Origin: Tetradesmus obliquus
Taxonomy: Eukaryota; Chlorophyta; Chlorophyceae; Sphaeropleales; Scenedesmaceae
DNA length: 64,000 bases
Assembly: GCA_030272155.1 (NCBI GenBank)
Contig: CP126199.1
Span: forward strand, 5,134,501 to 5,198,500
Reading direction: 5' to 3'
Shown here: positions 1-64,000 of the stretch, piece after piece
Position numbering within the stretch: the first letter of the stretch is position 1
How the letters are laid out: each line of letters opens with the position of its first letter
Made by a program: the position numbers and the translations under genes
Notes under the pieces: model-generated
The model's input: the letters and a program-made list of their open reading frames with translations, nothing else
The model's database searches: none
What the model was told of the DNA's origin: nothing

Positions 1-71
1 GCCCTCATTAGATTGCCGATATAGTGAAGCAACAGTCAACGACGCTTGTTGGGTGAGCTGTACCAACCCAG

Positions 72-382
72 CGCGCAACTACTGCGTGCCAGCTTGGATC
101 AGTGCTGTTGCAAGGATCTATTGACAAAGGCACAACAACACAGGCTGCTGGTTTTCAAAAGTAAGTTACCAACTTTACTCTCAGCTGTCAACTGGGTGTG
201 CATTAACAGGTTCTGCTGCCTCCCCTGCTGCTTTCTGCAGTGTGCTGCCCGCGTTCCAGCAGCCAGCAGCTGCAGCAGCGCCAGCAGCAGCACCCACCGC
301 AGCACTTGCGGCAGGTGCCGCGGTCCCTGCAGGGCTCCAGTTAGCATCGCTGCCTTTTGATGTTGTCAAGTCTTTTGGCAGC

Positions 383-422
<40 letters not shown>

Positions 423-3400
423 CCAACTCAGCAGCAGCAGGCAGCACTAACAGTAGGCCTTACAGCAGGAGGCCCAAGCCGGTTGTGGGCTTTGTCATGA
501 AGGTATCTGAAATGCAAAAAGATCGACAGATCAGGACTAGTCCCTGCCAGTGCTTGCACATTAGCGGCTGATGTTCCTGCCTCTCAGCTGCCGCAGAGTG
601 CATGTGTTTTAGTGCGCGCCTAGCTCTGCAGCAGTGCACACTGCATGGCAAACTGTGATGTGCAAGTCTGCGCATGCTGCCGCTGGCGAGGCTGTTTTGG
701 CACCGCTGCTCAGCTATTAGATGCATGTATATGCATGTCTTGTTTCTGCGGCTGCTCTGCGCAGGTGGGAGCTGATGCTGCTGCAGAGGCCGTTGTGCAG
801 CGCATGAAGGCAGTAGACACTGTGAAGACCGTCGTGAATGACGTCTGCGTGCGATCAACGCAGGGTGAGCGACAGGGCGCTGGGTGGACGGGTGCGGACA
901 ACCTGCAGCTCAGCGCACGCAGCTGCAGCTGTGTCGCCGACTCTGCACAATGAATGGCTATACATCTCATTGCCTGGCTTGCACAGGATCATCCTGTGGC
1001 AGTAGTTCTGCGTACAACCTGAAGCAGGCGCCAGTCTTGCAGCAGCGATGCCTTGGCGCTGTGTGGCATGCTCGTGCTTGGCAGCCCTTAGGTATGTATG
1101 ATGTCCTCCAGCTGCATCCCTGGCAAATGTATGGCATTGTCAAAACAGTGTTTGATGAGTTCATCCCTTTTGCGATGTGTTTCAACACTGCTGCTATTTG
1201 CAGCTGGGTTGTCGCCTGCCAGTTTCAGCTGCATCCCCGCGCCGATGCTGTCTGGCATCACCAAGCAGCCCAGCGAGGCGGCAGCAGCAGCCTGGCGCAA
1301 CTGCAGCGGCAGCGGCACCAAGCTCGCCTGGTGGGGCGAGAAGTGCGGCAGCAGTGGCTGCCAGATCCAGTGGGCTGGCGTGTATGCATTTGATGCTGGC
1401 ACTGGAGCAGTGCTGCCAAACTGTGTGAAGACTCGGCCGCAACAAGCGGCATTGTCAAATGACACGGTGATGTGGCTTGGTGATTGCGGGGTGCAGCCGG
1501 GGGCCGTTCCAGACATGCCTACAATCACATGCACTGACGAGTTTGCAGGTGAGCTTAGCAGTGCTGTTTGATCACATAGCACGTTACACTGCCATATGTC
1601 GTGACACGACTATACAAGGCAGGTGGGAGTAGCTGGTCTGTTCACTAAGGAATGGAGACTGCAATGATCTGGGATACAATATTCATGCAGCTGCAAAATC
1701 CGTGTACTGCCGGATGCTGCTTGAAATTTTCTTTTGACCACTTGCTGTCTGTGCCTTTGCAGCTGCCATCTCCAGCCAGGAGCAAGCAGACAGCATGGTC
1801 AAGCAGGGCTGCATTGGCTTTGGGGCTGCCATCACACAAACCCTGGACGCACCACACCCAGTGCCCGGCTGCGGCCAGCCGATGCTGTCCATGGTGTACA
1901 CCGGAGAGCTCTGCAGCAGCGGCAGCAGCGCAATGGGCATCAGGTGGCTGTCAGCAGCACCAGCGCCAGGATCCACCGCAGACGCCACCAAATGCAGCAT
2001 CATACGCGTTGCAAACCCTGCAACAGCCGCAGATTTCCTGTACAACAAAGAGTGGTTTGGTGGCTGCGGCGTGCCGCCTGCGAGGGTGCAGTTCTTGGCA
2101 CGTGGGCAGTGCCCGCCGCCGCCACCGCCGCCACCACCCCCGCCCCCCTCCCCGCCGCCGCCCCCGCCGCCCCGCCAAAGGACACAGCTGCCACGTGGTA
2201 CGCTTCTGCGCTGCGTGATGTGATGACTTTTGATCGTTGTTATCACCTGCATTTGCATTCTTTACATGCAGCAGTCGCTGCAGATGTTTTCCTGTTGCAA
2301 TAGAGGCATGCCTTGGCCTGCCTGAGCAGCAGCTGCAGCTGCACGCGCTCGCAATCTTTGCATGATTCAGCTGCCAGATGCTGTTGGTCGTCCATCAGAT
2401 CCGTCCTTGATGCATCCTGCTGCTGCTGCTGCCGCAGTGCCTGTGGACACTGCGGGGTCTCAGACAGTGCCGACCGGCATGGGCCGCATCATGGTGAGGC
2501 CCGCTTAAGCACATTTGTCATTTTTTCTGTTAATAACAAAACGTTGGTAGCAATTCATCATAATGATAAACAACAGTGCCCTCTGGCATGGCCCGCATCA
2601 TGGTGAGTGGCAGCTGCCTGTGCTGCAGTGCCAGGCTGCACTTTGTGCTTCCAACCAAAATAGGCAAAGTACATCCTATAAGCACAGGCCTTGCATGGCA
2701 AAACAAGCTGTACTGCGTGCCCCATGGTATGTTACGCAGGATGCTGCGTTCCTGTGACACCTTGTGCACATGTGTGCATCGCCCTGCCGCTGCTCACCGC
2801 AGGCTGTCACCACGAACGCCGCAACCGGCCAGCTACAGACTGCTGCACCTGTGTTCCCTAGTGCAGTGGCAGTGATCGACAGCGGCGTACAGTGCAACCA
2901 CCCAGACCTGAATGTTATTTTCACCAAGCAGTTCAACGATGAGCGCAGCCCTGACCCTAACAGGGATGGCGGCTGCTATGATGGCTTGGGGCACGGCACA
3001 CATGTCTCTGGTGAGTGGTGGTGGTTACTTGTCGATATGCTGATGATTTTGCAGCAATGTTGGCTTTGCGACGTGTATGTGATGCTTTTCCAGCAAACAT
3101 GGCTGTTACGACGGCCTGGGGCACGGCACACGCGTCTCTGGTGAAAGGTGGCAGCGGATCTGAGGTTGAGGTTGAGGTTCAGGACTGTTTGCTCTGACTG
3201 CATATGCTGTGGTGCTTTTCTGCGGCTTCAAACTATTGCTCTGATGGCTTGCGATAAGCCACGTGGCCCATACTACTGCCATCCTTACTCAAGCATGTTG
3301 CTGCTGCTGCTGCTGTAGGTACAATTGGTGCCCTCAACAATGCCTATGGTGTGCTGGGCGTGCTCCCAGGTGAGCTGCCACTGTCGAGCATGCAGCAGCG

Positions 3401-4759
3401 CAGCAGAATGAAACACTGTTGGCACAGTGCAGGGCACGCTGCTGCAGCTGTTCTGCAATTGAGGGCGTGTTATGTGTGGTGGCGTGTACCATCAGCTTCC
3501 ATTTGAACAACCTGCCAGTGAAGTGCGCAAGTAACCTCCTTATCTCCAACTGTGATGTGCCACTGAGGAGCCGCCTGCAACTTACACGACACAGCTGTTG
3601 AACAAATCTCACCCTCATCACAGCGCAGTGTGTGTCAACCTGCCTCCCCAAACTCCACCGCATGCCAGCTTATACATGCAGGCGCCCATGTTGCCGGCAT
3701 AAAGGTGCTCAACGCAGCAGGCTCCGGTGAGACCTCCGGCACCCTGTTGCATCCTGTCACTCTTACTCAATACGTGTACCTGCCTGCATGCATGCAGGCA
3801 CCACTATCGTTGGCCTGAAGGTGCTCAATGCAGCAGGCTCCGGTGACGCCTCCGGCATAATCGCTGCACTCAGCATGCGTCATCCTGCCGTCATAACTCA
3901 ACCGCATGTCTGCTGATGCATGCAGGCGCCCCTAGTGTGGGTCTGAAGGTGCTCAACGCAGCAGGCTCGGGTGACGCCTCCAGCATCATCGCCGCACTCA
4001 AGTGGCGACAAAACGTCACGTTGATGTGCTCTTTGCTGCTGTGCTTCTGCGGAACCGCCTGCAACCACACATTTCCTCAACTGTGTGTCACAGCTGTTCA
4101 ACCCCGCCCCAACTTGCCTGCCTGTAGGCGCCCCGATCGTGGGCTTGAAGGTGCTGAATGCAGCAGGCTCTGGCGAAGCCTCCAGCATCATCGCTGCTCT
4201 CAGCTGGCTGCTGGAGATCAGCCTCAATGGCAGCAGCCCCAACCCCGGCGGCACCACGAATGCGCAGCAGCTGTCGGTTGGCGTGGTGAACCTGAGCCTC
4301 GCGTTTGGCGTGAGCAGCGGCAGCAGGGCGCTGGCTGATGCGGTGTGTGAGCTGCTGGGGAGGCTGGAGAATGAGGCTGGAGTGGTGTCAGTGAGCGCGG
4401 CAGGTGCGCGGCATGGATTAGTAACTTACTAAACCCTTGAAGGGTATGCGGTGCCTGGCTGGCTGGCTGGCTGGCTGGGGGGTGGTGTCAGTGCGGCAGG
4501 TGAGCGAATTAGCCATGAATGCGCAGCAGCTGTCGGTTGGCGTGGTGAACCTGAGCCTCGCGTTTGGCGTGAGCAGCGGCAGCAGGGCGCTGGCGCATGC
4601 CGTGTGTGAGCTGCTGGGGCGGCTGGAAAGTGAGGCCGGAGTGGTGTCAATGAGTGCGGCAGGTGAGGGGGCACCGCTGTTGGATAGATGTGTGAAGTGT
4701 GTGAGGCGCTGTCTGTCTGTCTGTCTGTCTTTCTGTATGTCTGTCTGTCTGTCTGTCTT

Positions 4760-4822
<63 letters not shown>

Positions 4823-5252
4823 GGCTGGCTGGCTGGCTGGCTGGCTAGATGGATGAATGTCTGGATGGATGTCTGGATGGATGTCTGGATGGATGGATGG
4901 ATGGATGGATGGATGGATGGATGGATGTCTGGATGGATGGATGGATGGATGTCTGGATGGATGTCTGGATGGATGTCTGGATGGATGTCTGGATGGATGG
5001 ATGGATGGATGGATGGATGGATGGATGGATGGATGGATGGATGGATGGATGGATGGATGGATGGATGGATGGATGGATGGATGGATGGATGGATGGATGG
5101 ATGGATGGATGGATGGATGGATGGATGGATGGTTGGACGGGAGTAGCACTGCTGCCGCACCCTGCGTGTCAAGATCTCCACACCCTCCTCGCCGGCCAAG
5201 ATCAAAGCGAAAACAAGAAATGCCCGGTCGGCTGTTTATGTGCACGTCTCAA

Positions 5253-5285
<33 letters not shown>

Positions 5286-6321
5286 GCCGCCACCACCACA
5301 CACCATGCTAAACAGGCAATGAGGGCCAACCCCTGAACAACAGATGCCCGGCAGGCTGCCCCTCGACTGTCACTGTCACAGCGCTCGACCAGCAGCAGGG
5401 ACAAATAGATCCCAGCCAGGCCCCTGCCAGCTTCAGCAACTACCTGTGGCTGGCGCAGGATGCTGCTGATGCAATCTGGCCGCTGACAGCCGACAAAATC
5501 AACCACACTGTGGCGGCTCCAGGTGGGAGCCGTGTGGATTCATGCCGAGTGTCGTTGTGATGATGGTAGTTGGGTATGCTGGCACTAGGAAGTGTGTTCA
5601 TACTGCTGCAGTGCTGGCTGAGGTTGGCATGTGCCAGGCACCTGCCAGCTTCAGCAACTACCTGTGGCTGGCGCAGAACCCTGCTGATGCAATGTGGCCG
5701 CTGACAGCCGACAAGATCAACCGCACTGTGGCAGCACCAGGTGTGATGTGCGAGGGGGCCTGGTTTTGATTGCATGTGGCACCAAGTGCCTGGCGTTTGC
5801 AGCGACAAGTTTCTTGCGCAGAGTTGCACCGCCAGCGGCAAGGCTGGCATATATTGCAGCTGACTCTGCTGGCAGCACACCCCCAGTGCCAGGAGCAGGA
5901 TGATCAAGCAATATGCAACAGGATATTGTCACACAGCAGCAGCAACAGCCTACAGCCATGCTTGGACCGCTTCTCACAGAAACCAACACAATATGAATGC
6001 TGGCTTGGCGCTTCTTCGTCTGCTGCTGCAGGCATCGCCGTGAACAGCAGCTGCCCCGTCACCCTGTACAACCCGAGCGGCTACTGCAGCGAATCTGGCA
6101 CATCTCAGGCCACACCCCACATTGCAGGCATCTTTGCGCGCTGCTATGCAAGCGGGGCTTGCCGGGAGTCTCTCGGGTCGCAAAATGCGGCGCAGGCTCT
6201 GCAGGAGTTTGCGGTTTATAACGCTGAAAACCCTGGGTATGGGTTTAGCGCGGATCCTGCGCATGCGGCTGCGGGGTCGGTGTATCAATATGGCTGGCTG
6301 GGCTGGGCTGATGCATACTGA
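72..6321 (+). CDS. Subtilisin-like serine protease A (S8 family), 5' end unresolved
   Basis: Predicted secreted peptidase S8. Exons: 241-502, 765-864, 1204-1548, 1763-2197, 2438-2493, 2803-3010, 3319-3369, 4128-4403, 5316-5522, 6032-6321; phases agree throughout and give about 743 codons. A further upstream exon near 72-160 (donor GTAAGT) is only a candidate; the signal peptide was not found and is probably off the window. Order of domains: end of an I9-like propeptide with a poly-Ser run, two Cys-rich exons of unknown fold, a proline-rich stalk near 2110-2170, then the catalytic domain. Catalytic Asp is in AVAVIDSGV (about 2869), His in GHGTHVSG (about 2998), oxyanion Asn in AAGNEGQ, and Ser in [12 protein letters not shown] (about 6100). 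Protein B next door is a paralogue. A role in wall lysis, like Chlamydomonas sporangin, is inferred from family and stalk only. Confidence 0.85.
2583..2606 (+). repeat. Exon echo: end of subtilase A exon 2438-2493
   Basis: Short second copy of the end of the upstream exon and its GTGAG donor (GGCATGG-CCGCATCATGGTGAG type), about 100 bases downstream. Confidence 0.6.
3101..3146 (+). repeat. Exon echo: catalytic-His exon end, subtilase A
   Basis: Second copy of the end of exon 2803-3010, still reading [10 protein letters not shown] with one His codon changed and the donor altered to GTGAAA. It lies 132 bases downstream of the original, in the intron. Confidence 0.75.
3682..4000 (+). repeat. 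Exon echo array: three copies of the head of subtilase A exon 4128-4403
   Basis: Copies start at 3682, 3798 and 3926, each after a TGCAG acceptor. All read a variant of [11 protein letters not shown], as the real exon does at 4128. Spacing is 116, 128 and 202 bases. Later copies are longer and closer to the real exon. Confidence 0.85.
4515..4668 (+). repeat. Exon echo: 150-bp tail of subtilase A exon 4128-4403
   Basis: About 150 bases matching 4256-4408 closely ([17 protein letters not shown] onward), including the donor. This is the longest and best-preserved echo in the window. It still reads open to the copied splice site. Confidence 0.85.
4712..5132 (+). repeat. Compound tetranucleotide microsatellite in a subtilase A intron
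   Basis: About 420 bases: a TGTC tract (about 4712-4822), a short TGGC tract (about 4822-4846), then a TGGA tract to 5132 interrupted by evenly placed TGTC units. All units share the frame TGNC/TGGA, so the block looks like one tract that changed by point mutation and re-expanded. It gives long false open frames on both strands. Confidence 0.95.
5641..5742 (+). repeat. Exon echo: tail of subtilase A exon 5316-5522
   Basis: Near-copy of 5422-5522 ([10 protein letters not shown] through TADKIN and the following donor), 219 bases downstream. Only a few differences, and the frame is intact. Confidence 0.85.
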
Positions 6322-6355
6322 GCGGTTGCGATTGGCGATTCTGTTGGGTTGCACA

Positions 6356-6360
6356 TGTAA
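6356..6360 (+). terminator. TGTAA poly(A) signal of subtilase A
   Basis: TGTAA lies 35 bases after the TGA of subtilase A. TGTAA is the usual chlorophyte polyadenylation signal. Position fits, but a pentamer alone is weak evidence. Confidence 0.4.
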
Positions 6361-6976
6361 CAGAACTGATCCGAGTGCACCTTGCCCTGAGCGCTAGTTT
6401 GCAGCACACTCAAAGTTGAAGTTCAAAGCTGGGAGTGTACAGGGATGGCAATCAGATGGAGAGATTCCGTTTCTAAAATGCCCTGCGTGCTACGTTGGAG
6501 ACAGCAGTTAAACGTGGGTCCTGGCACCTTCTGAGATGGTATGGCCATGAGCCACAGGAGGGTCAGCGCACAGGTGCAGACAACTGAGTGAGAGAGTGAA
6601 CACCACAGAACATAATGCACACTCTTGCACGCCAAAATGTCACATTGATATCCAGCAACATTTCAATGCGGTGCTCAATTTTGCGCCAAGCTTTCGCCCT
6701 GAAGCTTGCCAGGAGGTTCAGCTGTCACCGGCAGCAGGTGACAAATCACCGAATACGGACCAAGTAAAGGCAGAGGCGACCGTTGGTTCTTCGACCCGTG
6801 TTTTTGCTGACCAAGTTAATCTAAACCGTGTTCAATCGAAGTACTCAAGTGGCACAATAGTGGCACGTCCGTGTGAGTTCGCCACTTCCCAGCTGTTCCG
6901 CTGCCCCCAACCCGCTCAGAAGTATCGCTAGCATGCCGCTTCCAAAGCAATATAGTATAAAGGTTCGGTAACTGCT
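6361..6976. other. Spacer between the two subtilase genes
   Basis: About 600 bases with no supported coding exon and fewer CAG runs than the genes on either side. It should hold the 3' end of subtilase A and the promoter of subtilase B. A TATAAAG string at 6956-6962 lies only 14 bases before the first ATG of gene B, unusually close for a TATA box. If it is one, translation could begin at the second in-frame ATG (6995), which keeps the hydrophobic signal segment. Confidence 0.4.
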
Positions 6977-7178
6977 ATGAAGTTGCGGAGTCGCATGCCT
7001 GGACAACGCTGCTTGGGGCCCGGGCTGTGCGTATGCTTGCTATTGCTGTCGTTGCTGATAGGCCATGCGTCAGCAGCCATCGCAGGGAGTGCTGAAGGTA
7101 GCAGTGTATCATCTAGAGCAGCTGCAGCAGGAGCAGCAGCAGGTGGCAAGTGCACAGGTGGGCCTGGCAGCAGCAGTG

Positions 7179-7213
<35 letters not shown>

Positions 7214-7702
7214 GACACCACATGCAGCAGCAGCAACAGTAGCAGCGCCAGCGGCAGCAATGGTGGCATCAGAAGCTCATTGTTAGATTGTAGTTGCAGT
7301 CAGCAACAGCAAGAAACGATATGCCAGCCATATGACGGTTGTCACCCGACAGTGCACAGCAGGCAGACATCTTGCAGCAGTAGCCCAGAAAGGAGCAGCG
7401 GGTGCAGCTACCAACTAGCTGCTGTACTGCTGTTATAAGATTTTGATGTAATATGAGAACTTGGTTAGATGAGTGTGCTGTTGCCTTTGTGCAGGGAGAG
7501 CGTCAGGGGAGGCGATTCCAGGGCAGTATGTGGTCATGTTTGAGCAGCAAAAGGTTGACAGTGTGGAGCAAGGCCTGCAAAGGTGACACTGCACCACGTC
7601 ATTGCATCCGCAGCATTGCATCATCCCAGATGATTGGTTAGCAGTGTGTCACATCAACCACTCCCCTCACCAGCTTGGTGACTGCACATGTCATAGCTCA
7701 CT

Positions 7703-7749
<47 letters not shown>

Positions 7750-8160
7750 CGCTAGCAGTGACGCCTGTGTTGGCTGCATTGCCGCAGCACTGCTAGCTCT
7801 TGGTTGACTGCTAGCGGATGGCAACAGCAAAACTGCTTTATATGGAAAGTTATATGGTTGCAGGTGGTCCACAGTAGCAGCAGCAGCGGCAGTGGCAGCA
7901 AATGCAGCTAACGTCATCGCGCGCCACTGCTGAGTGTGCTTCGGCGCTCCTACGCATGGCTACTGCTCACACTTACACAGCTGCCTGTTCCCCTCTCTCT
8001 TTGAGCAGCCTGAAGGTGGCATTCCAGCCCCCAGCCAAGGCAGCAGCAGCAGCATCTGCCAAGCCAGCAGCAGCAGCAGAGGACGTGCAGCTGCCCTTCG
8101 ACATACTGAAGCAGTACGGCAGCGAGCCGGCAGCAGCAGCAGGCGCACGGCGGCGGCTGC

Positions 8161-8205
<45 letters not shown>

Positions 8206-11200
8206 GCACAGAGGATCTGCCTGTGGTGGGCTTTGTGATGTCAGTGGCTGCAGGTGCAGCTGGCGAGGCAGTGGCGCAGCGGCTGCAGGCGGTAGACACC
8301 GTCAAGTATGTGGAGGCTGACGTGTGCATTCGCGTGGCACAAGGTGAGGGTGTTTGTGTTATGTTGTTACTTTACTTTGTTACTTTGTTACGCTGTAGAG
8401 GCTGGGCTGCAGGCGGTGGACACTGTCAAGTATGTGGAGGCTGACGTGTGCATTCGCGTGGCGCAAGGTGAGGGCGGCTGTGTTACTTTGTTACTTTGTT
8501 ACGCTGTAGAGGCCGGGGGCTGCAGGCGGTGGACACTGTCAGGTATGTGGAGGCTGACGTGTGCATACGTGTGGCGCAAGGTGAGGGCGGCTGTGTTACT
8601 TTGTTACTTTGTTACGCTGTAGAGGCCGGGGGCTGCAGGCGGTGGACACTGTCAAGTATGTGGAGGCTGACGTGTGCATACGTGTGGCGCAAGGTGAGGG
8701 CGGACTTGGTGATTTGCGGAGGCTGGGGGGCTGCAGGACAAATGCAGATGAGCAGGTTTCACACAGCTAGCAGGGCTACAGTCATGTGTGCATCGGCGTG
8801 GGACAAGGTGGGGCCGGCTGTGTTGCTTGCAGGAACGTGCATGGTCAGTTGTTGGTGAGGTGAATGCTGCCGCACCGCCCTTTGTTCAGGTTTTTGCATG
8901 AACAGATCCAGCCGGCAGATATGCTGGCAGCCGTTATATCAGCCTAATATGCTTCAGTTACATCTCAACCTGCTTTACGTTGAACCACCGTCTGCGTGTG
9001 TGCAATGCAGCTGGCTCGCCGCCGCCGCCTGCAACCTTCAGCTGCATCCCCTCGCCGATGCTGTCTGGCATCACCAAGCAGCCCAGCGAGGTGGCAGCAG
9101 CAGCCTGGCGCAACTGCAGCGGCAGCGGCACCAAGCTCGCCTGGTGGGGCGAGAAGTGCGGCAGCAGCGGCTACCAGATCCAGTGGGCTGGCGTGTATGC
9201 ATTTGATGCCACCACTGGAGCTGTGCTTCCAAACTGTGTGAAAACACGGCCAAACCAAGCCACGTTGTCAAATGACACGTTACTTTGGCTTGGGGAGTGT
9301 GGGGTTAGCCCAGAGGCGGTTCCAGGCATGCCGGTGCTTGCTTGCACAGACCCTTTCATGCGTGAGTACCCTGGTTTCAGTGTGGCGACTTTGGGTTCTG
9401 TGCTCTGTCTTCCTTTGCCATGAGTGCACGGTTAACTCCATGCACTGCATTTTGTGTTCTATATTGTGTTGGGGACGAGCATTGACCATAGGCGCAGCCA
9501 CTGGCAGCCAGCTAACCAAACAGAGGAGCACAGCGCAGCCCCGCAATTGACCTACTGCTGCATTGTAATGTGTCTTTGCAGCTGCCATCTCCAGCCAGGA
9601 GCAAGCAGACAGCATGGTCAAGCAGGGCTGCATTGGCTTTGGAGCTGCCATCACACAAACCTTGGACGCTCCACACCCAGTACCCGGCTGCGGCCAGCCG
9701 ATGCTGTCCATGGTGTACACTGGAGAGCTCTGCAGCAGCGGCAGCAGCGCAATGGGCATCAGGTGGCTGTCAGCAACACCAGCAGCAGGATCCACCGCAG
9801 ACGCCACCAAATGCAGCATCAAACGCATTACAAACCCTGCAACAGCTAGCGATTTCCTGTACAACAAGGACTGGTTTGGCGGCTGCGGCGTGCCGCCTGC
9901 AAGGGTGCAGTTCCTGGCACGTGGGCAGTGCCCGCCGCCGCCACCGCCGCCACCACCCCCGCCCCCCTCCCCGCCGCCGCCACCGCCTCCACGAATGCGC
10001 AAGCAGTTGCCTAGGGGTAAGCTGACACGAGTTCAGCACAGGCGCAACCTTGTGGCGCATGCTTGGTGGCGCTGGGTGCTTAAAACAACAAGTTGTGATT
10101 GCATGGCACAAGCGATTGTATAACAAGAGATAAGCCACTTGCAAGTTACAGGCTGGAATCAATGCGATGAGCAGCATTGCAGCTCTGGTTTCTCTCAAGG
10201 CCGCGCTGCAAATGCTGCTCCTCGTGGAGCTGTGCTGATGCTGTTGGTGTTGCTGGTGTATTGCCCCGTTACCCTGCCTCACCGTCTACGTGCTGCTGCT
10301 GCTGCTGCTGCTGCCGCTGCTGCTTTGCAGTGCCTGTCAATGTTGCAGGCTGGCAGCAGGTCGGTGCCGGGCAGAAGCGCATCATGGTGAGAGTGACCGC
10401 GTTGAGTGTCTTTGATGAAGAGGCTGTTGCTGCATGTTGCATACTGCACACAAGATCTCCACAGGGCTGCTGCATGGGTTCTGCATCTGGTAACGTGCAA
10501 TCATACCAAGCATTTGCGCGGCCGAGGTTCGATGCAGGCAGTGCGGACAGCACTGCACTGCGCAATGTCTTCAACTGCCTGTGGCTGCCCTGCTGCTGCT
10601 GCTGCTGCGCTTGCAGTCTGTAACAACAGACAAGTTCAGCAACGCACTGATGTCGGTGTCCCCGGTGTACACGGCAGCAGTGGCTGTGCTAGACACCGGT
10701 GTGCAGTGCAACCACCCGGACCTGAATGTGATCTACTCCAAGCAGTTTAACATCGAGCGCAGCCCTGATCCCAGCTTACCTGGAGCCTGTTATGATGGCA
10801 TGGGCCACGGCACGCACGTGTCTGGTGCGTGGCAGCAGCCGATGTGTGTTTGCATGTTGGTCCTTTATTGATATCTCAACTGCATGTGATGTGATGAACT
10901 CCGGAATTAGTGCTTGCTGTAAGGGTTTGGCCCACAGTACAGTCAAAGTGAGCTTGCCTGGGGCCTGTTATGATGGCATGGGCCACGGGACACACGTGTT
11001 TGGTGCGTGTGTAATCGATGTTTCGGATCATGCTGATCTGTTTGAGTGCGGTGTGTGTGCACATTGAGATTGCTGACTCAAGTGAACATGTGAGAGAGTT
11101 CAGCTCTGGTAGATGTATGCACAGGTAAGGCTTTGAGCCAGGTAACTTCCTGCCCTCTGCGGCTTGTAACGTGTTACATACGTGTGGCCGCTCACCCAGG

Positions 11201-12501
11201 CACTTCTGTTGCTGCTGTCCTGCTGCTCAGGTATCATTGGTGCGCTGAACAACGACATCGGAGTGATTGGCGTGATGCCAGGTGAGCTGCTGCTGCTGCT
11301 GGTGCCTCTCACAATCACGAGCAGGAGCTAAACTTAGCTTTAAAGCTGTATGCATGTCTGTACGTAATGAATGGCACAGCACTTGCAATACGTCCAGGGA
11401 TGTGGTTACGCCACCGCCGCTGTCGCCTGTGCCAGCAACAGCCACCAACCTGCTGCCTTATTAAAACTGCAATCACAGCCACTCTGTCACCACACTTGGC
11501 ACCCTGCCTGTCCATGCATGCGCTGCACTGCACAGGCAAGCACATTTGGGGTCCTCAGCTCCTGCGCTACAGCCTCACACGAGACACTGGCAGACCTTAT
11601 AACAGTGTGGTCCTCGTGGTCCATATATAGCATGTATAACAGTGTGGTCCTTGTGCTGACCCATGCAGGCAGGCCCATTGTGGGCCTGAAGATCCTCAGC
11701 TCCTCCTGTACAACCTCACACATTCTTCAAGTGCAATATTGTAACATCCTCTCCCTCAATCTTGTTATTCTCATGCTGACCCATGCAGGCACGCCCATCG
11801 TTGGGCTGAAGATCCTCAACTGCTGCTGTACAGCCTCAGACTTTCTTCATAATTACTTGCGTAACTCATCTCCCTCAATATTTCCATTCTCATGCTCACC
11901 CATGCAGGCACGCCCATTGTGGGCCTTAAGATCCTCAACTCAAATGGTGATGGCGAGTTGAGTGATGTGATTGAGGCCATGGCCTGGCTGCTGGAGACGC
12001 GGCCAAACGGCACTGCCAGCGACCCCAACCCTGGTGGAAAGACCAATGCACAGGTGCGGCAAGGTAGCCTGGTGTTGGTGTTGAACTAAGAGTTGAGTTT
12101 GATACGGCTGTGGGGTCGCGGCACCAGCGTCAACCCCAATCTGGACAGCAAGACAACAACACAGGCGCGCCACGTCTGCTACTTGATTTGCTGCTTGGGT
12201 TAGGGGCTTACGGTCAAGGAGAGTGTCGTCAACCTTAGCCCACCAGCGACAGCATTGCTTGCTCGCTGCTGCTGCTGCTGCTGCAGTTGCATCAGATCAG
12301 CGTCATCAACAAGAGCTGGGCATCTGCCACTCCAGCCTGACCGCTGCTGCTGCTGCTGCTGCCGCCACTGCTGCCACTGCTGCTGCTGCTGCTGCTGCTG
12401 CACTACCCACAGGTGCACCAGATCAGCGTCATCAACATGAGACTGGGCATCTACCGCTCCAGCCTTACCGCTGCTGCTGCTGCCGCCGCCACTGCTGCTG
12501 C

Positions 12502-12534
<33 letters not shown>

Positions 12535-13129
12535 AGGCGCACCAGATCAGCGTCATCAACATGAGCCTGGGCATCTACCGCTCCAGCCTGACCGAGGGCC
12601 TGGCAGGCACGCTGTGCGACATCGTGAGACAGCTGGAGGCGGCCGGCATCGTGGTGGTGTGTGCAGCAAGTGAGCAGAATGTTTCCCTGGTTTGGTTGTC
12701 GCAAGTTATGCATGCTTTTGGGACACCCTGAGGATGATAACTGTGACATTGTGCGCCAGCTGAAGGCAGCCGGCATTGTGGTGGTCTGCGCAGCGAGTAG
12801 GTCTTTTATCCATTTATGTTTTGCCTGGGTTACAGTGGATGACATGCATGCGTCAGGGACAGGTATACAGTGGTGACATCGTGCGGCAGCTGCAAACAGC
12901 CGACATTGTGGTGGCAGATGCAGCACGTGAGCAAATGTTCTGCTAGCTCGCCTTGCCGCGGCTGCACACCTCTTGTCATGTGCTCTCTGTCCCGTGCAGG
13001 CAATGAAGGCCAGCCCAGCAACAGCATCCTGCTGCATACCAACTGCTGCTGCTGCTGCTGCTGCTTCTGCTGTTGGCTCCCGTGCAGGCAATGAAGGCCA
13101 GCCCAGCAACAACATCCTGCTGCATACCA

Positions 13130-13184
<55 letters not shown>

Positions 13185-13236
13185 GCTCCCGTGCAGGCAA
13201 TGAAGGCCAGCCCAGCAACAGCATCCTGCTGCATAC

Positions 13237-13272
<36 letters not shown>

Positions 13273-14026
13273 GCTCCCGTGCAGGCAATGAAGGCCAGCC
13301 CAGCAACAGCATCCTGCTGCATACCAACTGCTGCTGCTGCTGCTGCTACTGCTGCTTCTGCTGTTGGCTCCCGTGCAGGCAATGAAGGCCAGCCCAGCAA
13401 CAACATGCTGCCCCATACCAACTGCTGCTGCTGCTGCTGCTGCTGCTGCACAGGCAATGAAGGCCAGCCCAGTAATAATGTGGCGCCCGCAGCCTGCCCC
13501 TCTGCCATCTCAGTCACGGCAATGGACCCGGGCCAAGGCGAGCAGAACATTAACCAGACTGTGCCGGATTGGAGCAACTACTACTGGCTGATAGAGACTC
13601 CTGTGGGGGACTATGTGCCTATGAACCAGGACAAGATGACGCGCACGATTGCAGGGCCAGGTACGACGCTGTGTGTGTATGTGTATCTGTGCGTGGGAGC
13701 TGGTGGAGGTCGTGTGTGGTAGGCAGTAGCCTGGGAGCTGCCACGTGTTTGCTGCCGCGCGCTTGCTGGTGCATGGCTGCACTTGCATACGAGAAGAGCG
13801 CAGCAGAAGACAGCGTTGTCCGCCAGCAGCCGGCTGCTACAGGTCATGCACATGGATGATGCCCTGCATCGTTAATTCAACATTGACGTGCCTGGCGTGC
13901 TGGGCCGGTCATGTGCAGCCTGCCCAGAAACATTGGTTTGTGTGGACCCTGTGCAAGTGCTCCCATGTCACAAAACCATGCCGCACTGCAGACAGCTGTC
14001 ACCCTGCCTGCAACCGACATCGCCCG

Positions 14027-14064
<38 letters not shown>

Positions 14065-14374
14065 AGGCGTGGACATCAACAGCACCTGCTCCACTCCCCG
14101 CAGCAAGACTGGCTACTGCGAGCTGTCAGGCACCTCGCAAGCCACGCCTTTTGTGGCGGGAATCTACGCGCGCTGCTTCGCCAGCGGCGCATGCCTCGAG
14201 TCGCTGGGCCGGAATAACAGTTACATTCCGATCGAGGAATTCACGGTGCACAACGTGGAAAACCCTAGCTACGGGTTTTCGAGGGATCCGATCCGCATTG
14301 TGCCCAACTCACAGCGGCAGAATGCGAATACCACGCGGTACTATGGCTACCTGGTGTGGGCGGATGCTTATTGA
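6977..14374 (+). CDS. Subtilisin-like serine protease B (S8 family), full length
   Basis: Tandem paralogue of subtilase A. Exons: 6977 to about 7157 (donor uncertain; 7097 and 7142 also fit the phase), 7495-7582, 8009-8343, 9011-9361, 9582-10016, 10331-10386, 10617-10824, 11231-11281, 11908-12053, 12537-12669, 13454-13660, 14067-14374. Residues 1-35 form a basic start plus hydrophobic signal peptide ending near GHASA. The next exon opens an I9 propeptide ([12 protein letters not shown]), followed by poly-Ser, two Cys-rich exons, a PPPPSPPPP stalk and the catalytic domain: Asp in AVAVLDTGV, His in GHGTHVSG, Asn in AASNEGQ, Ser in [12 protein letters not shown]. Compared with A it lacks the intron inside the propeptide but has an extra one (12054-12536) before ISVINMSLG. 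Its introns carry six groups of exon echoes. Secreted wall protease is the likely role, by family. Confidence 0.88.
8401..8700 (+). repeat. Exon echo array: three copies of a subtilase B propeptide exon end
   Basis: Copies of 8283-8345 at about 8402, 8518 and 8634, a 116-base period. Each contains [16 protein letters not shown] and an intact GTGAGGG donor followed by the same T-rich intron start. Exon end plus intron start was therefore duplicated as one unit. Confidence 0.9.
10954..11004 (+). repeat. Exon echo: catalytic-His exon end, subtilase B
   Basis: Copy of 10775-10826 ([14 protein letters not shown]) about 179 bases downstream, with GTGCGT donor kept. The same exon end is echoed in paralogue A at 3101-3146. 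Confidence 0.8.
11667..11840 (+). repeat. Exon echo array: head of subtilase B exon 11908-12053
   Basis: Two copies, starting at 11668 and 11788 after ATGCAG acceptors, both reading PIVGLKIL as the real exon does. Period is 120 bases. Confidence 0.85.
12285..12475 (+). repeat. Exon echo array: head of subtilase B exon 12537-12669
   Basis: Two copies, near 12290 and 12412, of the segment encoding HQISVIN, each followed by a CTG run and separated by about 123 bases. They fill the intron that subtilase A lacks. Confidence 0.85.
12735..12932 (+). repeat. Exon echo array: tail of subtilase B exon 12537-12669
   Basis: Two copies of the segment encoding [14 protein letters not shown], near 12738 and 12872, with decaying donors (GTAGGT and GTGAGC). 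Confidence 0.8.
12983..13453 (+). repeat. Exon echo array: five acceptor copies upstream of subtilase B exon 13454-13660
   Basis: The unit is GTGCAG acceptor, GCAATGAAGGCCAGCCC exon head, then a CTG run. Copies begin at 12999, 13087, 13196, 13284 and 13378, with the real exon at 13454. Period is 75-109 bases, varying mainly with CTG run length. Confidence 0.92.
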
Positions 14375-17149
14375 ATTCGTTGCTAATTATATGCTTAACT
14401 TTAGCAGCAGCTGCGCAAGCTAGTCGCACACAGCAGCTCGGTGTACATTGGTGCGACTGCGGTGTTGTGTTGTGCTGTGCTGCACCCTGAAAAGCATGCC
14501 ACACGCGCAACGCACAGCATCCCATAGCAATATCCTTGCAAGCAACGTCCAGTGATTGCACTTTTTTTGTGTGTCTGAGCACTGCAGTGGATCATTCAAG
14601 GTGATGGGAGCAGCATCTGTCCATGTGCTGTACTGGGACTTGAAACCGCTCCAATGTTTCCTACCTGAATGGAAGACATATGCATGATTTTCCCCCCATG
14701 ATTGTCACAGACAAAGTTTTATTCAATGCACGTACAGTGAGGGTGCTCCTGGTGTGTAGGTTGCTGTTGGGGTAAGGCCATGAAGTCAGAAACAATGCCG
14801 CAACCCCGGTCAAAACAAAGCTGACAACGCACCTCGAGATATGTTACAATGGCTGTCAATGCAGCCTCGCATCTTGATGCACCCAACCTGCACCCAACCA
14901 GCTTGCACCACATGCCGTGAGGGCACAGCTTCCCCAAACCACAGCTTCCCCAAAACCTGATACATCCTCTGATGCCGACAAAGAAAGCCGTAGCGGCCGC
15001 TAAAGAAGCATGAGCTGCCATTCAGCGCTGCATTGCTGCCGCTTTTCTTTTGCCACCAACGAGCCTTGACCCGTCCTGCCATGCACCCATCACAACTTTG
15101 AAAAACAGCCAACAAGAACAACAATAAGACAAGAGATGCATGCAGCATGCCATTGCTCATTTGCCTGGGAAGCCAGCTGCTAAGACGCTTTTTGAAGTTG
15201 CAGCAATTGCAAGCCACAAGTAGTGGAACCGGGCACATTAAGCCCACATAGCTGCAGCGCAAGTAGCCACGTAAAAAGTAACTGAATTAGTAGTGTATTC
15301 CTATTTTCCAAGTCATGCAACGGCGCAGCAACTGCGCTGCAACTGCTGATCAGCTGCAGCTGTCTCGTAGGCGCCAGTGGGGCACATTGCCTGTGAAGTG
15401 TAGCAGTGGCACACCAAAGTAGCAGCTGGCGTGCATGAGATATGCACAGGTACCACCAAACCGCACAAGTAAGAATCTCCAAGTCAGCTAACTTACAAAC
15501 AGGCTTCACAAGTCTGCGATCCACCAGCCAGCGCCCGGCCGCACCAACCGCCACCGAATTGTGATGCCGTCACAAGTGAAGTGACGCGTAGGGCTCAGGA
15601 ACAGCCATGTAATGCACCTGACTAGCTGCAACAGCCGAAACACAGCCCCCAAACGCAACCATGCAATACACGTGGCACAAACGCGCCAATGTACACCAAT
15701 ACATACACCACATGCAGCAGCAGCCGTGCTTTGTTTAAGACCGTATCCTAGTGCACGGCAGCAGCATCCCACTGTTCATGTAATCAGCAGTGTCGCATGC
15801 GCATCTGCCAGGGTTGATGGGCAGTACTGCAGCACAAGAATGCCACCAGATTTGAAGCACCTTTCACACCATTTTGATATCAGGCAAACATCCTGTTGAA
15901 GGCAGCACACTGATGACGTGATGAATACGTAACAGCTGGTACTGCCACATTCAGCAGCACAGCATGCTGCTGCAACACTGCATCAGGCCCTACAGCAGCC
16001 TGAGGGTAATGCTGCAGCACAGACAAATGAGCCATGCATGAACAGGAACAGGCAGCTGCCAAGAAGACCGCTGGACAGTGCAGTACTACAGGCAAATCGC
16101 CCCGGTAATACCAGGTGCTACGCTTTCAAGACACAGCAGCACTAGCAACGCATCAGCCACACAGCACCTGGCGGCATCGTGTGACATACTCATCCGTGAT
16201 GCACACACAGAGCCGTTGCGCTGCACGCAAAACACGAACACCCTGCATTTGCAATACAATTTAAGGCGCTGCGGCACCATACTGCCACTGCTCCCGCCAC
16301 ACTGCTGCACTGCTGCTGGTGGCCCACATGTACCTCCTTGCAGTATCTGGCAATCTTGTGTGCATGGCATGCCACAGCCCCAACCCAAATACAGCGGATT
16401 ATCCACAAACAAGCAAGACACACACAATGCTGGAATTTACTATATTCTAGCAAAAAACGACCTCTCACAGATGCGGTGTAGCTCACGCCCACATGCGCCC
16501 ACATGCGCAGCTCCTGTGAACAACCAACCAACCGGGAGTGACCTCATTGCATATGGATGTATATGTGCTTCACCTCATTCAGTACATGCACGGTGCAGAG
16601 TTGAACATTGCCTTGCGGCAGGTGCCACCCAGACCTGAAAACACCATGTATAAAGGCGACTTCAAACAATAAATGCAAGGCACTGTGCGTGTGGTGCTGC
16701 AATGCTGCAATCAGCTGCAGCAATGACAATTGCCTGTATGCATGTAGAGTGTCTGTAGAATGCCAGTAAATTGAACGCGTTCCTGTGTGTGAGTTATTGT
16801 GGCTGTATCAAGTGCGTGATTTGCTGCACTCCACTGTTGGCACCTCTATTGTTAGCACCCCTGTTGATGGCGAGTAACGATGAGATCTAAGCAAATAATC
16901 AAAACAACGAGGAAACCCCAAAGTCGCATCCCGCATCAGCACAAGGCACACACTGCACAAAGCGCACACTGCTCCAAGCGCGCGCTGCAAAATGAACACA
17001 CAAACGGACGCCGTACCCTGTAGCACCTCGAAAGCCATGGGAGACGGCATACTCACACACAAAAACGGTATCCTACAAGGGAAAAACCTGTACTTCACAA
17101 CACCTGTAGTTGCCAACACATGCACCACCGCAAGGCACAGCATGAATCA
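14375..17149. other. Convergent intergenic region, no gene seen
   Basis: About 2.8 kb between the stop of subtilase B and the stop of the zinc-finger gene, which face each other. CAG/CTG runs are rare here and no open frame shows a recognisable domain, splice-consistent exon chain or repeat. It presumably holds two 3' UTRs. Several short open frames on both strands look like chance. Confidence 0.5.
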
Positions 17150-20100
17150 TCAGCCCCAGAAAGGACGAGGTGGGCTGCCAGCAAACGAGCCACCTGGCTG
17201 CTGCTGCTGCTGCATGGCCTGCTGCTGCTGCAACGCCATCTGCTGCTGCAGCATTGCCTGCTGCTGCATTTGCTGCTGCACCTGCTGCTGCATAGACATC
17301 TGCTGCTGTAGCACGACCTGCTGCTGCTGCTGTTGCTGCTGCTGCAGAGCATTCCAGGTTTGGAGTGCCCCAGTCGCTGCGCTGAAGCCACCCCCCTGCC
17401 CCTGCTGCAGAGCAGCAGCCGCAGTTGGGCTCAGGTTTGCAGGCATCCCAGCAGACACACTCATGCCCTGTGGCAGCAGCACCACTGGCTGCTGCATTGC
17501 CACCTGCTGCTGCTGCTGCTGGATCATCTGCTGTGGCATCACCGCCTGCTGCTGCATGTAGATCTGCTGCCCTGCTGTCTCAGGCCCCCACATGGAGAAC
17601 GAAAGGTTCTCGTTTTGGGCATCATCCAAGAACTGCAGCAGCAACAGCAGGTGCAGCAACAGGGATGAGCGCGGCACAACGGTACAGGAAAGACCAGCCA
17701 ACAACCCAAGTCATACTCAACATGAAGTCCATGGCTAGGCCTGCACACACTAGCAATGCAGTCACCAAGCTCAGTGTAGTCCGCATGACAGCCTCACCAA
17801 TGCTATGAAAGCTGTTGTTCAACATAAGCGCGTGCACTATGATAGCAATCAGAGAGTGAGCCATGCATTGCCGGCTGCCCCTGCAGGCTTTGCCCACCTG
17901 CGCTGGCATCAGCTGCTGTGACATACACGCCATCCCAGACTGCTGCTGCTGCATCAGCTGCAGCTGTGCCTGCTGCGTTGGAGACAGCGAGTCTAACAGC
18001 ATAACTGGCATCCGTCCTGCAGCCTGCTGCTGCTGCTGCAGGCGCTGCATCTGCAGCATCTGCTGCTGCTGCTGCTGCAGGCGCTGCATCTGCAGCATCT
18101 GCTGCTGCTGCTGTGTGCTGCGGCCACCAGCCATCATAGCTGATGTGTACACTGGCTGCATGCCAGGCCCTGCAATACTGCTTTCCATGCCAGTGCTGCT
18201 AACTGACACAGGGCTTAGCCTACCAGGGCTTAAGCCAGCCACTGGCATGCCCAAAGGCGAGCTGCAGCTGCTGCCTGGCACTGACACCTGCCCAGGAAGC
18301 GGCTGCAGCTGCAGTACTGCTGCAGACGCTGGCAGCACAGCAGCAGGGGGCGTGTAACCGTCACTCAGGCTGCGGCCGGTCCTGACAGCATGCATCTCCA
18401 AGGTGCTGCGCATCAGCGCCTGGCTGTTCAGCAGCATCTGCTGCTGCTGCTGCTGCTGGCTGTCAGGGGCAAACTGCCCCATAGGCCTGGCCCCTTGCAG
18501 GAGAGGCAGGGCGCTGCCGCTGCCGCAGCTGCTGGCTGTGCCGCTGCCGCTGCCTTGGCGGCTGACAGCCCCCAGCAGCTGCGGCAGCGACTGCTGCCCT
18601 GGCTGATGATGGTGCAGCAGCGCCTCAACTTGCTGCTGCTGGGGTGTTGGTGAGGAGCTCAGGAGGCCGAATGACCTGCTGGATACTAGCGTAGGGGCGC
18701 TGCTGGCGCGCTGCTGCTGCTGCGGCTGCGGCAGGCCGGTCAGGGAGCTCAATGGTGGCGCCATCAGGACTTGCATGCCTGCAAGACCCTGCTGCTGCTG
18801 CTGCAGTAGTGCTGGTTGTGGCCTGGACACGGCAGGTGCTGCTGCAGCTGCAGCTGCTTGGCTGTCTGGCAGGCTCAGCAGCTCAAGTGCCTTGAATGCA
18901 CCTGTCAGCCCTTGCTCAACAGAGCTGCCAGCAGCAGCAGCAGCAGACAGGTGCAAAGGTGCCGCAGCAGCACCACCCAGGGCACCGCTAGAGCTGCTGC
19001 TGCTGATGCCTGGTCCACCTAGCAATCCACCAACACCAACACCACCCTGCTGCTGCTGCTGCTGCATGAGTGCTCCAGCCTCCCCAGCCTGCTGCTGCAG
19101 GCGCTGTGTGGAGCTGTGTGTGCTGCTGCCTGCGCCGGTGCTGCTGTTGCTGCTGCCGGTGTTGTTGCGCTGGTGGCGCTCCTTGCGGGGTGGGCGCGGG
19201 AACATGTCATCGTCAGCGTTGGACAGCCCAGGGGGCAGCGGCCGCAGCTCATCTGCAAGTCAAACAAAAGTCAAACAAAAGCAAAACAAAGTTAGTTATG
19301 TGCGGTCGCTCAGCACAGCAGACAACACAGCGCATGACATATTTGGCGTGAAGGAGACGCCCACTGGTTTGCTGGGTGACGACACCCAGCTGCAGCTGTA
19401 ACAGCCGGCTGCGTGGCGGGGGTTGCGGTGTTCCTGCAAGCTGGCGCTGGATTACTCCTGCAAGCATCAAGCAGCCCCTTCCGCTAGAACTGCCACTGCT
19501 GCAGGACTGGTGCTGCTGCAGGACCAACCTCACACAAGCGGCTGCGCATGCATGTCTGTAGCCCTGTGCCCACATGCTGCCCAAGAGGATGCCCTGTCCA
19601 AACAGCAGCCATCCAAGCATTCCTGCAAGACTCACGTTGCTCGTGTGCGAAGAAGCAGATGGGCCTGTTGCAGGCTGGGCCCAGCTCACAGAGGCAGGTC
19701 ATGTACCTGGCAGCACAGCAGTACACAGCGCAGCAGCAGCAGCAGCAGCGAGGGTTAGCTGCAGACTGTGATGCTACCTGCCGCTGCAGCAGCGGTGCTC
19801 TCATGTCTCAGAAGGTGTGTGTACCTATGCTGCTGTCCTGCAACCATCTGCTGCGCTGCTGCTGCGGTGATGACTCACTGGTGTGAGTCATGACATAGAC
19901 CTTAGCCCGACACCACAGGATGCCTGCTGCACTGCTGGTGCTTTCACTGAAAGCTACAGGCTGCCATTACTTGTCAAAACCAGGACTAATGCAGAGCGCC
20001 TCACCTGTCTGGATGCAGCCAGTACTCCCACAGGTTCTGCAAAAAGGAGCATGTGGCAGATTGCAGGCCTCGTCAGTGGCACATGGCATGCACAAGCAGG

Positions 20101-20830
20101 TGATGCGGGTTGAGCACTCAACTCTGCGTGTATCGCAGCAGCCTGTCAGATAAAGAGCCAGCAACACATCTAACACCAGCATGTGCAGGGCGCTGCGTGC
20201 TGATTGGGTCGGCAGGCACAGCACCTCCAACTGTGGCTGTGATGCTAGCGCTGTGGCGGCTGCCACCATTGGCTGCAGCACTGCGGGTGCTCTGGCACTA
20301 TGCTCACGTGTGTGCAGTTGCAGTCATCAGCTCTGGGGCACACTTTCTTCTGCAGGCGGCAACACACGTGTGAGTTGCGGCCGGTGTGGGAGGTTTGACC
20401 ACAGTTTGACTGCATGAGTTACCCGCATGAGTCACGCAAACTCGTAAATCAAAGACAAATATTGCTTAAATATAGCATTTGCGGCAACTACGCGCGATGA
20501 GCGCCACACTGGGCAGCCACCGCAGCCAATCGCAGGTTGGCCACTCACCGCACGCGCCTCGGGGCACTGGACTGCCTGGTACTTGCTGGGATGCCTGCGA
20601 CGGGCCCTCTCCCCGCGATGTGCGTAAACACACTGTTCCCACTCGTGTTTGTGCCCTTGCTTTGGGCAGAGCGGGATCTTGTACTGAAACATCATGAAGT
20701 CGTGGCTGCCTATCTTGCCTTTGCCTATGACTGCCGATTCCTCCTTCATAGTTGCTGTTTTTGTGCTGTCAACGACGCTAGAGAGCGTGGCAGCAGGAGC
20801 CACTGCTAGACCCCACAGGTAGTACTGCAA
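17150..20830 (-). CDS. Arginine-rich tandem CCCH zinc-finger protein (plant RR-TZF type), 754 aa
   Basis: Exons in coding order: 20830-20549, 20349-20308, 20036-20005, 19706-19636, 19252-17898, 17632-17150. All junctions are GT-AG and in phase. The N-terminal exon carries the plant arginine-rich motif (HDFMMFQYKIPLC, then GERARRRHPSKY). The joined exons give C-X8-C-X5-C-X3-H, a 16-residue linker containing EYWLHPDRY, and C-X5-C-X4-C-X3-H ending CFFAHEQHELRP, the exact spacing of plant RR-TZF proteins. The remaining roughly 600 residues are Gln-, Ser- and Ala-rich. Family members bind AU-rich mRNA and sit in P-bodies and stress granules; the Gln-rich tail would suit condensation. ATG 20830 is the first in frame; ATG 20749 (MKEES) is an alternative start. 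Its introns show no exon echoes. Confidence 0.9.
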
Positions 20831-22392
20831 AGTGTCTTGATGCGTCCCGAGTCAGCCAGATTATCTATATTCGATGGTAAAGGTCTATCGATCGCCGCAA
20901 GGTCGTGCTCTAGCACCCTCGAGTTTGGTGATTCATTGGCAAATGCTGCTTACTCGATGTATAGCATGCACCTAAATGTTTGAAATGTCCGACAAACCTA
21001 TTTAAGTTGCAGAAAGCCACGCCATCGCATGAGAATGTGAGGGTCCGCACTGGGGATAATCTGTTATGACATTGTGGTAAGGCCCCAATGTCGTTTCCAA
21101 CCTACGCGCTGAGAGCGACCCTTTAAAAATGACGCATTCAGTAAATTTATTATATAGCGTCTGACAAACTTCATCTGCCCAGTGAGTCACAGGGCACGGA
21201 TGACTCCCTCGGTCTGTGAGTATCACAATTCGATCCAATCTCAACAATTCAATGCTTTATCGGCTTTTAAACATTCTCCAAGCGGCTTTTAGATTGGCTC
21301 TGGGTCGGCACAGGCTGTAAGGCGCTTTCGATAAGCCACGTTCCGCCTCAGGCACCCCAAGGATGCGCACCGCTTCTGTGCTCGACTCTGTACCATTGTT
21401 TCTGCAACCAAAGCAAGTGCATTCTGATATTCACAGAGAGTCACCGGCCTGTTGCAGTTGTATCTTCAGACACAACAGATATTGGTTTGGATGCTTTTCG
21501 GTTTGGCTGCACGGTTGCTTGTGAGCATCACAGGCCTGTACAATTTGCACACCATCCAGTGGGGCAAGAGTAATTGGCGGCCAGGCAGGCTCCAGCCTCT
21601 GTTGTTGAACCACTGGTGACATGGCATGAGGCAGGTCAGTGCAAAGTCGTCGCGCTGCCAGCAGCGGCGTTTGACCTTTGTGCAGGGCTTGCAGGCTGGG
21701 CTGCTTGGACACCTCTGCAGTTCACCAAAAAAACAGCATTCGCCTTCAGTTCCAGAATATGTAAAACCGCCCCAATCTTCGGACAATGCACTGTACCAGA
21801 GTCGAGCCAGTCAGCAGTCAGAGTCGCGTCAAGAGTCCATCCAGTGGCACTTGACAGACTGCTGTTCCTAGGGCAACAGCACAAGCAGAACCTACAGGCT
21901 TCAGCTGATACGGTCCATGTGAGGTCAAGTTCAAAGAGTAATGCGGCAGTGGTCCAAAATGATGGCGCAGACCGTTGCAATCAGCTGCAGCGCTGGTTGT
22001 CTATCCTGCAAGGTCTTGCTTCGAGCTCAGACTGCATGCATCTGCAATGTCTCCTGGACTGGCACCAGTACCTCGCATCGCCTTAACAAACGCAGTTCAG
22101 AAAACGCTTGACCGTACCTGCGTGCAGCCGTATGCAGCTGCGCCTGTCTCTGGTCCACGTGGCAGCCCCGACAGCAGCACCGACAGAGCTTGCAAAGCCC
22201 TAGGAGGCCGGACAAGGCCCATTGGCAGTCACTTGAAAACCCAAAGCACACAATCAGCTGGTGCATTAGTTTTATTTTTGTACCAGGCCGTAGGCGAGCA
22301 GCTGGTGACACTGGGTGCCGACGTCATCCTTGTTTCGTTTCCAACGAGCCTCGGAGGTATGCACGCGAAGCCAGCTCTTCAAATACGCAACC
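20831..22392. other. Divergent promoter region between zinc-finger gene and unknown gene
   Basis: About 1.6 kb between two divergently transcribed genes. The part from 20831 to 21450 is noticeably richer in A and T and free of CAG runs, as expected of a promoter. An open frame at 21574-22086 on the plus strand has no recognisable domain or codon pattern, and I do not call it a gene. Confidence 0.4.
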
Positions 22393-23821
22393 ATGGTACC
22401 TTACGACCGGGCATTTGTGTATCCGAAGGTTTTTCACAATCAGGTGAGGCGGCTGCAAGGAATGCCTGTAGAAAGCACCAGGGGCAGCAGCAGCAGTAGC
22501 AGCAATGTCAGCAGCACAGCTGCTGTTGTCTCCTTTGCTGGATTGCTGCAAATGCAGTACAACGTTCGCTTCAAACATAGTTAACAAACAAGCCAAGCAG
22601 CTAGCTTGACTGCAGTGCTGCTGCGCGCTGTTCTTGCCTCAGCACTGCTGCTGTGACAGCATCACAAGCTGACCGGGTAGCCACCTGCCAACCTGTTTAA
22701 TGTACACACTGCCGTGCCTCACAGTGTTGTGGCCAGACCAACGGCAGTGCCGATTGCACACCTGGCAGCTGCTACACCTGCTGCCCGCACAGCACACACA
22801 GAGCTGTCGCAGCTGCAACAGCCAACACCTCAGCAGAGCAGCAGCAGCAGCAGCAGCAGCACATATCAGAGTCCCAATTCAAACAGCGATGGCGGAGGCC
22901 AGCATCCCTGCAGCCGTCATGCCTGCAGCAGCAGAAGTTCAGGGTGAAGTTCCAGCAGCTGCAATCCAAGTTCACAGCGGAACTCCCAGCGCACCTGCTG
23001 CCACACCGTACAGCCCCATCCTGGGCACATCGCTGGCACTGGACCAGATACACAAGGTGTGACTAGAATCTTGAGCGGGGTGTGGTGTAGCATGGGTCAA
23101 GATGCATGTGGCAGGCAGTTGCAGCATGGGCATCAGCTTCTGGCCAACCACTGCTCAACGTGCTCAACCACCTCATCCCCATTGCGTGCAGACAAGGTTG
23201 TCAAACAACAAGAACACGTCTGCCGTGTGCTGCTTTCGCTGCAGGTCAAGATGCACGTGGCAGGCAGCTGCAGCGTGGGCATCCGCTTCCGCTGAACTTG
23301 TTACTTCAACAAGCCCATAACACAAACTGAACAGCACTGTGGCAATGTGCCGCAAACACAGGTCAAGATGCATGTGGCAGGCAGCTGCAGCATGGGCATC
23401 CGCTTCCGCTGAACTTGTTACTTCAACCAGCCCATAACACAAACTGAACAGCACTGTGGCAATCTGCCGCAAACGCAGGTCAAGATGCACGTGGCAGGCA
23501 GCTGCAGCATGGGCATCAGCTTCTGGCCCAGCTTCTCATTCAAGCCCCCTGAGCGTGAAGCGCAAGCCGGCACTGTCACCCTGGTGCCAAACACTGCAGC
23601 CAACCACCCAGCCGCCAGCTCAGCAGCAGCAGCAGCAGCAGATGTGCAGGGCGGCAGCAGCAGCGGCAACGGCGGCGCACCTGGTGATACAGCGCCAGCA
23701 GCAGCAGCAGCAGCAGAAGGAGAGACGGCAGGCGCGCGCCCACCATGCAGCTGCAGCCACCTGCTGCATATCAACTTCACCAGGGTGAGGCACAGCAGCA
23801 GCAGCAGCAGCAGCAGCAGCC

Positions 23822-23852
<31 letters not shown>

Positions 23853-24071
23853 CAGCACCTGGCTGTGGCTTGCAAGCAGCTACTACCAGTCCAGGTCATA
23901 TTGCCTGGCAGCGCAGCAGGCTTGCTGTGCCGGGCAAGCAGCACACTCCACCTTGCCAGCAAAAAGGATGCCCGCTGCAGCCAAGCTGCTGGTCCGTCCT
24001 ATTCTTTGGTGTTTGTATTGGTATTGGTATTGAATGCTGCTTTGCATTCCTGCTTGCCTCTTGACTGCTTG

Positions 24072-24109
<38 letters not shown>

Positions 24110-25349
24110 GCAGGCCCCGCCTGACGAGGTGTCCACAGGGGCCAAGCTGCTGGGCTGCATCCCCTTCCCTTTCCTCACCATACGCACCAACAAGCTGGAG
24201 GTGAGGCAGACAACGGCTGTGAAACTCCTCCAAGTTATCACGTGCAGCAGCACAAGAGCACACATACTGTCAGCAACACAACTGCAGCACGTGCTGCCAG
24301 CTAGAGGCAGCGGGGTGAAGGGCTGCAGCAAACCTAGGCAGGCAGTGTAGCACCAGCCAACTCGTTCATGTCTGTTACACTGCTGCTGCCAACCCACCGC
24401 CTCAACACTGCTGCCACCCGAGTAACCTGGCACCCTTGGCCTGTTCTACCACATTTTGCAGTCGACGTACGACTTTACATGGGTGACATTGTTGGCGTAC
24501 AATCTCTTGTATTGTTCAACCCTGTCAGGGCACCATCGACCCCTGCAGCGGTGCAGTGACGCTGCAATTTGAAGCCGCGATGCTGGCGCAAGTCGGGTCC
24601 CGGCCGCCCACGCCGCTACCACTGGCCACATGCCTGACCAGCGAGCGTGCCAGTGCAGTCAAAGTGACACTGCAGGGGAAGCGGCTGGCCGACGGCCGCG
24701 TGACGTGAGTGGTTACTAGTCAGATCAATGCTGACTGTGGCTGTGTTGGGATCGCTGCGAGCCAGCTAGGGCTGTGGACAGGGGTGGGGCCTGGCTGGTG
24801 GCCACATGGTGGCAGTGCATGCCTGGCATGGTGGTAGTGCACGCCTTGTCAGCGCTGAATGGGGACTTGGGCTGCGGAGTATTGTAGTAAAGAGGTGTTG
24901 TTTTGTTGTTGCCACCTGCCTCACCAGTGAGCCTGCTGCAGCATGCAAAGTGACGCCGCAAGGCAAGCAGCTGGCAGACGGCCGTGTAACGTGAGTGATT
25001 GCTAGTCAGATAGTGCTGACCGGGAGCTTGGGACAACTGTTGCAGAATATGTGTGAGATGTGTGCTTTGTTGGCCACCTGCCTTTCCAGTGAGCAAGCCG
25101 CAGCCTGCTAAGTGACACTGCAGGGTAAGCGGCTGGCAGATGGCCGCGTGACGTGAGTGGAGGCTAGGCAGATCAGCTGCAGGGGCACCGCATCACATCA
25201 CCGGGCTAGTGCCACTCTTGCTATACACCTTGCTACACACCTGCACAGTGCAGTCATCACACACTGCGAGTGCTTGCTGCCTGCGTACGCTAGCGTGTCC
25301 GCTGCCTTGTGCTGCATGCGGTCTAACAGGTAGCTCCACTGCTGCCCCC

Positions 25350-25393
<44 letters not shown>

Positions 25394-25510
25394 AGGCTGG
25401 TGTCGGCTGCGGAGGTGCCCAAGACAGGCAGCAGCCTGGCCAACCTCATCCTGTGGCTGCCCACAGCAGCAACGGCAGTGCTGCCAATGCGCCTGGAGTT
25501 CCTGCAGTGA
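22393..25510 (+). CDS. Unrecognised multi-exon protein with a conserved-looking core
   Basis: I do not recognise this family. Supported exons: 23479-23784, 24114-24200, 24529-24704 and 25396-25510 (TGA at 25508), preceded by an exon ending at 23056. All junctions are GT-AG and in phase. A short first exon 22393-22443 (MVPYDRAFVYPKVF, donor CAG/GTGAGG) and a second starting at 22793 fit the phase but are less certain. The core reads ALDQIHK, VKMHVAGSCSMGISFWPSF, a Ser/Ala-rich insert, LLGCIPFPFLTIRTNKLEG, TIDPCSGAVTLQFEA, VKVTLQGKRLADGRVT and LPMRLEFLQ. Alternating hydrophobic and polar residues suggest beta structure. No transmembrane segment or clear signal peptide was seen. Two introns carry exon echoes. 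Chloroplast location is possible but not shown. Confidence 0.6.
23090..23407 (+). repeat. Exon echo array: head of unknown-gene exon 23479-23784
   Basis: Three copies of GGTCAAGATGCA-GTGGCAGG at about 23095, 23244 and 23360 before the real acceptor at 23478. The last two share over 60 further bases of intron. Confidence 0.9.
24915..25160 (+). repeat. Exon echo array: tail of unknown-gene exon 24529-24704
   Basis: Two copies (about 24915-24996 and 25075-25157) of the segment encoding VTLQGKRLADGRVT with intact ACGTGAGTG donors. The second contains an in-frame stop. Confidence 0.85.
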
Positions 25511-26722
25511 GCCGCCAGCAGCTCACCAAGCAAGCCAACAAGCGCTCAGCATGTTTCTGTGCAGCTGTTGCGTAAGAAGGCTGTTTTGGTCTTGTGATGA
25601 GCGCATCGGCGCACCACCACTATGTAAGGCGTGGCGGTGTCGCTGTCATCACACACCAGGCAGCTGCAAGACAGCCAAAGGGGCGTCAGCAGCAACAGGT
25701 TCGCAGGGCAGTTGAATGCCGGCTTTGTGAGCCAGTTCCGGCATGCGCAGCCGGCAGCACACGCACTGCATGTGGTTGTTGGCAGCCAGGTCAAACGAGT
25801 GATGGGCACTGCAAGAGGCAGCACTCTTGGCTTACTCGAGCCACACACTTCCAAGTTGTTCTCACAGCGGTGACACTGCCGGACATTGAAGTTCACTATG
25901 AGTTGCCCTGCTCTTGTTGAGCTCTGTGCTTTGGTTCGCTGCTACAGAGCAAAGGGATTGTTTTTTCTGTTGTCGAGAAGCCCTAAACAGGCGATTGCGC
26001 CAGTGTAACTGCATTGGAGCTGTATGATCTTGTCCGTTTACATGCATGATTTGTGAAGGATGTGATATGTGACTCTGTATGCCGCCTGCCAGCCTGCGGC
26101 ATGCATGTGATTGCACAACGTGTACACAACCCGGTTGTGTAGTGGCGGCGCCCGTTGTGGTCCATAAGGTATGCAGGTCAAACCTGATACACCCTATGCT
26201 GGCAATATTAGCATAGGCGCTTTGAAGTTGTGAGAGTGTTTTCATACAGTGTAGCACCTGGGTCCTCGCATCCCTCGCGCCCAAAAAGGGTGCAAACCTT
26301 TTTCTCCCTATGTGCTTGACATGCTCGCAACACAAAACTCCTGCTTGGATGATTGCCGGCCGCCAGACTCGAACCACTTGCAGGTAAAACATTGTACAGT
26401 CACAGAACTTCGATGAGTAGCCTCAGCCGTCGCCTCTGCACCGATCTTGCGGCAGTAGCCCATGCATGCCTCTGCTGGTCATGACCTGTCCGGTCAATTG
26501 ACCGTTGAGAGACAGAGTAACGCTTTGAAGAACGCAATAACTCAAGCAGGAGTTTTCAAGTCTTTTGTATAGGCTGCAACCGAGCCTTGACACCACGCCC
26601 GGCATTTCCGGCCGCAGATGTGTCCGTGTAGTCGTAGCTGCCTCGTTCGATGGGACAGAGATGGGAAAACGTACTAGATTGTGCTAATAGACGTTACCAA
26701 GGCGCAGCTTGGTGATTGGAGA
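25511..26722. other. Intergenic region with possible poly(A) signal
   Basis: No exon recognised. A TGTAA at 25623-25627, 113 bases after the stop of the preceding gene, is a candidate poly(A) signal. The rest, low in CAG runs, is probably the promoter region of the topoisomerase gene. Confidence 0.4.
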
Positions 26723-26899
26723 ATGCAGCTGCGTCCCAGCCAGGGTGCTGCTGCTGCTCCCTCTCCTGGCAGCAGTATGACCCTCTTACGGCGTAGTTGC
26801 ACAAGCGGAATGACTTGCTTGAGAAACATGGTAAGATTTGCATGCATTGTATATGAACAGCGTTTGAAGCACCATGTGGCGTTCAGCAGAGACAGCACT

Positions 26900-26950
<51 letters not shown>

Positions 26951-28272
26951 CACCTGGCTGGTGTTCTCGTGTGTTGGCTTACCGCACACTTACTCTGCTT
27001 CCGTTTCTGCCACTGGTTAACCAGCAATCAGGTTCTCCGTGTTGCGCTTGGCGCAGCAGCAGCAGCAGCAGCCTGCTGCCAGCTGCAGCACGCCCAGTAA
27101 CATCAGCAGCAGCTGCTACTGCCAGCGGAGCCACTACCGCCAGCAGCCGCACCCGCAGCCGCAGCAGCATTAAAGATGCACCCAACGACAGCAGTAGCAG
27201 CAGCAGCAGCAGCAGCATCGGCGGTGCTGGAGGTGTCATCCAATCGCAGCGGGTGTCACTGAGTGCAGCTGCAGCAGCTGCTGGTGCTGCTGGCAGCTCA
27301 GGTGGCAAGACGCTGATGGTTGTGGAGTCACCCACCAAGGCAGCAAAGATACAAAAGTTCCTGGGCGATGACTACAAGGTGGGTGTGATGAAGAATTGCT
27401 GTTGCTGTTCCATGCATGCATGCAGCAGCAGCAGCAGCAGCAGCAGCGGCAGCAGCAGCAGCAGCAGTTCCTGGGCCATGGCTACATTGTGACTGCAGCA
27501 GATGGGCCCTCGGTGCCAGCTGCGTGTGTGCGTGAGTTCAGGTTACGGTGACGAGGGTGTGTCTGCAAGGACGGCAGATGATGGTGTGTCTGCACATCGA
27601 ATCGACCACTGCAGGTGTTGTCCACGCCATCCCTCCCTGGCCTTGGTTATCTTAACTACAAGCACATCTGATCTGTCCCAGCGACACTCACACAAATATC
27701 TGTGCTTATACATCCCTGCGCTGCAGGTGCTTGCCAGCTACGGCCATGTGCGTGACCTTGCGAACAAGCCTGGCTCAGTGAGGCCTGATGAAGATTGGGC
27801 CCTCACTTGGCAGCTGTCTGCCAGTGGCGGCGCCAGGATGGCTGAGCTGGCTGCTGCAAGTGCCGGCTGTGGGCGGCTGCTGCTGGCCACTGACCCTGAC
27901 AGAGAAGGCGAGGCAATCAGCTGGCACATCACTGAGGAGCTCAAGGTGGGTTGGGGGGGGGGGTGATGGGGGATTGCCTGTGCAGCATGTGTCTGTTATT
28001 GCGTTTCTTCCTGCTGTTCTGTCAGACACATCTTGAGGGTGAGGCCATCATCTGGCACATCACTGAGGAGCTCAAGGTGTGGAGGTGATGTCCTTGGAGT
28101 GCAGCTGCCAATGTATGGGTCGCTGTTGTTGCACGTCAAGGTGCGGGTTGAGGGCGAGGCCACCAGTAGTCATATTTGCTGTGCAGCTTGGCAGGTGGCA
28201 AGGTGTGATGCTGGCACATCACGAGGGAGCTGGAGGTGTGCCAGCACTGTGATTATTCATTTACGCCGCCGC

Positions 28273-28332
<60 letters not shown>

Positions 28333-28552
28333 GAGATGCATCATGCTGCACTGCAGTTCTGCAGTGACATGCGCTGCTGCTGCTGCTGCTGCCTCCATTG
28401 CAGAGGCGCGGCGTGCTGCCACGGCCTGGGCTCACGCTGCAGCGTGTGACATTCACTGAGGTCACACAGAAAGCTGTCTCAGAGGCCCTGCAGCAGCCGC
28501 GGCAGGTGAGGCCAGAGGCAGCGGCAGAGGTAGCAGCGGTCAAGGGGCTGCT

Positions 28553-28585
<33 letters not shown>

Positions 28586-28647
28586 GCGGCGGTATCGGCA
28601 GGTGTGCATGCATGGCGCTGCCGCCGCCGCCGCTGCTGCCATCATTA

Positions 28648-28678
<31 letters not shown>

Positions 28679-28701
28679 CGCTGCTACTGCTGCTGCCATC
28701 G

Positions 28702-28743
<42 letters not shown>

Positions 28744-31700
28744 ACACCGTTGCTGCTGCTGCTGCAGGTGTCAGCGCCGCTGGTTGACGCCTACCTGGCG
28801 AGGCGGGCGCTGGACTACATGGTGGGCTTCAACCTCAGCCCACTGCTGTGGAGGAGGCTGGGGCGCAGCGCCCGGTCAGCAGGTGCGAGTGTGCTGCTGC
28901 TGCTGAACTGGCTTGCTGAGACAAAGTTACCTCTGCTAGGCATCCTTTTATGTTGTGTTTTCATGTTGTTGTGCGAGGTGATTCGCTGTGGAACATCACG
29001 CAAAGATGGTGAGTGGCGTGCGCTGTGCACCTGGCTGCTGCTGCGCGCCCTGCAGGCCGCGTGCAGTCTGTGGCGCTGCGGTTGGTGCAGTATAACTGAT
29101 GATGGAGGCTGACGTACTGTGCGCCTTGCTGCTGCTGTGCGGCTCGCTGCTGCACTATGTGCTGCAGGCCGCGTGCAGTCAGTGGCGCTGCGGCTGGTGG
29201 TTGACCGGGAGGATGAGCGGCAGCTGTTCAAGCCTGAGGAGTACTGGAGCATCGCAGCAGACTTTACAGCTGCACCCAGCAGCAGCAGCAGCAGCAGCAG
29301 CCAAGGGTTAGATGTTGGTGACACTGCAGCTGGCGTGTCACTGACGGCTCGGCTGGTCCAGGTGGATGGTAAGCGGCTACAGGCCATGTCTATTGGCAGC
29401 CAGCAAGCAGCAGACTCCCTGGTGGCCCGGCTCTGGCAGCAGCAGCAGCAGCAGCAGGACCCCAGCGACGCTGCAGCAAGTGCTGCGGCTGCCAGATCCA
29501 GTCAAGCGGCACAGCAGGCGGTACCGCAGGGTGACGTGCTGTACCGCGTGGCGAGTGTCACCCGTAAGCCGGTGAAGCGCAGCCCACCGCCGCCGCTGGT
29601 GACGAGCAGTTTGCAGCAGGAGGCGGGCCGGCGGCTGGGCTGGGGGGCCAGCAAGACGATGCAGGTGGCGCAGCAGCTGTATGAAGGTGCATCCACAGGT
29701 GGGGCGAGGCTGGCAGCTTGAGTCTGTTGAGGTTATGTATCAAATTTTCCGCTTTGGTTGGCTGGGAGCCAAGCACGGCGATGGCGGCGGCGCAGCCGGC
29801 TGTACGAGGGCGCCTCCACAGGTGGGCTGCGTAATGTTTTTTGGCATAGTATAAGAACAAAAAAATTGTCCTGATGAGAGTCTAGCTGTGCTGCAAGTTC
29901 TCTCAGCCACTGAGTGGCGCAGAGCTGTACGAGGTGCTTCCAAAGGTGGGCTGGGGTGTTTGTGGTTTCAAGATGAGATGAACAATGGTTGAGCGGAGCA
30001 TGGCTGTATGGCAGAGTCAACTGACACCGCGACTGTGTCACACATTCAGCTGCTGCTGCTGCTGCTGCCTTGGTGGCTGCCGCTGTGCAGGTGAGGGCCT
30101 CATCACCTACATGCGCACGGACGGCGTGAACCTCTCCGCGGAGGCCGTCGAGTCGCTCCGCGGCATGATCGGCGGCCATTTTGGAGCCGGCTACCTGCCT
30201 CCCGCGGGCTCGCGGGTCTACAAATCTCGCGCCAAAAATGCGCAGGAGGCTCACGAGGCAATCCGGCCGACGGATCCCGGCCTACTGCCGGGCCAGGTGC
30301 AGGGCCTGACGCCCGACCAGGTGCGTGGTGTACTGCTTAGGTTTCACAGCAGGGCGTTTTAAATGGCCTGTGAACTTTTCGTGTGAACTGTTGGTGTGAA
30401 GTCCAAGGTGCGGCACTAGCATGAGCTTGCAATGGCACTGTAAAGAGCTGCGTTTGTAGCTCTGCTCCATGAGAAGCTGAAACAAGCTGTAACAATTTGC
30501 GCTGGTGGTGCCATGCCTGCAGGCCAAGCTGTATGGCTTGGTGTGGGCCAGGGCAGTGGCCAGCCAGATGGAGGCAGCAGAGCTCACCCAGGTGCGGCGG
30601 CTGCAGCAACCATTGCATATCTCGTGTTGCTGTATAATGGTATTTTGAATGCTGCTTACGTTACATCATAGTCCAAATCACATGGCAGTGGCCAGTCAAC
30701 CGAGCTCACACAGGTGCGGCGGCAGCAGCAACGGGGGCGTATCTTGTGCTGCTGTCTTGTGGGGTAAACACTGCAAAGTTTACATGGCCGTTGACATGGC
30801 CGTGGCCAGCCAGATGGAGGCTGCTGAGCTGCTGCAGCACAGCCTTTGCACCCCGTGCTGCAGATGTTGCTGTGCTGCAGCTGCAACTGTTGTATTGCCT
30901 GAGCTTGCCTTGAATGACAGTAGCAACTGCAGGCGACTGCAGCAGCCTGCAGCGGCCGGTGTCACTCCTGCTGCCTGCGCTTGTCATCTGCTGTATCTCT
31001 GTTGCATTGTGCGCGAGTGACAGTTCATGCTATTGGATCTGATGCCGCAGGTCGCAGATGAGTCGGTCAGCGCCTTCCACAGGCTGAGCTTTCTGTCGCG
31101 CACATCCTGGTTCCTTACGTGACTTGTTCTTTTTCCTGCTGACTCGTCATTTCTGCTGTTACGGTTGAGCTGGCGAGCCCCTGCAGCAGCCTGTGTTGAC
31201 TGTCTTCAAAGCTCAGGTTTCAGGCAGTTACCTGTTTCTTGTGTTGTATTGTCAATTTGTTATTTGCAGGTGACGGTTGAGCTGGCCAGTCCTTGCGGCA
31301 GCCTGCTGCTGCGCAGCACAGGCAGCAGCCTGGCCTTCCCAGGGTACCTCGCTGCATGGCAGACCATCGCCAGCACCAACACCAGCAGCAGCAGCAGCAG
31401 TGTGGCAGAAGAGGGCGCTGCCAGTGAAGCAGCAGCAGCAGCAGGGGAGGTGTCAGAGCCTGATGAGGATGATGTGTCAGCGCTGGTGGGGTCAAAGGGC
31501 AGTGCAGTGAGCCGCGTGCTGCAGCAGCTGCAGGAGGGGCAGCTGGTGGCTCTGAAGCAGGTGCGTTGACCATGTTTGACTTTGGTTTGACTTGGTTTGA
31601 CTCTGGTTTGACCGCGCATGCTGCAGATGCTCAGCAGTGTGGGTGCTCTTGCAGCTGACGCTTGCAGGATGGTAATCGTGCTACTTCTGTACTTTTAATT

Positions 31701-33082
31701 TGTGACCGTTGCGTGCTGCTTATGTGATGCGTTAGTCAGCACCTGTGCTCCTGCTGGCACAGCTGCAGGACGTTAAGACTGCGCTGTCAAGTGTGCCTTG
31801 CATCCCCTGTGCTGTGGTTTCGCTGCCGTTGCAGCACCAAGCCCAGCTACACCATGCAAAGTTTGACGCTAGCGTGCAGCTGTGTCTGAGGCTTCTGTCT
31901 GACAGCCTGCGTGCCTCCCTCTCCCTCTGCGCCATTCTCTGCCGTGCACTTTTTTTGTGATTTCTCCTTGCAGGTGCTGCCTGCGCAGCACTTCACCAAG
32001 CCGCCCCCGCGCTTCACTGAGGCCACCATGGTGCGGGCGCTAGAAGAGGCTGGGGTGGGCCGGCCCTCCACCTACGCGCCCACCATGCGGCTGCTGCAGG
32101 TGATCTTGAAGCTGGCCGTGTGTATGAACTGTGCGTGCGCATCACCAGATGATGCAGGCTTGCACATGGGTTGACCAGGCCTCAGCGTTTGCAGAAATAC
32201 AAGGCGTGCCGCAGGCTGTGTTTTTGTGTTGAACGTACCTTGACCGTCTTGTTGAGGCTGCAGTGGTGCAGGTGCAGAGAGGCGGGCGTGAGCCAGCTCT
32301 CAACCTACATGCCAATTGAGTGCCACCCATTGGGTTGGCAACAATTGTGTCCATACAGCTGCTGCAGGTGACAACGCCAGCGCTGCTGCTGCTGCTGAAT
32401 CTGGCACACTCAAAGCAAGAATGCTTAGGCTCGCAACGCGTACGGATGTGTTGCTCAACCGCTGTCTGGCTATCTGCTCAATCCTACCCCGACCAGAAGC
32501 TCAATGCAAGCAGTCGCTGCTGACAGCAACTGGTCGCAACACAGTACCTGACGCAGTTTGCGTCCAACGGTCATGGCCTTCTCAACCCGTGGCATATTCT
32601 TGCAGCACCGCGGTTACGTGCTGCGCAGCGGCGCTCGCTGGCCCCCACCCCCCTGGGCCACCTCATCAAGCAGTTCTTATGCACCACATGTTCCTAACAC
32701 AACACATCCAACACACATTCTGGCATGCCGCAGGATCGTGGGTATGTGCTGCGCACTGGACGGTCCCTTGCCCCCACCCCCCTGGGCCGGTTGATGGTGG
32801 GCTACCTCACGCTGTTCTTCCCGCGCTACGTGGACGTGAACTTCACCGCGAGTGTGGAGGAGCAGCTGGACGAAGTTTCAGGTGAGCCAGTGAAGAGGTG
32901 CAGGGTTGCCTAGTCATTCGGTGTGGGGATGCATGATTCCAAGAGCAGTGGGATGCCGGCGTGCCGTAGGAGAGCTTTGTCGCAGCAGGGCACTGCTGCT
33001 GCAGGTTATGATTCTGCTGCAGCAGCAGGCGAGGCATCTTCTTACATGTACTGCACGTGCCCCTGCCTACGCTGCCTGCTTG

Positions 33083-33129
<47 letters not shown>

Positions 33130-34634
33130 AGCCGGGGCGCTGGCGTGGCGGCAGGTGCTGGGCGGCTTCCATGAGCCACTGCAGCAGGACATCACAGCAG
33201 CAACACAGTACAGCTCACGGCAGGTAAGTGGCTGTGCTTCTAGCTTTTATTTTTGTATCTTTGTCTCTTGTGTAGGGCTAGTGCAGCTGTGCAGCAGGAC
33301 ATCGCGGCAGCGCAGCAGTGCAGCTCACGGCAGGTGCGTTTGTCAGGACTGTGGTTGCGTATGTCATTTCATCAGCGCCCTGGCTTACACTGTCGATATG
33401 GGCTGCGGCTGCATCGTCCTTCTGGCTGACTCTGGTTTGCTTTTCCGTGTGTGGTGTCACTGACGCCTCACAGGTTTTTGAGCAGCTCGAGCAGAGGCTG
33501 GAGCACCTTATCTTCCCACAACAGCAGCAGCAGCAGCAGCAGCAGCCGGCTGCTGCTGCTGAGTCAGCAACGACAGCTGGCGCTGCTGCTGCCAGCTGTT
33601 CCAACCCCCGCGTGTGTCCCGTGTGTGGGGGCCGGCTGGTGCTTAAGCCCAGCAGCCTCACTGGGGGCTTCATTGGCTGCAGGTGGGTGTTATAACATAT
33701 TTTGTAACATATGTTAAACAAATGCTATCAACAACCCGACATGAGACTGACATCATATTCATGTATGTAGTCCAGCAGGTACTGCATGTCCTCTGATGTG
33801 TTTGCAAGCTCCATGTAGCTGTGAAGAAGCAGATACTGCTGGGAAGCGGACACCGCAAACCGTCTTCATATTGTTACCGAGACCCATATCTTACCACCTC
33901 TGTTGTTTCTATTGTTTCCAGCTCTTTCAAGCCGCCTCCTTTGCCATGTGTACATCATTGCATTAAGTTCTGCTGCTCCCGCTGTTGCTCCACACGTGCA
34001 GCAACCATGACAGCCTGGGCTGCACCTTCAGCCGGCCTCTCTGGCCTGATGCAGAAGAAGCAGCGCTGCTGTCAGATGAGGAGGAAGAGGTCGCCGCAGC
34101 AGCAGCAGGCGGAAGCAGCAGCAGCAGCAGCAGCGGCGCTGTGATTGGCAGTGCCAAGCTGCTGGGGCACCACCCTGACAGTGGGCAGCCTGTGTGGATC
34201 AAGCGGGGACCATTCGGGCTGTACCTCCAACTGGTGAGTTCTTTGCACAAGTTCGTTCAACACGCAGTGAACTTCACTGTCAGTCGTTTCTTTCTTGATT
34301 GCTGATGTTTTTTTTTTGTGGAGCTGGAGGTTGGGTAACAGGAGACGATCAGTGCTTGCAATTGTGTAGCTGGGCCTGCGCCGATTTGTGCAGCTTAAGT
34401 AGCCAGCTGCTCCGTGTGCAATGTTGAGCATGTATGTCACAATATGCGACTGTGACAGCAACAGCAGAGGCAAGAGTGCTGGCCTGTCATCTGCTACTGC
34501 ATTGCGCAAAGGCATTCATTTTCACGTTGTTACGATGCCTTGCACCTGCTTGCGTTGCAGGGAGACGATGCACCAAATCCAGCAGCGGCAGCAGCCCAAG
34601 CAGCAGATGCTGCAGCAGCCAACACTGAAACAGA

Positions 34635-34681
<47 letters not shown>

Positions 34682-36809
34682 CTACCACCCAGGCCAGAGG
34701 CAAGGCCAAAACCTCCAGCAGCAGCAGCAGCAGTGCTGGTCCCAGCCGTGCCTCGCTGCCGCGTGGCGTCAGCTGGTCGACCATCAACCTGGAGGCAGCA
34801 CTGCAGCAGCTGGCGCTGCCGCGCACGGTGCGTGACTTGAAGTATTGAATGGTTTGCTGCCTGACAATGTCCATCCTGCTGCAGTTGTGCAGTGTGGACC
34901 ATTGCTGAGCTGCCTTGCATGTCCGCATGCTGGTTTGTAGCTGCATGGTGGTTGCCATGGCTACTGGCTGCCATGGCTGCTGGTTGCCATGGCTGCACAC
35001 AATGCGCAGATGCGAGCTTGGCTGCTGCTCATGGTGGCAGCAGCCAAGCACCACTCAGACTCAAACAGTTGCTCTGACATGCTGCATGATCTTCGCACAC
35101 AGACGCCCACATCCATGCCCGCATTCGATTCCCACAGTCTGCCTTGTTACAGGTCGGCACCCATCCAGACACCAACTCGCCCAATCTTGCCAACAGCGGC
35201 GGCTTCGGGCCTACCTGCAGCACGCCAGCCTCACTGAGTCATGCTTCTGTTGCCTTGCTGCTGCTGCAGGTTGGGCTGCACCCGGGCACCAACGCGCCCA
35301 TTCTCGCCAACAGCGGCGGCTTTGGGCCCTACCTGCAGCGCGCCAGCCTCACTGAGTCATGCTTCTGTTGCCTTATTGATGCTGCAGGTTGGGCTGCACC
35401 CGGGCACCAACTCGCCCATTCTCGCCAACAGCGGCGGCTTTGGGCCCTACCTGCAGCACGCCTGCACACTGAGTCATGCTTCTGTTGCCTTACTGCTGCT
35501 GCAGGTTGGGCTGCACCCGGGCACCAACGCGCCCATTCTCGCCAACAGCGGCCGCTTCGGTCCCTACCTGCAGCACTCTGCCCTCACTGTGAGCCTGCCC
35601 AGGGATGTGGGCCCGCTGGACGTCACAATTGAGCAGGCGCTGGCGCTGGTGGCTGCAAAAGAAGCCCGGCTGAGGGCGAAAGGCAGAGACCCTTACGAGG
35701 TGCGCTTGAGTAGTTGACTGTTGCATCCGCGGTTTTTGTGTGATCGTCCTTTCTAGCCGTGTTATGTTTCTGGATGTGGCACTGCTGGTGGTGCTGGCGG
35801 CGGTGCGGCAAGAGACGCGCGAATGCAGGTGCTCGTAAGATGCCTTGTTAGGGGATATGGGTGCTGCTGCTATGTATGTGACCCTGTGCTAGTTTGAAGG
35901 GAATGGATTTTGCTCAGCGTGTTGTGCTGACACCCCTGGCAGTGCAGTTGATGGTGGCAGGGGGACCCTGGGGTTGTGTGGCTTTGCTAGGCTGCCTTCA
36001 TCAACAGCAGCTCACTTGTGTGCTGCTCATGCGGATCTTGTCAGGTGAAGGCCAGCACAAAGAAGGGCAGCAAAAAGGCAGCAGCCAGCAGCAAGAAGGC
36101 CGCCACCACCACCAGCAGCAGCAGCAGCAGCAAAGGGAGGGGCATCTCTGGCTACAACCTGTGTGTCAGGGAGATGAAAGGTCAGGCGCCAGCAGCTAGC
36201 AGCAGCAGCAGCAGCAGCAAGGGCCAGTCTTTGCTGGCGCAGGGTGCAGCAGCGTGGAAGGCTCTGTCAGAGGATGAGAAGGCAGAGTTCAATGACAGAG
36301 CCAGGCAGATCAATGCAGCAGCAGCAGGTGCTGCCGCTCAATCTGCTGATGCAGGCAGCAGCAGCAGCAGCAACAACAGCAGCAGCAGCATCAACGACAG
36401 CAGCAGCATCAAAGACAGCAGCAGCAGTAGCATCAGGAAGTCCAGAAGCAGAAGCAGCAGTTCAGCAGGCAGTGCTAGCAGCAGCAGCAGCAGCAGCAGC
36501 AGCAGTCGCGCGTACTCAACATCCAGTCGCAGCAGCAATGGCAGCAGCAGCAGCAGTCGCAGGCGAACTACCACTGCCAAGCCACTGAGTGGCTACCAAC
36601 TCTTCTGCCAGCAGCAGCGGGCAGCTGTGCTTGCTGCCCATCCTCAATCCAAGCCCAGTGAGGTTCTGTCGCTTCTGGCAGCAGCATGGCGGGCGCTAGA
36701 TGAGCAGCAGCAGCAGGCGTGGTCCCAGCAGGCGGCAGCAGCAGCAGCAGCGGGGGTAGGTGGAGGCAGCAGAGCTGCCACAGAGCAGCAGCTGCCTGCA
36801 CTCGTGTGA
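26723..36809 (+). CDS. Bacterial-type DNA topoisomerase IA with C-terminal HMG-like boxes, about 1,350 aa
   Basis: Relaxes negatively supercoiled DNA, probably in an organelle. Exons: 26723-26830, 27025-27378, 27727-27945, 28404-28505 (or to 28601), 28768-28882, 29168-29698, 30091-30320, 30523-30591, 31270-31560, 31974-32099, 32734-32881, 33132-33223, 33474-33682, 34002-34233, 34561-34827, 35505-35699, 36045-36809; phases agree. The first 110 residues are Ser/Arg/Ala-rich, like a transit peptide. Toprim motifs are [18 protein letters not shown] and DPDREGEA (about 210-217). Next come [28 protein letters not shown] and active-site [11 protein letters not shown] (Tyr about 483), then [12 protein letters not shown] zinc ribbon (CPVCGG, GGFIGCSN) and topoisomerase C-terminal repeats ([17 protein letters not shown]) follow. 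The last 255 residues hold two HMG-like boxes joined by poly-Ser. An in-frame upstream ATG lies at 26681. Plant homologues act in chloroplasts or mitochondria. Confidence 0.9.
28030..28240 (+). repeat. Exon echo array: Toprim exon end, topoisomerase
   Basis: Two copies of the end of exon 27727-27945: 28034-28080 still reads [13 protein letters not shown] with its donor, and 28147-28240 is badly decayed. Confidence 0.75.
28278..28331 (+). repeat. Long CTG microsatellite in a topoisomerase intron
   Basis: About 18 CTG units without interruption, the longest pure trinucleotide run I noticed in the window. Similar runs of 10-17 units lie at 381-421, 7708-7746, 8163-8202, 13132-13181, 14032-14063, 25357-25392, 26903-26945 and 33088-33129. 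Confidence 0.95.
29050..29090 (+). repeat. Exon echo: head of topoisomerase exon 29168-29698
   Basis: One copy of the acceptor and exon head (GCAGGCCGCGTGCAGTC), about 116 bases upstream of the real one. Confidence 0.75.
29795..29955 (+). repeat. Exon echo array: tail of topoisomerase exon 29168-29698
   Basis: Two decayed copies (about 29798-29827 and 29917-29953) of the segment encoding QLYEGASTG plus GTGGG donor, 115-120 bases apart. Confidence 0.65.
30680..30845 (+). repeat. Exon echo array: tail of topoisomerase exon 30523-30591
   Basis: Two decayed copies: 30682-30725 (with the CAGGTGCGG donor) and 30796-30842 ([11 protein letters not shown]). Confidence 0.7.
32606..32670 (+). repeat. 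Exon echo: head of topoisomerase exon 32734-32881
   Basis: Copy of the segment encoding RGYVLRTG after a TTGCAG acceptor, 128 bases upstream of the real exon, with a frameshift before the proline codons. Confidence 0.75.
33278..33336 (+). repeat. Exon echo: tail of topoisomerase exon 33132-33223
   Basis: Copy of CAGCAGGACATC onward to CAGCTCACGGCAGGT, about 110 bases downstream of the original. Confidence 0.7.
35150..35504 (+). repeat. Exon echo array: three copies of a topoisomerase C-terminal repeat exon head
   Basis: Copies begin at about 35153, 35271 and 35388 before the real exon at 35505: a strict 117-118 base period made of 85 exon bases plus a 32-base intron tail ending in CTGCAG. 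Each encodes a variant of [13 protein letters not shown]. Confidence 0.9.
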
Positions 36810-37363
36810 AATAATGTAGCCTGCACTTCACGGTCACTGGCTAGCACTGCGCTGTGGGATGATGGTGGCGGTACCTTCAAGCTACAACAGTGTCGTGTGG
36901 ATGGCTGGGTTTTCAATGGGAGTGGCCGGTTCATCCCACGTTCAGCGAACGGCTCAAACAAGTGGCTCACCTAAACAGCTGAGACAGTATCTACCTGAAA
37001 GCTGATGAGGCAAGCTGCCCTCACCTAGCCAGGCTGGTGCACTACAACATTGGCAGCAAGCAATGGCCTAGACGCTAGCAGTTCGTGAACATGTCAGACG
37101 TGCTACGTATCACGTACGATTTATTGAGCAGGTACTCTCTGCATCCTCGACATGCAGGTTCAACGTATCTTCTGGCACCTATCTGTCTGTCCGTATGTGC
37201 CAGTGACCACGCCAAATGCCGCATTGAACGAATAGGCACTCAGGCTGCCAGCGTACTGAGGAACGCAGAATTTCTTGCGAATACAAATGATATGAAAGCA
37301 TTGACACACCAGGACAGCTGATCTTGAGGATGGTGTGTCGAGCTACGGCAGCTGCTTGCACAG
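36810..37363. other. Spacer before the metalloprotease gene
   Basis: About 550 bases between two plus-strand genes. No coding exon, RNA gene or repeat was seen. It should contain the topoisomerase 3' UTR and the metalloprotease promoter. Confidence 0.4.
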
Positions 37364-40300
37364 ATGAGCTGGCCATGGAAGTCACACGCAATCGTGCTAA
37401 TCGTTCTAGTTCTTACCGTTTCAGCCCAGCAGCAGCCGCAGGAGTCAAACAGCAGTGTAATAATCAGCAGTACTGGCGACGGGCACACTCGCCAGTCCTC
37501 CATCAGCGGTCAAGCAGTCCGCTCGGACATCATAGACAACGGAGGGCTTCTGTCTTCGGTCAATAACGAGCAGCTGGTCCTGGTCAAGGCAGCCAGCGGC
37601 TTCGCGGGCTCGATCGAAGCCCTTGCTGCTCACCTGCATGCAGATGATGACTTGGTGAGTGGCTCATTGACACAGCCTGTGGCATTGCTGATGTCATACA
37701 TCCGCACCTTACTGCTCAGCAAACTCAGCAGGCTGAGCAGCATACATAGTGCTGCCGGCTGTAGCAAACGTACTGGCTGGCAGTTAATTAAGTGTTTATA
37801 AAAATGTCCTGATCTGTCAGCAGTGCATTGTACTGTTGGCTGCACAGCATGCTGTCAGCTTCCTGCCCCTCTTCTACACTAGAGGGCCATGAATCCCTGT
37901 CTTGGCAGTCAGTGATGCGGCGGGCACGTAGCCAACCTTACGATGCTTAGTCATACAGAACTGCAACCACCAAGCACTCACAGTTTGGCATCCGTGCCCA
38001 AACACGCTGCAGATTGAACTACTCAACTGTCACCATTGACGGTTAACTCAAACCACCACCCCTTGACACCCTCACACATGGTGCCTGCACTGCCACTGGC
38101 ACTGATCCCTGGTGTACTGCTGGTGTACTGCTGGTGTACTGCTGGTGTGCTGCATACCACAGCTCGTGGAGGCAACTTCAAACAAGCTCATCAGCAGGTG
38201 CTCCCGCCTCGCCGTCACAGCCACGCCGCAGCAGCAGGCCGCAGCACGAGCTGCAGCAGACGACATGGCAGCAGCAGCAGCAGCAGCGCTGCGGCACACC
38301 GCAGGCCTGGAGCAGCAGCAGCAGCAGCAGCAGCAGGGGCCATGGGCAGCAACTGCTAGCGGTCCTTTAGGCCTAGGTGATGTTCCCAGCAGCATCTCAG
38401 TTTCAGAAGCTTTCAAACTGAGCTCGAGGCCCGGTTCAAAATTCAAAATTGTGTTAGATTTTGATGGCAACGTCCTTCGAGGCAGCCAGTGGAACGTTAT
38501 TCAGGGGGCAGACAAGATCGTGACAGGGCCGTATGACAAGGATGGAGACCCCAGCACATTCAATGCAGAGGAGATAGCAGGTGAGTGCTGTGGCTGTGTG
38601 GATGTATAGGCGTCTGCTAGACTTGTTAACATGGAGTTTGCAGGATGTTTTAGCATGTAAAGCAGATGGAAGCGCCGTGCCGGGGCATGTGTGCAGGGGG
38701 TGATGGTAAGAGCTGCTGCTGCATGGCAACATGCCCAGCACATTCAATGCAGAGGAGTTTGCAGGTGACCAAGGGGACTGTACGAGGTTGTGCAGGCATG
38801 GCGCATGCTTGTAGCGCACTTTGTTGGAGTGCTTGCTGCTGCTTTTGAGGCATTTGACGTGCTGCTGGCTATGGTTGCATAACCAATAGCACACCACGCG
38901 CTGTACAGCGCACATGAGTACCTACTGCAGGAAGTAGGTGGAACAGCAGCAGCAGCAGCAGCCGGCATTTACGCACGCAGCAGCCACTCAGTTTGTCAAC
39001 GCTGCAATACCTGCTGTGCGGCCGCTGCTGCTGCTGCCAACCCGCAGACATTGTGGCGATATGGCGGGCTGTAGCGGAAGGTGAGGCCTGCGCAGTGCCA
39101 TCAAAATTTTGCGTCCTGGCGGCCAAACATAATGCTTGCTGTGTGTTTGTTGACTAACATGCATTTGTGCCGCTGTAGCGGAAGGTGCGGCCTGTGCAAT
39201 GTCCCTCAGCTCGTCACAGGGCCAGTCAAACATGATATGCTTGCTGTGTGCGTGCGCCGATTGGCGCGCACATGTACATCAAGCTGCTAGCCACATGTCA
39301 GGTGCATTGGGATCGTACTGTGTGTCCATTGCATGCTGCTTGCCTGAGCGTTGCTGCTAACAACATGCATGCAGCACCTGGCCATCTTACCAAGCATGGC
39401 TGTTTGTCTCTCTGGCAACGCCCACACAACTGTAAGTCCACCGTCGTCAGCGGATTAGTTTTTCCAGTTCAAAACCCACTCCCTGCTGCTGCCACCGCCA
39501 CTGCTGCCTTTGCCGCCCCCCACACAACACCGCGCACGTTACAACGCTGTTATAACACCAGACTACGCGCCCTTTGATGTCGACGTCACAACCTTGGACC
39601 CCGGGGATGCCGCCCTGCAAGGCGTGGGCCAGAAAGCAATCATCTATGGAGATGAGAACAGTGTGTCTGGCAATGATGCGGGCATCGCATTCATTGGCAG
39701 CTTTGGCCAGGGCGCACCTGCCTTTGTGTGTGCCAGGAAGCTGGGCCCAAACAACCCGAAGGTGAGCATGCACAAGCAAAGGGCAGTGAGCATGATATGC
39801 ACTTGCAGTGACTGTGTTGATGCTGTTGCAGTTTGCTGGTGTCGGCTAAAGCAGCAAGTGCAAGCAGCAGCCTCAACAGCAGGTTTGTATTTCTGCAGAG
39901 GCGTTTTGCTTCTGCTTAGGCATCGCTTTCATTGGCAGCTTTGGCCAGGGCGCGCCTGCCTTTGTGTGTGCAAGGAAGCTGGGGCCAAACAACCCGAAGG
40001 TGAGCATGCACAAGCAAAAGGCACTGAGCATGATATGCACTTGGAGTGACTGTGTTGATGCTGCTGCAGTTTGCTGGTGTGGGCTACAGCAGCAAGTGCC
40101 GGCAACAGGCTCAACAGCCGGTTTGTAGTCCTGCAGAAGCAGTTTTGCGTCTGCTTAGGCATTGCTTTCATACGCAGCTCTGGCCAGGGCGCGCCTGCCT
40201 TTGTGTGCGCCAAGAAGCTGGGTCCAAATAAACCCCAAGGTGAGAGGCTGGGGCTCTAGATTCACTTTGAATAATGATGTACAGCTAAATTGTTGTCACA

Positions 40301-43300
40301 TTGAATGAAACACCAGCAGCTCAGCTGCAACATCTGCGTGTAGACAATGACCAGCCTGCCTGCTGCTGTGCAGTTCATACGGGAGGCGGCGCCACACAAA
40401 GCTGGGCACACTCTGGGGCTGCTGTATGATAAATTGGTTCCCAGCCCCGCTACCCATGCTTTGCATTTCACCTCGCTGCTGCTGCTGCTGATGCTGCATA
40501 CAGTTCATCATACAATTCATCATGGGAGGCCATGTCGCATGAGGTCGGGCACATGCTGGGGCTTCTGCATGATGGCGTTGCCCCCAATCACTGCATCCAT
40601 GCTTTGCACTTCACCCCTGCTGCTGCTGCTCCTGCTTGCTTGCAGTTCATCTGGGAGGCCGTATCGCATGAGGTGGGGCACACCCTGGGGCTGCTGCACG
40701 ATGGCGTGGCCCCCAACCCTTCCAAGCCAGCCGGTGACCCTTACTACCAGGGGCAGGGCAACTGGGCACCCATCATGGTGAGGCTGCTGCTACTGCCTTG
40801 ATTTCAAAGCATTGCTGTTAAGTGCTGCTGCTGCTGCTGCTGCATTGCTGTTGAACATAAAAGCAACCTACAAGAGCGCTTGCGCCCTGGTTGCTACTGT
40901 TGCTGAACTATAAACGTGTGGCAGCCGCAGCGTGCATGCAAGTAATGGTGCGCCAACCCAGTTGCCACCAAGCAGGGGCAATGTTGCATGCCGTACATGT
41001 CGTACAATGTAAGAGCATGACATTGTGAGCAGCATGACAGCATCAATCTCTTGAGCATGAACCTCAACTGGGGCCTGCCTAAGCGTTCCTGCACAACCCA
41101 CTGTGCTGCTGCTGCTGCTGCTGCTGCCACCATTCTGTCTCCTGCTGCATGGCCTCCTGCAGGGTGTTGCGTTCTACATGCAAGTCACACAGTTTGATGC
41201 CGGGGAGTACGCATACGCAAGCAACCTACAGGTGAGCGGCAAATTCGAATAATGTTACTATGTTACTTTCAAACTTTGTGCCGGTTTGGGTCAACGCTGA
41301 GCACTCTGATTGGTTGGCACTGCCCGGCATTTTGCCTGGTGACTGGCATGCATTTGCATGCAATTGAGCCCACCACAGAGTCAGCTGAATGGCTGCTAGG
41401 GTATTGGCTAAACTTCAAGCCTCACATCATGTTGCACCTGCTCAGACGTCACAAACATCTGCATGATTTATTTCTGCTACTCATGCAGGATAGCCTGGCT
41501 GTAATTGGCTAGCTACCCCACACCCTTCACACCATATAACACCTCTTTAAACCTTACACACATCTGCATGTTTCGCTTTCATTTCCCTCCCGTAGGACGA
41601 CCTGGCTGTAATCAGCTGGCTACATTACACCCTTCACACCATGCTCACCTCCTCAAAGCTTACACGCTTCTGCATGTTTCACTTTCATTTCCCTCCTGTA
41701 GGACAACCCCACTGTGACCGGCTAGTCACCTCCAACTCTTCACACCTTCACAAACCTTACACGCATCTGCATGTTTCACTGCCATTTCCCTGCTGTAGGA
41801 CGACCTGGCAGTGATCGGCAAGTTCCTGCCTCGGCTGCCTCAGCAGTCTGTTTATCTCTTCAACACATCTGCATGTTCTGTTCCTGTAACATTTGCAGGA
41901 TGATCTGGCAGTAATCGGCAAGTTCCTGCCTCGCCTGCCTCAGCAGGCTGGCAACAGCTTTGCATCAGCAGTGCCCCTCACAGCAAGCAGCGTCACAAAT
42001 GGCAGGGCAAGTGCCAGCAGAGATGGAGCCCTCACACTCAGCGGCCAAACGGATTACATGTTCTTTGGAGCTGATGCAGGGCCAGCAACTATCTCAGTGG
42101 CTGTGACGCCACCATTCGGCAAAGTCCCAAACAACCGCGCGAATCTCAAAGCGGCAGTGGCGCTGTATAATGAGCAAGGAGTGCTGCTGCAATCCCTGCA
42201 GCCTGGTGCTCTGGCAATGTCTGCACCAGCTGCAAATGTGCAGCTGCCAAGTAAGGGGATCTATTATGTGGCTGTGAGCGGTGCTGGGGAAGGAATCCCT
42301 AAAGCCGAAGGCTATAGCAGCTATGGATCTCTGGGGTGGTACACCGTAAGTGTATCATATCAAGCGAGCGCAGTTGAATGTGTGGGATCATGGGGTGCGT
42401 GGGGACCTTGCAGTGCCAGCTGCACGCAGACGGCGGAATACAAAGTTACACGGCCGGCGGGAAATGGCGGCGCAGCATGTCCTGTGGCTGATGGTGCGCA
42501 GCAGACGCAGGCGTGCAGCGGTGGCAGCTGCAGACCTCCAGCACAGAACTGTACTGGGAGCTGGGGTGACTGGAGCAGCTGCAGCGCAGGCTGCACGCAG
42601 ACGCAAACATACCAGATACAGCAGCCAGGCGCTAATGGCGGCGCTGGCTGCCCTGTTGCAGACGGCTCTGTGCAATCGCGGCCCTGCAGCGGCGGCGGCT
42701 GTGTACCTGCAAACTGCGTGGGAGCATGGGGCGACTGGAGCAGCTGCAGCGCAGCATGCTCGCAGACGCAGACTTACAGGATACAGCAGCAAGCAGCAAA
42801 TGGCGGCAGTGCTTGCCTCACAACAGATGGTGCTGTGCAGACGCGGCCCTGCAGCGGCGGCAGCTGCAAGCCTCCAGCACAGAACTGTGTTGGCTACTGG
42901 AGCGATTGGAGCAGCTGCAGCGCAGCCTGCACGCAGACGTCAACGTTCCGAGTGTGGCAGGCGGCAGCAAATGGCGGCGCTGCTTGCCCTGCAGCAGATG
43001 GCGCCGCGCAAACGCAGGCTTGCAGCGGCGGGGATTGCAGGCCACCTCAAGATTGTGCGGGTGATTGGACTGCGCTGAGCGGCTGCAGCGCAGCATGCAT
43101 GCAGACAACTATCTACAGATTGTGGCGGCCAGCAGTAAACGGCGGCAGTGCCTGCCCTGCTGCTGATGGTGCTGTGCGTACAGTATCCTGCAGTGGAGGC
43201 GCCTGCAGGCCTGCGCAGCGGATTGTGCAGCCTCAGGATTGTGTAGGCAGCTGGAGTGCGTGGAGCAGCTGCAGCGCAGCATGCACGCAGACGACGACAT

Positions 43301-45723
43301 ACACAGTGACGCAGCCAGCAGCAGATGGCGGTGCTGCTTGTGCTACTGCAGACGGTGCAGCGCAGACGCAGCCTTGCAGCGGTGGCGAGTGCAAACCCAA
43401 AGCGCAAGATTGTGTAGGCAGCTGGAGTGCCTGGAGTGCCTGCAATGTAGCGTGCAAGCAGACAACAACATTCAAAATAACACAGCAAGCAGCCAATGGC
43501 GGCGCAGCATGCCCCGTGGCAGATGGATTTGTACAGACGCAGCAGTGCAGCGGAGGTGATTGCAGACCCCCACCTCAGAATTGCTTGGGGACCTGGAGTG
43601 ATTGGAGTGTCTGCAGTGCATCGTGCACACAAGCAACAACATATAAGGTGCAGCAGCCAGCTGCAAATGGGGGCAATTCCTGCCCCGGTGCAGATGGAGC
43701 TGTGCAAATGCGTCCCTGCAGCGGCGGCAACTGCATACCTCAAAACTGCATTGGCGCATGGAACGACTGGAGCAGCTGCAGCGCAGCATGCACGCAGACG
43801 CAGACATACACAGTGAAGCAGCCAGGCGCAAACGGCGGCAGCCCTTGCCCCGTAACAGATGGTGCGGTGCAGACGCGGCCCTGCAGTGGCGGCAGCTGCA
43901 ATCCCCCTTCGCCTCAGAACTGCATTGGCGCTTGGGGTGATTGGAGCACCTGCCGCTCGTCCTGCACACAGACCATGGTGTACAGTGTACAGCAGCCAGC
44001 TGCAAACGGCGGCGCTGCGTGTCCTGCTGCACACGGTGCCTCTCAGTGGCGGCCATGCAGCGGGGGCAGCTGCATTGCCTCGATCACCACGCGCGACTGC
44101 ATCGGCAGCTGGAGCGACTGGAGTGCCTGCGGTGCAGCCTGCACACAGACAGCAACATACAGCGTGCAGCTACCGGCTGCGAATGGCGGCGCTGCGTGTC
44201 CTGCTGCTCATGGCGCGGTGCAAACGAGCCCTTGCAGCGGAGGCAGCTGTAGCCAAACAGCACCTGCAGCTTTGCCAGTGAACTGCATCGGCAGTTGGGG
44301 AGATTGGGGTGCCTGCAGCAGCACATGCACTCAAGCAGCTACCTTTAGCGTGACACAGAATGCAGCAAGTGGTGGCGCGGCGTGCTCTGCTGCTGATGGC
44401 GCAGTGCGCAGCCGGCCGTGCAGCGGTGGCGATTGCAGAGCGCAGGATTGCTTGGGAGGTTGGGAGCCGTGGAGTAGCTGCAGCGCCGCATGCACGCAGA
44501 TTGCAACATATGTTGTGACGCAGGCGGCAGCAAATGGGGGCGCGGCGTGTCCCGTCGCGCACGGGACAGTTACGACGCAGCCTTGCAGCGGCGGCGGCTG
44601 CAGCAAATCACCAGGCGTTGTGCATTGCACAGGGGCCTGGAGCGATTGGAGCAGCTGTGACTCGTCTTGCATGCAGGCATCAGTGTACAAAGTGACACAG
44701 CCGGCAGTCAACGGCGGCAGCGCTTGCCCAGCTGCAGACGGCACAGTCCAAAGGCGCCGCTGCTCAAGCATTAACTGCATTGCAGATGCCATTCAATCGG
44801 CCAATAGCATGGATTGTATTGGCTCGTGGGGTGACTGGAGTGCCTGCAGCGCGGCGTGCTTGACCTCTTCTGTGTATACTGTTGAGCGGCCTGCTACAAA
44901 CGGCGGTGCTGCATGCCCTTACTCAGACGGAGCTATCAGAGGGCAGCCTTGTAAAGGCGACAGCTGCATACCAGCAGATGCACGAGCAGCAGACTGCGTC
45001 GGCGCGTGGGGAGACTGGAGCAGCTGCAGCGCAACATGTACGCAGACGCAGTCGTTCAAGGTAGCGCGGGCAGCAGCAAGTGGCGGCACGGCGTGTCAGT
45101 TTGCTGATGGTGCAGCGCAGTCGCAGCCCTGCACAGGCGGCAGCTGCCTCCAGCAAAATCGCATCAGCGCAGTTAACTGCGCAGGTTCCTGGAGTGGGTG
45201 GGGCATCTGCAGCGCAGCATGCACGCAGACGCAGACCTTCAAGGTGCAGCAGCCTGCTTCCAATGGCGGCACTGCGTGTGAGGCTGCAGACGGCGCCACA
45301 CAGACGCAGGCCTGCGGTGGCGGCAGCTGCAAGGAGGCAACTCCTAGCCTCCCTGCTATGATCATCACAGCCATAAACGTCACCAGAGAGCCTCCAGCAG
45401 ACAGCTTGGGTGACAGGTATCACTGCAAGGCGCTGGTTACACTGCGCAGTGTGTCTGGCGCCGCAGTGACTGGAGCTCGCATTCATGGCAGCTGGGCAGC
45501 ACCCAAGACGCCGGGAGAGCCAGTAATGCGCGTGGCTGATGCCTCAGCAGCAGCTCTGGTTCAAGAGAGCCGTAAGAGTGGCCAGGCTGTGTTTCGATCA
45601 TGGCTTTGGAGGGCAGATGCACCAGGCAAGTCCTGCCAGTTTACAGTGACTGCTGTGACGCTGCCGGGGGCCCGGTTTGACAGGTCAGCGTCTGTTACTT
45701 CGGATACGGCCAGGTGGCGATGA
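37364..45723 (+). CDS. Secreted metzincin-type zinc metalloprotease with 17 thrombospondin type-1 repeats, 1,655 aa
   Basis: Exons: 37364-37654, 38163-38580, 39048-39080, 39562-39761, 40646-40777, 41163-41231, 41899-45723; all in phase. ATG 37364 starts a signal peptide (KSHAIVLIVLVLTVSA). After a propeptide-like region with poly-Gln and poly-Ala, the catalytic part contains VLDFDGN, DYAPFDVDV and zinc site HEVGHTLGLLHD (about residues 322-333), followed by WAPIMGVAFY, the metzincin Met-turn region. A beta-rich domain (LTLSGQTDYMFFGADAG) leads to 17 tandem TSP1 units of about 55-60 residues (about 540-1530), each with a W-x-x-W-type core, six cysteines and NGG in the middle. A 120-residue tail follows without a membrane anchor. 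Domain order resembles animal ADAMTS proteins; a wall or matrix substrate is likely but not shown. Four introns carry exon echoes. Confidence 0.92.
38733..38768 (+). repeat. Exon echo: tail of metalloprotease exon 38163-38580
   Basis: Copy of the segment encoding STFNAEE and the GCAGGTGA donor, about 186 bases downstream. Confidence 0.75.
39912..40243 (+). repeat. Exon echo array: tail of metalloprotease exon 39562-39761
   Basis: Two copies, 39919-40003 and 40159-40243, of the segment encoding GIAFIGSFGQGAPAFVC. Each has a new TTAG acceptor-like start and an intact donor, so each looks like a free-standing 83-base exon. The second carries small indels. Confidence 0.85.
40371..40620 (+). repeat. 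Exon echo array: zinc-site exon head of the metalloprotease
   Basis: Two copies of the HEVGHTLGLLHD exon head, at about 40373 and 40514, before the real one at 40646. The first has lost the first His of the zinc motif; the second is frameshifted before it. Confidence 0.85.
41485..41855 (+). repeat. Exon echo array: four copies of the last metalloprotease exon head
   Basis: Copies of GGACGACCTGGC-GT-ATCGGC after TGCAG or GTAG acceptors, at about 41490, 41597, 41702 and 41801; real exon 41899. Period is 98-107 bases. The nearest copy extends to LPRLPQQ. Confidence 0.9.
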
Positions 45724-47410
45724 TTCAGCAGCGTGGCAGGCTGGCAGGTTCGGCTGCTGATTTGGCATGTATGTAGGCTGCAGTTTGTGATTATGTGACG
45801 TGGAGGTTGGATTATTTATTGGTTGTATTTCGGCGCAGGGGTCCTTGTGGGGGATGATGAAAAGCATGCAGCAGATACACGCATCAACACACCGTGGCGT
45901 TCAAGTCACAAACCTTGGAGTGTCGTTGCATACCTGTTGGCTTTGTTGTTTCTTGCTGGTTCACTCAGCGTGCATGGCAGGCAGGGTTGCTCTTGTATTG
46001 TTGGGTCGTGCTGCGTCCCACCTAGACTTGCAGTGCGCTGGAATAATGCCGGACTTGCCAACAGTTTCAGTGTGCATCACTTTGTGAATAAGCAGGGAGC
46101 CAGGGTGGCTTGGCAATCAGTAGCAGGAGGTGCTCTGAGTCAGTGATGTACAGCGCAGTGCTTGTCGTGAAGGCTGTCAGTGATGTACAGCGCAGTGCTT
46201 GTCGTGAAGGCTGTCTGTGAGAACTGTTGGAATCTGACGGCACATAGGCAGCAATGTTGTCGTCATTTTGGTGATGTACAGTGACAACAAGCTGCACTGC
46301 CCCTACCATGGCCGATGGTCCAGCGCTTTTAAACTTTGATGCATACTGCCGTGTGCATGTATGACACCAGCTGCTGTGCATAGTTGGCACTTGACATGGA
46401 ATGCACGCGGTTTGGCCTCCAGAGCTTGTTTTCATGCACAAATGAACGTACTGGGTTCGATGTACGGTATGCACGCAGGTACGTGTCCAACTCGGTGCAC
46501 AGTGGCACAATGCAGCATTTTGGCCCGCTGGGCACATCGACAAATCAAGTGCAGCTGCTGACTGTCATAGGCTGCCATGCTGCATGCATATTGCCGTTCT
46601 GAACGGCTAGAGCCTTGCACCATCAGTTGTTACTGCTGTTGACACTGTCCAGATTCTGCTACAAGTAACTTTACAAGTGCCAACCTTTGCTTTTGGCTGC
46701 TGTGCGCCTGGTGGTCGCGTGCATAGATAGCATTTCCGCACAGTTGCCGCCCCAGGAAATTCTTGTCCGTCCGAGCTGTCATGCTTATAAGGGTGCAATC
46801 GTGTTGAGAGGCTTCAGGAGATCAGCGTCATCATGTTGCCACTGGCGCCACAGCAGTTCAGCCACAGAAATGTTGCAACTTGCAAGGTGACTCAGCCTGA
46901 GGGGCGCGGGGCGCCCACCGAGCGAAAGAGGACAGCTGCACATAGCCTAAACAACAGAGGACGGAGCACCGCAGTGTTTGCTGTAGCCCCAAGCACAAAC
47001 AACAAAGTAAGCAGTCGACCTGACATCACCCTGCAGACCCCGCCGTCCAAGGCAAAATACAGCACTATGCAGATGGGATCCCGGTGCCACAGCACGTCAG
47101 ATGTATGAGATGGTGATGAACAGAGTGCGCAAGTTTTCAGCGCATACTGGCAGCACGCCGTAGACGCCGCAGTATCGGCGTTAACTGGATTAAATTCATA
47201 CTGTACATCTCATGTGTTGCCAAGTGCATCATACAGCAAACACTGTGCCATGGCATGCAATGCAAATGCCTGTGATGCTGGGTAAAAGTGTACTTCCAGA
47301 GCACCTGTACAGCACTGCTGAGGGTAGGAAGCATGCCTGCGCACTCAGCAGCAGCAATACTTTCTTAATGAGCGTTGCACCCCAAGCTGCTGCCGCGCCT
47401 CACGCACAGC
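45724..47410. other. Convergent intergenic region with a 37-bp tandem duplication
   Basis: About 1.7 kb between converging genes. No convincing exon. The only structure I see is the exact 37-base duplication at 46141-46214, listed separately. Confidence 0.45.
46141..46214. repeat. Exact 37-bp tandem duplication
   Basis: Two identical 37-base units (46141-46177 and 46178-46214) in intergenic sequence after the metalloprotease. No internal symmetry suggests a binding site. Confidence 0.95.
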
Positions 47411-48655
47411 TCACACCTCAAAATGCACAACGTGCTGCCGCTCCGGCATCACCTGCTGCTGCGGAGGCACATCCGCACTCACGCCGCCAGCCCAGTTACG
47501 CCCTGACCCCACCGCCGCCGCTGCTGCTGCTGCATCCGCACCGTTGCCAGTGCTCAGCGCAATGCTCCGCACGGCGCGCTGCTGCTTCAGCCGCCGCACC
47601 AGCCGCTTCAGCTGTGCCAGCTGGTTGTCAGGCACATGATCCAGAAACATGTTGCGGCTGACCACCACACCCCCAACAATGAGGCTCAAGCCATCAGTGA
47701 AGTGTGGCCGCAGGTGCAGCGCAATGCGCTTGCCGGCCATTGCAGATGGCGCGGCAGCCAGCGCTGCAGCAAGGCCGCGGCTGCCAGCACGCAGCATGCC
47801 AGCTGCTGTGCCTGCTGCTGCTGCTGCCGCCGCAGGACCAGAGTTGCCAGCAGGGGTCCCGCCAGTGCTGCTGACTGGGAGTGATAGTGACCGCGCCTGA
47901 GCATCAGCAGGCACAAGGCGTGCCGCGTCTGTCGCTGCTGCTGCTGCTGCGGGCGGCTTCAGGCGCTGCTTGGTCACCTTGTATCGCTCCAGCCAGATGA
48001 TCTCGCCAGGCGGCACAAACTCGCGCGCGATGCGCACCTGCAGGCAAGGCAGCAGCAGATGCTTGCTGAGTTTCTGGTGTGGGCGCCATTTCTTGCAAAA
48101 CTGCAGCTGCGCGATGCGTACCTGCAGGCAGCAACACAGCAATTGCAGATGCATGTTATGGGATGCAACACGTGGAACCGGCATAACACTGCAGCCAAAA
48201 CAGCTCCACAGCTGACGGACACACACACAAAGAGCCACACACCCAAACAATCACACGCAAAACCACAAAAGTTACACCGCCTTTACGCACCCTCAGCGGG
48301 TCCATGCAGCGCTCCTTCTCCACAGCCCGTCTGTAGTCGCGGTAGCGGCCTGCCTGCGCATCTGTGAGCTCCTCAGGCGGCGTCAGCACCTGGCCCTCCT
48401 CCCAGTCGATGCCCAGCGCGGCACCCAGCAGCAGCTTCAGCTTGGGCATCTGCAAAACACATGGACCACACATCGCGATATGTGATTTCAGCTAGAACCT
48501 GCCTCAGCCCATTGGTACTGCAGTGCAGGTGACAACAGCGTCAAGATGGTGCAACAGGCAGCCACTCGCACCTTGCAGCGCAGCGCGCACAGCATCATTT
48601 CGTCCCTCAGGCGCTCAATCGTCCACAGCGACATGCGCGGCACCATGTCCTGCAC

Positions 48656-48687
<32 letters not shown>

Positions 48688-50600
48688 CAGCAGACAGCAG
48701 ACAGCAACCAGCAGCGGTGAGCAGCACGCGTGCTGTCAGACAAACAAGCACAAAGTCGGTGCATCACATAGCACAGTGCAACAACAACCGCAACTTTGCG
48801 CAGGCAGCTGCTTGCAGAGCTCTTTTCCTGCAAGGCTAGCTAAGGGCCAGTTGCCAAGGAGGCCCGGCTGCTGAGCAGCTGCAGTAACATCAGCCAGGGT
48901 ACAGCATGGGCAAGTGCAGCCAGCCTTTTCCAGGGCGTGAGCCCAAAACAAGTTACCCCTTGTATGCTTGCACACCTTCGCGCTCACGAGGCTGTAGCAG
49001 ATATCCTTGAGGCTTGCAGCAGCAGCGGGGCTCATGAGGCCGCCCGGCGGCGCGAAGCACCACACGCGCACGCGCGGGAAGAGGCCGCGGTAGTGCAGCG
49101 CCAGCAGCGCAGCCACGCCGGCGCCTGCAGTGCATATGAGAGGGCAACAGAGCAGGGACACATCAGCCAGGTCATAGCTGCCGTTAACTAGAAAGGCAAA
49201 GTGGCTGCCAACACTGCATGGTAGTGCAATGCCAGCAGCACAGCCACGCCGGCACCTGCACAGCATGTAAGAGGGCAACAGAGCAGGAACATGTATGTAT
49301 AAACACTCGGACAGGTGGCGTTAAATACATTGGAGAGGCGAAAGCAGCTGCCAGAACTGGCGCAATCACGACAAGATGGCTCAGCGTAGCAGCAAGACAG
49401 CTTTGCGCACCAGCCAGCTGTTTGCACATAGGTTTACAAACACCAATACATGTGCTGGCTTGCAGGCCACGTGCATACCCCTCAGCACAGATGTTGTCAT
49501 CCTGTATCTTGTCAGGCTGTTAAAATTGGCGCCACGCGTGTGGCCTATTTGTGCACATCACTGGGGATGCTGTTTCAACATACGCAGCCATATTTTCGCC
49601 CACTGCACCAATACACACGAACTGCACAGGCGGAAGCAAGCAGATGTACATAGCCGTGGCAGGCATGATTTCATGCTCAACTTCAAAAAAAGAGCGCAAA
49701 GTCGCCAGCGGTCCCGCAGCAGCATGCAAGCAATGTTGAACCCACACCCCGGGGGCATGCAGTTCAATGGTGTTGAAATGGCCAGCATCAGCGCACCTAG
49801 GCTGTGCCCAGTCAGCACCAGTGTCCAGCCCCTGCAGTCCGGAAGCTCCCTCGCAGTCTGCTGCCCTGCTGCTGCTGCTGCATATACATGCCCGGCCGCT
49901 CGACCTCTGCTGCTGTCTGCAGCGCCCATGCTCTTGCCGCCAGGGCTATCAGTGCCCTGCTGCTGCCGGTGTGCAGGCTGTGCGCCCAGCAGCAGCTGCT
50001 CCAGCAGGCCGAGGCTGCGCAGGTCGTCTCTGATGGCTCGCGCACAGTTGAGGATGCCCTCGTGCGCAAACCTGTGCACGCACACAGCACACGTGCAACC
50101 ACACATTCTTGTGTTGATTCTGTCCGCCAAGAGGCTGATCACAACGCTACACCTCTTTAGCTGTTGCGTGCTCAAACGCGCGCTCACATGTTTGTGAACA
50201 CTGCGGAGAGTTGCACAGTTGACGGTTTCCTATCCTGGGCCTTTGCTTGCACCCCGCACATGCTGGTAGCAGTCAGCGCAGCTTCTGCACGATGCTGGTC
50301 TACTGAACAAGTTGCCGTGCCTCATCCTCACAGCAGCAACAAACACAGTCTGCCGCTGCTGCGTATGGTGCACTGTGACGACACAGGTTGCACCAAAAGC
50401 TTGTGTAGCAGCACACGTGAGCCAAGCACACCTCGCGGCGCCAGCTGCTGCTCACCATTGTGCTCCAGCAGCGCCAGTGTCAGGCGTTTCCTCCGCAGCG
50501 GCAGCCTGTGCCGCTGCTGCTGCGGCATCATCCTCTGCCTCAGCACTTGCTGCTGCCACTGCCGCCTCTGCTGCTGCAAGCGAAGCCATCACCTCCACGC

Positions 50601-50634
<34 letters not shown>

Positions 50635-51232
50635 GGGCATGTCTGTTGACAGCTGCTGGCCTGGCTTGCGCAGCCCACCAGCCAGCCCACCCTGTTCCAA
50701 GTCACCGGAGGCAAGGCCAGCTGCTGAGTCATCTACCTGAGCAGTGCAGCTCTGCAGCGATGGCAGCCAGCTGTCGAGAGCAGCAGCAGCAGCAGCAGCA
50801 GCAGCTGCCGCTGCAGTGCTGATGTGCTCAGCATCTTGTGACACAAGCACTGAGGGAGGTGGCAGATCCACCACAGACTGTTGATACTGCGTGAATGGCG
50901 AGTGCAGGTCCCCACCCACATCTGCTGCTGCTGCTGCACGAGGGGAGGCTGCATTGTGTGTTACTGCTGCAGTGCTACTAGGCTGCATGTGGCAAGCTTT
51001 TGACAGCAGAGCCTCATCAGTTGGGCCCCCATCCTGCAGTGTGCCACCGGTATAGCCTGCAAAGCTGCCGTGCATGTGCTGCTGCCACTGCTGCCACTGC
51101 TCTTCCTGCTGCTGCTGCTGCTGCTGATTGTGCTGCTTGCGTCCTAGCAGGCCAAACTCAGACCAGGTGGCCCTCAGCTGGTTGTGATGAGGGCTGCTTG
51201 GCCGGCCACCTGCTTCAGTACTGCCCCGCAGC

Positions 51233-51263
<31 letters not shown>

Positions 51264-51303
51264 AAACAGAGCCTTGCAACTCCAAGCCCTGCTGACCTGG
51301 CAC

Positions 51304-51334
<31 letters not shown>

Positions 51335-52344
51335 CAGCGGCTAGTTTCCGCACATGAAACAGACACAGCCCTCTGCGGCAGCGGCCGCCCTGCTGTGCCG
51401 CTGCTGCTGCTGTGCAATTCGGCTGCAGCACCTGCTGCTGATACACTCACTGAACGCTCACCAGCAGGCACTGCTGTTAGTTGCTGCTGCTGCTGCCAGC
51501 TACGGTGGTCTGCAGCTGCAGCTGCAGCCGCAGGGTCCGTTGCCGAACACGTGACAGGAGCATACTTGTGCCCAGCCCTGGCCGCACCTAGCGCCCTATC
51601 AGCTGCTGTGGTCCGCTGCACTTGGCTCAGCTGCCGCAGCCCTGGCGGCTGGCTGTCAGAAACTTGGCTCCTGCTGCTTCTCCGAGGTGTGAAGTTAAAA
51701 CTGAAGCTTTCACCCAGCTGGGACCGTGAACTTGGCCGTGAACCTGGCTGGGAGTTTGGCTGTGAAGGCGGTCGTGCAGCAATGCTGCCCTGCCCTGCCA
51801 TGCTAGCATCTGAGCTGCCAGCTGCTGCTGCTGCTCCTGCAGCCGTGCTCCCTGCTGGGAGTTGGGAGCTTACAGTAGTTGGCAGCAGCGGCGGCTGAGC
51901 AGCTTTTGGCTTCCAGGACCGCCGCAGAGAGAGCAGCGGCCGCAGCAGCTGCCTGCCGCCGCCAGCAGCACTGCTGCCCTCTGCGCTTTGCAGCTCCTGC
52001 CGCTGTTGCTGTGCAACAGCCAGGTTGTGTGACACATGGTGCCACAGTGAAGAGGGCTGCTGGTACAGCTGTGGGCCCTGCTGCTTGGCTGCAGCCGCAG
52101 CAGCTATTGCCTGAGCTACAGGCACAGACGGCCGCTGCTGCAAGTCTCCTGCTGCTGCTGCTGCTGCTGCACCAGAAGTCTCAGGAGCCTGAACAGAGCC
52201 TGCTGCAGATTCACTGCTGCAGGCGTCAGCAGGCCGCGCTGCAGCTGCAGCAGCCGCTGCTGCTGCTGTTGCAAAAGGAGACGCCTTCTGAGAGCTGCTG
52301 CGAGACAATAGGCTGCTGGATGCTGGCAGCTGATCAGGCTTGCT

Positions 52345-52377
<33 letters not shown>

Positions 52378-55300
52378 GGAAGCAGGCACAGAGAGAAGCT
52401 CCGCTAGCGGTGCTCCAGCAGCAGCTGCTGGTGACGCATCAGCTGCGCCACCTGCTGCCTCTGATGCTTGCATGGTAGCTGTTGCTGCTGCTGCGGCTGG
52501 CTGCAGCAGCCAGTCTCCGTCCAGCGGGGCTGGGTCATACAGCACATCTGCACAAGCATTACAAAGCACATGCAGCCACAAATCGTCAAGTAACACTGCA
52601 GTTAGACAGGATTGTCACGGCTGCCGTGCACGTGTAGGAACAGAGATTCTTCCTCATTGACAAGCTGCCACAAATGGCGAGCACCACGCAGCGCACGCAA
52701 CCTAGAATACCGATGCGTTCACTACATGAGCCTCGAGGCAAACTCACCTGCAACGCAGTCCTCAAATGACAAGCTGCCGCGGACGGCCAGCACCACGCAG
52801 CGCACACATGCTAGATGCTAGGTAAAGACGCTATTGCTATGTTCACCATGAGGCAGACTCACCAGTCACGCAGTCCTCCACGCTCAGGCTGCCGCGTATG
52901 GCCAGCACCACGCAGCGCGCCGCCTCGTCCAGCGCCACGCTGTACGGCAGCAGCCCCTCCACCAGGTTGGCGTAGTTCACGTGCAGCAGCGCCGCCTCGG
53001 GGATGCGCGCCGTCTGCACGGCATAGCATTACAAGTATCGACGTCTCAAAAGAGTAATGCATTGATGAGGCATTACAGCAGAGAGCTTGCAAGGCAATTG
53101 CATGGCAGCAGCCCCTCCACCAGGTTGGCGCAGTTCACGTGCAGCAGCGCGGCCTCGGGGATGCGCGCCGTCTGCAGCAATGCAAGCACACACACAGAGT
53201 GCAGTAGAGCGCATTAGACAGATTGGCACAGAGCCTGTGCTGCTGGCACAGCAGCAGCCGCTTCAAGAGTAGGATGCGCGTAGCCTGAAGCACAGATTTC
53301 AGTCAAGAGACCATTGAAAGGCATGGCAGCAGCCCCTCCACCAGGTTGGATTACTTCACATGCAGCAGCGTGGCCTCGGAGATGCGCGCCGTCTGCACAG
53401 CACAGCATTGAATTTCAAACCCAATGGACAAACATGGCAGCACAGCCTCCTGCTTGGGCTGCAGAGACAGCAACCTAAGACAGGGCTGAGCACTTGCTAT
53501 GCAATGGCGGCACGTCAGTTTATTCAAACATTACACGAAGCGGTCCAGCCATTTTGTGCATGTTGAGGTTTGTGCACCAACGCCCTCACATAGCTATATA
53601 TGCCAGGGGACCTCAGCCACGCCCATTCACCTGTACAATGGCTTCTCGTGTCAGCCGCTGAGAGGCAGTCAGCGGCTCCATCTTGGGAACATGGCTGGGG
53701 CCCCACTCGCCACCAAAGCAGCCGCCACAGCAGCAGCTGCTGTCACCTCGCAGCGTGCCAACTGCAATGCCAGCTCCACGCACACCTTGTGTGCTACCAG
53801 CAGCAGCAGCATCTGGCTTGGCAAACGAGGGCGGCAACTTGGTGCTGGTGTTGCCGTCTGCGGCGCTGCTGCTGCTGCTGGTGAGCTGCTGCCTGGAGAG
53901 GGTGCTGCTGCCGGGGCGCATGCGTGTAGCCGGCGCTGCTGCTACTGGCGAGTCTGAGCCCATGCAGCTGCTGCTGCCATCTTCCACGTCCCAGCTGGCG
54001 CTGCTGTTGGCAGCCAGTGGGGCAGAGGCGCTCAGCTGCCTGCTGCACGGCTGCTGCTGACGCAGTTGCTGCCGCATGTTTTGTTGCTGGTCTCCAGGGC
54101 TGCTTGATGCACCTGCAGCGACGCTTGCGTGCCCAGCAGCACTGCCAGCAGCAGCTGTCCCATGCTGTGCACCTGTTTCCTCCTCACATGCCCCCTCCAC
54201 TGCTTCAGCCAGTGCCCTGGCACCTGACCCGGCAGCGACAGCAGCTGCAGCAGACCCCTGCTGCGCTGCCTTGCTGCCCGCCACCACACCACCCCCAGCA
54301 GATGCCACCTGCGCTGCTGCTGTGAGAGATCTGATCTCTGCTGCTGCACCTGCCTCACTTAGGCCATCCACCTCAGTGCCGAGGCTGGCGCTGCTGCTGG
54401 TCCTGCCATGTAGCTCGACGCCTCGCTGCATGCAGCGGTAGCAGCCGCCACAGCACAGCCGGCAGCAGCGCAGCGCCCTGCACGCGCAGCAGCAGCACGT
54501 ATTTTGTGTCGCTATGGGTGTCTGTCCGAGCCTGCTATGTGCCTGAACCAGCCTTCAAAGCAGGGTTTGATAGTGCAGCTGTAGTGTTATCAGCATTGCT
54601 AGCTGTGGTGTGCTTCACTGCAGGCAAAAGGCCTGCCAGGGACTGCGTACCTGTATCTGTGTGACCACAGGAACATGGGCCAGCCGTATATAGCGTTGGC
54701 ATACCTGCAAGCAAACAGCAGCAGAGCAAACTACTTGCATGCTCCTCCAGTGTCCAGCAGACACCACTGCAACAGCGTTACACGTGCATGCATGCCAAGC
54801 ACACAACATGCACCGCAACACAAGCATTCCGTATGACAACAGAACCCTGCAGATCAGCTCACCTATGCCAATGCAGTGCTTCTTCCAGCAGATCCAAGTC
54901 CACGCTGCTGCCATCAGACAGCACAGCAGCAGCACCAGCAGCAGCAGCTTCTGTGGCGTCCACACTAGCAGCCGGGTTTGGCCCTGCTGCGCTGCCTTCA
55001 CCTGCTGCGGCCGCTGCTGCTGCCTGCGGCTTAGCCTCCGATTCATCATCATCTGCTGCTGCAGCAGCAGCAGCTGCTTGTGACATGGTTGCTTGCTGCA
55101 GGGTTGGCAGGGGTGGTCTACCCCGGCTGCTTGCAGCAGCAGTGCTGGTGCTGCTGCTGCTGGCTGCTGCCGGCTGAGCCTGCCCCAACAGCTTGTGCTT
55201 ATGCTGCTGCTGCTTACCTAACCTAGAGCTGCTGCTGCCTTTCACATCTTGAAGTGGAGCTTCAGCATGTGCTCTAGCCGTGGTGCAGCTGTATGCTGCG

Positions 55301-56044
55301 GAGCCCCTGCTGCTGCCTGACCCAGTAGGACTCAGCAGAGGCACAGCAGATGGCGCAGCCACGCCACTCACGAGCGTCTCCAGCCCTGAAGCCTGGCTGT
55401 CATACTTTGAGCTCAAATCCAAAGCACCAGACCAGCTCTGTGCTCTGCGTGCAGACACATCCTGAGAGTGTGGTTGCGGCGCGAAGCCCTGGCTATGCTG
55501 CCTAGCCTTGCTAGCAGAGATAGCCAGGTTCAGTGCTGCCGTAGAACCCTGGCGGGAGCCGGGGTTCAGGCCGTACCCTGGGGCTAGTGCCATTGCTGAA
55601 GCCTGCCGCACTGCTTGTTCCCAAATGCTGCCGCCCGCACCGCTGCCGGCGCGAGGCACAGGGGCAGCCATCCTGCTGCTGGTGCTGCCAGCTGTTGCAC
55701 CATCGCTGCTTGCTCTCCTCAAGCTGCTGGCAAGGGACGTCGCTGCTGCCTGCTTTGACATCCCAAACATAGCAGCCAGCGCAGACCCTGGCCCTGATCC
55801 GCGGTCAACCTTGTTACTTTGACTGTTGATTTGACTGCTGGCAGCTGAAGAGGCAGCAGAAGCATCTGCAACACCCTGCTGCATTCCTTCTTCCTGCTCA
55901 AGTTCAAAGTCCAGCAGCAGCTTCAGCAGCTGCTGATGGCTCTTGCTTGTAGGCATGCCAGTTGCTGCTGCTGCATCCTGCTGCTGAAGCTGTCCCACCA
56001 AGTCAAGGCCTGCTGCTAAGCCGCCAGCCTGGTTGCCAAATCTC

Positions 56045-56083
<39 letters not shown>

Positions 56084-57601
56084 CCGACGTCTGCGCTGCT
56101 GTGTGCTCCTGCTCCGCTGCCGCCCAGTGCCGCTGCCTCTGCTGTCTGCAGGATTGCCAGCGCGTGCTCATACCCCTGCTGCTTGCCTTGGCCAAACAAG
56201 CCCGCGCCTGCTGCTGCTATCAGTGCATGGCTGTGGCTGGCGCCGCCTGGGCGGTGTGCGCGGCTGCGATGTGTTATGCCGACTAGTGTTATGGCTGCCA
56301 CTATGTCAGTGAATGAGAAGTTCAATGGGTAAAACACATCACCAAACACCTTTGCCAGGCGCAGCACAGTGGGTGTTGCTGTGTTGGAGGAGCCGTCTGC
56401 TCGATCCTGGGCGCCCAGGGAGCGCCAGCAGCACAGCACGTAGCTAAGGCAGTGCACCCTGAAAAGGCAGGAGCGCAGCAAAGCCACATTGCCAGCAGAC
56501 GGCAGCAAGTAAACGCTAGTCAAGCTCCCGCACGCATGCTGGCAGCTAGAAGAGATAAATTGGAGGGCACAGGCTGCAAGCCAAACAAAATCATGGGCAG
56601 CAGCAAGGAGGTTAGTGATGGTCATCGCCCAGCAAGCAGCCAATTGTAACAGCAACAGAACTTGGCTGTCACAGCTGTATGCTGCGGCCCCGCCCTGCTT
56701 CCCACCTGTCAACCCATGCATCCAAGCTCCTGTCAGGGTACAGGTTATACAGCAGCACCAGCAGGCCTCCTACAACCGCCAGCATGGCCCAGGTGGTGAA
56801 GATGAACCAGCGGTGCACTGCAAGGTCAGGCACTGCAGTCCTGCAAGCAGCAGGAGCAGCAGCAGGGCAGCAGGAGTGTGACAGATATGCTCCCTATGCT
56901 GTTTGCTGCGTCAATTGTTGCTCCTGCTGCTGTCCACACTCAAGTGTGAGAAGTCCACGGCAAAAACTAGCCAGATGCCAAACCTAGCCACATGCCAGTA
57001 TCTGCCAGCACATATGGCATTGCTGCAGCTGCGGCAGCCACGTGCCTGGCAAGCTCTTCTGGCAAATAGCACTTGTCCACGTCGCCCACCAAGCCCTCAA
57101 ACACGACTGTGGTATAGGTGAGTGCTGCTGCTTCCAAGCAGTACGCCGACAGCAGGCAGTACATGGCAGTGGGCACATTCTTCCGCTTGTGCTCTTCCAG
57201 CATGCCGCCTGCAGGACACGCAGGAACAATAATACATCTTGTACTGGTTGTCGAGATGTTATCGGCTATTGGCTTGCACGAGGTAGCTGGCCTGGAAGGC
57301 TGCTGTGAAAGTAGAACACAGACTCCTGTGCAAGTGCAAGTGCTGCGCAGCAACAGCGACGGCAGCAGTTGCTAGCGCAAACTTTGTTGTAGATGCCTCT
57401 CACCTCTCAGGGAGGCTGCTGTCACCCAGACCTGCAGTGCCGTAGTCAGCACAAAGCTGGCCAGCAGCCACAGGATGCTGCTGCTGGCCCACGACCTCTG
57501 CGGGCAATCATCTGGCAGGCCGATGGTGGCCACCTGTGCTGTGATGAGGACGCTCCAGGTGCCATGAAACAGGATGCCTGCAATGCCTGGCAGCGCCAGG
57601 T
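47411..57601 (-). CDS. Diacylglycerol-lipase-type (sn1, class 3) membrane lipase, about 2,190 aa, first exon missing
   Basis: Exons in coding order: 57601-57404, 57208 to about 56990 (end uncertain), 56840-56706, 56458-54872, 54704-54651, 54477-53631, 53013-52863, 52547-50456, 50071-49797, 49124-48976, 48649-48572, 48449-48291, 48037-47411. The opening (DLALPGIAGILFHGTWSVL, then AASLRGGML) matches the start of animal DAGL. Several transmembrane segments follow (for example FIFTTWAMLAVVGGLLVLL), then AIYGWPMFLW and a Cys-rich stretch. The catalytic domain has VLAIRGSLSVEDCVTD, WFAHEGIL, TLVLTGHSLGAG (nucleophile Ser), APPGGLMS, KDMVPRMS (Asp) and FLDHVPDN (His). DAGL releases 2-monoacylglycerol from diacylglycerol at membranes. 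Two long Ala/Ser/Gln-rich inserts double the usual length; one, about 690 residues, splits the catalytic domain. The start codon should lie upstream of 57601; the open frame continues to 57827. Confidence 0.85.
49200..49295 (-). repeat. Exon echo: head of lipase exon 49124-48976
   Basis: Copy of the acceptor and the GAGVAALLALHY head, 130 bases upstream in coding direction, together with shared flanking intron sequence. Confidence 0.8.
52645..52808 (-). repeat. Exon echo array: tail of lipase exon 53013-52863
   Basis: Two copies of the segment encoding RCVVLAIRGSL, near 52741-52805 and 52649-52697, on the donor side of the exon. Confidence 0.75.
53095..53402 (-). repeat. Exon echo array: head of lipase exon 53013-52863
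   Basis: Two copies of the segment encoding TARIPEAALLHVN and its acceptor, near 53103-53176 and 53324-53396, on the acceptor side of the same exon. Confidence 0.85.
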
Positions 57602-59199
57602 CTGCAGAGGGCAGGGCGGGAAAGGCAGGGCGGGAACATTCTTGCTTGCTTGCTTGCAGGAGAGGGTGGCGTGTTTGCCTGAGATGCGCTGCAGGTGTTT
57701 CCCACCCAAGAAGCAGCAGCTGGCCTGATTGCTGACACGATATTGGATGCTGTGGTGGTGATTGTTGCTGTTTCATTGCGTGCATGCTGAAGTTGCGCTT
57801 GCTGCCGCGGCGGCATATAAGCGTCAAATGCCCTTGCAGGACAACGTGACAGCCCTGGTTGAGCCAGAGTCCAACAGCTGCAGCACTCCTGTCCGCTACT
57901 ACGTAAACCTGTACTGACGTCGTGTTCTACACGGTTGCCAGCATACACTTCTCTCTGAGCAATATCACATGCTGGACCAAAGACTCCTCGCAGTGCCAGG
58001 GAATACCGCTGCTGCACCGCTGCCTGTGCTCACCATCTGAAGAAATGTGCCAGCTGCGACCAAAAAGCCTCAGTGGAGGCATTGCTAGCTGCTTTTAGCA
58101 CAAGCTATGTGCTCTTTTGATTGCTCCAGGTGGTTCCCCACCATGCTGAAGCCACAGGCTAGGCTCAGGCAAACACAGCAGCTGGGTTTGAGCTGCTGCT
58201 CCGCCTCGACTCCGACATCCAGACGCATGGGACTCCGATGGACAGACGCAGAACAAAATAACTATAGCTTTTACATCAGTGCCGTCAAAGCATGGCAGTA
58301 CAGGGGGACGAACGTGCAGTTCGTCACTTGTTGGTTACGTTGGCAGCAGTTGATGGGCAACGATCATCGCCACACGGGACGGGGAGGTGTTGCAATGTGG
58401 TGCCGGCACGGGGTCACGGTACGGAGCTCGCCGTGGTCAAGTGCAAACTTAACCCTAACCAGTTTGAACATGTAACAGCCTGCCCACAGGGCTGCCCACT
58501 AGGGCCTGAAGAAAGGCTCTGACCGATGTACCCAAGGGCTGACCCAGTCGGTTTAGAGTGGCTGACAACGTCAGATTTCTTTAGAGATGCTGTGCTAGTT
58601 CAAGCGCACTTTAACTGGATACACAGGCCTTCAAAGCCGCTTTGTGGCGGCCACCAACTTGGTGTGCGGTGGCACCTGGACACCAGGCTGCCTGGCTGAT
58701 GCTCAATGAATGGGGACAATTTACACAACCATTTCGCACAGTATAGACAATGTAGCATACAACTTGTGCTGTCGCACTCACTTGCAGCGACAGAAGCGCA
58801 CACAATTTAGTGACATCTGTGCTGCAATCAGGGACTTAAGCAGTGCATCTGCAGCCACACACATTGCATGACAATCTCTGGATGCCGACCAACATGTCAA
58901 ACTTGAATATTGAAAATACACAGATTTCCGCGCTTGTTGAACCTCACAGTGACACAGCAGCTGCGGCGGCGGCGGCACTTGAACATACTCCAACACAAAT
59001 ACACTAGAGTAAATTTGGAGGGATGAAAACACACGATTGGACTGCTCCTAGACGTCCAAACAACCATTGTCAGTGTGCACACTGCTGTGCCTTGCATCGC
59101 CTTGTGCGACACACAACGCCGTCACAGTTTTTAAAGCATTATTTGCAGACAGCACCCAAAACCATCGAAGATCCTTGTCGGACAAGCCAAGAATGCTGA
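57602..59199. other. Region upstream of the lipase, first lipase exon not located
   Basis: The first lipase exon must lie here or be fused to the exon at 57404-57601, whose frame stays open to 57827. I found no stretch matching the conserved RRRW-type start of DAGL proteins. The part from 58250 to 59199 lacks CAG runs and coding signs and probably holds the lipase promoter plus the 3' UTR of the next minus-strand gene. Confidence 0.35.
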
Positions 59200-60680
59200 T
59201 CAACCAGACATTTGCGCCTGCTTCTGCAGCTGCAGAACATACTTGTTCACACACTGCTGCGTGTACTGCGGTGCCACGCCAGCACAGCCACCGACCTTGC
59301 CTGGTGCTGTCTGCAGCGACATGACATACTTGTTGATGCATCCCTGCTGGTCAGCAGGGCCCACAGAAGCACAGGTGGCGCCTGGAGCATTACCATTCTT
59401 CTGCGCCTGCAGCTTCATCACGTATGTGTTGATGCATGCCTGCTGGCTGGATGGCGTGACAGTCGCGCAGCTGCCGCCCACCAGCTGCTGCTGCTGAACG
59501 GGGCTGGGCCGTGGTGAGGCACCAGGAGCGGCCTCGGCCTGCTGCAGCTGCAGCACACACTTGTTCACACACTGCTGTGTGTGTTGTGGCGCAACACCAG
59601 CACAGCCGCCCACCATGCCTGGTGCCGTCTGCAGTGACATGACATACTTGTTCACACATGCCTGGGCTTCTGAAGGAGCCAGTGAGGCGCAGGTGGCGCC
59701 AGGCTTGCTGCCGTTCTTGCGCGCCTGGAGCTTCATCACATACATGTTGATGCATGCCTGCTGGCTTGCTGGGCTGACTGCTGCGCAGCTGCTGCCTAGC
59801 AGCTGCCCCTGTGGCTGTGGTGAGGTAGCTGGTGCAGATAATTGCGCTGCCTGGGCAGACATGATGAGCTGGTTTATGCACGCCTGCCTGTTCCAGGGCG
59901 CCACGCCAGCGCAGCCGCCAATCAGACCGGGCTTTGTGTATGTGTCCATTGCATATTTGTTGATACAAGCCTGGCGGGCGAGGGGGCTGACAGTTGCGCA
60001 GCTTGCACCTGTCGCACATGAAAGTCACAGAGGTGGTGGGCAAAACATGAGGCGAGCAGCGTGCTTGCACGATGAGTGTTTCATGCTATGCAGCAAGGTG
60101 GAGGGTTGACATTCAAGTGGCTGTTTTAGGGCATCTGATATGCTGCTGTTGCAGTGCAGCGACAATGACACACTCAGCCCCTGTCCCCAGGCGCTGCCAC
60201 AAGGGTCAACGCTGGGTGCAAGGCACACACCTGCTCACTGCAGCCAAGAGACACCGCTTGCTAACCCGTTTTGCATACTTCATTAGTTAATTAGCATGCA
60301 TGCTTGGAAATCACCTGGCTTATTGCCATTTGCCTTTGTTTGCTGGGCCAGCACAAAGTCGTTCAGGCACTGCTGCTGGTTCGCTGGTGGCAGGCTAGCA
60401 CACGTGTTGCCAACAATCACGCCAGCCGCTGCACGCAGCAGAGAAGGGCGCAATGGATGCGGTGAGCTGTGCGATGTCAACGAAGTGTCGTGCAACAACG
60501 ATCCTGCTGCATGGGACTGGTGGAACTGCAGACTGTTGAGGGGAGTGCATGAACTGTTGGCGCTGGTTGCGCTTGAGCGCTCTTTCATAGCTAGTGCCGC
60601 TCACCTGCTATGTTCTTCATTCCAAGAGCAAGTGCCAGCACTAGGAGCAGAGCCAGCTTGCCGAGACCAAAAGGCGCCAT
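59200..60680 (-). CDS. Secreted protein of nine Cys-pair repeats, 332 aa, family not recognised
   Basis: Exons in coding order: 60680-60605, 60428-60315, 60008-59200; GT-AG and in phase. The first exon is a clean signal peptide (GLGKLALLLVLALALG). The mature protein is nine units of one motif, roughly G-x-x-C-A-x-x-x-P-x-x-x-Q-x-C-x-N-x-Y-V, with two cysteines 12 positions apart (for example GATCASLAP then QACVNKYVMSLQ). Units 4-6 and 7-9 look like a duplicated block of three. Short Pro/Ser/Gln linkers join blocks. No catalytic motif, membrane anchor or known domain was seen. Paired cysteines suggest small disulphide-bonded helical hairpins; an extracellular or lumenal structural or binding role is a guess. 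The gene has no exon echoes. Confidence 0.8.
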
Positions 60681-61404
60681 TGGGTGACACCGGCGAAACT
60701 TCACTTCTCTGTGCTATCGAGAAACTGTGATGATGTAGTTTTGTCCTTGAAAGAAATTTGACCGCTCAACAAGGTGGCAGGCGATGCATGTCACTCATAA
60801 GAAGGCCAGCCAGCAGGTTCAGCTGCGCTCGGTTTCTTCAGCTCCCTTCCGCACTATGATTTGATCACGCAGGTCGGCTTGCCATACTTTGCTGATAAGT
60901 GTGATGCTTTGAATGAGGAAGTCGCTCAGCTGCTTGATGCGATTCATCAGCATTTGGTGTGGTGAATGTCATCCCATTGCTGCACCAGCACTGCAACCTC
61001 TGCAACACCTGGTGGTGCACATTGAGTTGCTGAGATGCAAGCGCTTGTTGATGACCAAGACCAGAAGCCATAGTGTCAGCATCAAACTCTGTCACATAGC
61101 TGCAAACCTTGACTATCAAGGTTTTCAACCTCGTTGGCCCATCCCACCAGTCATACCAGCAGACCTGCCTGAAACTGCAGTCCACACTACTCTCTCATGC
61201 TTTATCACCTGCCTGCAACTGCCTGACGGGCCGGCTTCACCTGCTGCTGCTGGCTGGCGACCAGCTTCTAACGCTGCGCTCTACTGCCGTTCTACCTGCT
61301 GCGAGATCAGCAGGCAGTACTCTGTCCTATGCTGCTGCTCTGCTGCATCGCGGCCTGCTGCAAGTAGCTCCCCGGGCATCCGCAAGCTGTGTGTGCTACA
61401 GCCG
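60681..61404. other. Spacer between secreted repeat protein and DnaJ gene
   Basis: About 720 bases between two minus-strand genes: the 3' side of the DnaJ gene and the promoter of the repeat-protein gene. No exon or RNA gene was recognised. Confidence 0.4.
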
Positions 61405-64000
61405 CTAGTACGCCACTTGCGTGGTCATGGCTTGATTCATACGCCCCAGCTCTTTGCAGCTGGGTAGCTCCATCTTGCGCGCAGCCTCCCTGAACAGGAA
61501 CACAGCGTGACAAGCAGGCAGCCAAAACAGCACAGCGACAAGTGATTTGGGCGTCGTACAACTGGCATGGTAGTTTCCAGGCTGGCTAGAGCATGCAGCC
61601 CGATGCACACATGCACCCTATGCACGCTGTGTACATCTCATGCGACTGCGAACGGTTGCAAACACACGCACAAGAAACTTATTGCGCCAGCAGGATCAGC
61701 AACAACTGTCTTGCAGGACATGCACGACGCCTGCCACCTTGCAAGTGCACATCGCCTCGCACCTGTTGCCCCAAGTGTATGTGCGGTGCTGCGCCATGCG
61801 CTCATTTTGGCAGCGCTGGTACACTCGCTCATACACGTCCGATTCAACCTGCAGTGGCAGCGGCAGCAGTGCCAGCAGTAGATCGCAGCATGCGTGAGCA
61901 TTCCTGCGACCACATTTTCCACCAGCAGCAAATACATTGTACGTGACCCAGCATGTACGTGACACCAACGATAACAAACAATTTCATACGCCCCGTCCAC
62001 AAGTGCCTCTCCCAGCTGTGCAGTCTCCTGCCATGTTACATCAGCACTGCTATTGCCGCTGCCCTCACCTGCCGCTCTAACATGAGCCGCTTTTGGCTGT
62101 GCAGCGGGAAATTTGTCTGGAAGTCCTTGGCGTCCTTCACGTAGAAGTTCACGCCGATGCGCGCCGTCTGGAACTCCACTGTGAACTTTCCATCCTGCAC
62201 CAGGCTGTAGCTGGGCTCCGAGGAGCTGCTAAACAGCGTGAGGCCCACAATCAGCAGCACCGGCAGCAGCTGCGGGCGGCCGCAGCAGCAACACCACCAC
62301 AGGTCAGCAGTTGCTCAGCAGTCGACACGACTACAAGACACATGTGCCAGCTGTCAACGCTGCATGCCAACCAGTGGAATGCAGCAGCATCCAGCTGTAG
62401 CTCGCAACATGCGCTGACAGCTGCTCTGCTGAAAACCACACAAGACCTCCGCCTCGTCCATGACCTGCACAACAAATAAAATATATAAAAATTCACCATT
62501 GCTGCATAAAGCAGTAACAGTTACTGCTGCAGCGCAGCATAAACAATATATGATAATAGCACAGTTGGCTCACCTGCATGAGCCCCAGCATCGCGCCGCG
62601 CTGCTGCTCCTCGCGGCTTGGCGGCCGCTGCTGCTGCGCTGCTTGTGCACGCTGGGCAGGGAAGCCGCCAAAGTGGCTGCGGAACACGCGCGAGTTGCCG
62701 CCAAAGCCGCCGCCGCTGCGCAGCGGAAAGTCAAAGGCCAGAAAAGCATGACATGCATGGTGAGGTTGTAGCGCAGTGCAGCAGCAGCAGCAGCAGCAGT
62801 GTCCCCAACAGGCCATGCACGTCACGCAGCACATACTCAAGGCAAGCAATAACCCACATGCACGACGTGTGCTAGTGACAGCTGACCTCCTGAGCTGTGC
62901 GGAACTGCCGGCCTGTGTCCGCCAACACACACAAGGCAGCCAAACAGCGACAGCCACAGCCGTGACAGCTGATACACTTCATGTATGCGTGGTGACGCCT
63001 GCATGCAGCCTCACCCGAAGAACATGTTGAAGATCTCCTCTGGGTCAAAGTCATCAGGCCCGCTGTAGTAGTACTGCGCAGCGCTGGGCCCCCGCCGGCC
63101 TGACGACGCTGCTGCTGCCTGCGCTGCTGCACTGTTCTCGTACCCCGTCCTGCAAGCAGGAGACACACACAATTGCTTGGTGCGTTGTCAGGCGGCAGTG
63201 CACAGTGCAGGTGCCATACAAGAGCAGCCGTCTGCTTCGTATTGCTGCTGGCTGTGCCGCTGATACAAGATGTTGCTGTGGATCCAGTCTGCTAATATTC
63301 AGGCGGCAGCAGCTGCTGCCTCTCCTGCTGATGGCCCAGCCCCATATCATCCTCGCACGTCCCGCACCTGTCATAGTAGGCTCGCTTGTCAGCGCTGCTG
63401 AGGCAGCTGAAGGCCTTGCTGAGCAGCTTGAAGGCCTCGTCAGCATGCAGCGCCTTGTTCTTGTCAGGGTGCAGCCGCAGCGCCAGCTGCGGTGATGCAC
63501 ATATGTAAGACGCAGCACGTTGAAGGGCATGATGAGTGAACGGGTATCAGCACAATGACAGAAAGTCCCAGGTGAAGCTGCTGCTGAACAACGAATGAGC
63601 AGCCGGGCCAATACACGTGCCCGCATGCTGGCTCACGCATGTGCATGCATGCAGATGTACATGCATGCTGCACCACTTTGTGCCTTGCCTCCGGCCAAGG
63701 GCACGCACACGCATTACAGCAGGTCCGAGAGTGCTGTTGCACATACATTAGCGTGCAGCTGCACACACATACAGACGCGTGACAGTCGTAGGGGGGCGGC
63801 CACCACAATGCACCTGTCATCAGTGATCTCAGAGCGAGCTGCAGGACTCTAAAGCAAGCATGCACAGCAGATACCTGGCGCCCGCCTCCTGCATGAAAGC
63901 ACAGTTGGCTGGCACACAGTGGCTGTAGATATGCAATTGCACACGAGAAGCTGCACACTTCCCATCTGCAGCAGCTGTCCTCACCTTCCTGTACGCCTGC
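61405..64000 (-). CDS. ER membrane DnaJ/Hsp40 protein (DNAJB12/B14 type), 5' partial
   Basis: Exons in coding order: 64000-63985 (gene runs off the window), 63486-63368, 63149-63015, 62715-62574, 62269-62069, 61848-61763, 61489-61405; all in phase, about 260 residues seen. The J domain has AYRK, LALRLHPDKN with the HPD triad that stimulates Hsp70, and ADKRAYYDR. A Gly/Phe-type region (DPEEIFNMFFGGGGFGG, HFGGFP) follows, then one hydrophobic segment (LLPVLLIVGLTLF) and a C-terminal domain like DUF1977 (GKFTVEFQTARIGVNFYV), ending MNQAMTTQVAY. This order is typical of DNAJB12/B14, tail-anchored ER co-chaperones in ER quality control. The N-terminal region before the J domain lies outside. Confidence 0.92.

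Follow-up and report, generated by a model that had tools for sequence, protein, structure and literature searches.

How introns grow and from what source they gain new sequence are open questions. Many introns in the window (the whole 64,000-nt stretch of DNA analysed) hold copies of the end of the adjoining exon together with its splice signal, here called exon echoes, and the locus raises the question of what makes them. Outside the window, about one in nine junctions has intron sequence derived from the exon beside it, in many stages of decay, so that the rate, boundaries and fate of such copies can be measured within one genome. Repeated copying of exon ends seems to be how introns here lengthen.

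Exon ends recur in adjoining introns

Our sample combined the window with 250 kb from three arbitrary places, 314 kb of a 104.7-Mb genome. Except for one topoisomerase gene, gene models came from an ab initio, self-trained HMM gene finder, which merges adjacent genes and gave 6 multi-exon models in the window. Each donor and acceptor junction was scanned for a direct copy on its intron side, at most 600 bp away. Such copies were found at 63 of 433 donors and 64 of 428 acceptors, counts that are inflated and include some echo edges because the gene finder called some echoes exons. Outside the window the rates were 11.0% for donors and 11.7% for acceptors; roughly one in nine exon edges has decaying copies, splice signal included, about 120 bases off in the adjoining intron. 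The window itself is richer in echoes (51 of its 214 junction rows, compared with 74 of 718 outside it). Exon tails with a donor and exon heads with an acceptor, the two types described in an earlier note on this DNA, are both present and equally common (62 and 63 rows).

One-sided copy rates across the 314 kb were 3% in intron interiors, 1.3% in intergenic DNA (a class made up only of sequence that the gene finder left uncalled) and 0.05% in a random-window null, and the junction scan returned 127 direct copies and 1 inverted copy. The earlier note had staked its proposal on duplications being rarer in exon interiors and intergenic DNA than at junctions, and both rates are indeed lower. Local duplications touched exon sequence in 90 of 102 cases and were confined to introns in 5 of 102, introns being half of the sequence. 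In a trusted subset of 72 junctions, limited to real exons 75 bp or longer, 30 junctions carry at least two echoes. Echo-bearing introns exceed the others in length (median 353 bp, n = 35, against 270 bp, n = 239; Mann-Whitney p = 0.0036), as expected from the suggestion that echoes lengthen introns.

The gene for a topoisomerase I (type IA, with an HMG-box C-terminus; 27058..36809) was assembled by hand as 16 exons encoding 1304 residues, the first exon being probably incomplete at its 5' end. (Coordinates are window positions, on the + strand unless stated otherwise.) Once all echoes are spliced out, its reading frame has a single stop, at the end, and the product matches solved topoisomerase I chains and algal homologues, the best homologue among the matches listed being 54% identical; the HMG box was also found. 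Seven of its 15 introns hold 12 copies. When exon ends were compared with their own intron, 8 of 30 scores were at least 20, against 0 of 420 in comparisons with the gene's other introns, so the copies do derive from the adjoining exon, as had been claimed. Chance or low complexity as a source is ruled out by these zero cross-intron scores, by the 0.05% null and by the single inverted copy.

Among the donor echoes of this gene, those at 28035-28079 and about 28210-28240 repeat the exon tail at 27904-27948 (91% and 87% identity; scores 36 and 20), those at 29760-29826 (79% identity) and 29914-29950 repeat the tail at 29638-29703 (29638..29953; both score 27), and 33290-33335 repeats 33180-33225 (87% identity, offset 110). 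Acceptor echoes at 29019-29087 and 32602-32659 match the exon heads at 29130-29199 and 32730-32788, each with 81% identity, at offsets of 112 and 128. One intron carries echoes of both its ends (30549..31305), a donor echo at 30795-30830 and an acceptor echo at 31158-31193 (89% and 86% identity; scores 27 and 26). A tandem acceptor array with a period of ~117 (35145..35589; TRF 3.5 copies, 93% matches) comprises three echoes, at 35150-35192, 35264-35309 and 35382-35427, and the real exon head at 35505.

Self-comparison found local direct copies in all seven intervals that had been named as examples, and the junction scan recovered six. The exception is 12983-13453, where an array of exon-head copies mixed with CTG repeats (12990..13449, period 88-109, by self-comparison) lies outside the junction counts because the gene finder mis-called the locus as a minus-strand exon. 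In the donor array at 8281..8716 (period 113; TRF 3.0 copies, 96% matches), self-comparison shows the exon tail followed by three echoes with the intron part repeated too. Further arrays lie at 39681..40244 (period 238, 2.4 copies, 90% matches) and at 41407..41950, the latter made of acceptor echoes of an exon head at about 41899 (TRF 3.1 copies, 77%; one pair at 80% identity), and an exon tail with its donor is present in three copies at 24623..25175 (80-81% identity). Single echoes include a donor echo at 38734-38768 of the tail 38550-38584 (94% identity, offset 184) and an acceptor echo at 40485-40587 of the head 40617-40716 (81% identity, offset 129). On the minus strand, the exon 52863-53013 (52735..53397) has acceptor echoes at 53104-53176 (97%) and 53321-53397 (91% to the first echo) as well as a donor echo at 52735-52803 (83% identity), and 49220-49291 is an acceptor echo of the head 49089-49160 (88% identity, offset 131).

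Two subtilase-like genes are echoed as well. Gene 1 has acceptor echoes at 3682, 3798 and 3926 of an exon head at 4128 (3672..4208; 78-83% identity), and gene 2 has two, with a period of 120, of a head at 11908 (11654..11941; TRF 2.4 copies, 82%). A donor echo at 3101-3151 of the gene 1 tail 2971-3021 (84% identity, offset 130) has a counterpart at the homologous junction of gene 2, where 10951-11009 repeats 10773-10831 (92% identity, offset 178).

Echoes decay without coding constraint

Between exon and echo, mismatches at the three codon positions numbered 104 of 1211, 93 of 1211 and 209 of 1191 (8.6, 7.7 and 17.5%), and 75 of 77 indel runs were not a multiple of 3; the coding frame does decay, as the earlier note had said. 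Echoes thus decay without coding constraint, each being an unconstrained copy paired with an exon under constraint, and a protein-level function is rejected by the out-of-frame indels and the codon-position pattern. Frame and protein-level constraint, as expected of alternative or mutually exclusive exon duplication, were looked for in the echoes and not found. At a mean identity of 0.877, AG is kept in 23 of 30 echoes and GT in 30 of 32. The splice dinucleotides are therefore often kept, but AG retention equals the neutral expectation (about 0.77), and the excess of GT over expectation is weak evidence because alignments tend to stop there.

Structure of the copies

A typical copy consists of ~50 nt of exon end and a few intron bases, at an offset of ~124 bp and with a spacer of ~72 bp. 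For offsets below 190 bp the middle half spans 110-131 bp, the same size as the periods of the tandem arrays (113-121), and a second peak lies at 200-260. Offsets modulo 3 are distributed 35/19/18 over remainders 1, 2 and 0.

The description of the copies as tandem applies strictly to a minority, most copies being spaced rather than simple repeats. Where the exon part is at least 0.85 identical, the intron part beside the copy is recognisable in 21 of 71 copies (~1% expected) and absent in 50; with the exon part at 0.95 or more it is absent in 11 of 17. Only 7 of 102 duplications are contiguous by a strict length rule, and identity just past the copy is at chance level in 10 of 11 pairs of at least 94%. 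When two echoes, both intronic, are compared with each other, the exon part is at least 0.85 identical in 21 of 54 pairs, and the intron part is kept in 6 of those 21. Plain neutral tandem duplication is rejected as an account of all cases by the chance identity beyond the copy and by these echo-echo pairs, which keep mainly the exon-derived part.

Spacers have a GC content of 0.48, against 0.54-0.55 for ordinary intron ends, and are rich in T on the sense strand, at both ends alike; past the echo, the sequence looks like an ordinary intron end. In genome searches five of six spacers occurred once, and the sixth holds a dispersed core of ~42 bp. Excluding the query locus, the spacer of the youngest echo matched seven other loci, two of them clearly and one weakly echo-flanked. 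A mobile spacer family is rejected, since most of the 24 matches in a profile search lack flanking copies, 9.7% of 734 random intron positions lie between local repeats anyway, and the five other spacers are unique. At acceptor echoes the flank outside the copied part is pyrimidine-rich (0.608 +/- 0.028, n = 14; random intron GCAG sites 0.489, ordinary introns at that distance 0.51-0.53), as expected if these echoes were once real acceptors.

Origin of the echoes

We tentatively favour, with somewhat less than even confidence, an origin by local duplication across the junction followed by homogenisation anchored on the exon. Echoes would be remnants of short local duplications, with a unit of about 110-135 bp, that spanned the exon-intron junction. 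Such a duplication could be tolerated, since splicing could still use the site in the exon-attached copy and would remove the spare one, and the intron would gain one unit each time. The exon, held by purifying selection, could then serve as an anchor: local gene conversion and unequal exchange between exon and echoes may renew the half that came from the exon, and the half from the intron would drift beyond recognition, so that what remains is spaced copies with an end at the splice site. In this view an exon edge would seed an array that acts like a minisatellite.

Several observations argue for such an anchored array. Spaced copies and tandem arrays share one unit size, residual intron-part homology persists in a minority of copies, almost all copies are direct, and the mismatch and indel patterns, the clustering of echoes at 30 of 72 junctions and the pyrimidine-rich flank point the same way. 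One array (B1 22952) alternates two spacer types, the pattern expected from unequal exchange. In another (B3:44.7-45.2 kb) the nearest echo agrees with the real exon head at 34 of 34 exon bases, with 0.72 identity in the intron part. The two subtilase-like genes are 94.4% alike over 425 bp at one exon and 62-84% alike in other exon blocks, and the likeness drops to 0.40-0.47 within ~50 bp upstream of that exon's acceptor; homogenisation bounded by an exon is seen between them. Against the anchored array stand the 50 of 71 well-kept copies that lack intron-part homology and the chance identity past the copy in 10 of 11 pairs.

In crude two-copy simulations, junction duplications were 1.2-1.7 times as visible as intron ones, and up to 3.7 times with introns evolving three times faster; without conversion the ratio was 1.2-1.3 at equal rates and 3.1 with faster introns. 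Only the faster intron rate matched the spaced-to-tandem ratio of 50:21. Homogenisation alone is rejected as a full account, since the simulations fall short of the observed junction bias, a shortfall that leaves room for a process directed to splice junctions. It is conceivable, though we consider it doubtful, that such a process is active in this algal lineage and a main route of intron lengthening: in about half of the multi-exon gene models it would repeatedly write the ~50 last or first exon bases, along with the splice core, into the adjacent intron, at a spacing of ~120 bp. That a local duplication process recurs at junctions, the earlier note's proposal, describes a real pattern; a preference of the process itself for junctions is possible but unproved, because selection, together with the longer time for which the exon half can be recognised, accounts for part of the pattern.

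Alternatively, a nearby intron site might have received a copy of the exon end and splice core, either through a pair of same-strand template switches or through exchange at cryptic splice-like sites, native intron forming the spacer. Boundaries at the splice core, spacers that are unrelated even at 96-100% copy identity and the single occurrence of five of the six searched speak for such copying. We consider it unlikely: insertion points chosen at random would not be expected to have a pyrimidine-rich flank, the peak of offsets common to tandem arrays is left unexplained, and spacers contain less GC than ordinary intron ends.

Insertion accompanied by a long target duplication would give the copy-spacer-copy anatomy: breaks ~50 bp apart, one of them at the splice site, would be filled and joined around ~72 bp of filler, so that the spacer would descend from the filler and the echo from the duplicated stretch. 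Spacers richer in AT than ordinary intron ends, with ordinary-like sequence beyond the echo, agree with this. However, five of six spacers have no genomic source, and T-richness of the sense strand at both ends is unlike random filler. Donors should also exceed acceptors, because filler at an acceptor must bring its own pyrimidine tract, and the two are equally common. On balance this route is improbable.

If duplications were even and those at junctions merely stayed detectable for longer through exon constraint, the exon half should remain alike longer, as it does, and some arrays are indeed plain tandem repeats. This reading is already disfavoured by the 5 of 102 intron-only duplications and by the echo-echo pairs, and with zero-conversion ratios reaching just 1.2-1.3, or 3.1 with faster introns, we regard it as very unlikely. 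An assembly or gene-prediction artefact is scarcely credible even with mostly ab initio models in which some echoes were called exons, as the hand-assembled, homology-checked topoisomerase gene has the pattern independently of the gene finder and diverged copies with different spacers are not assembly duplicates. Echoes have splice-like edges and coding-like sequence, which makes them an annotation hazard, and the ab initio finder took several of them as exons.

Relation to known systems

Minisatellites with concerted evolution have units of ~100 bp in two to five copies and higher-order A-B-A-B patterns; echo arrays have similar unit sizes and copy numbers, and one of them alternates in this way. 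Unlike in minisatellites, most echo arrays lack homogenisation of the unit's intron half, and one of the copies is fixed, being a coding exon. In plants, repair of paired nicks or patch-mediated breaks yields tandem duplications that are tens of bp long and in some cases include filler. Echoes resemble these in length, with spacers that may correspond to filler, and we know of no preference of the plant duplications for splice junctions.

Intron gain by tandem genomic duplication reportedly occurred in potato. Such gain from an exon segment containing AGGT is treated in a review (PMC3443670) and a Drosophila study (PMC2891723), and, as outlined there, it resembles echoes in being a local exon duplication with splice-like signals of which one copy is intronic, tandem there and recognisably so in a minority of echoes. 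In those accounts the unit becomes a new intron, whereas echoes lengthen an existing intron at an existing junction. Intron birth should leave a copy directly against the opposite splice site of the same intron. Of 388 introns, 3 show this layout, and two of the 3 lie within echo arrays; intron birth as the origin of echoes is rejected, and the suggestion that the process may create introns is not supported.

Tandem repeats near intron ends are reported from Chlamydomonas and Volvox, where they are described as short motifs, the account drawn on here not stating that the unit is an exon end (PMC3887541). Introners, mainly reported in fast-evolving lineages such as green algae, are like echoes in being many intron-associated sequence gains across one genome, but as described they are one element at many sites, some with target duplications of 3-9 bp, whereas echoes repeat local exon sequence (PMC9860276). 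Searched for a near-identical element at many unrelated loci, the genome gave five unique spacers out of six, and in place of 3-9 bp target duplications the repeat flanking the spacer is the exon-end copy, 52 +/- 16 bp long.

Frequency of exon-end copies at splice junctions

Self-comparison of the window revealed dozens of direct local duplications at offsets of ∼100 to 480 bp and recovered the local copies behind the earlier note's claim that decaying copies of exon ends with their splice signals (echoes) fill the adjoining introns. From the assembly containing the window (104.66 Mb, 17 contigs), we sampled the window plus 250 kb from three other contigs, 314 kb in total, and a simple HMM gene finder was trained on these sequences. 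Junction queries of 46 bases were searched within 600 bp, downstream for donors (−40 to +6) and upstream for acceptors (−6 to +40). Copies were found for 14.5% of 433 donors and 15.0% of 428 acceptors (11.0% of 337 and 11.7% of 334 with the window left out), while the one-sided rates were 5.3% for exon interiors (n = 1203), 2.9 to 3.0% for intron interiors (n = 2613), and 1.2 to 1.3% for intergenic DNA (n = 1228); random windows gave 0.05%. A sliding query gave its maximum at the junction, declining on either side, with a mirror peak ∼75 to 125 bp inside the intron. Of the 39 multi-exon gene models, 20 carried one or more echoes (15 of 33 when the window was excluded), and the median length of echo-bearing introns was 353 bp (n = 35) versus 270 bp for the others (n = 239).

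A junction-independent scan yielded 102 non-redundant local duplications with identity of ≥85%, 90 involving exon sequence, 5 intron-only, 4 intergenic, and 3 other; its exon-exon pairs are partly echoes mis-called as exons or repeats inside coding sequence. Tandem repeats within apparent coding sequence at 42453-44249 and 59224-59806 (periods of about 171 and 318, respectively) differ from the junction arrays. A long open frame at 41890-45720 matches the spondin-like TSP1 domain in 14 stretches, and two adjacent tetranucleotide arrays, (CTGT)n and (TGGA)n, occupy 4709-5137.

Echoes in a manually assembled topoisomerase I gene

One gene was assembled manually, making it independent of the gene finder. 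With all echoes taken out, its exons (27058-36809) give 1304 codons whose sole stop is the last codon. The encoded protein aligns with type IA topoisomerase I chains of known structure and with green-algal homologues (e.g., Chlamydomonas, Volvox, and Haematococcus). Every echo-bearing junction was among the 12 (of 15) inspected against five algal homologues, and 9 of these 12 were contiguous in all five. At the junctions joining 29698 to 30091 and 33223 to 33474, four of five homologues were contiguous and P0001 showed either an insert of 15 residues or a gap. Where 27945 joins 28404, the insert in P0001 is 23 residues or longer, the other homologues resume outside the displayed columns, and the solved-chain alignment passes through with a short segment unmatched. 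Compared by eye, P0001 inserts and echo translations showed no resemblance in either case. Seven of the 15 introns carry echoes, at four donors and four acceptors (both in one intron), with 12 copies scoring ≥20; the same exon ends reached this score in 0 of 420 comparisons with the gene's other introns, and the highest inverted score was 15.

Anatomy and decay of the copies

In 42 spaced events, the copy measured 52 ± 16 bp, the spacer separating it from the exon end 72 ± 24 bp, and the offset 124 ± 21 bp. Donor copies mostly span from about −30 to −60 up to +3 to +20, and acceptor copies from about −4 to −10 up to +30 to +70. Identity falls to chance immediately past the copy, with some gapped similarity persisting into the intron side in 5 of the 42 (1 of 11 among those with ≥94% identity). 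Intron-part identity exceeded the null 99th percentile in 21 of 71 copies with exon-part identity of ≥0.85. When echoes were compared with each other (54 pairs, each of two intronic copies), identity of the exon-derived part reached ≥0.85 in 21 pairs, of which 6 had an intron part above the null; the exon-derived part therefore remains alike even among intronic copies. Genuine tandem arrays occur too, with a period equal to that of the spaced copies. Two or more echoes were found at 30 of 72 trusted junctions (real exons of ≥75 bp), and one array, at junction 22952 of sampled block B1, has two alternating spacer types. Trusted echo offsets modulo 3 showed a mild excess (35, 19, and 18 for remainders 1, 2, and 0 in the 314 kb).

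Counted over 66 trusted spaced events, first, second, and third codon positions were mismatched at 104/1211, 93/1211, and 209/1191 sites, respectively. Of 77 indel runs, 75 had lengths not divisible by 3. This is the pattern predicted for a free copy facing a constrained exon. Splice dinucleotides were retained in 23 of 30 (AG) and 30 of 32 (GT). Acceptor echoes that were not called exons and ended ≤11 nt from the junction (n = 14) had a pyrimidine fraction of 0.608 ± 0.028 at −30 to −12; the fraction was 0.489 for GCAG sites picked at random in introns (n = 1753) and 0.51 to 0.53 in ordinary introns at the same distance. Given this pyrimidine-rich flank, the echo sites look, by sequence, like former or duplicated acceptors.

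Origin of the copies

The window's two subtilase-like genes, with PF00082 matched in two exons, carry echoes at two pairs of homologous junctions, the donors at 3010 and 10824 and the acceptors at 4128 and 11908, and by eye each echo is like the exon of its own gene. Exon block 1750-2174 is 94.4% identical to 9569-9993 and the remaining exon blocks are 62 to 84% identical, which looks like exon-bounded gene conversion or homogenisation between the genes. For about a third of cases, an origin by junction-spanning tandem duplication is indicated by the tandem arrays, by the period they have in common with the spaced copies, and by the homology left in the intron part. Because of the tandem and residual-homology evidence and the apparent homogenisation in the subtilase-like genes, we tentatively favour, at somewhat less than an even chance, a model in which local duplication across the exon-intron junction would be followed by exon-anchored homogenisation. 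In simulations of duplication plus homogenisation, the junction-to-intron ratio did not exceed 3.7, below the observed 90 to 5, and therefore either unusually rapid intron turnover or a birth process favouring junctions would be needed. Fold-back template switching is argued against by copy orientation (127 direct versus 1 inverted).

Among the papers listed by full-text searches of open-licence PubMed Central, no title or abstract start described exon-end copies filling introns. The nearest report concerns two green algae in which tandem repeats are concentrated close to the ends of introns (PMC3887541), and tandem-duplication intron gain is established in other systems (PMC3443670, PMC2891723). 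Local duplication across splice signals is of an already known kind; within the reach of these searches, no earlier description was found of its scale here, of intron lengthening as the outcome, or of copies bounded by the exon.

Of six spacers searched, five occur once in the genome and the sixth carries a dispersed ∼42-bp core. The dispersed element, whose conserved core measures ∼37 to 42 bp, occurs in either orientation, within introns as well as between genes; a profile search of the 314 kb plus seven fetched loci gave 24 matches, some of them weak. Its loci include C1:2033308-2033396 (L028), L029-L035, and a degenerate copy at 38623-38660 of the window.
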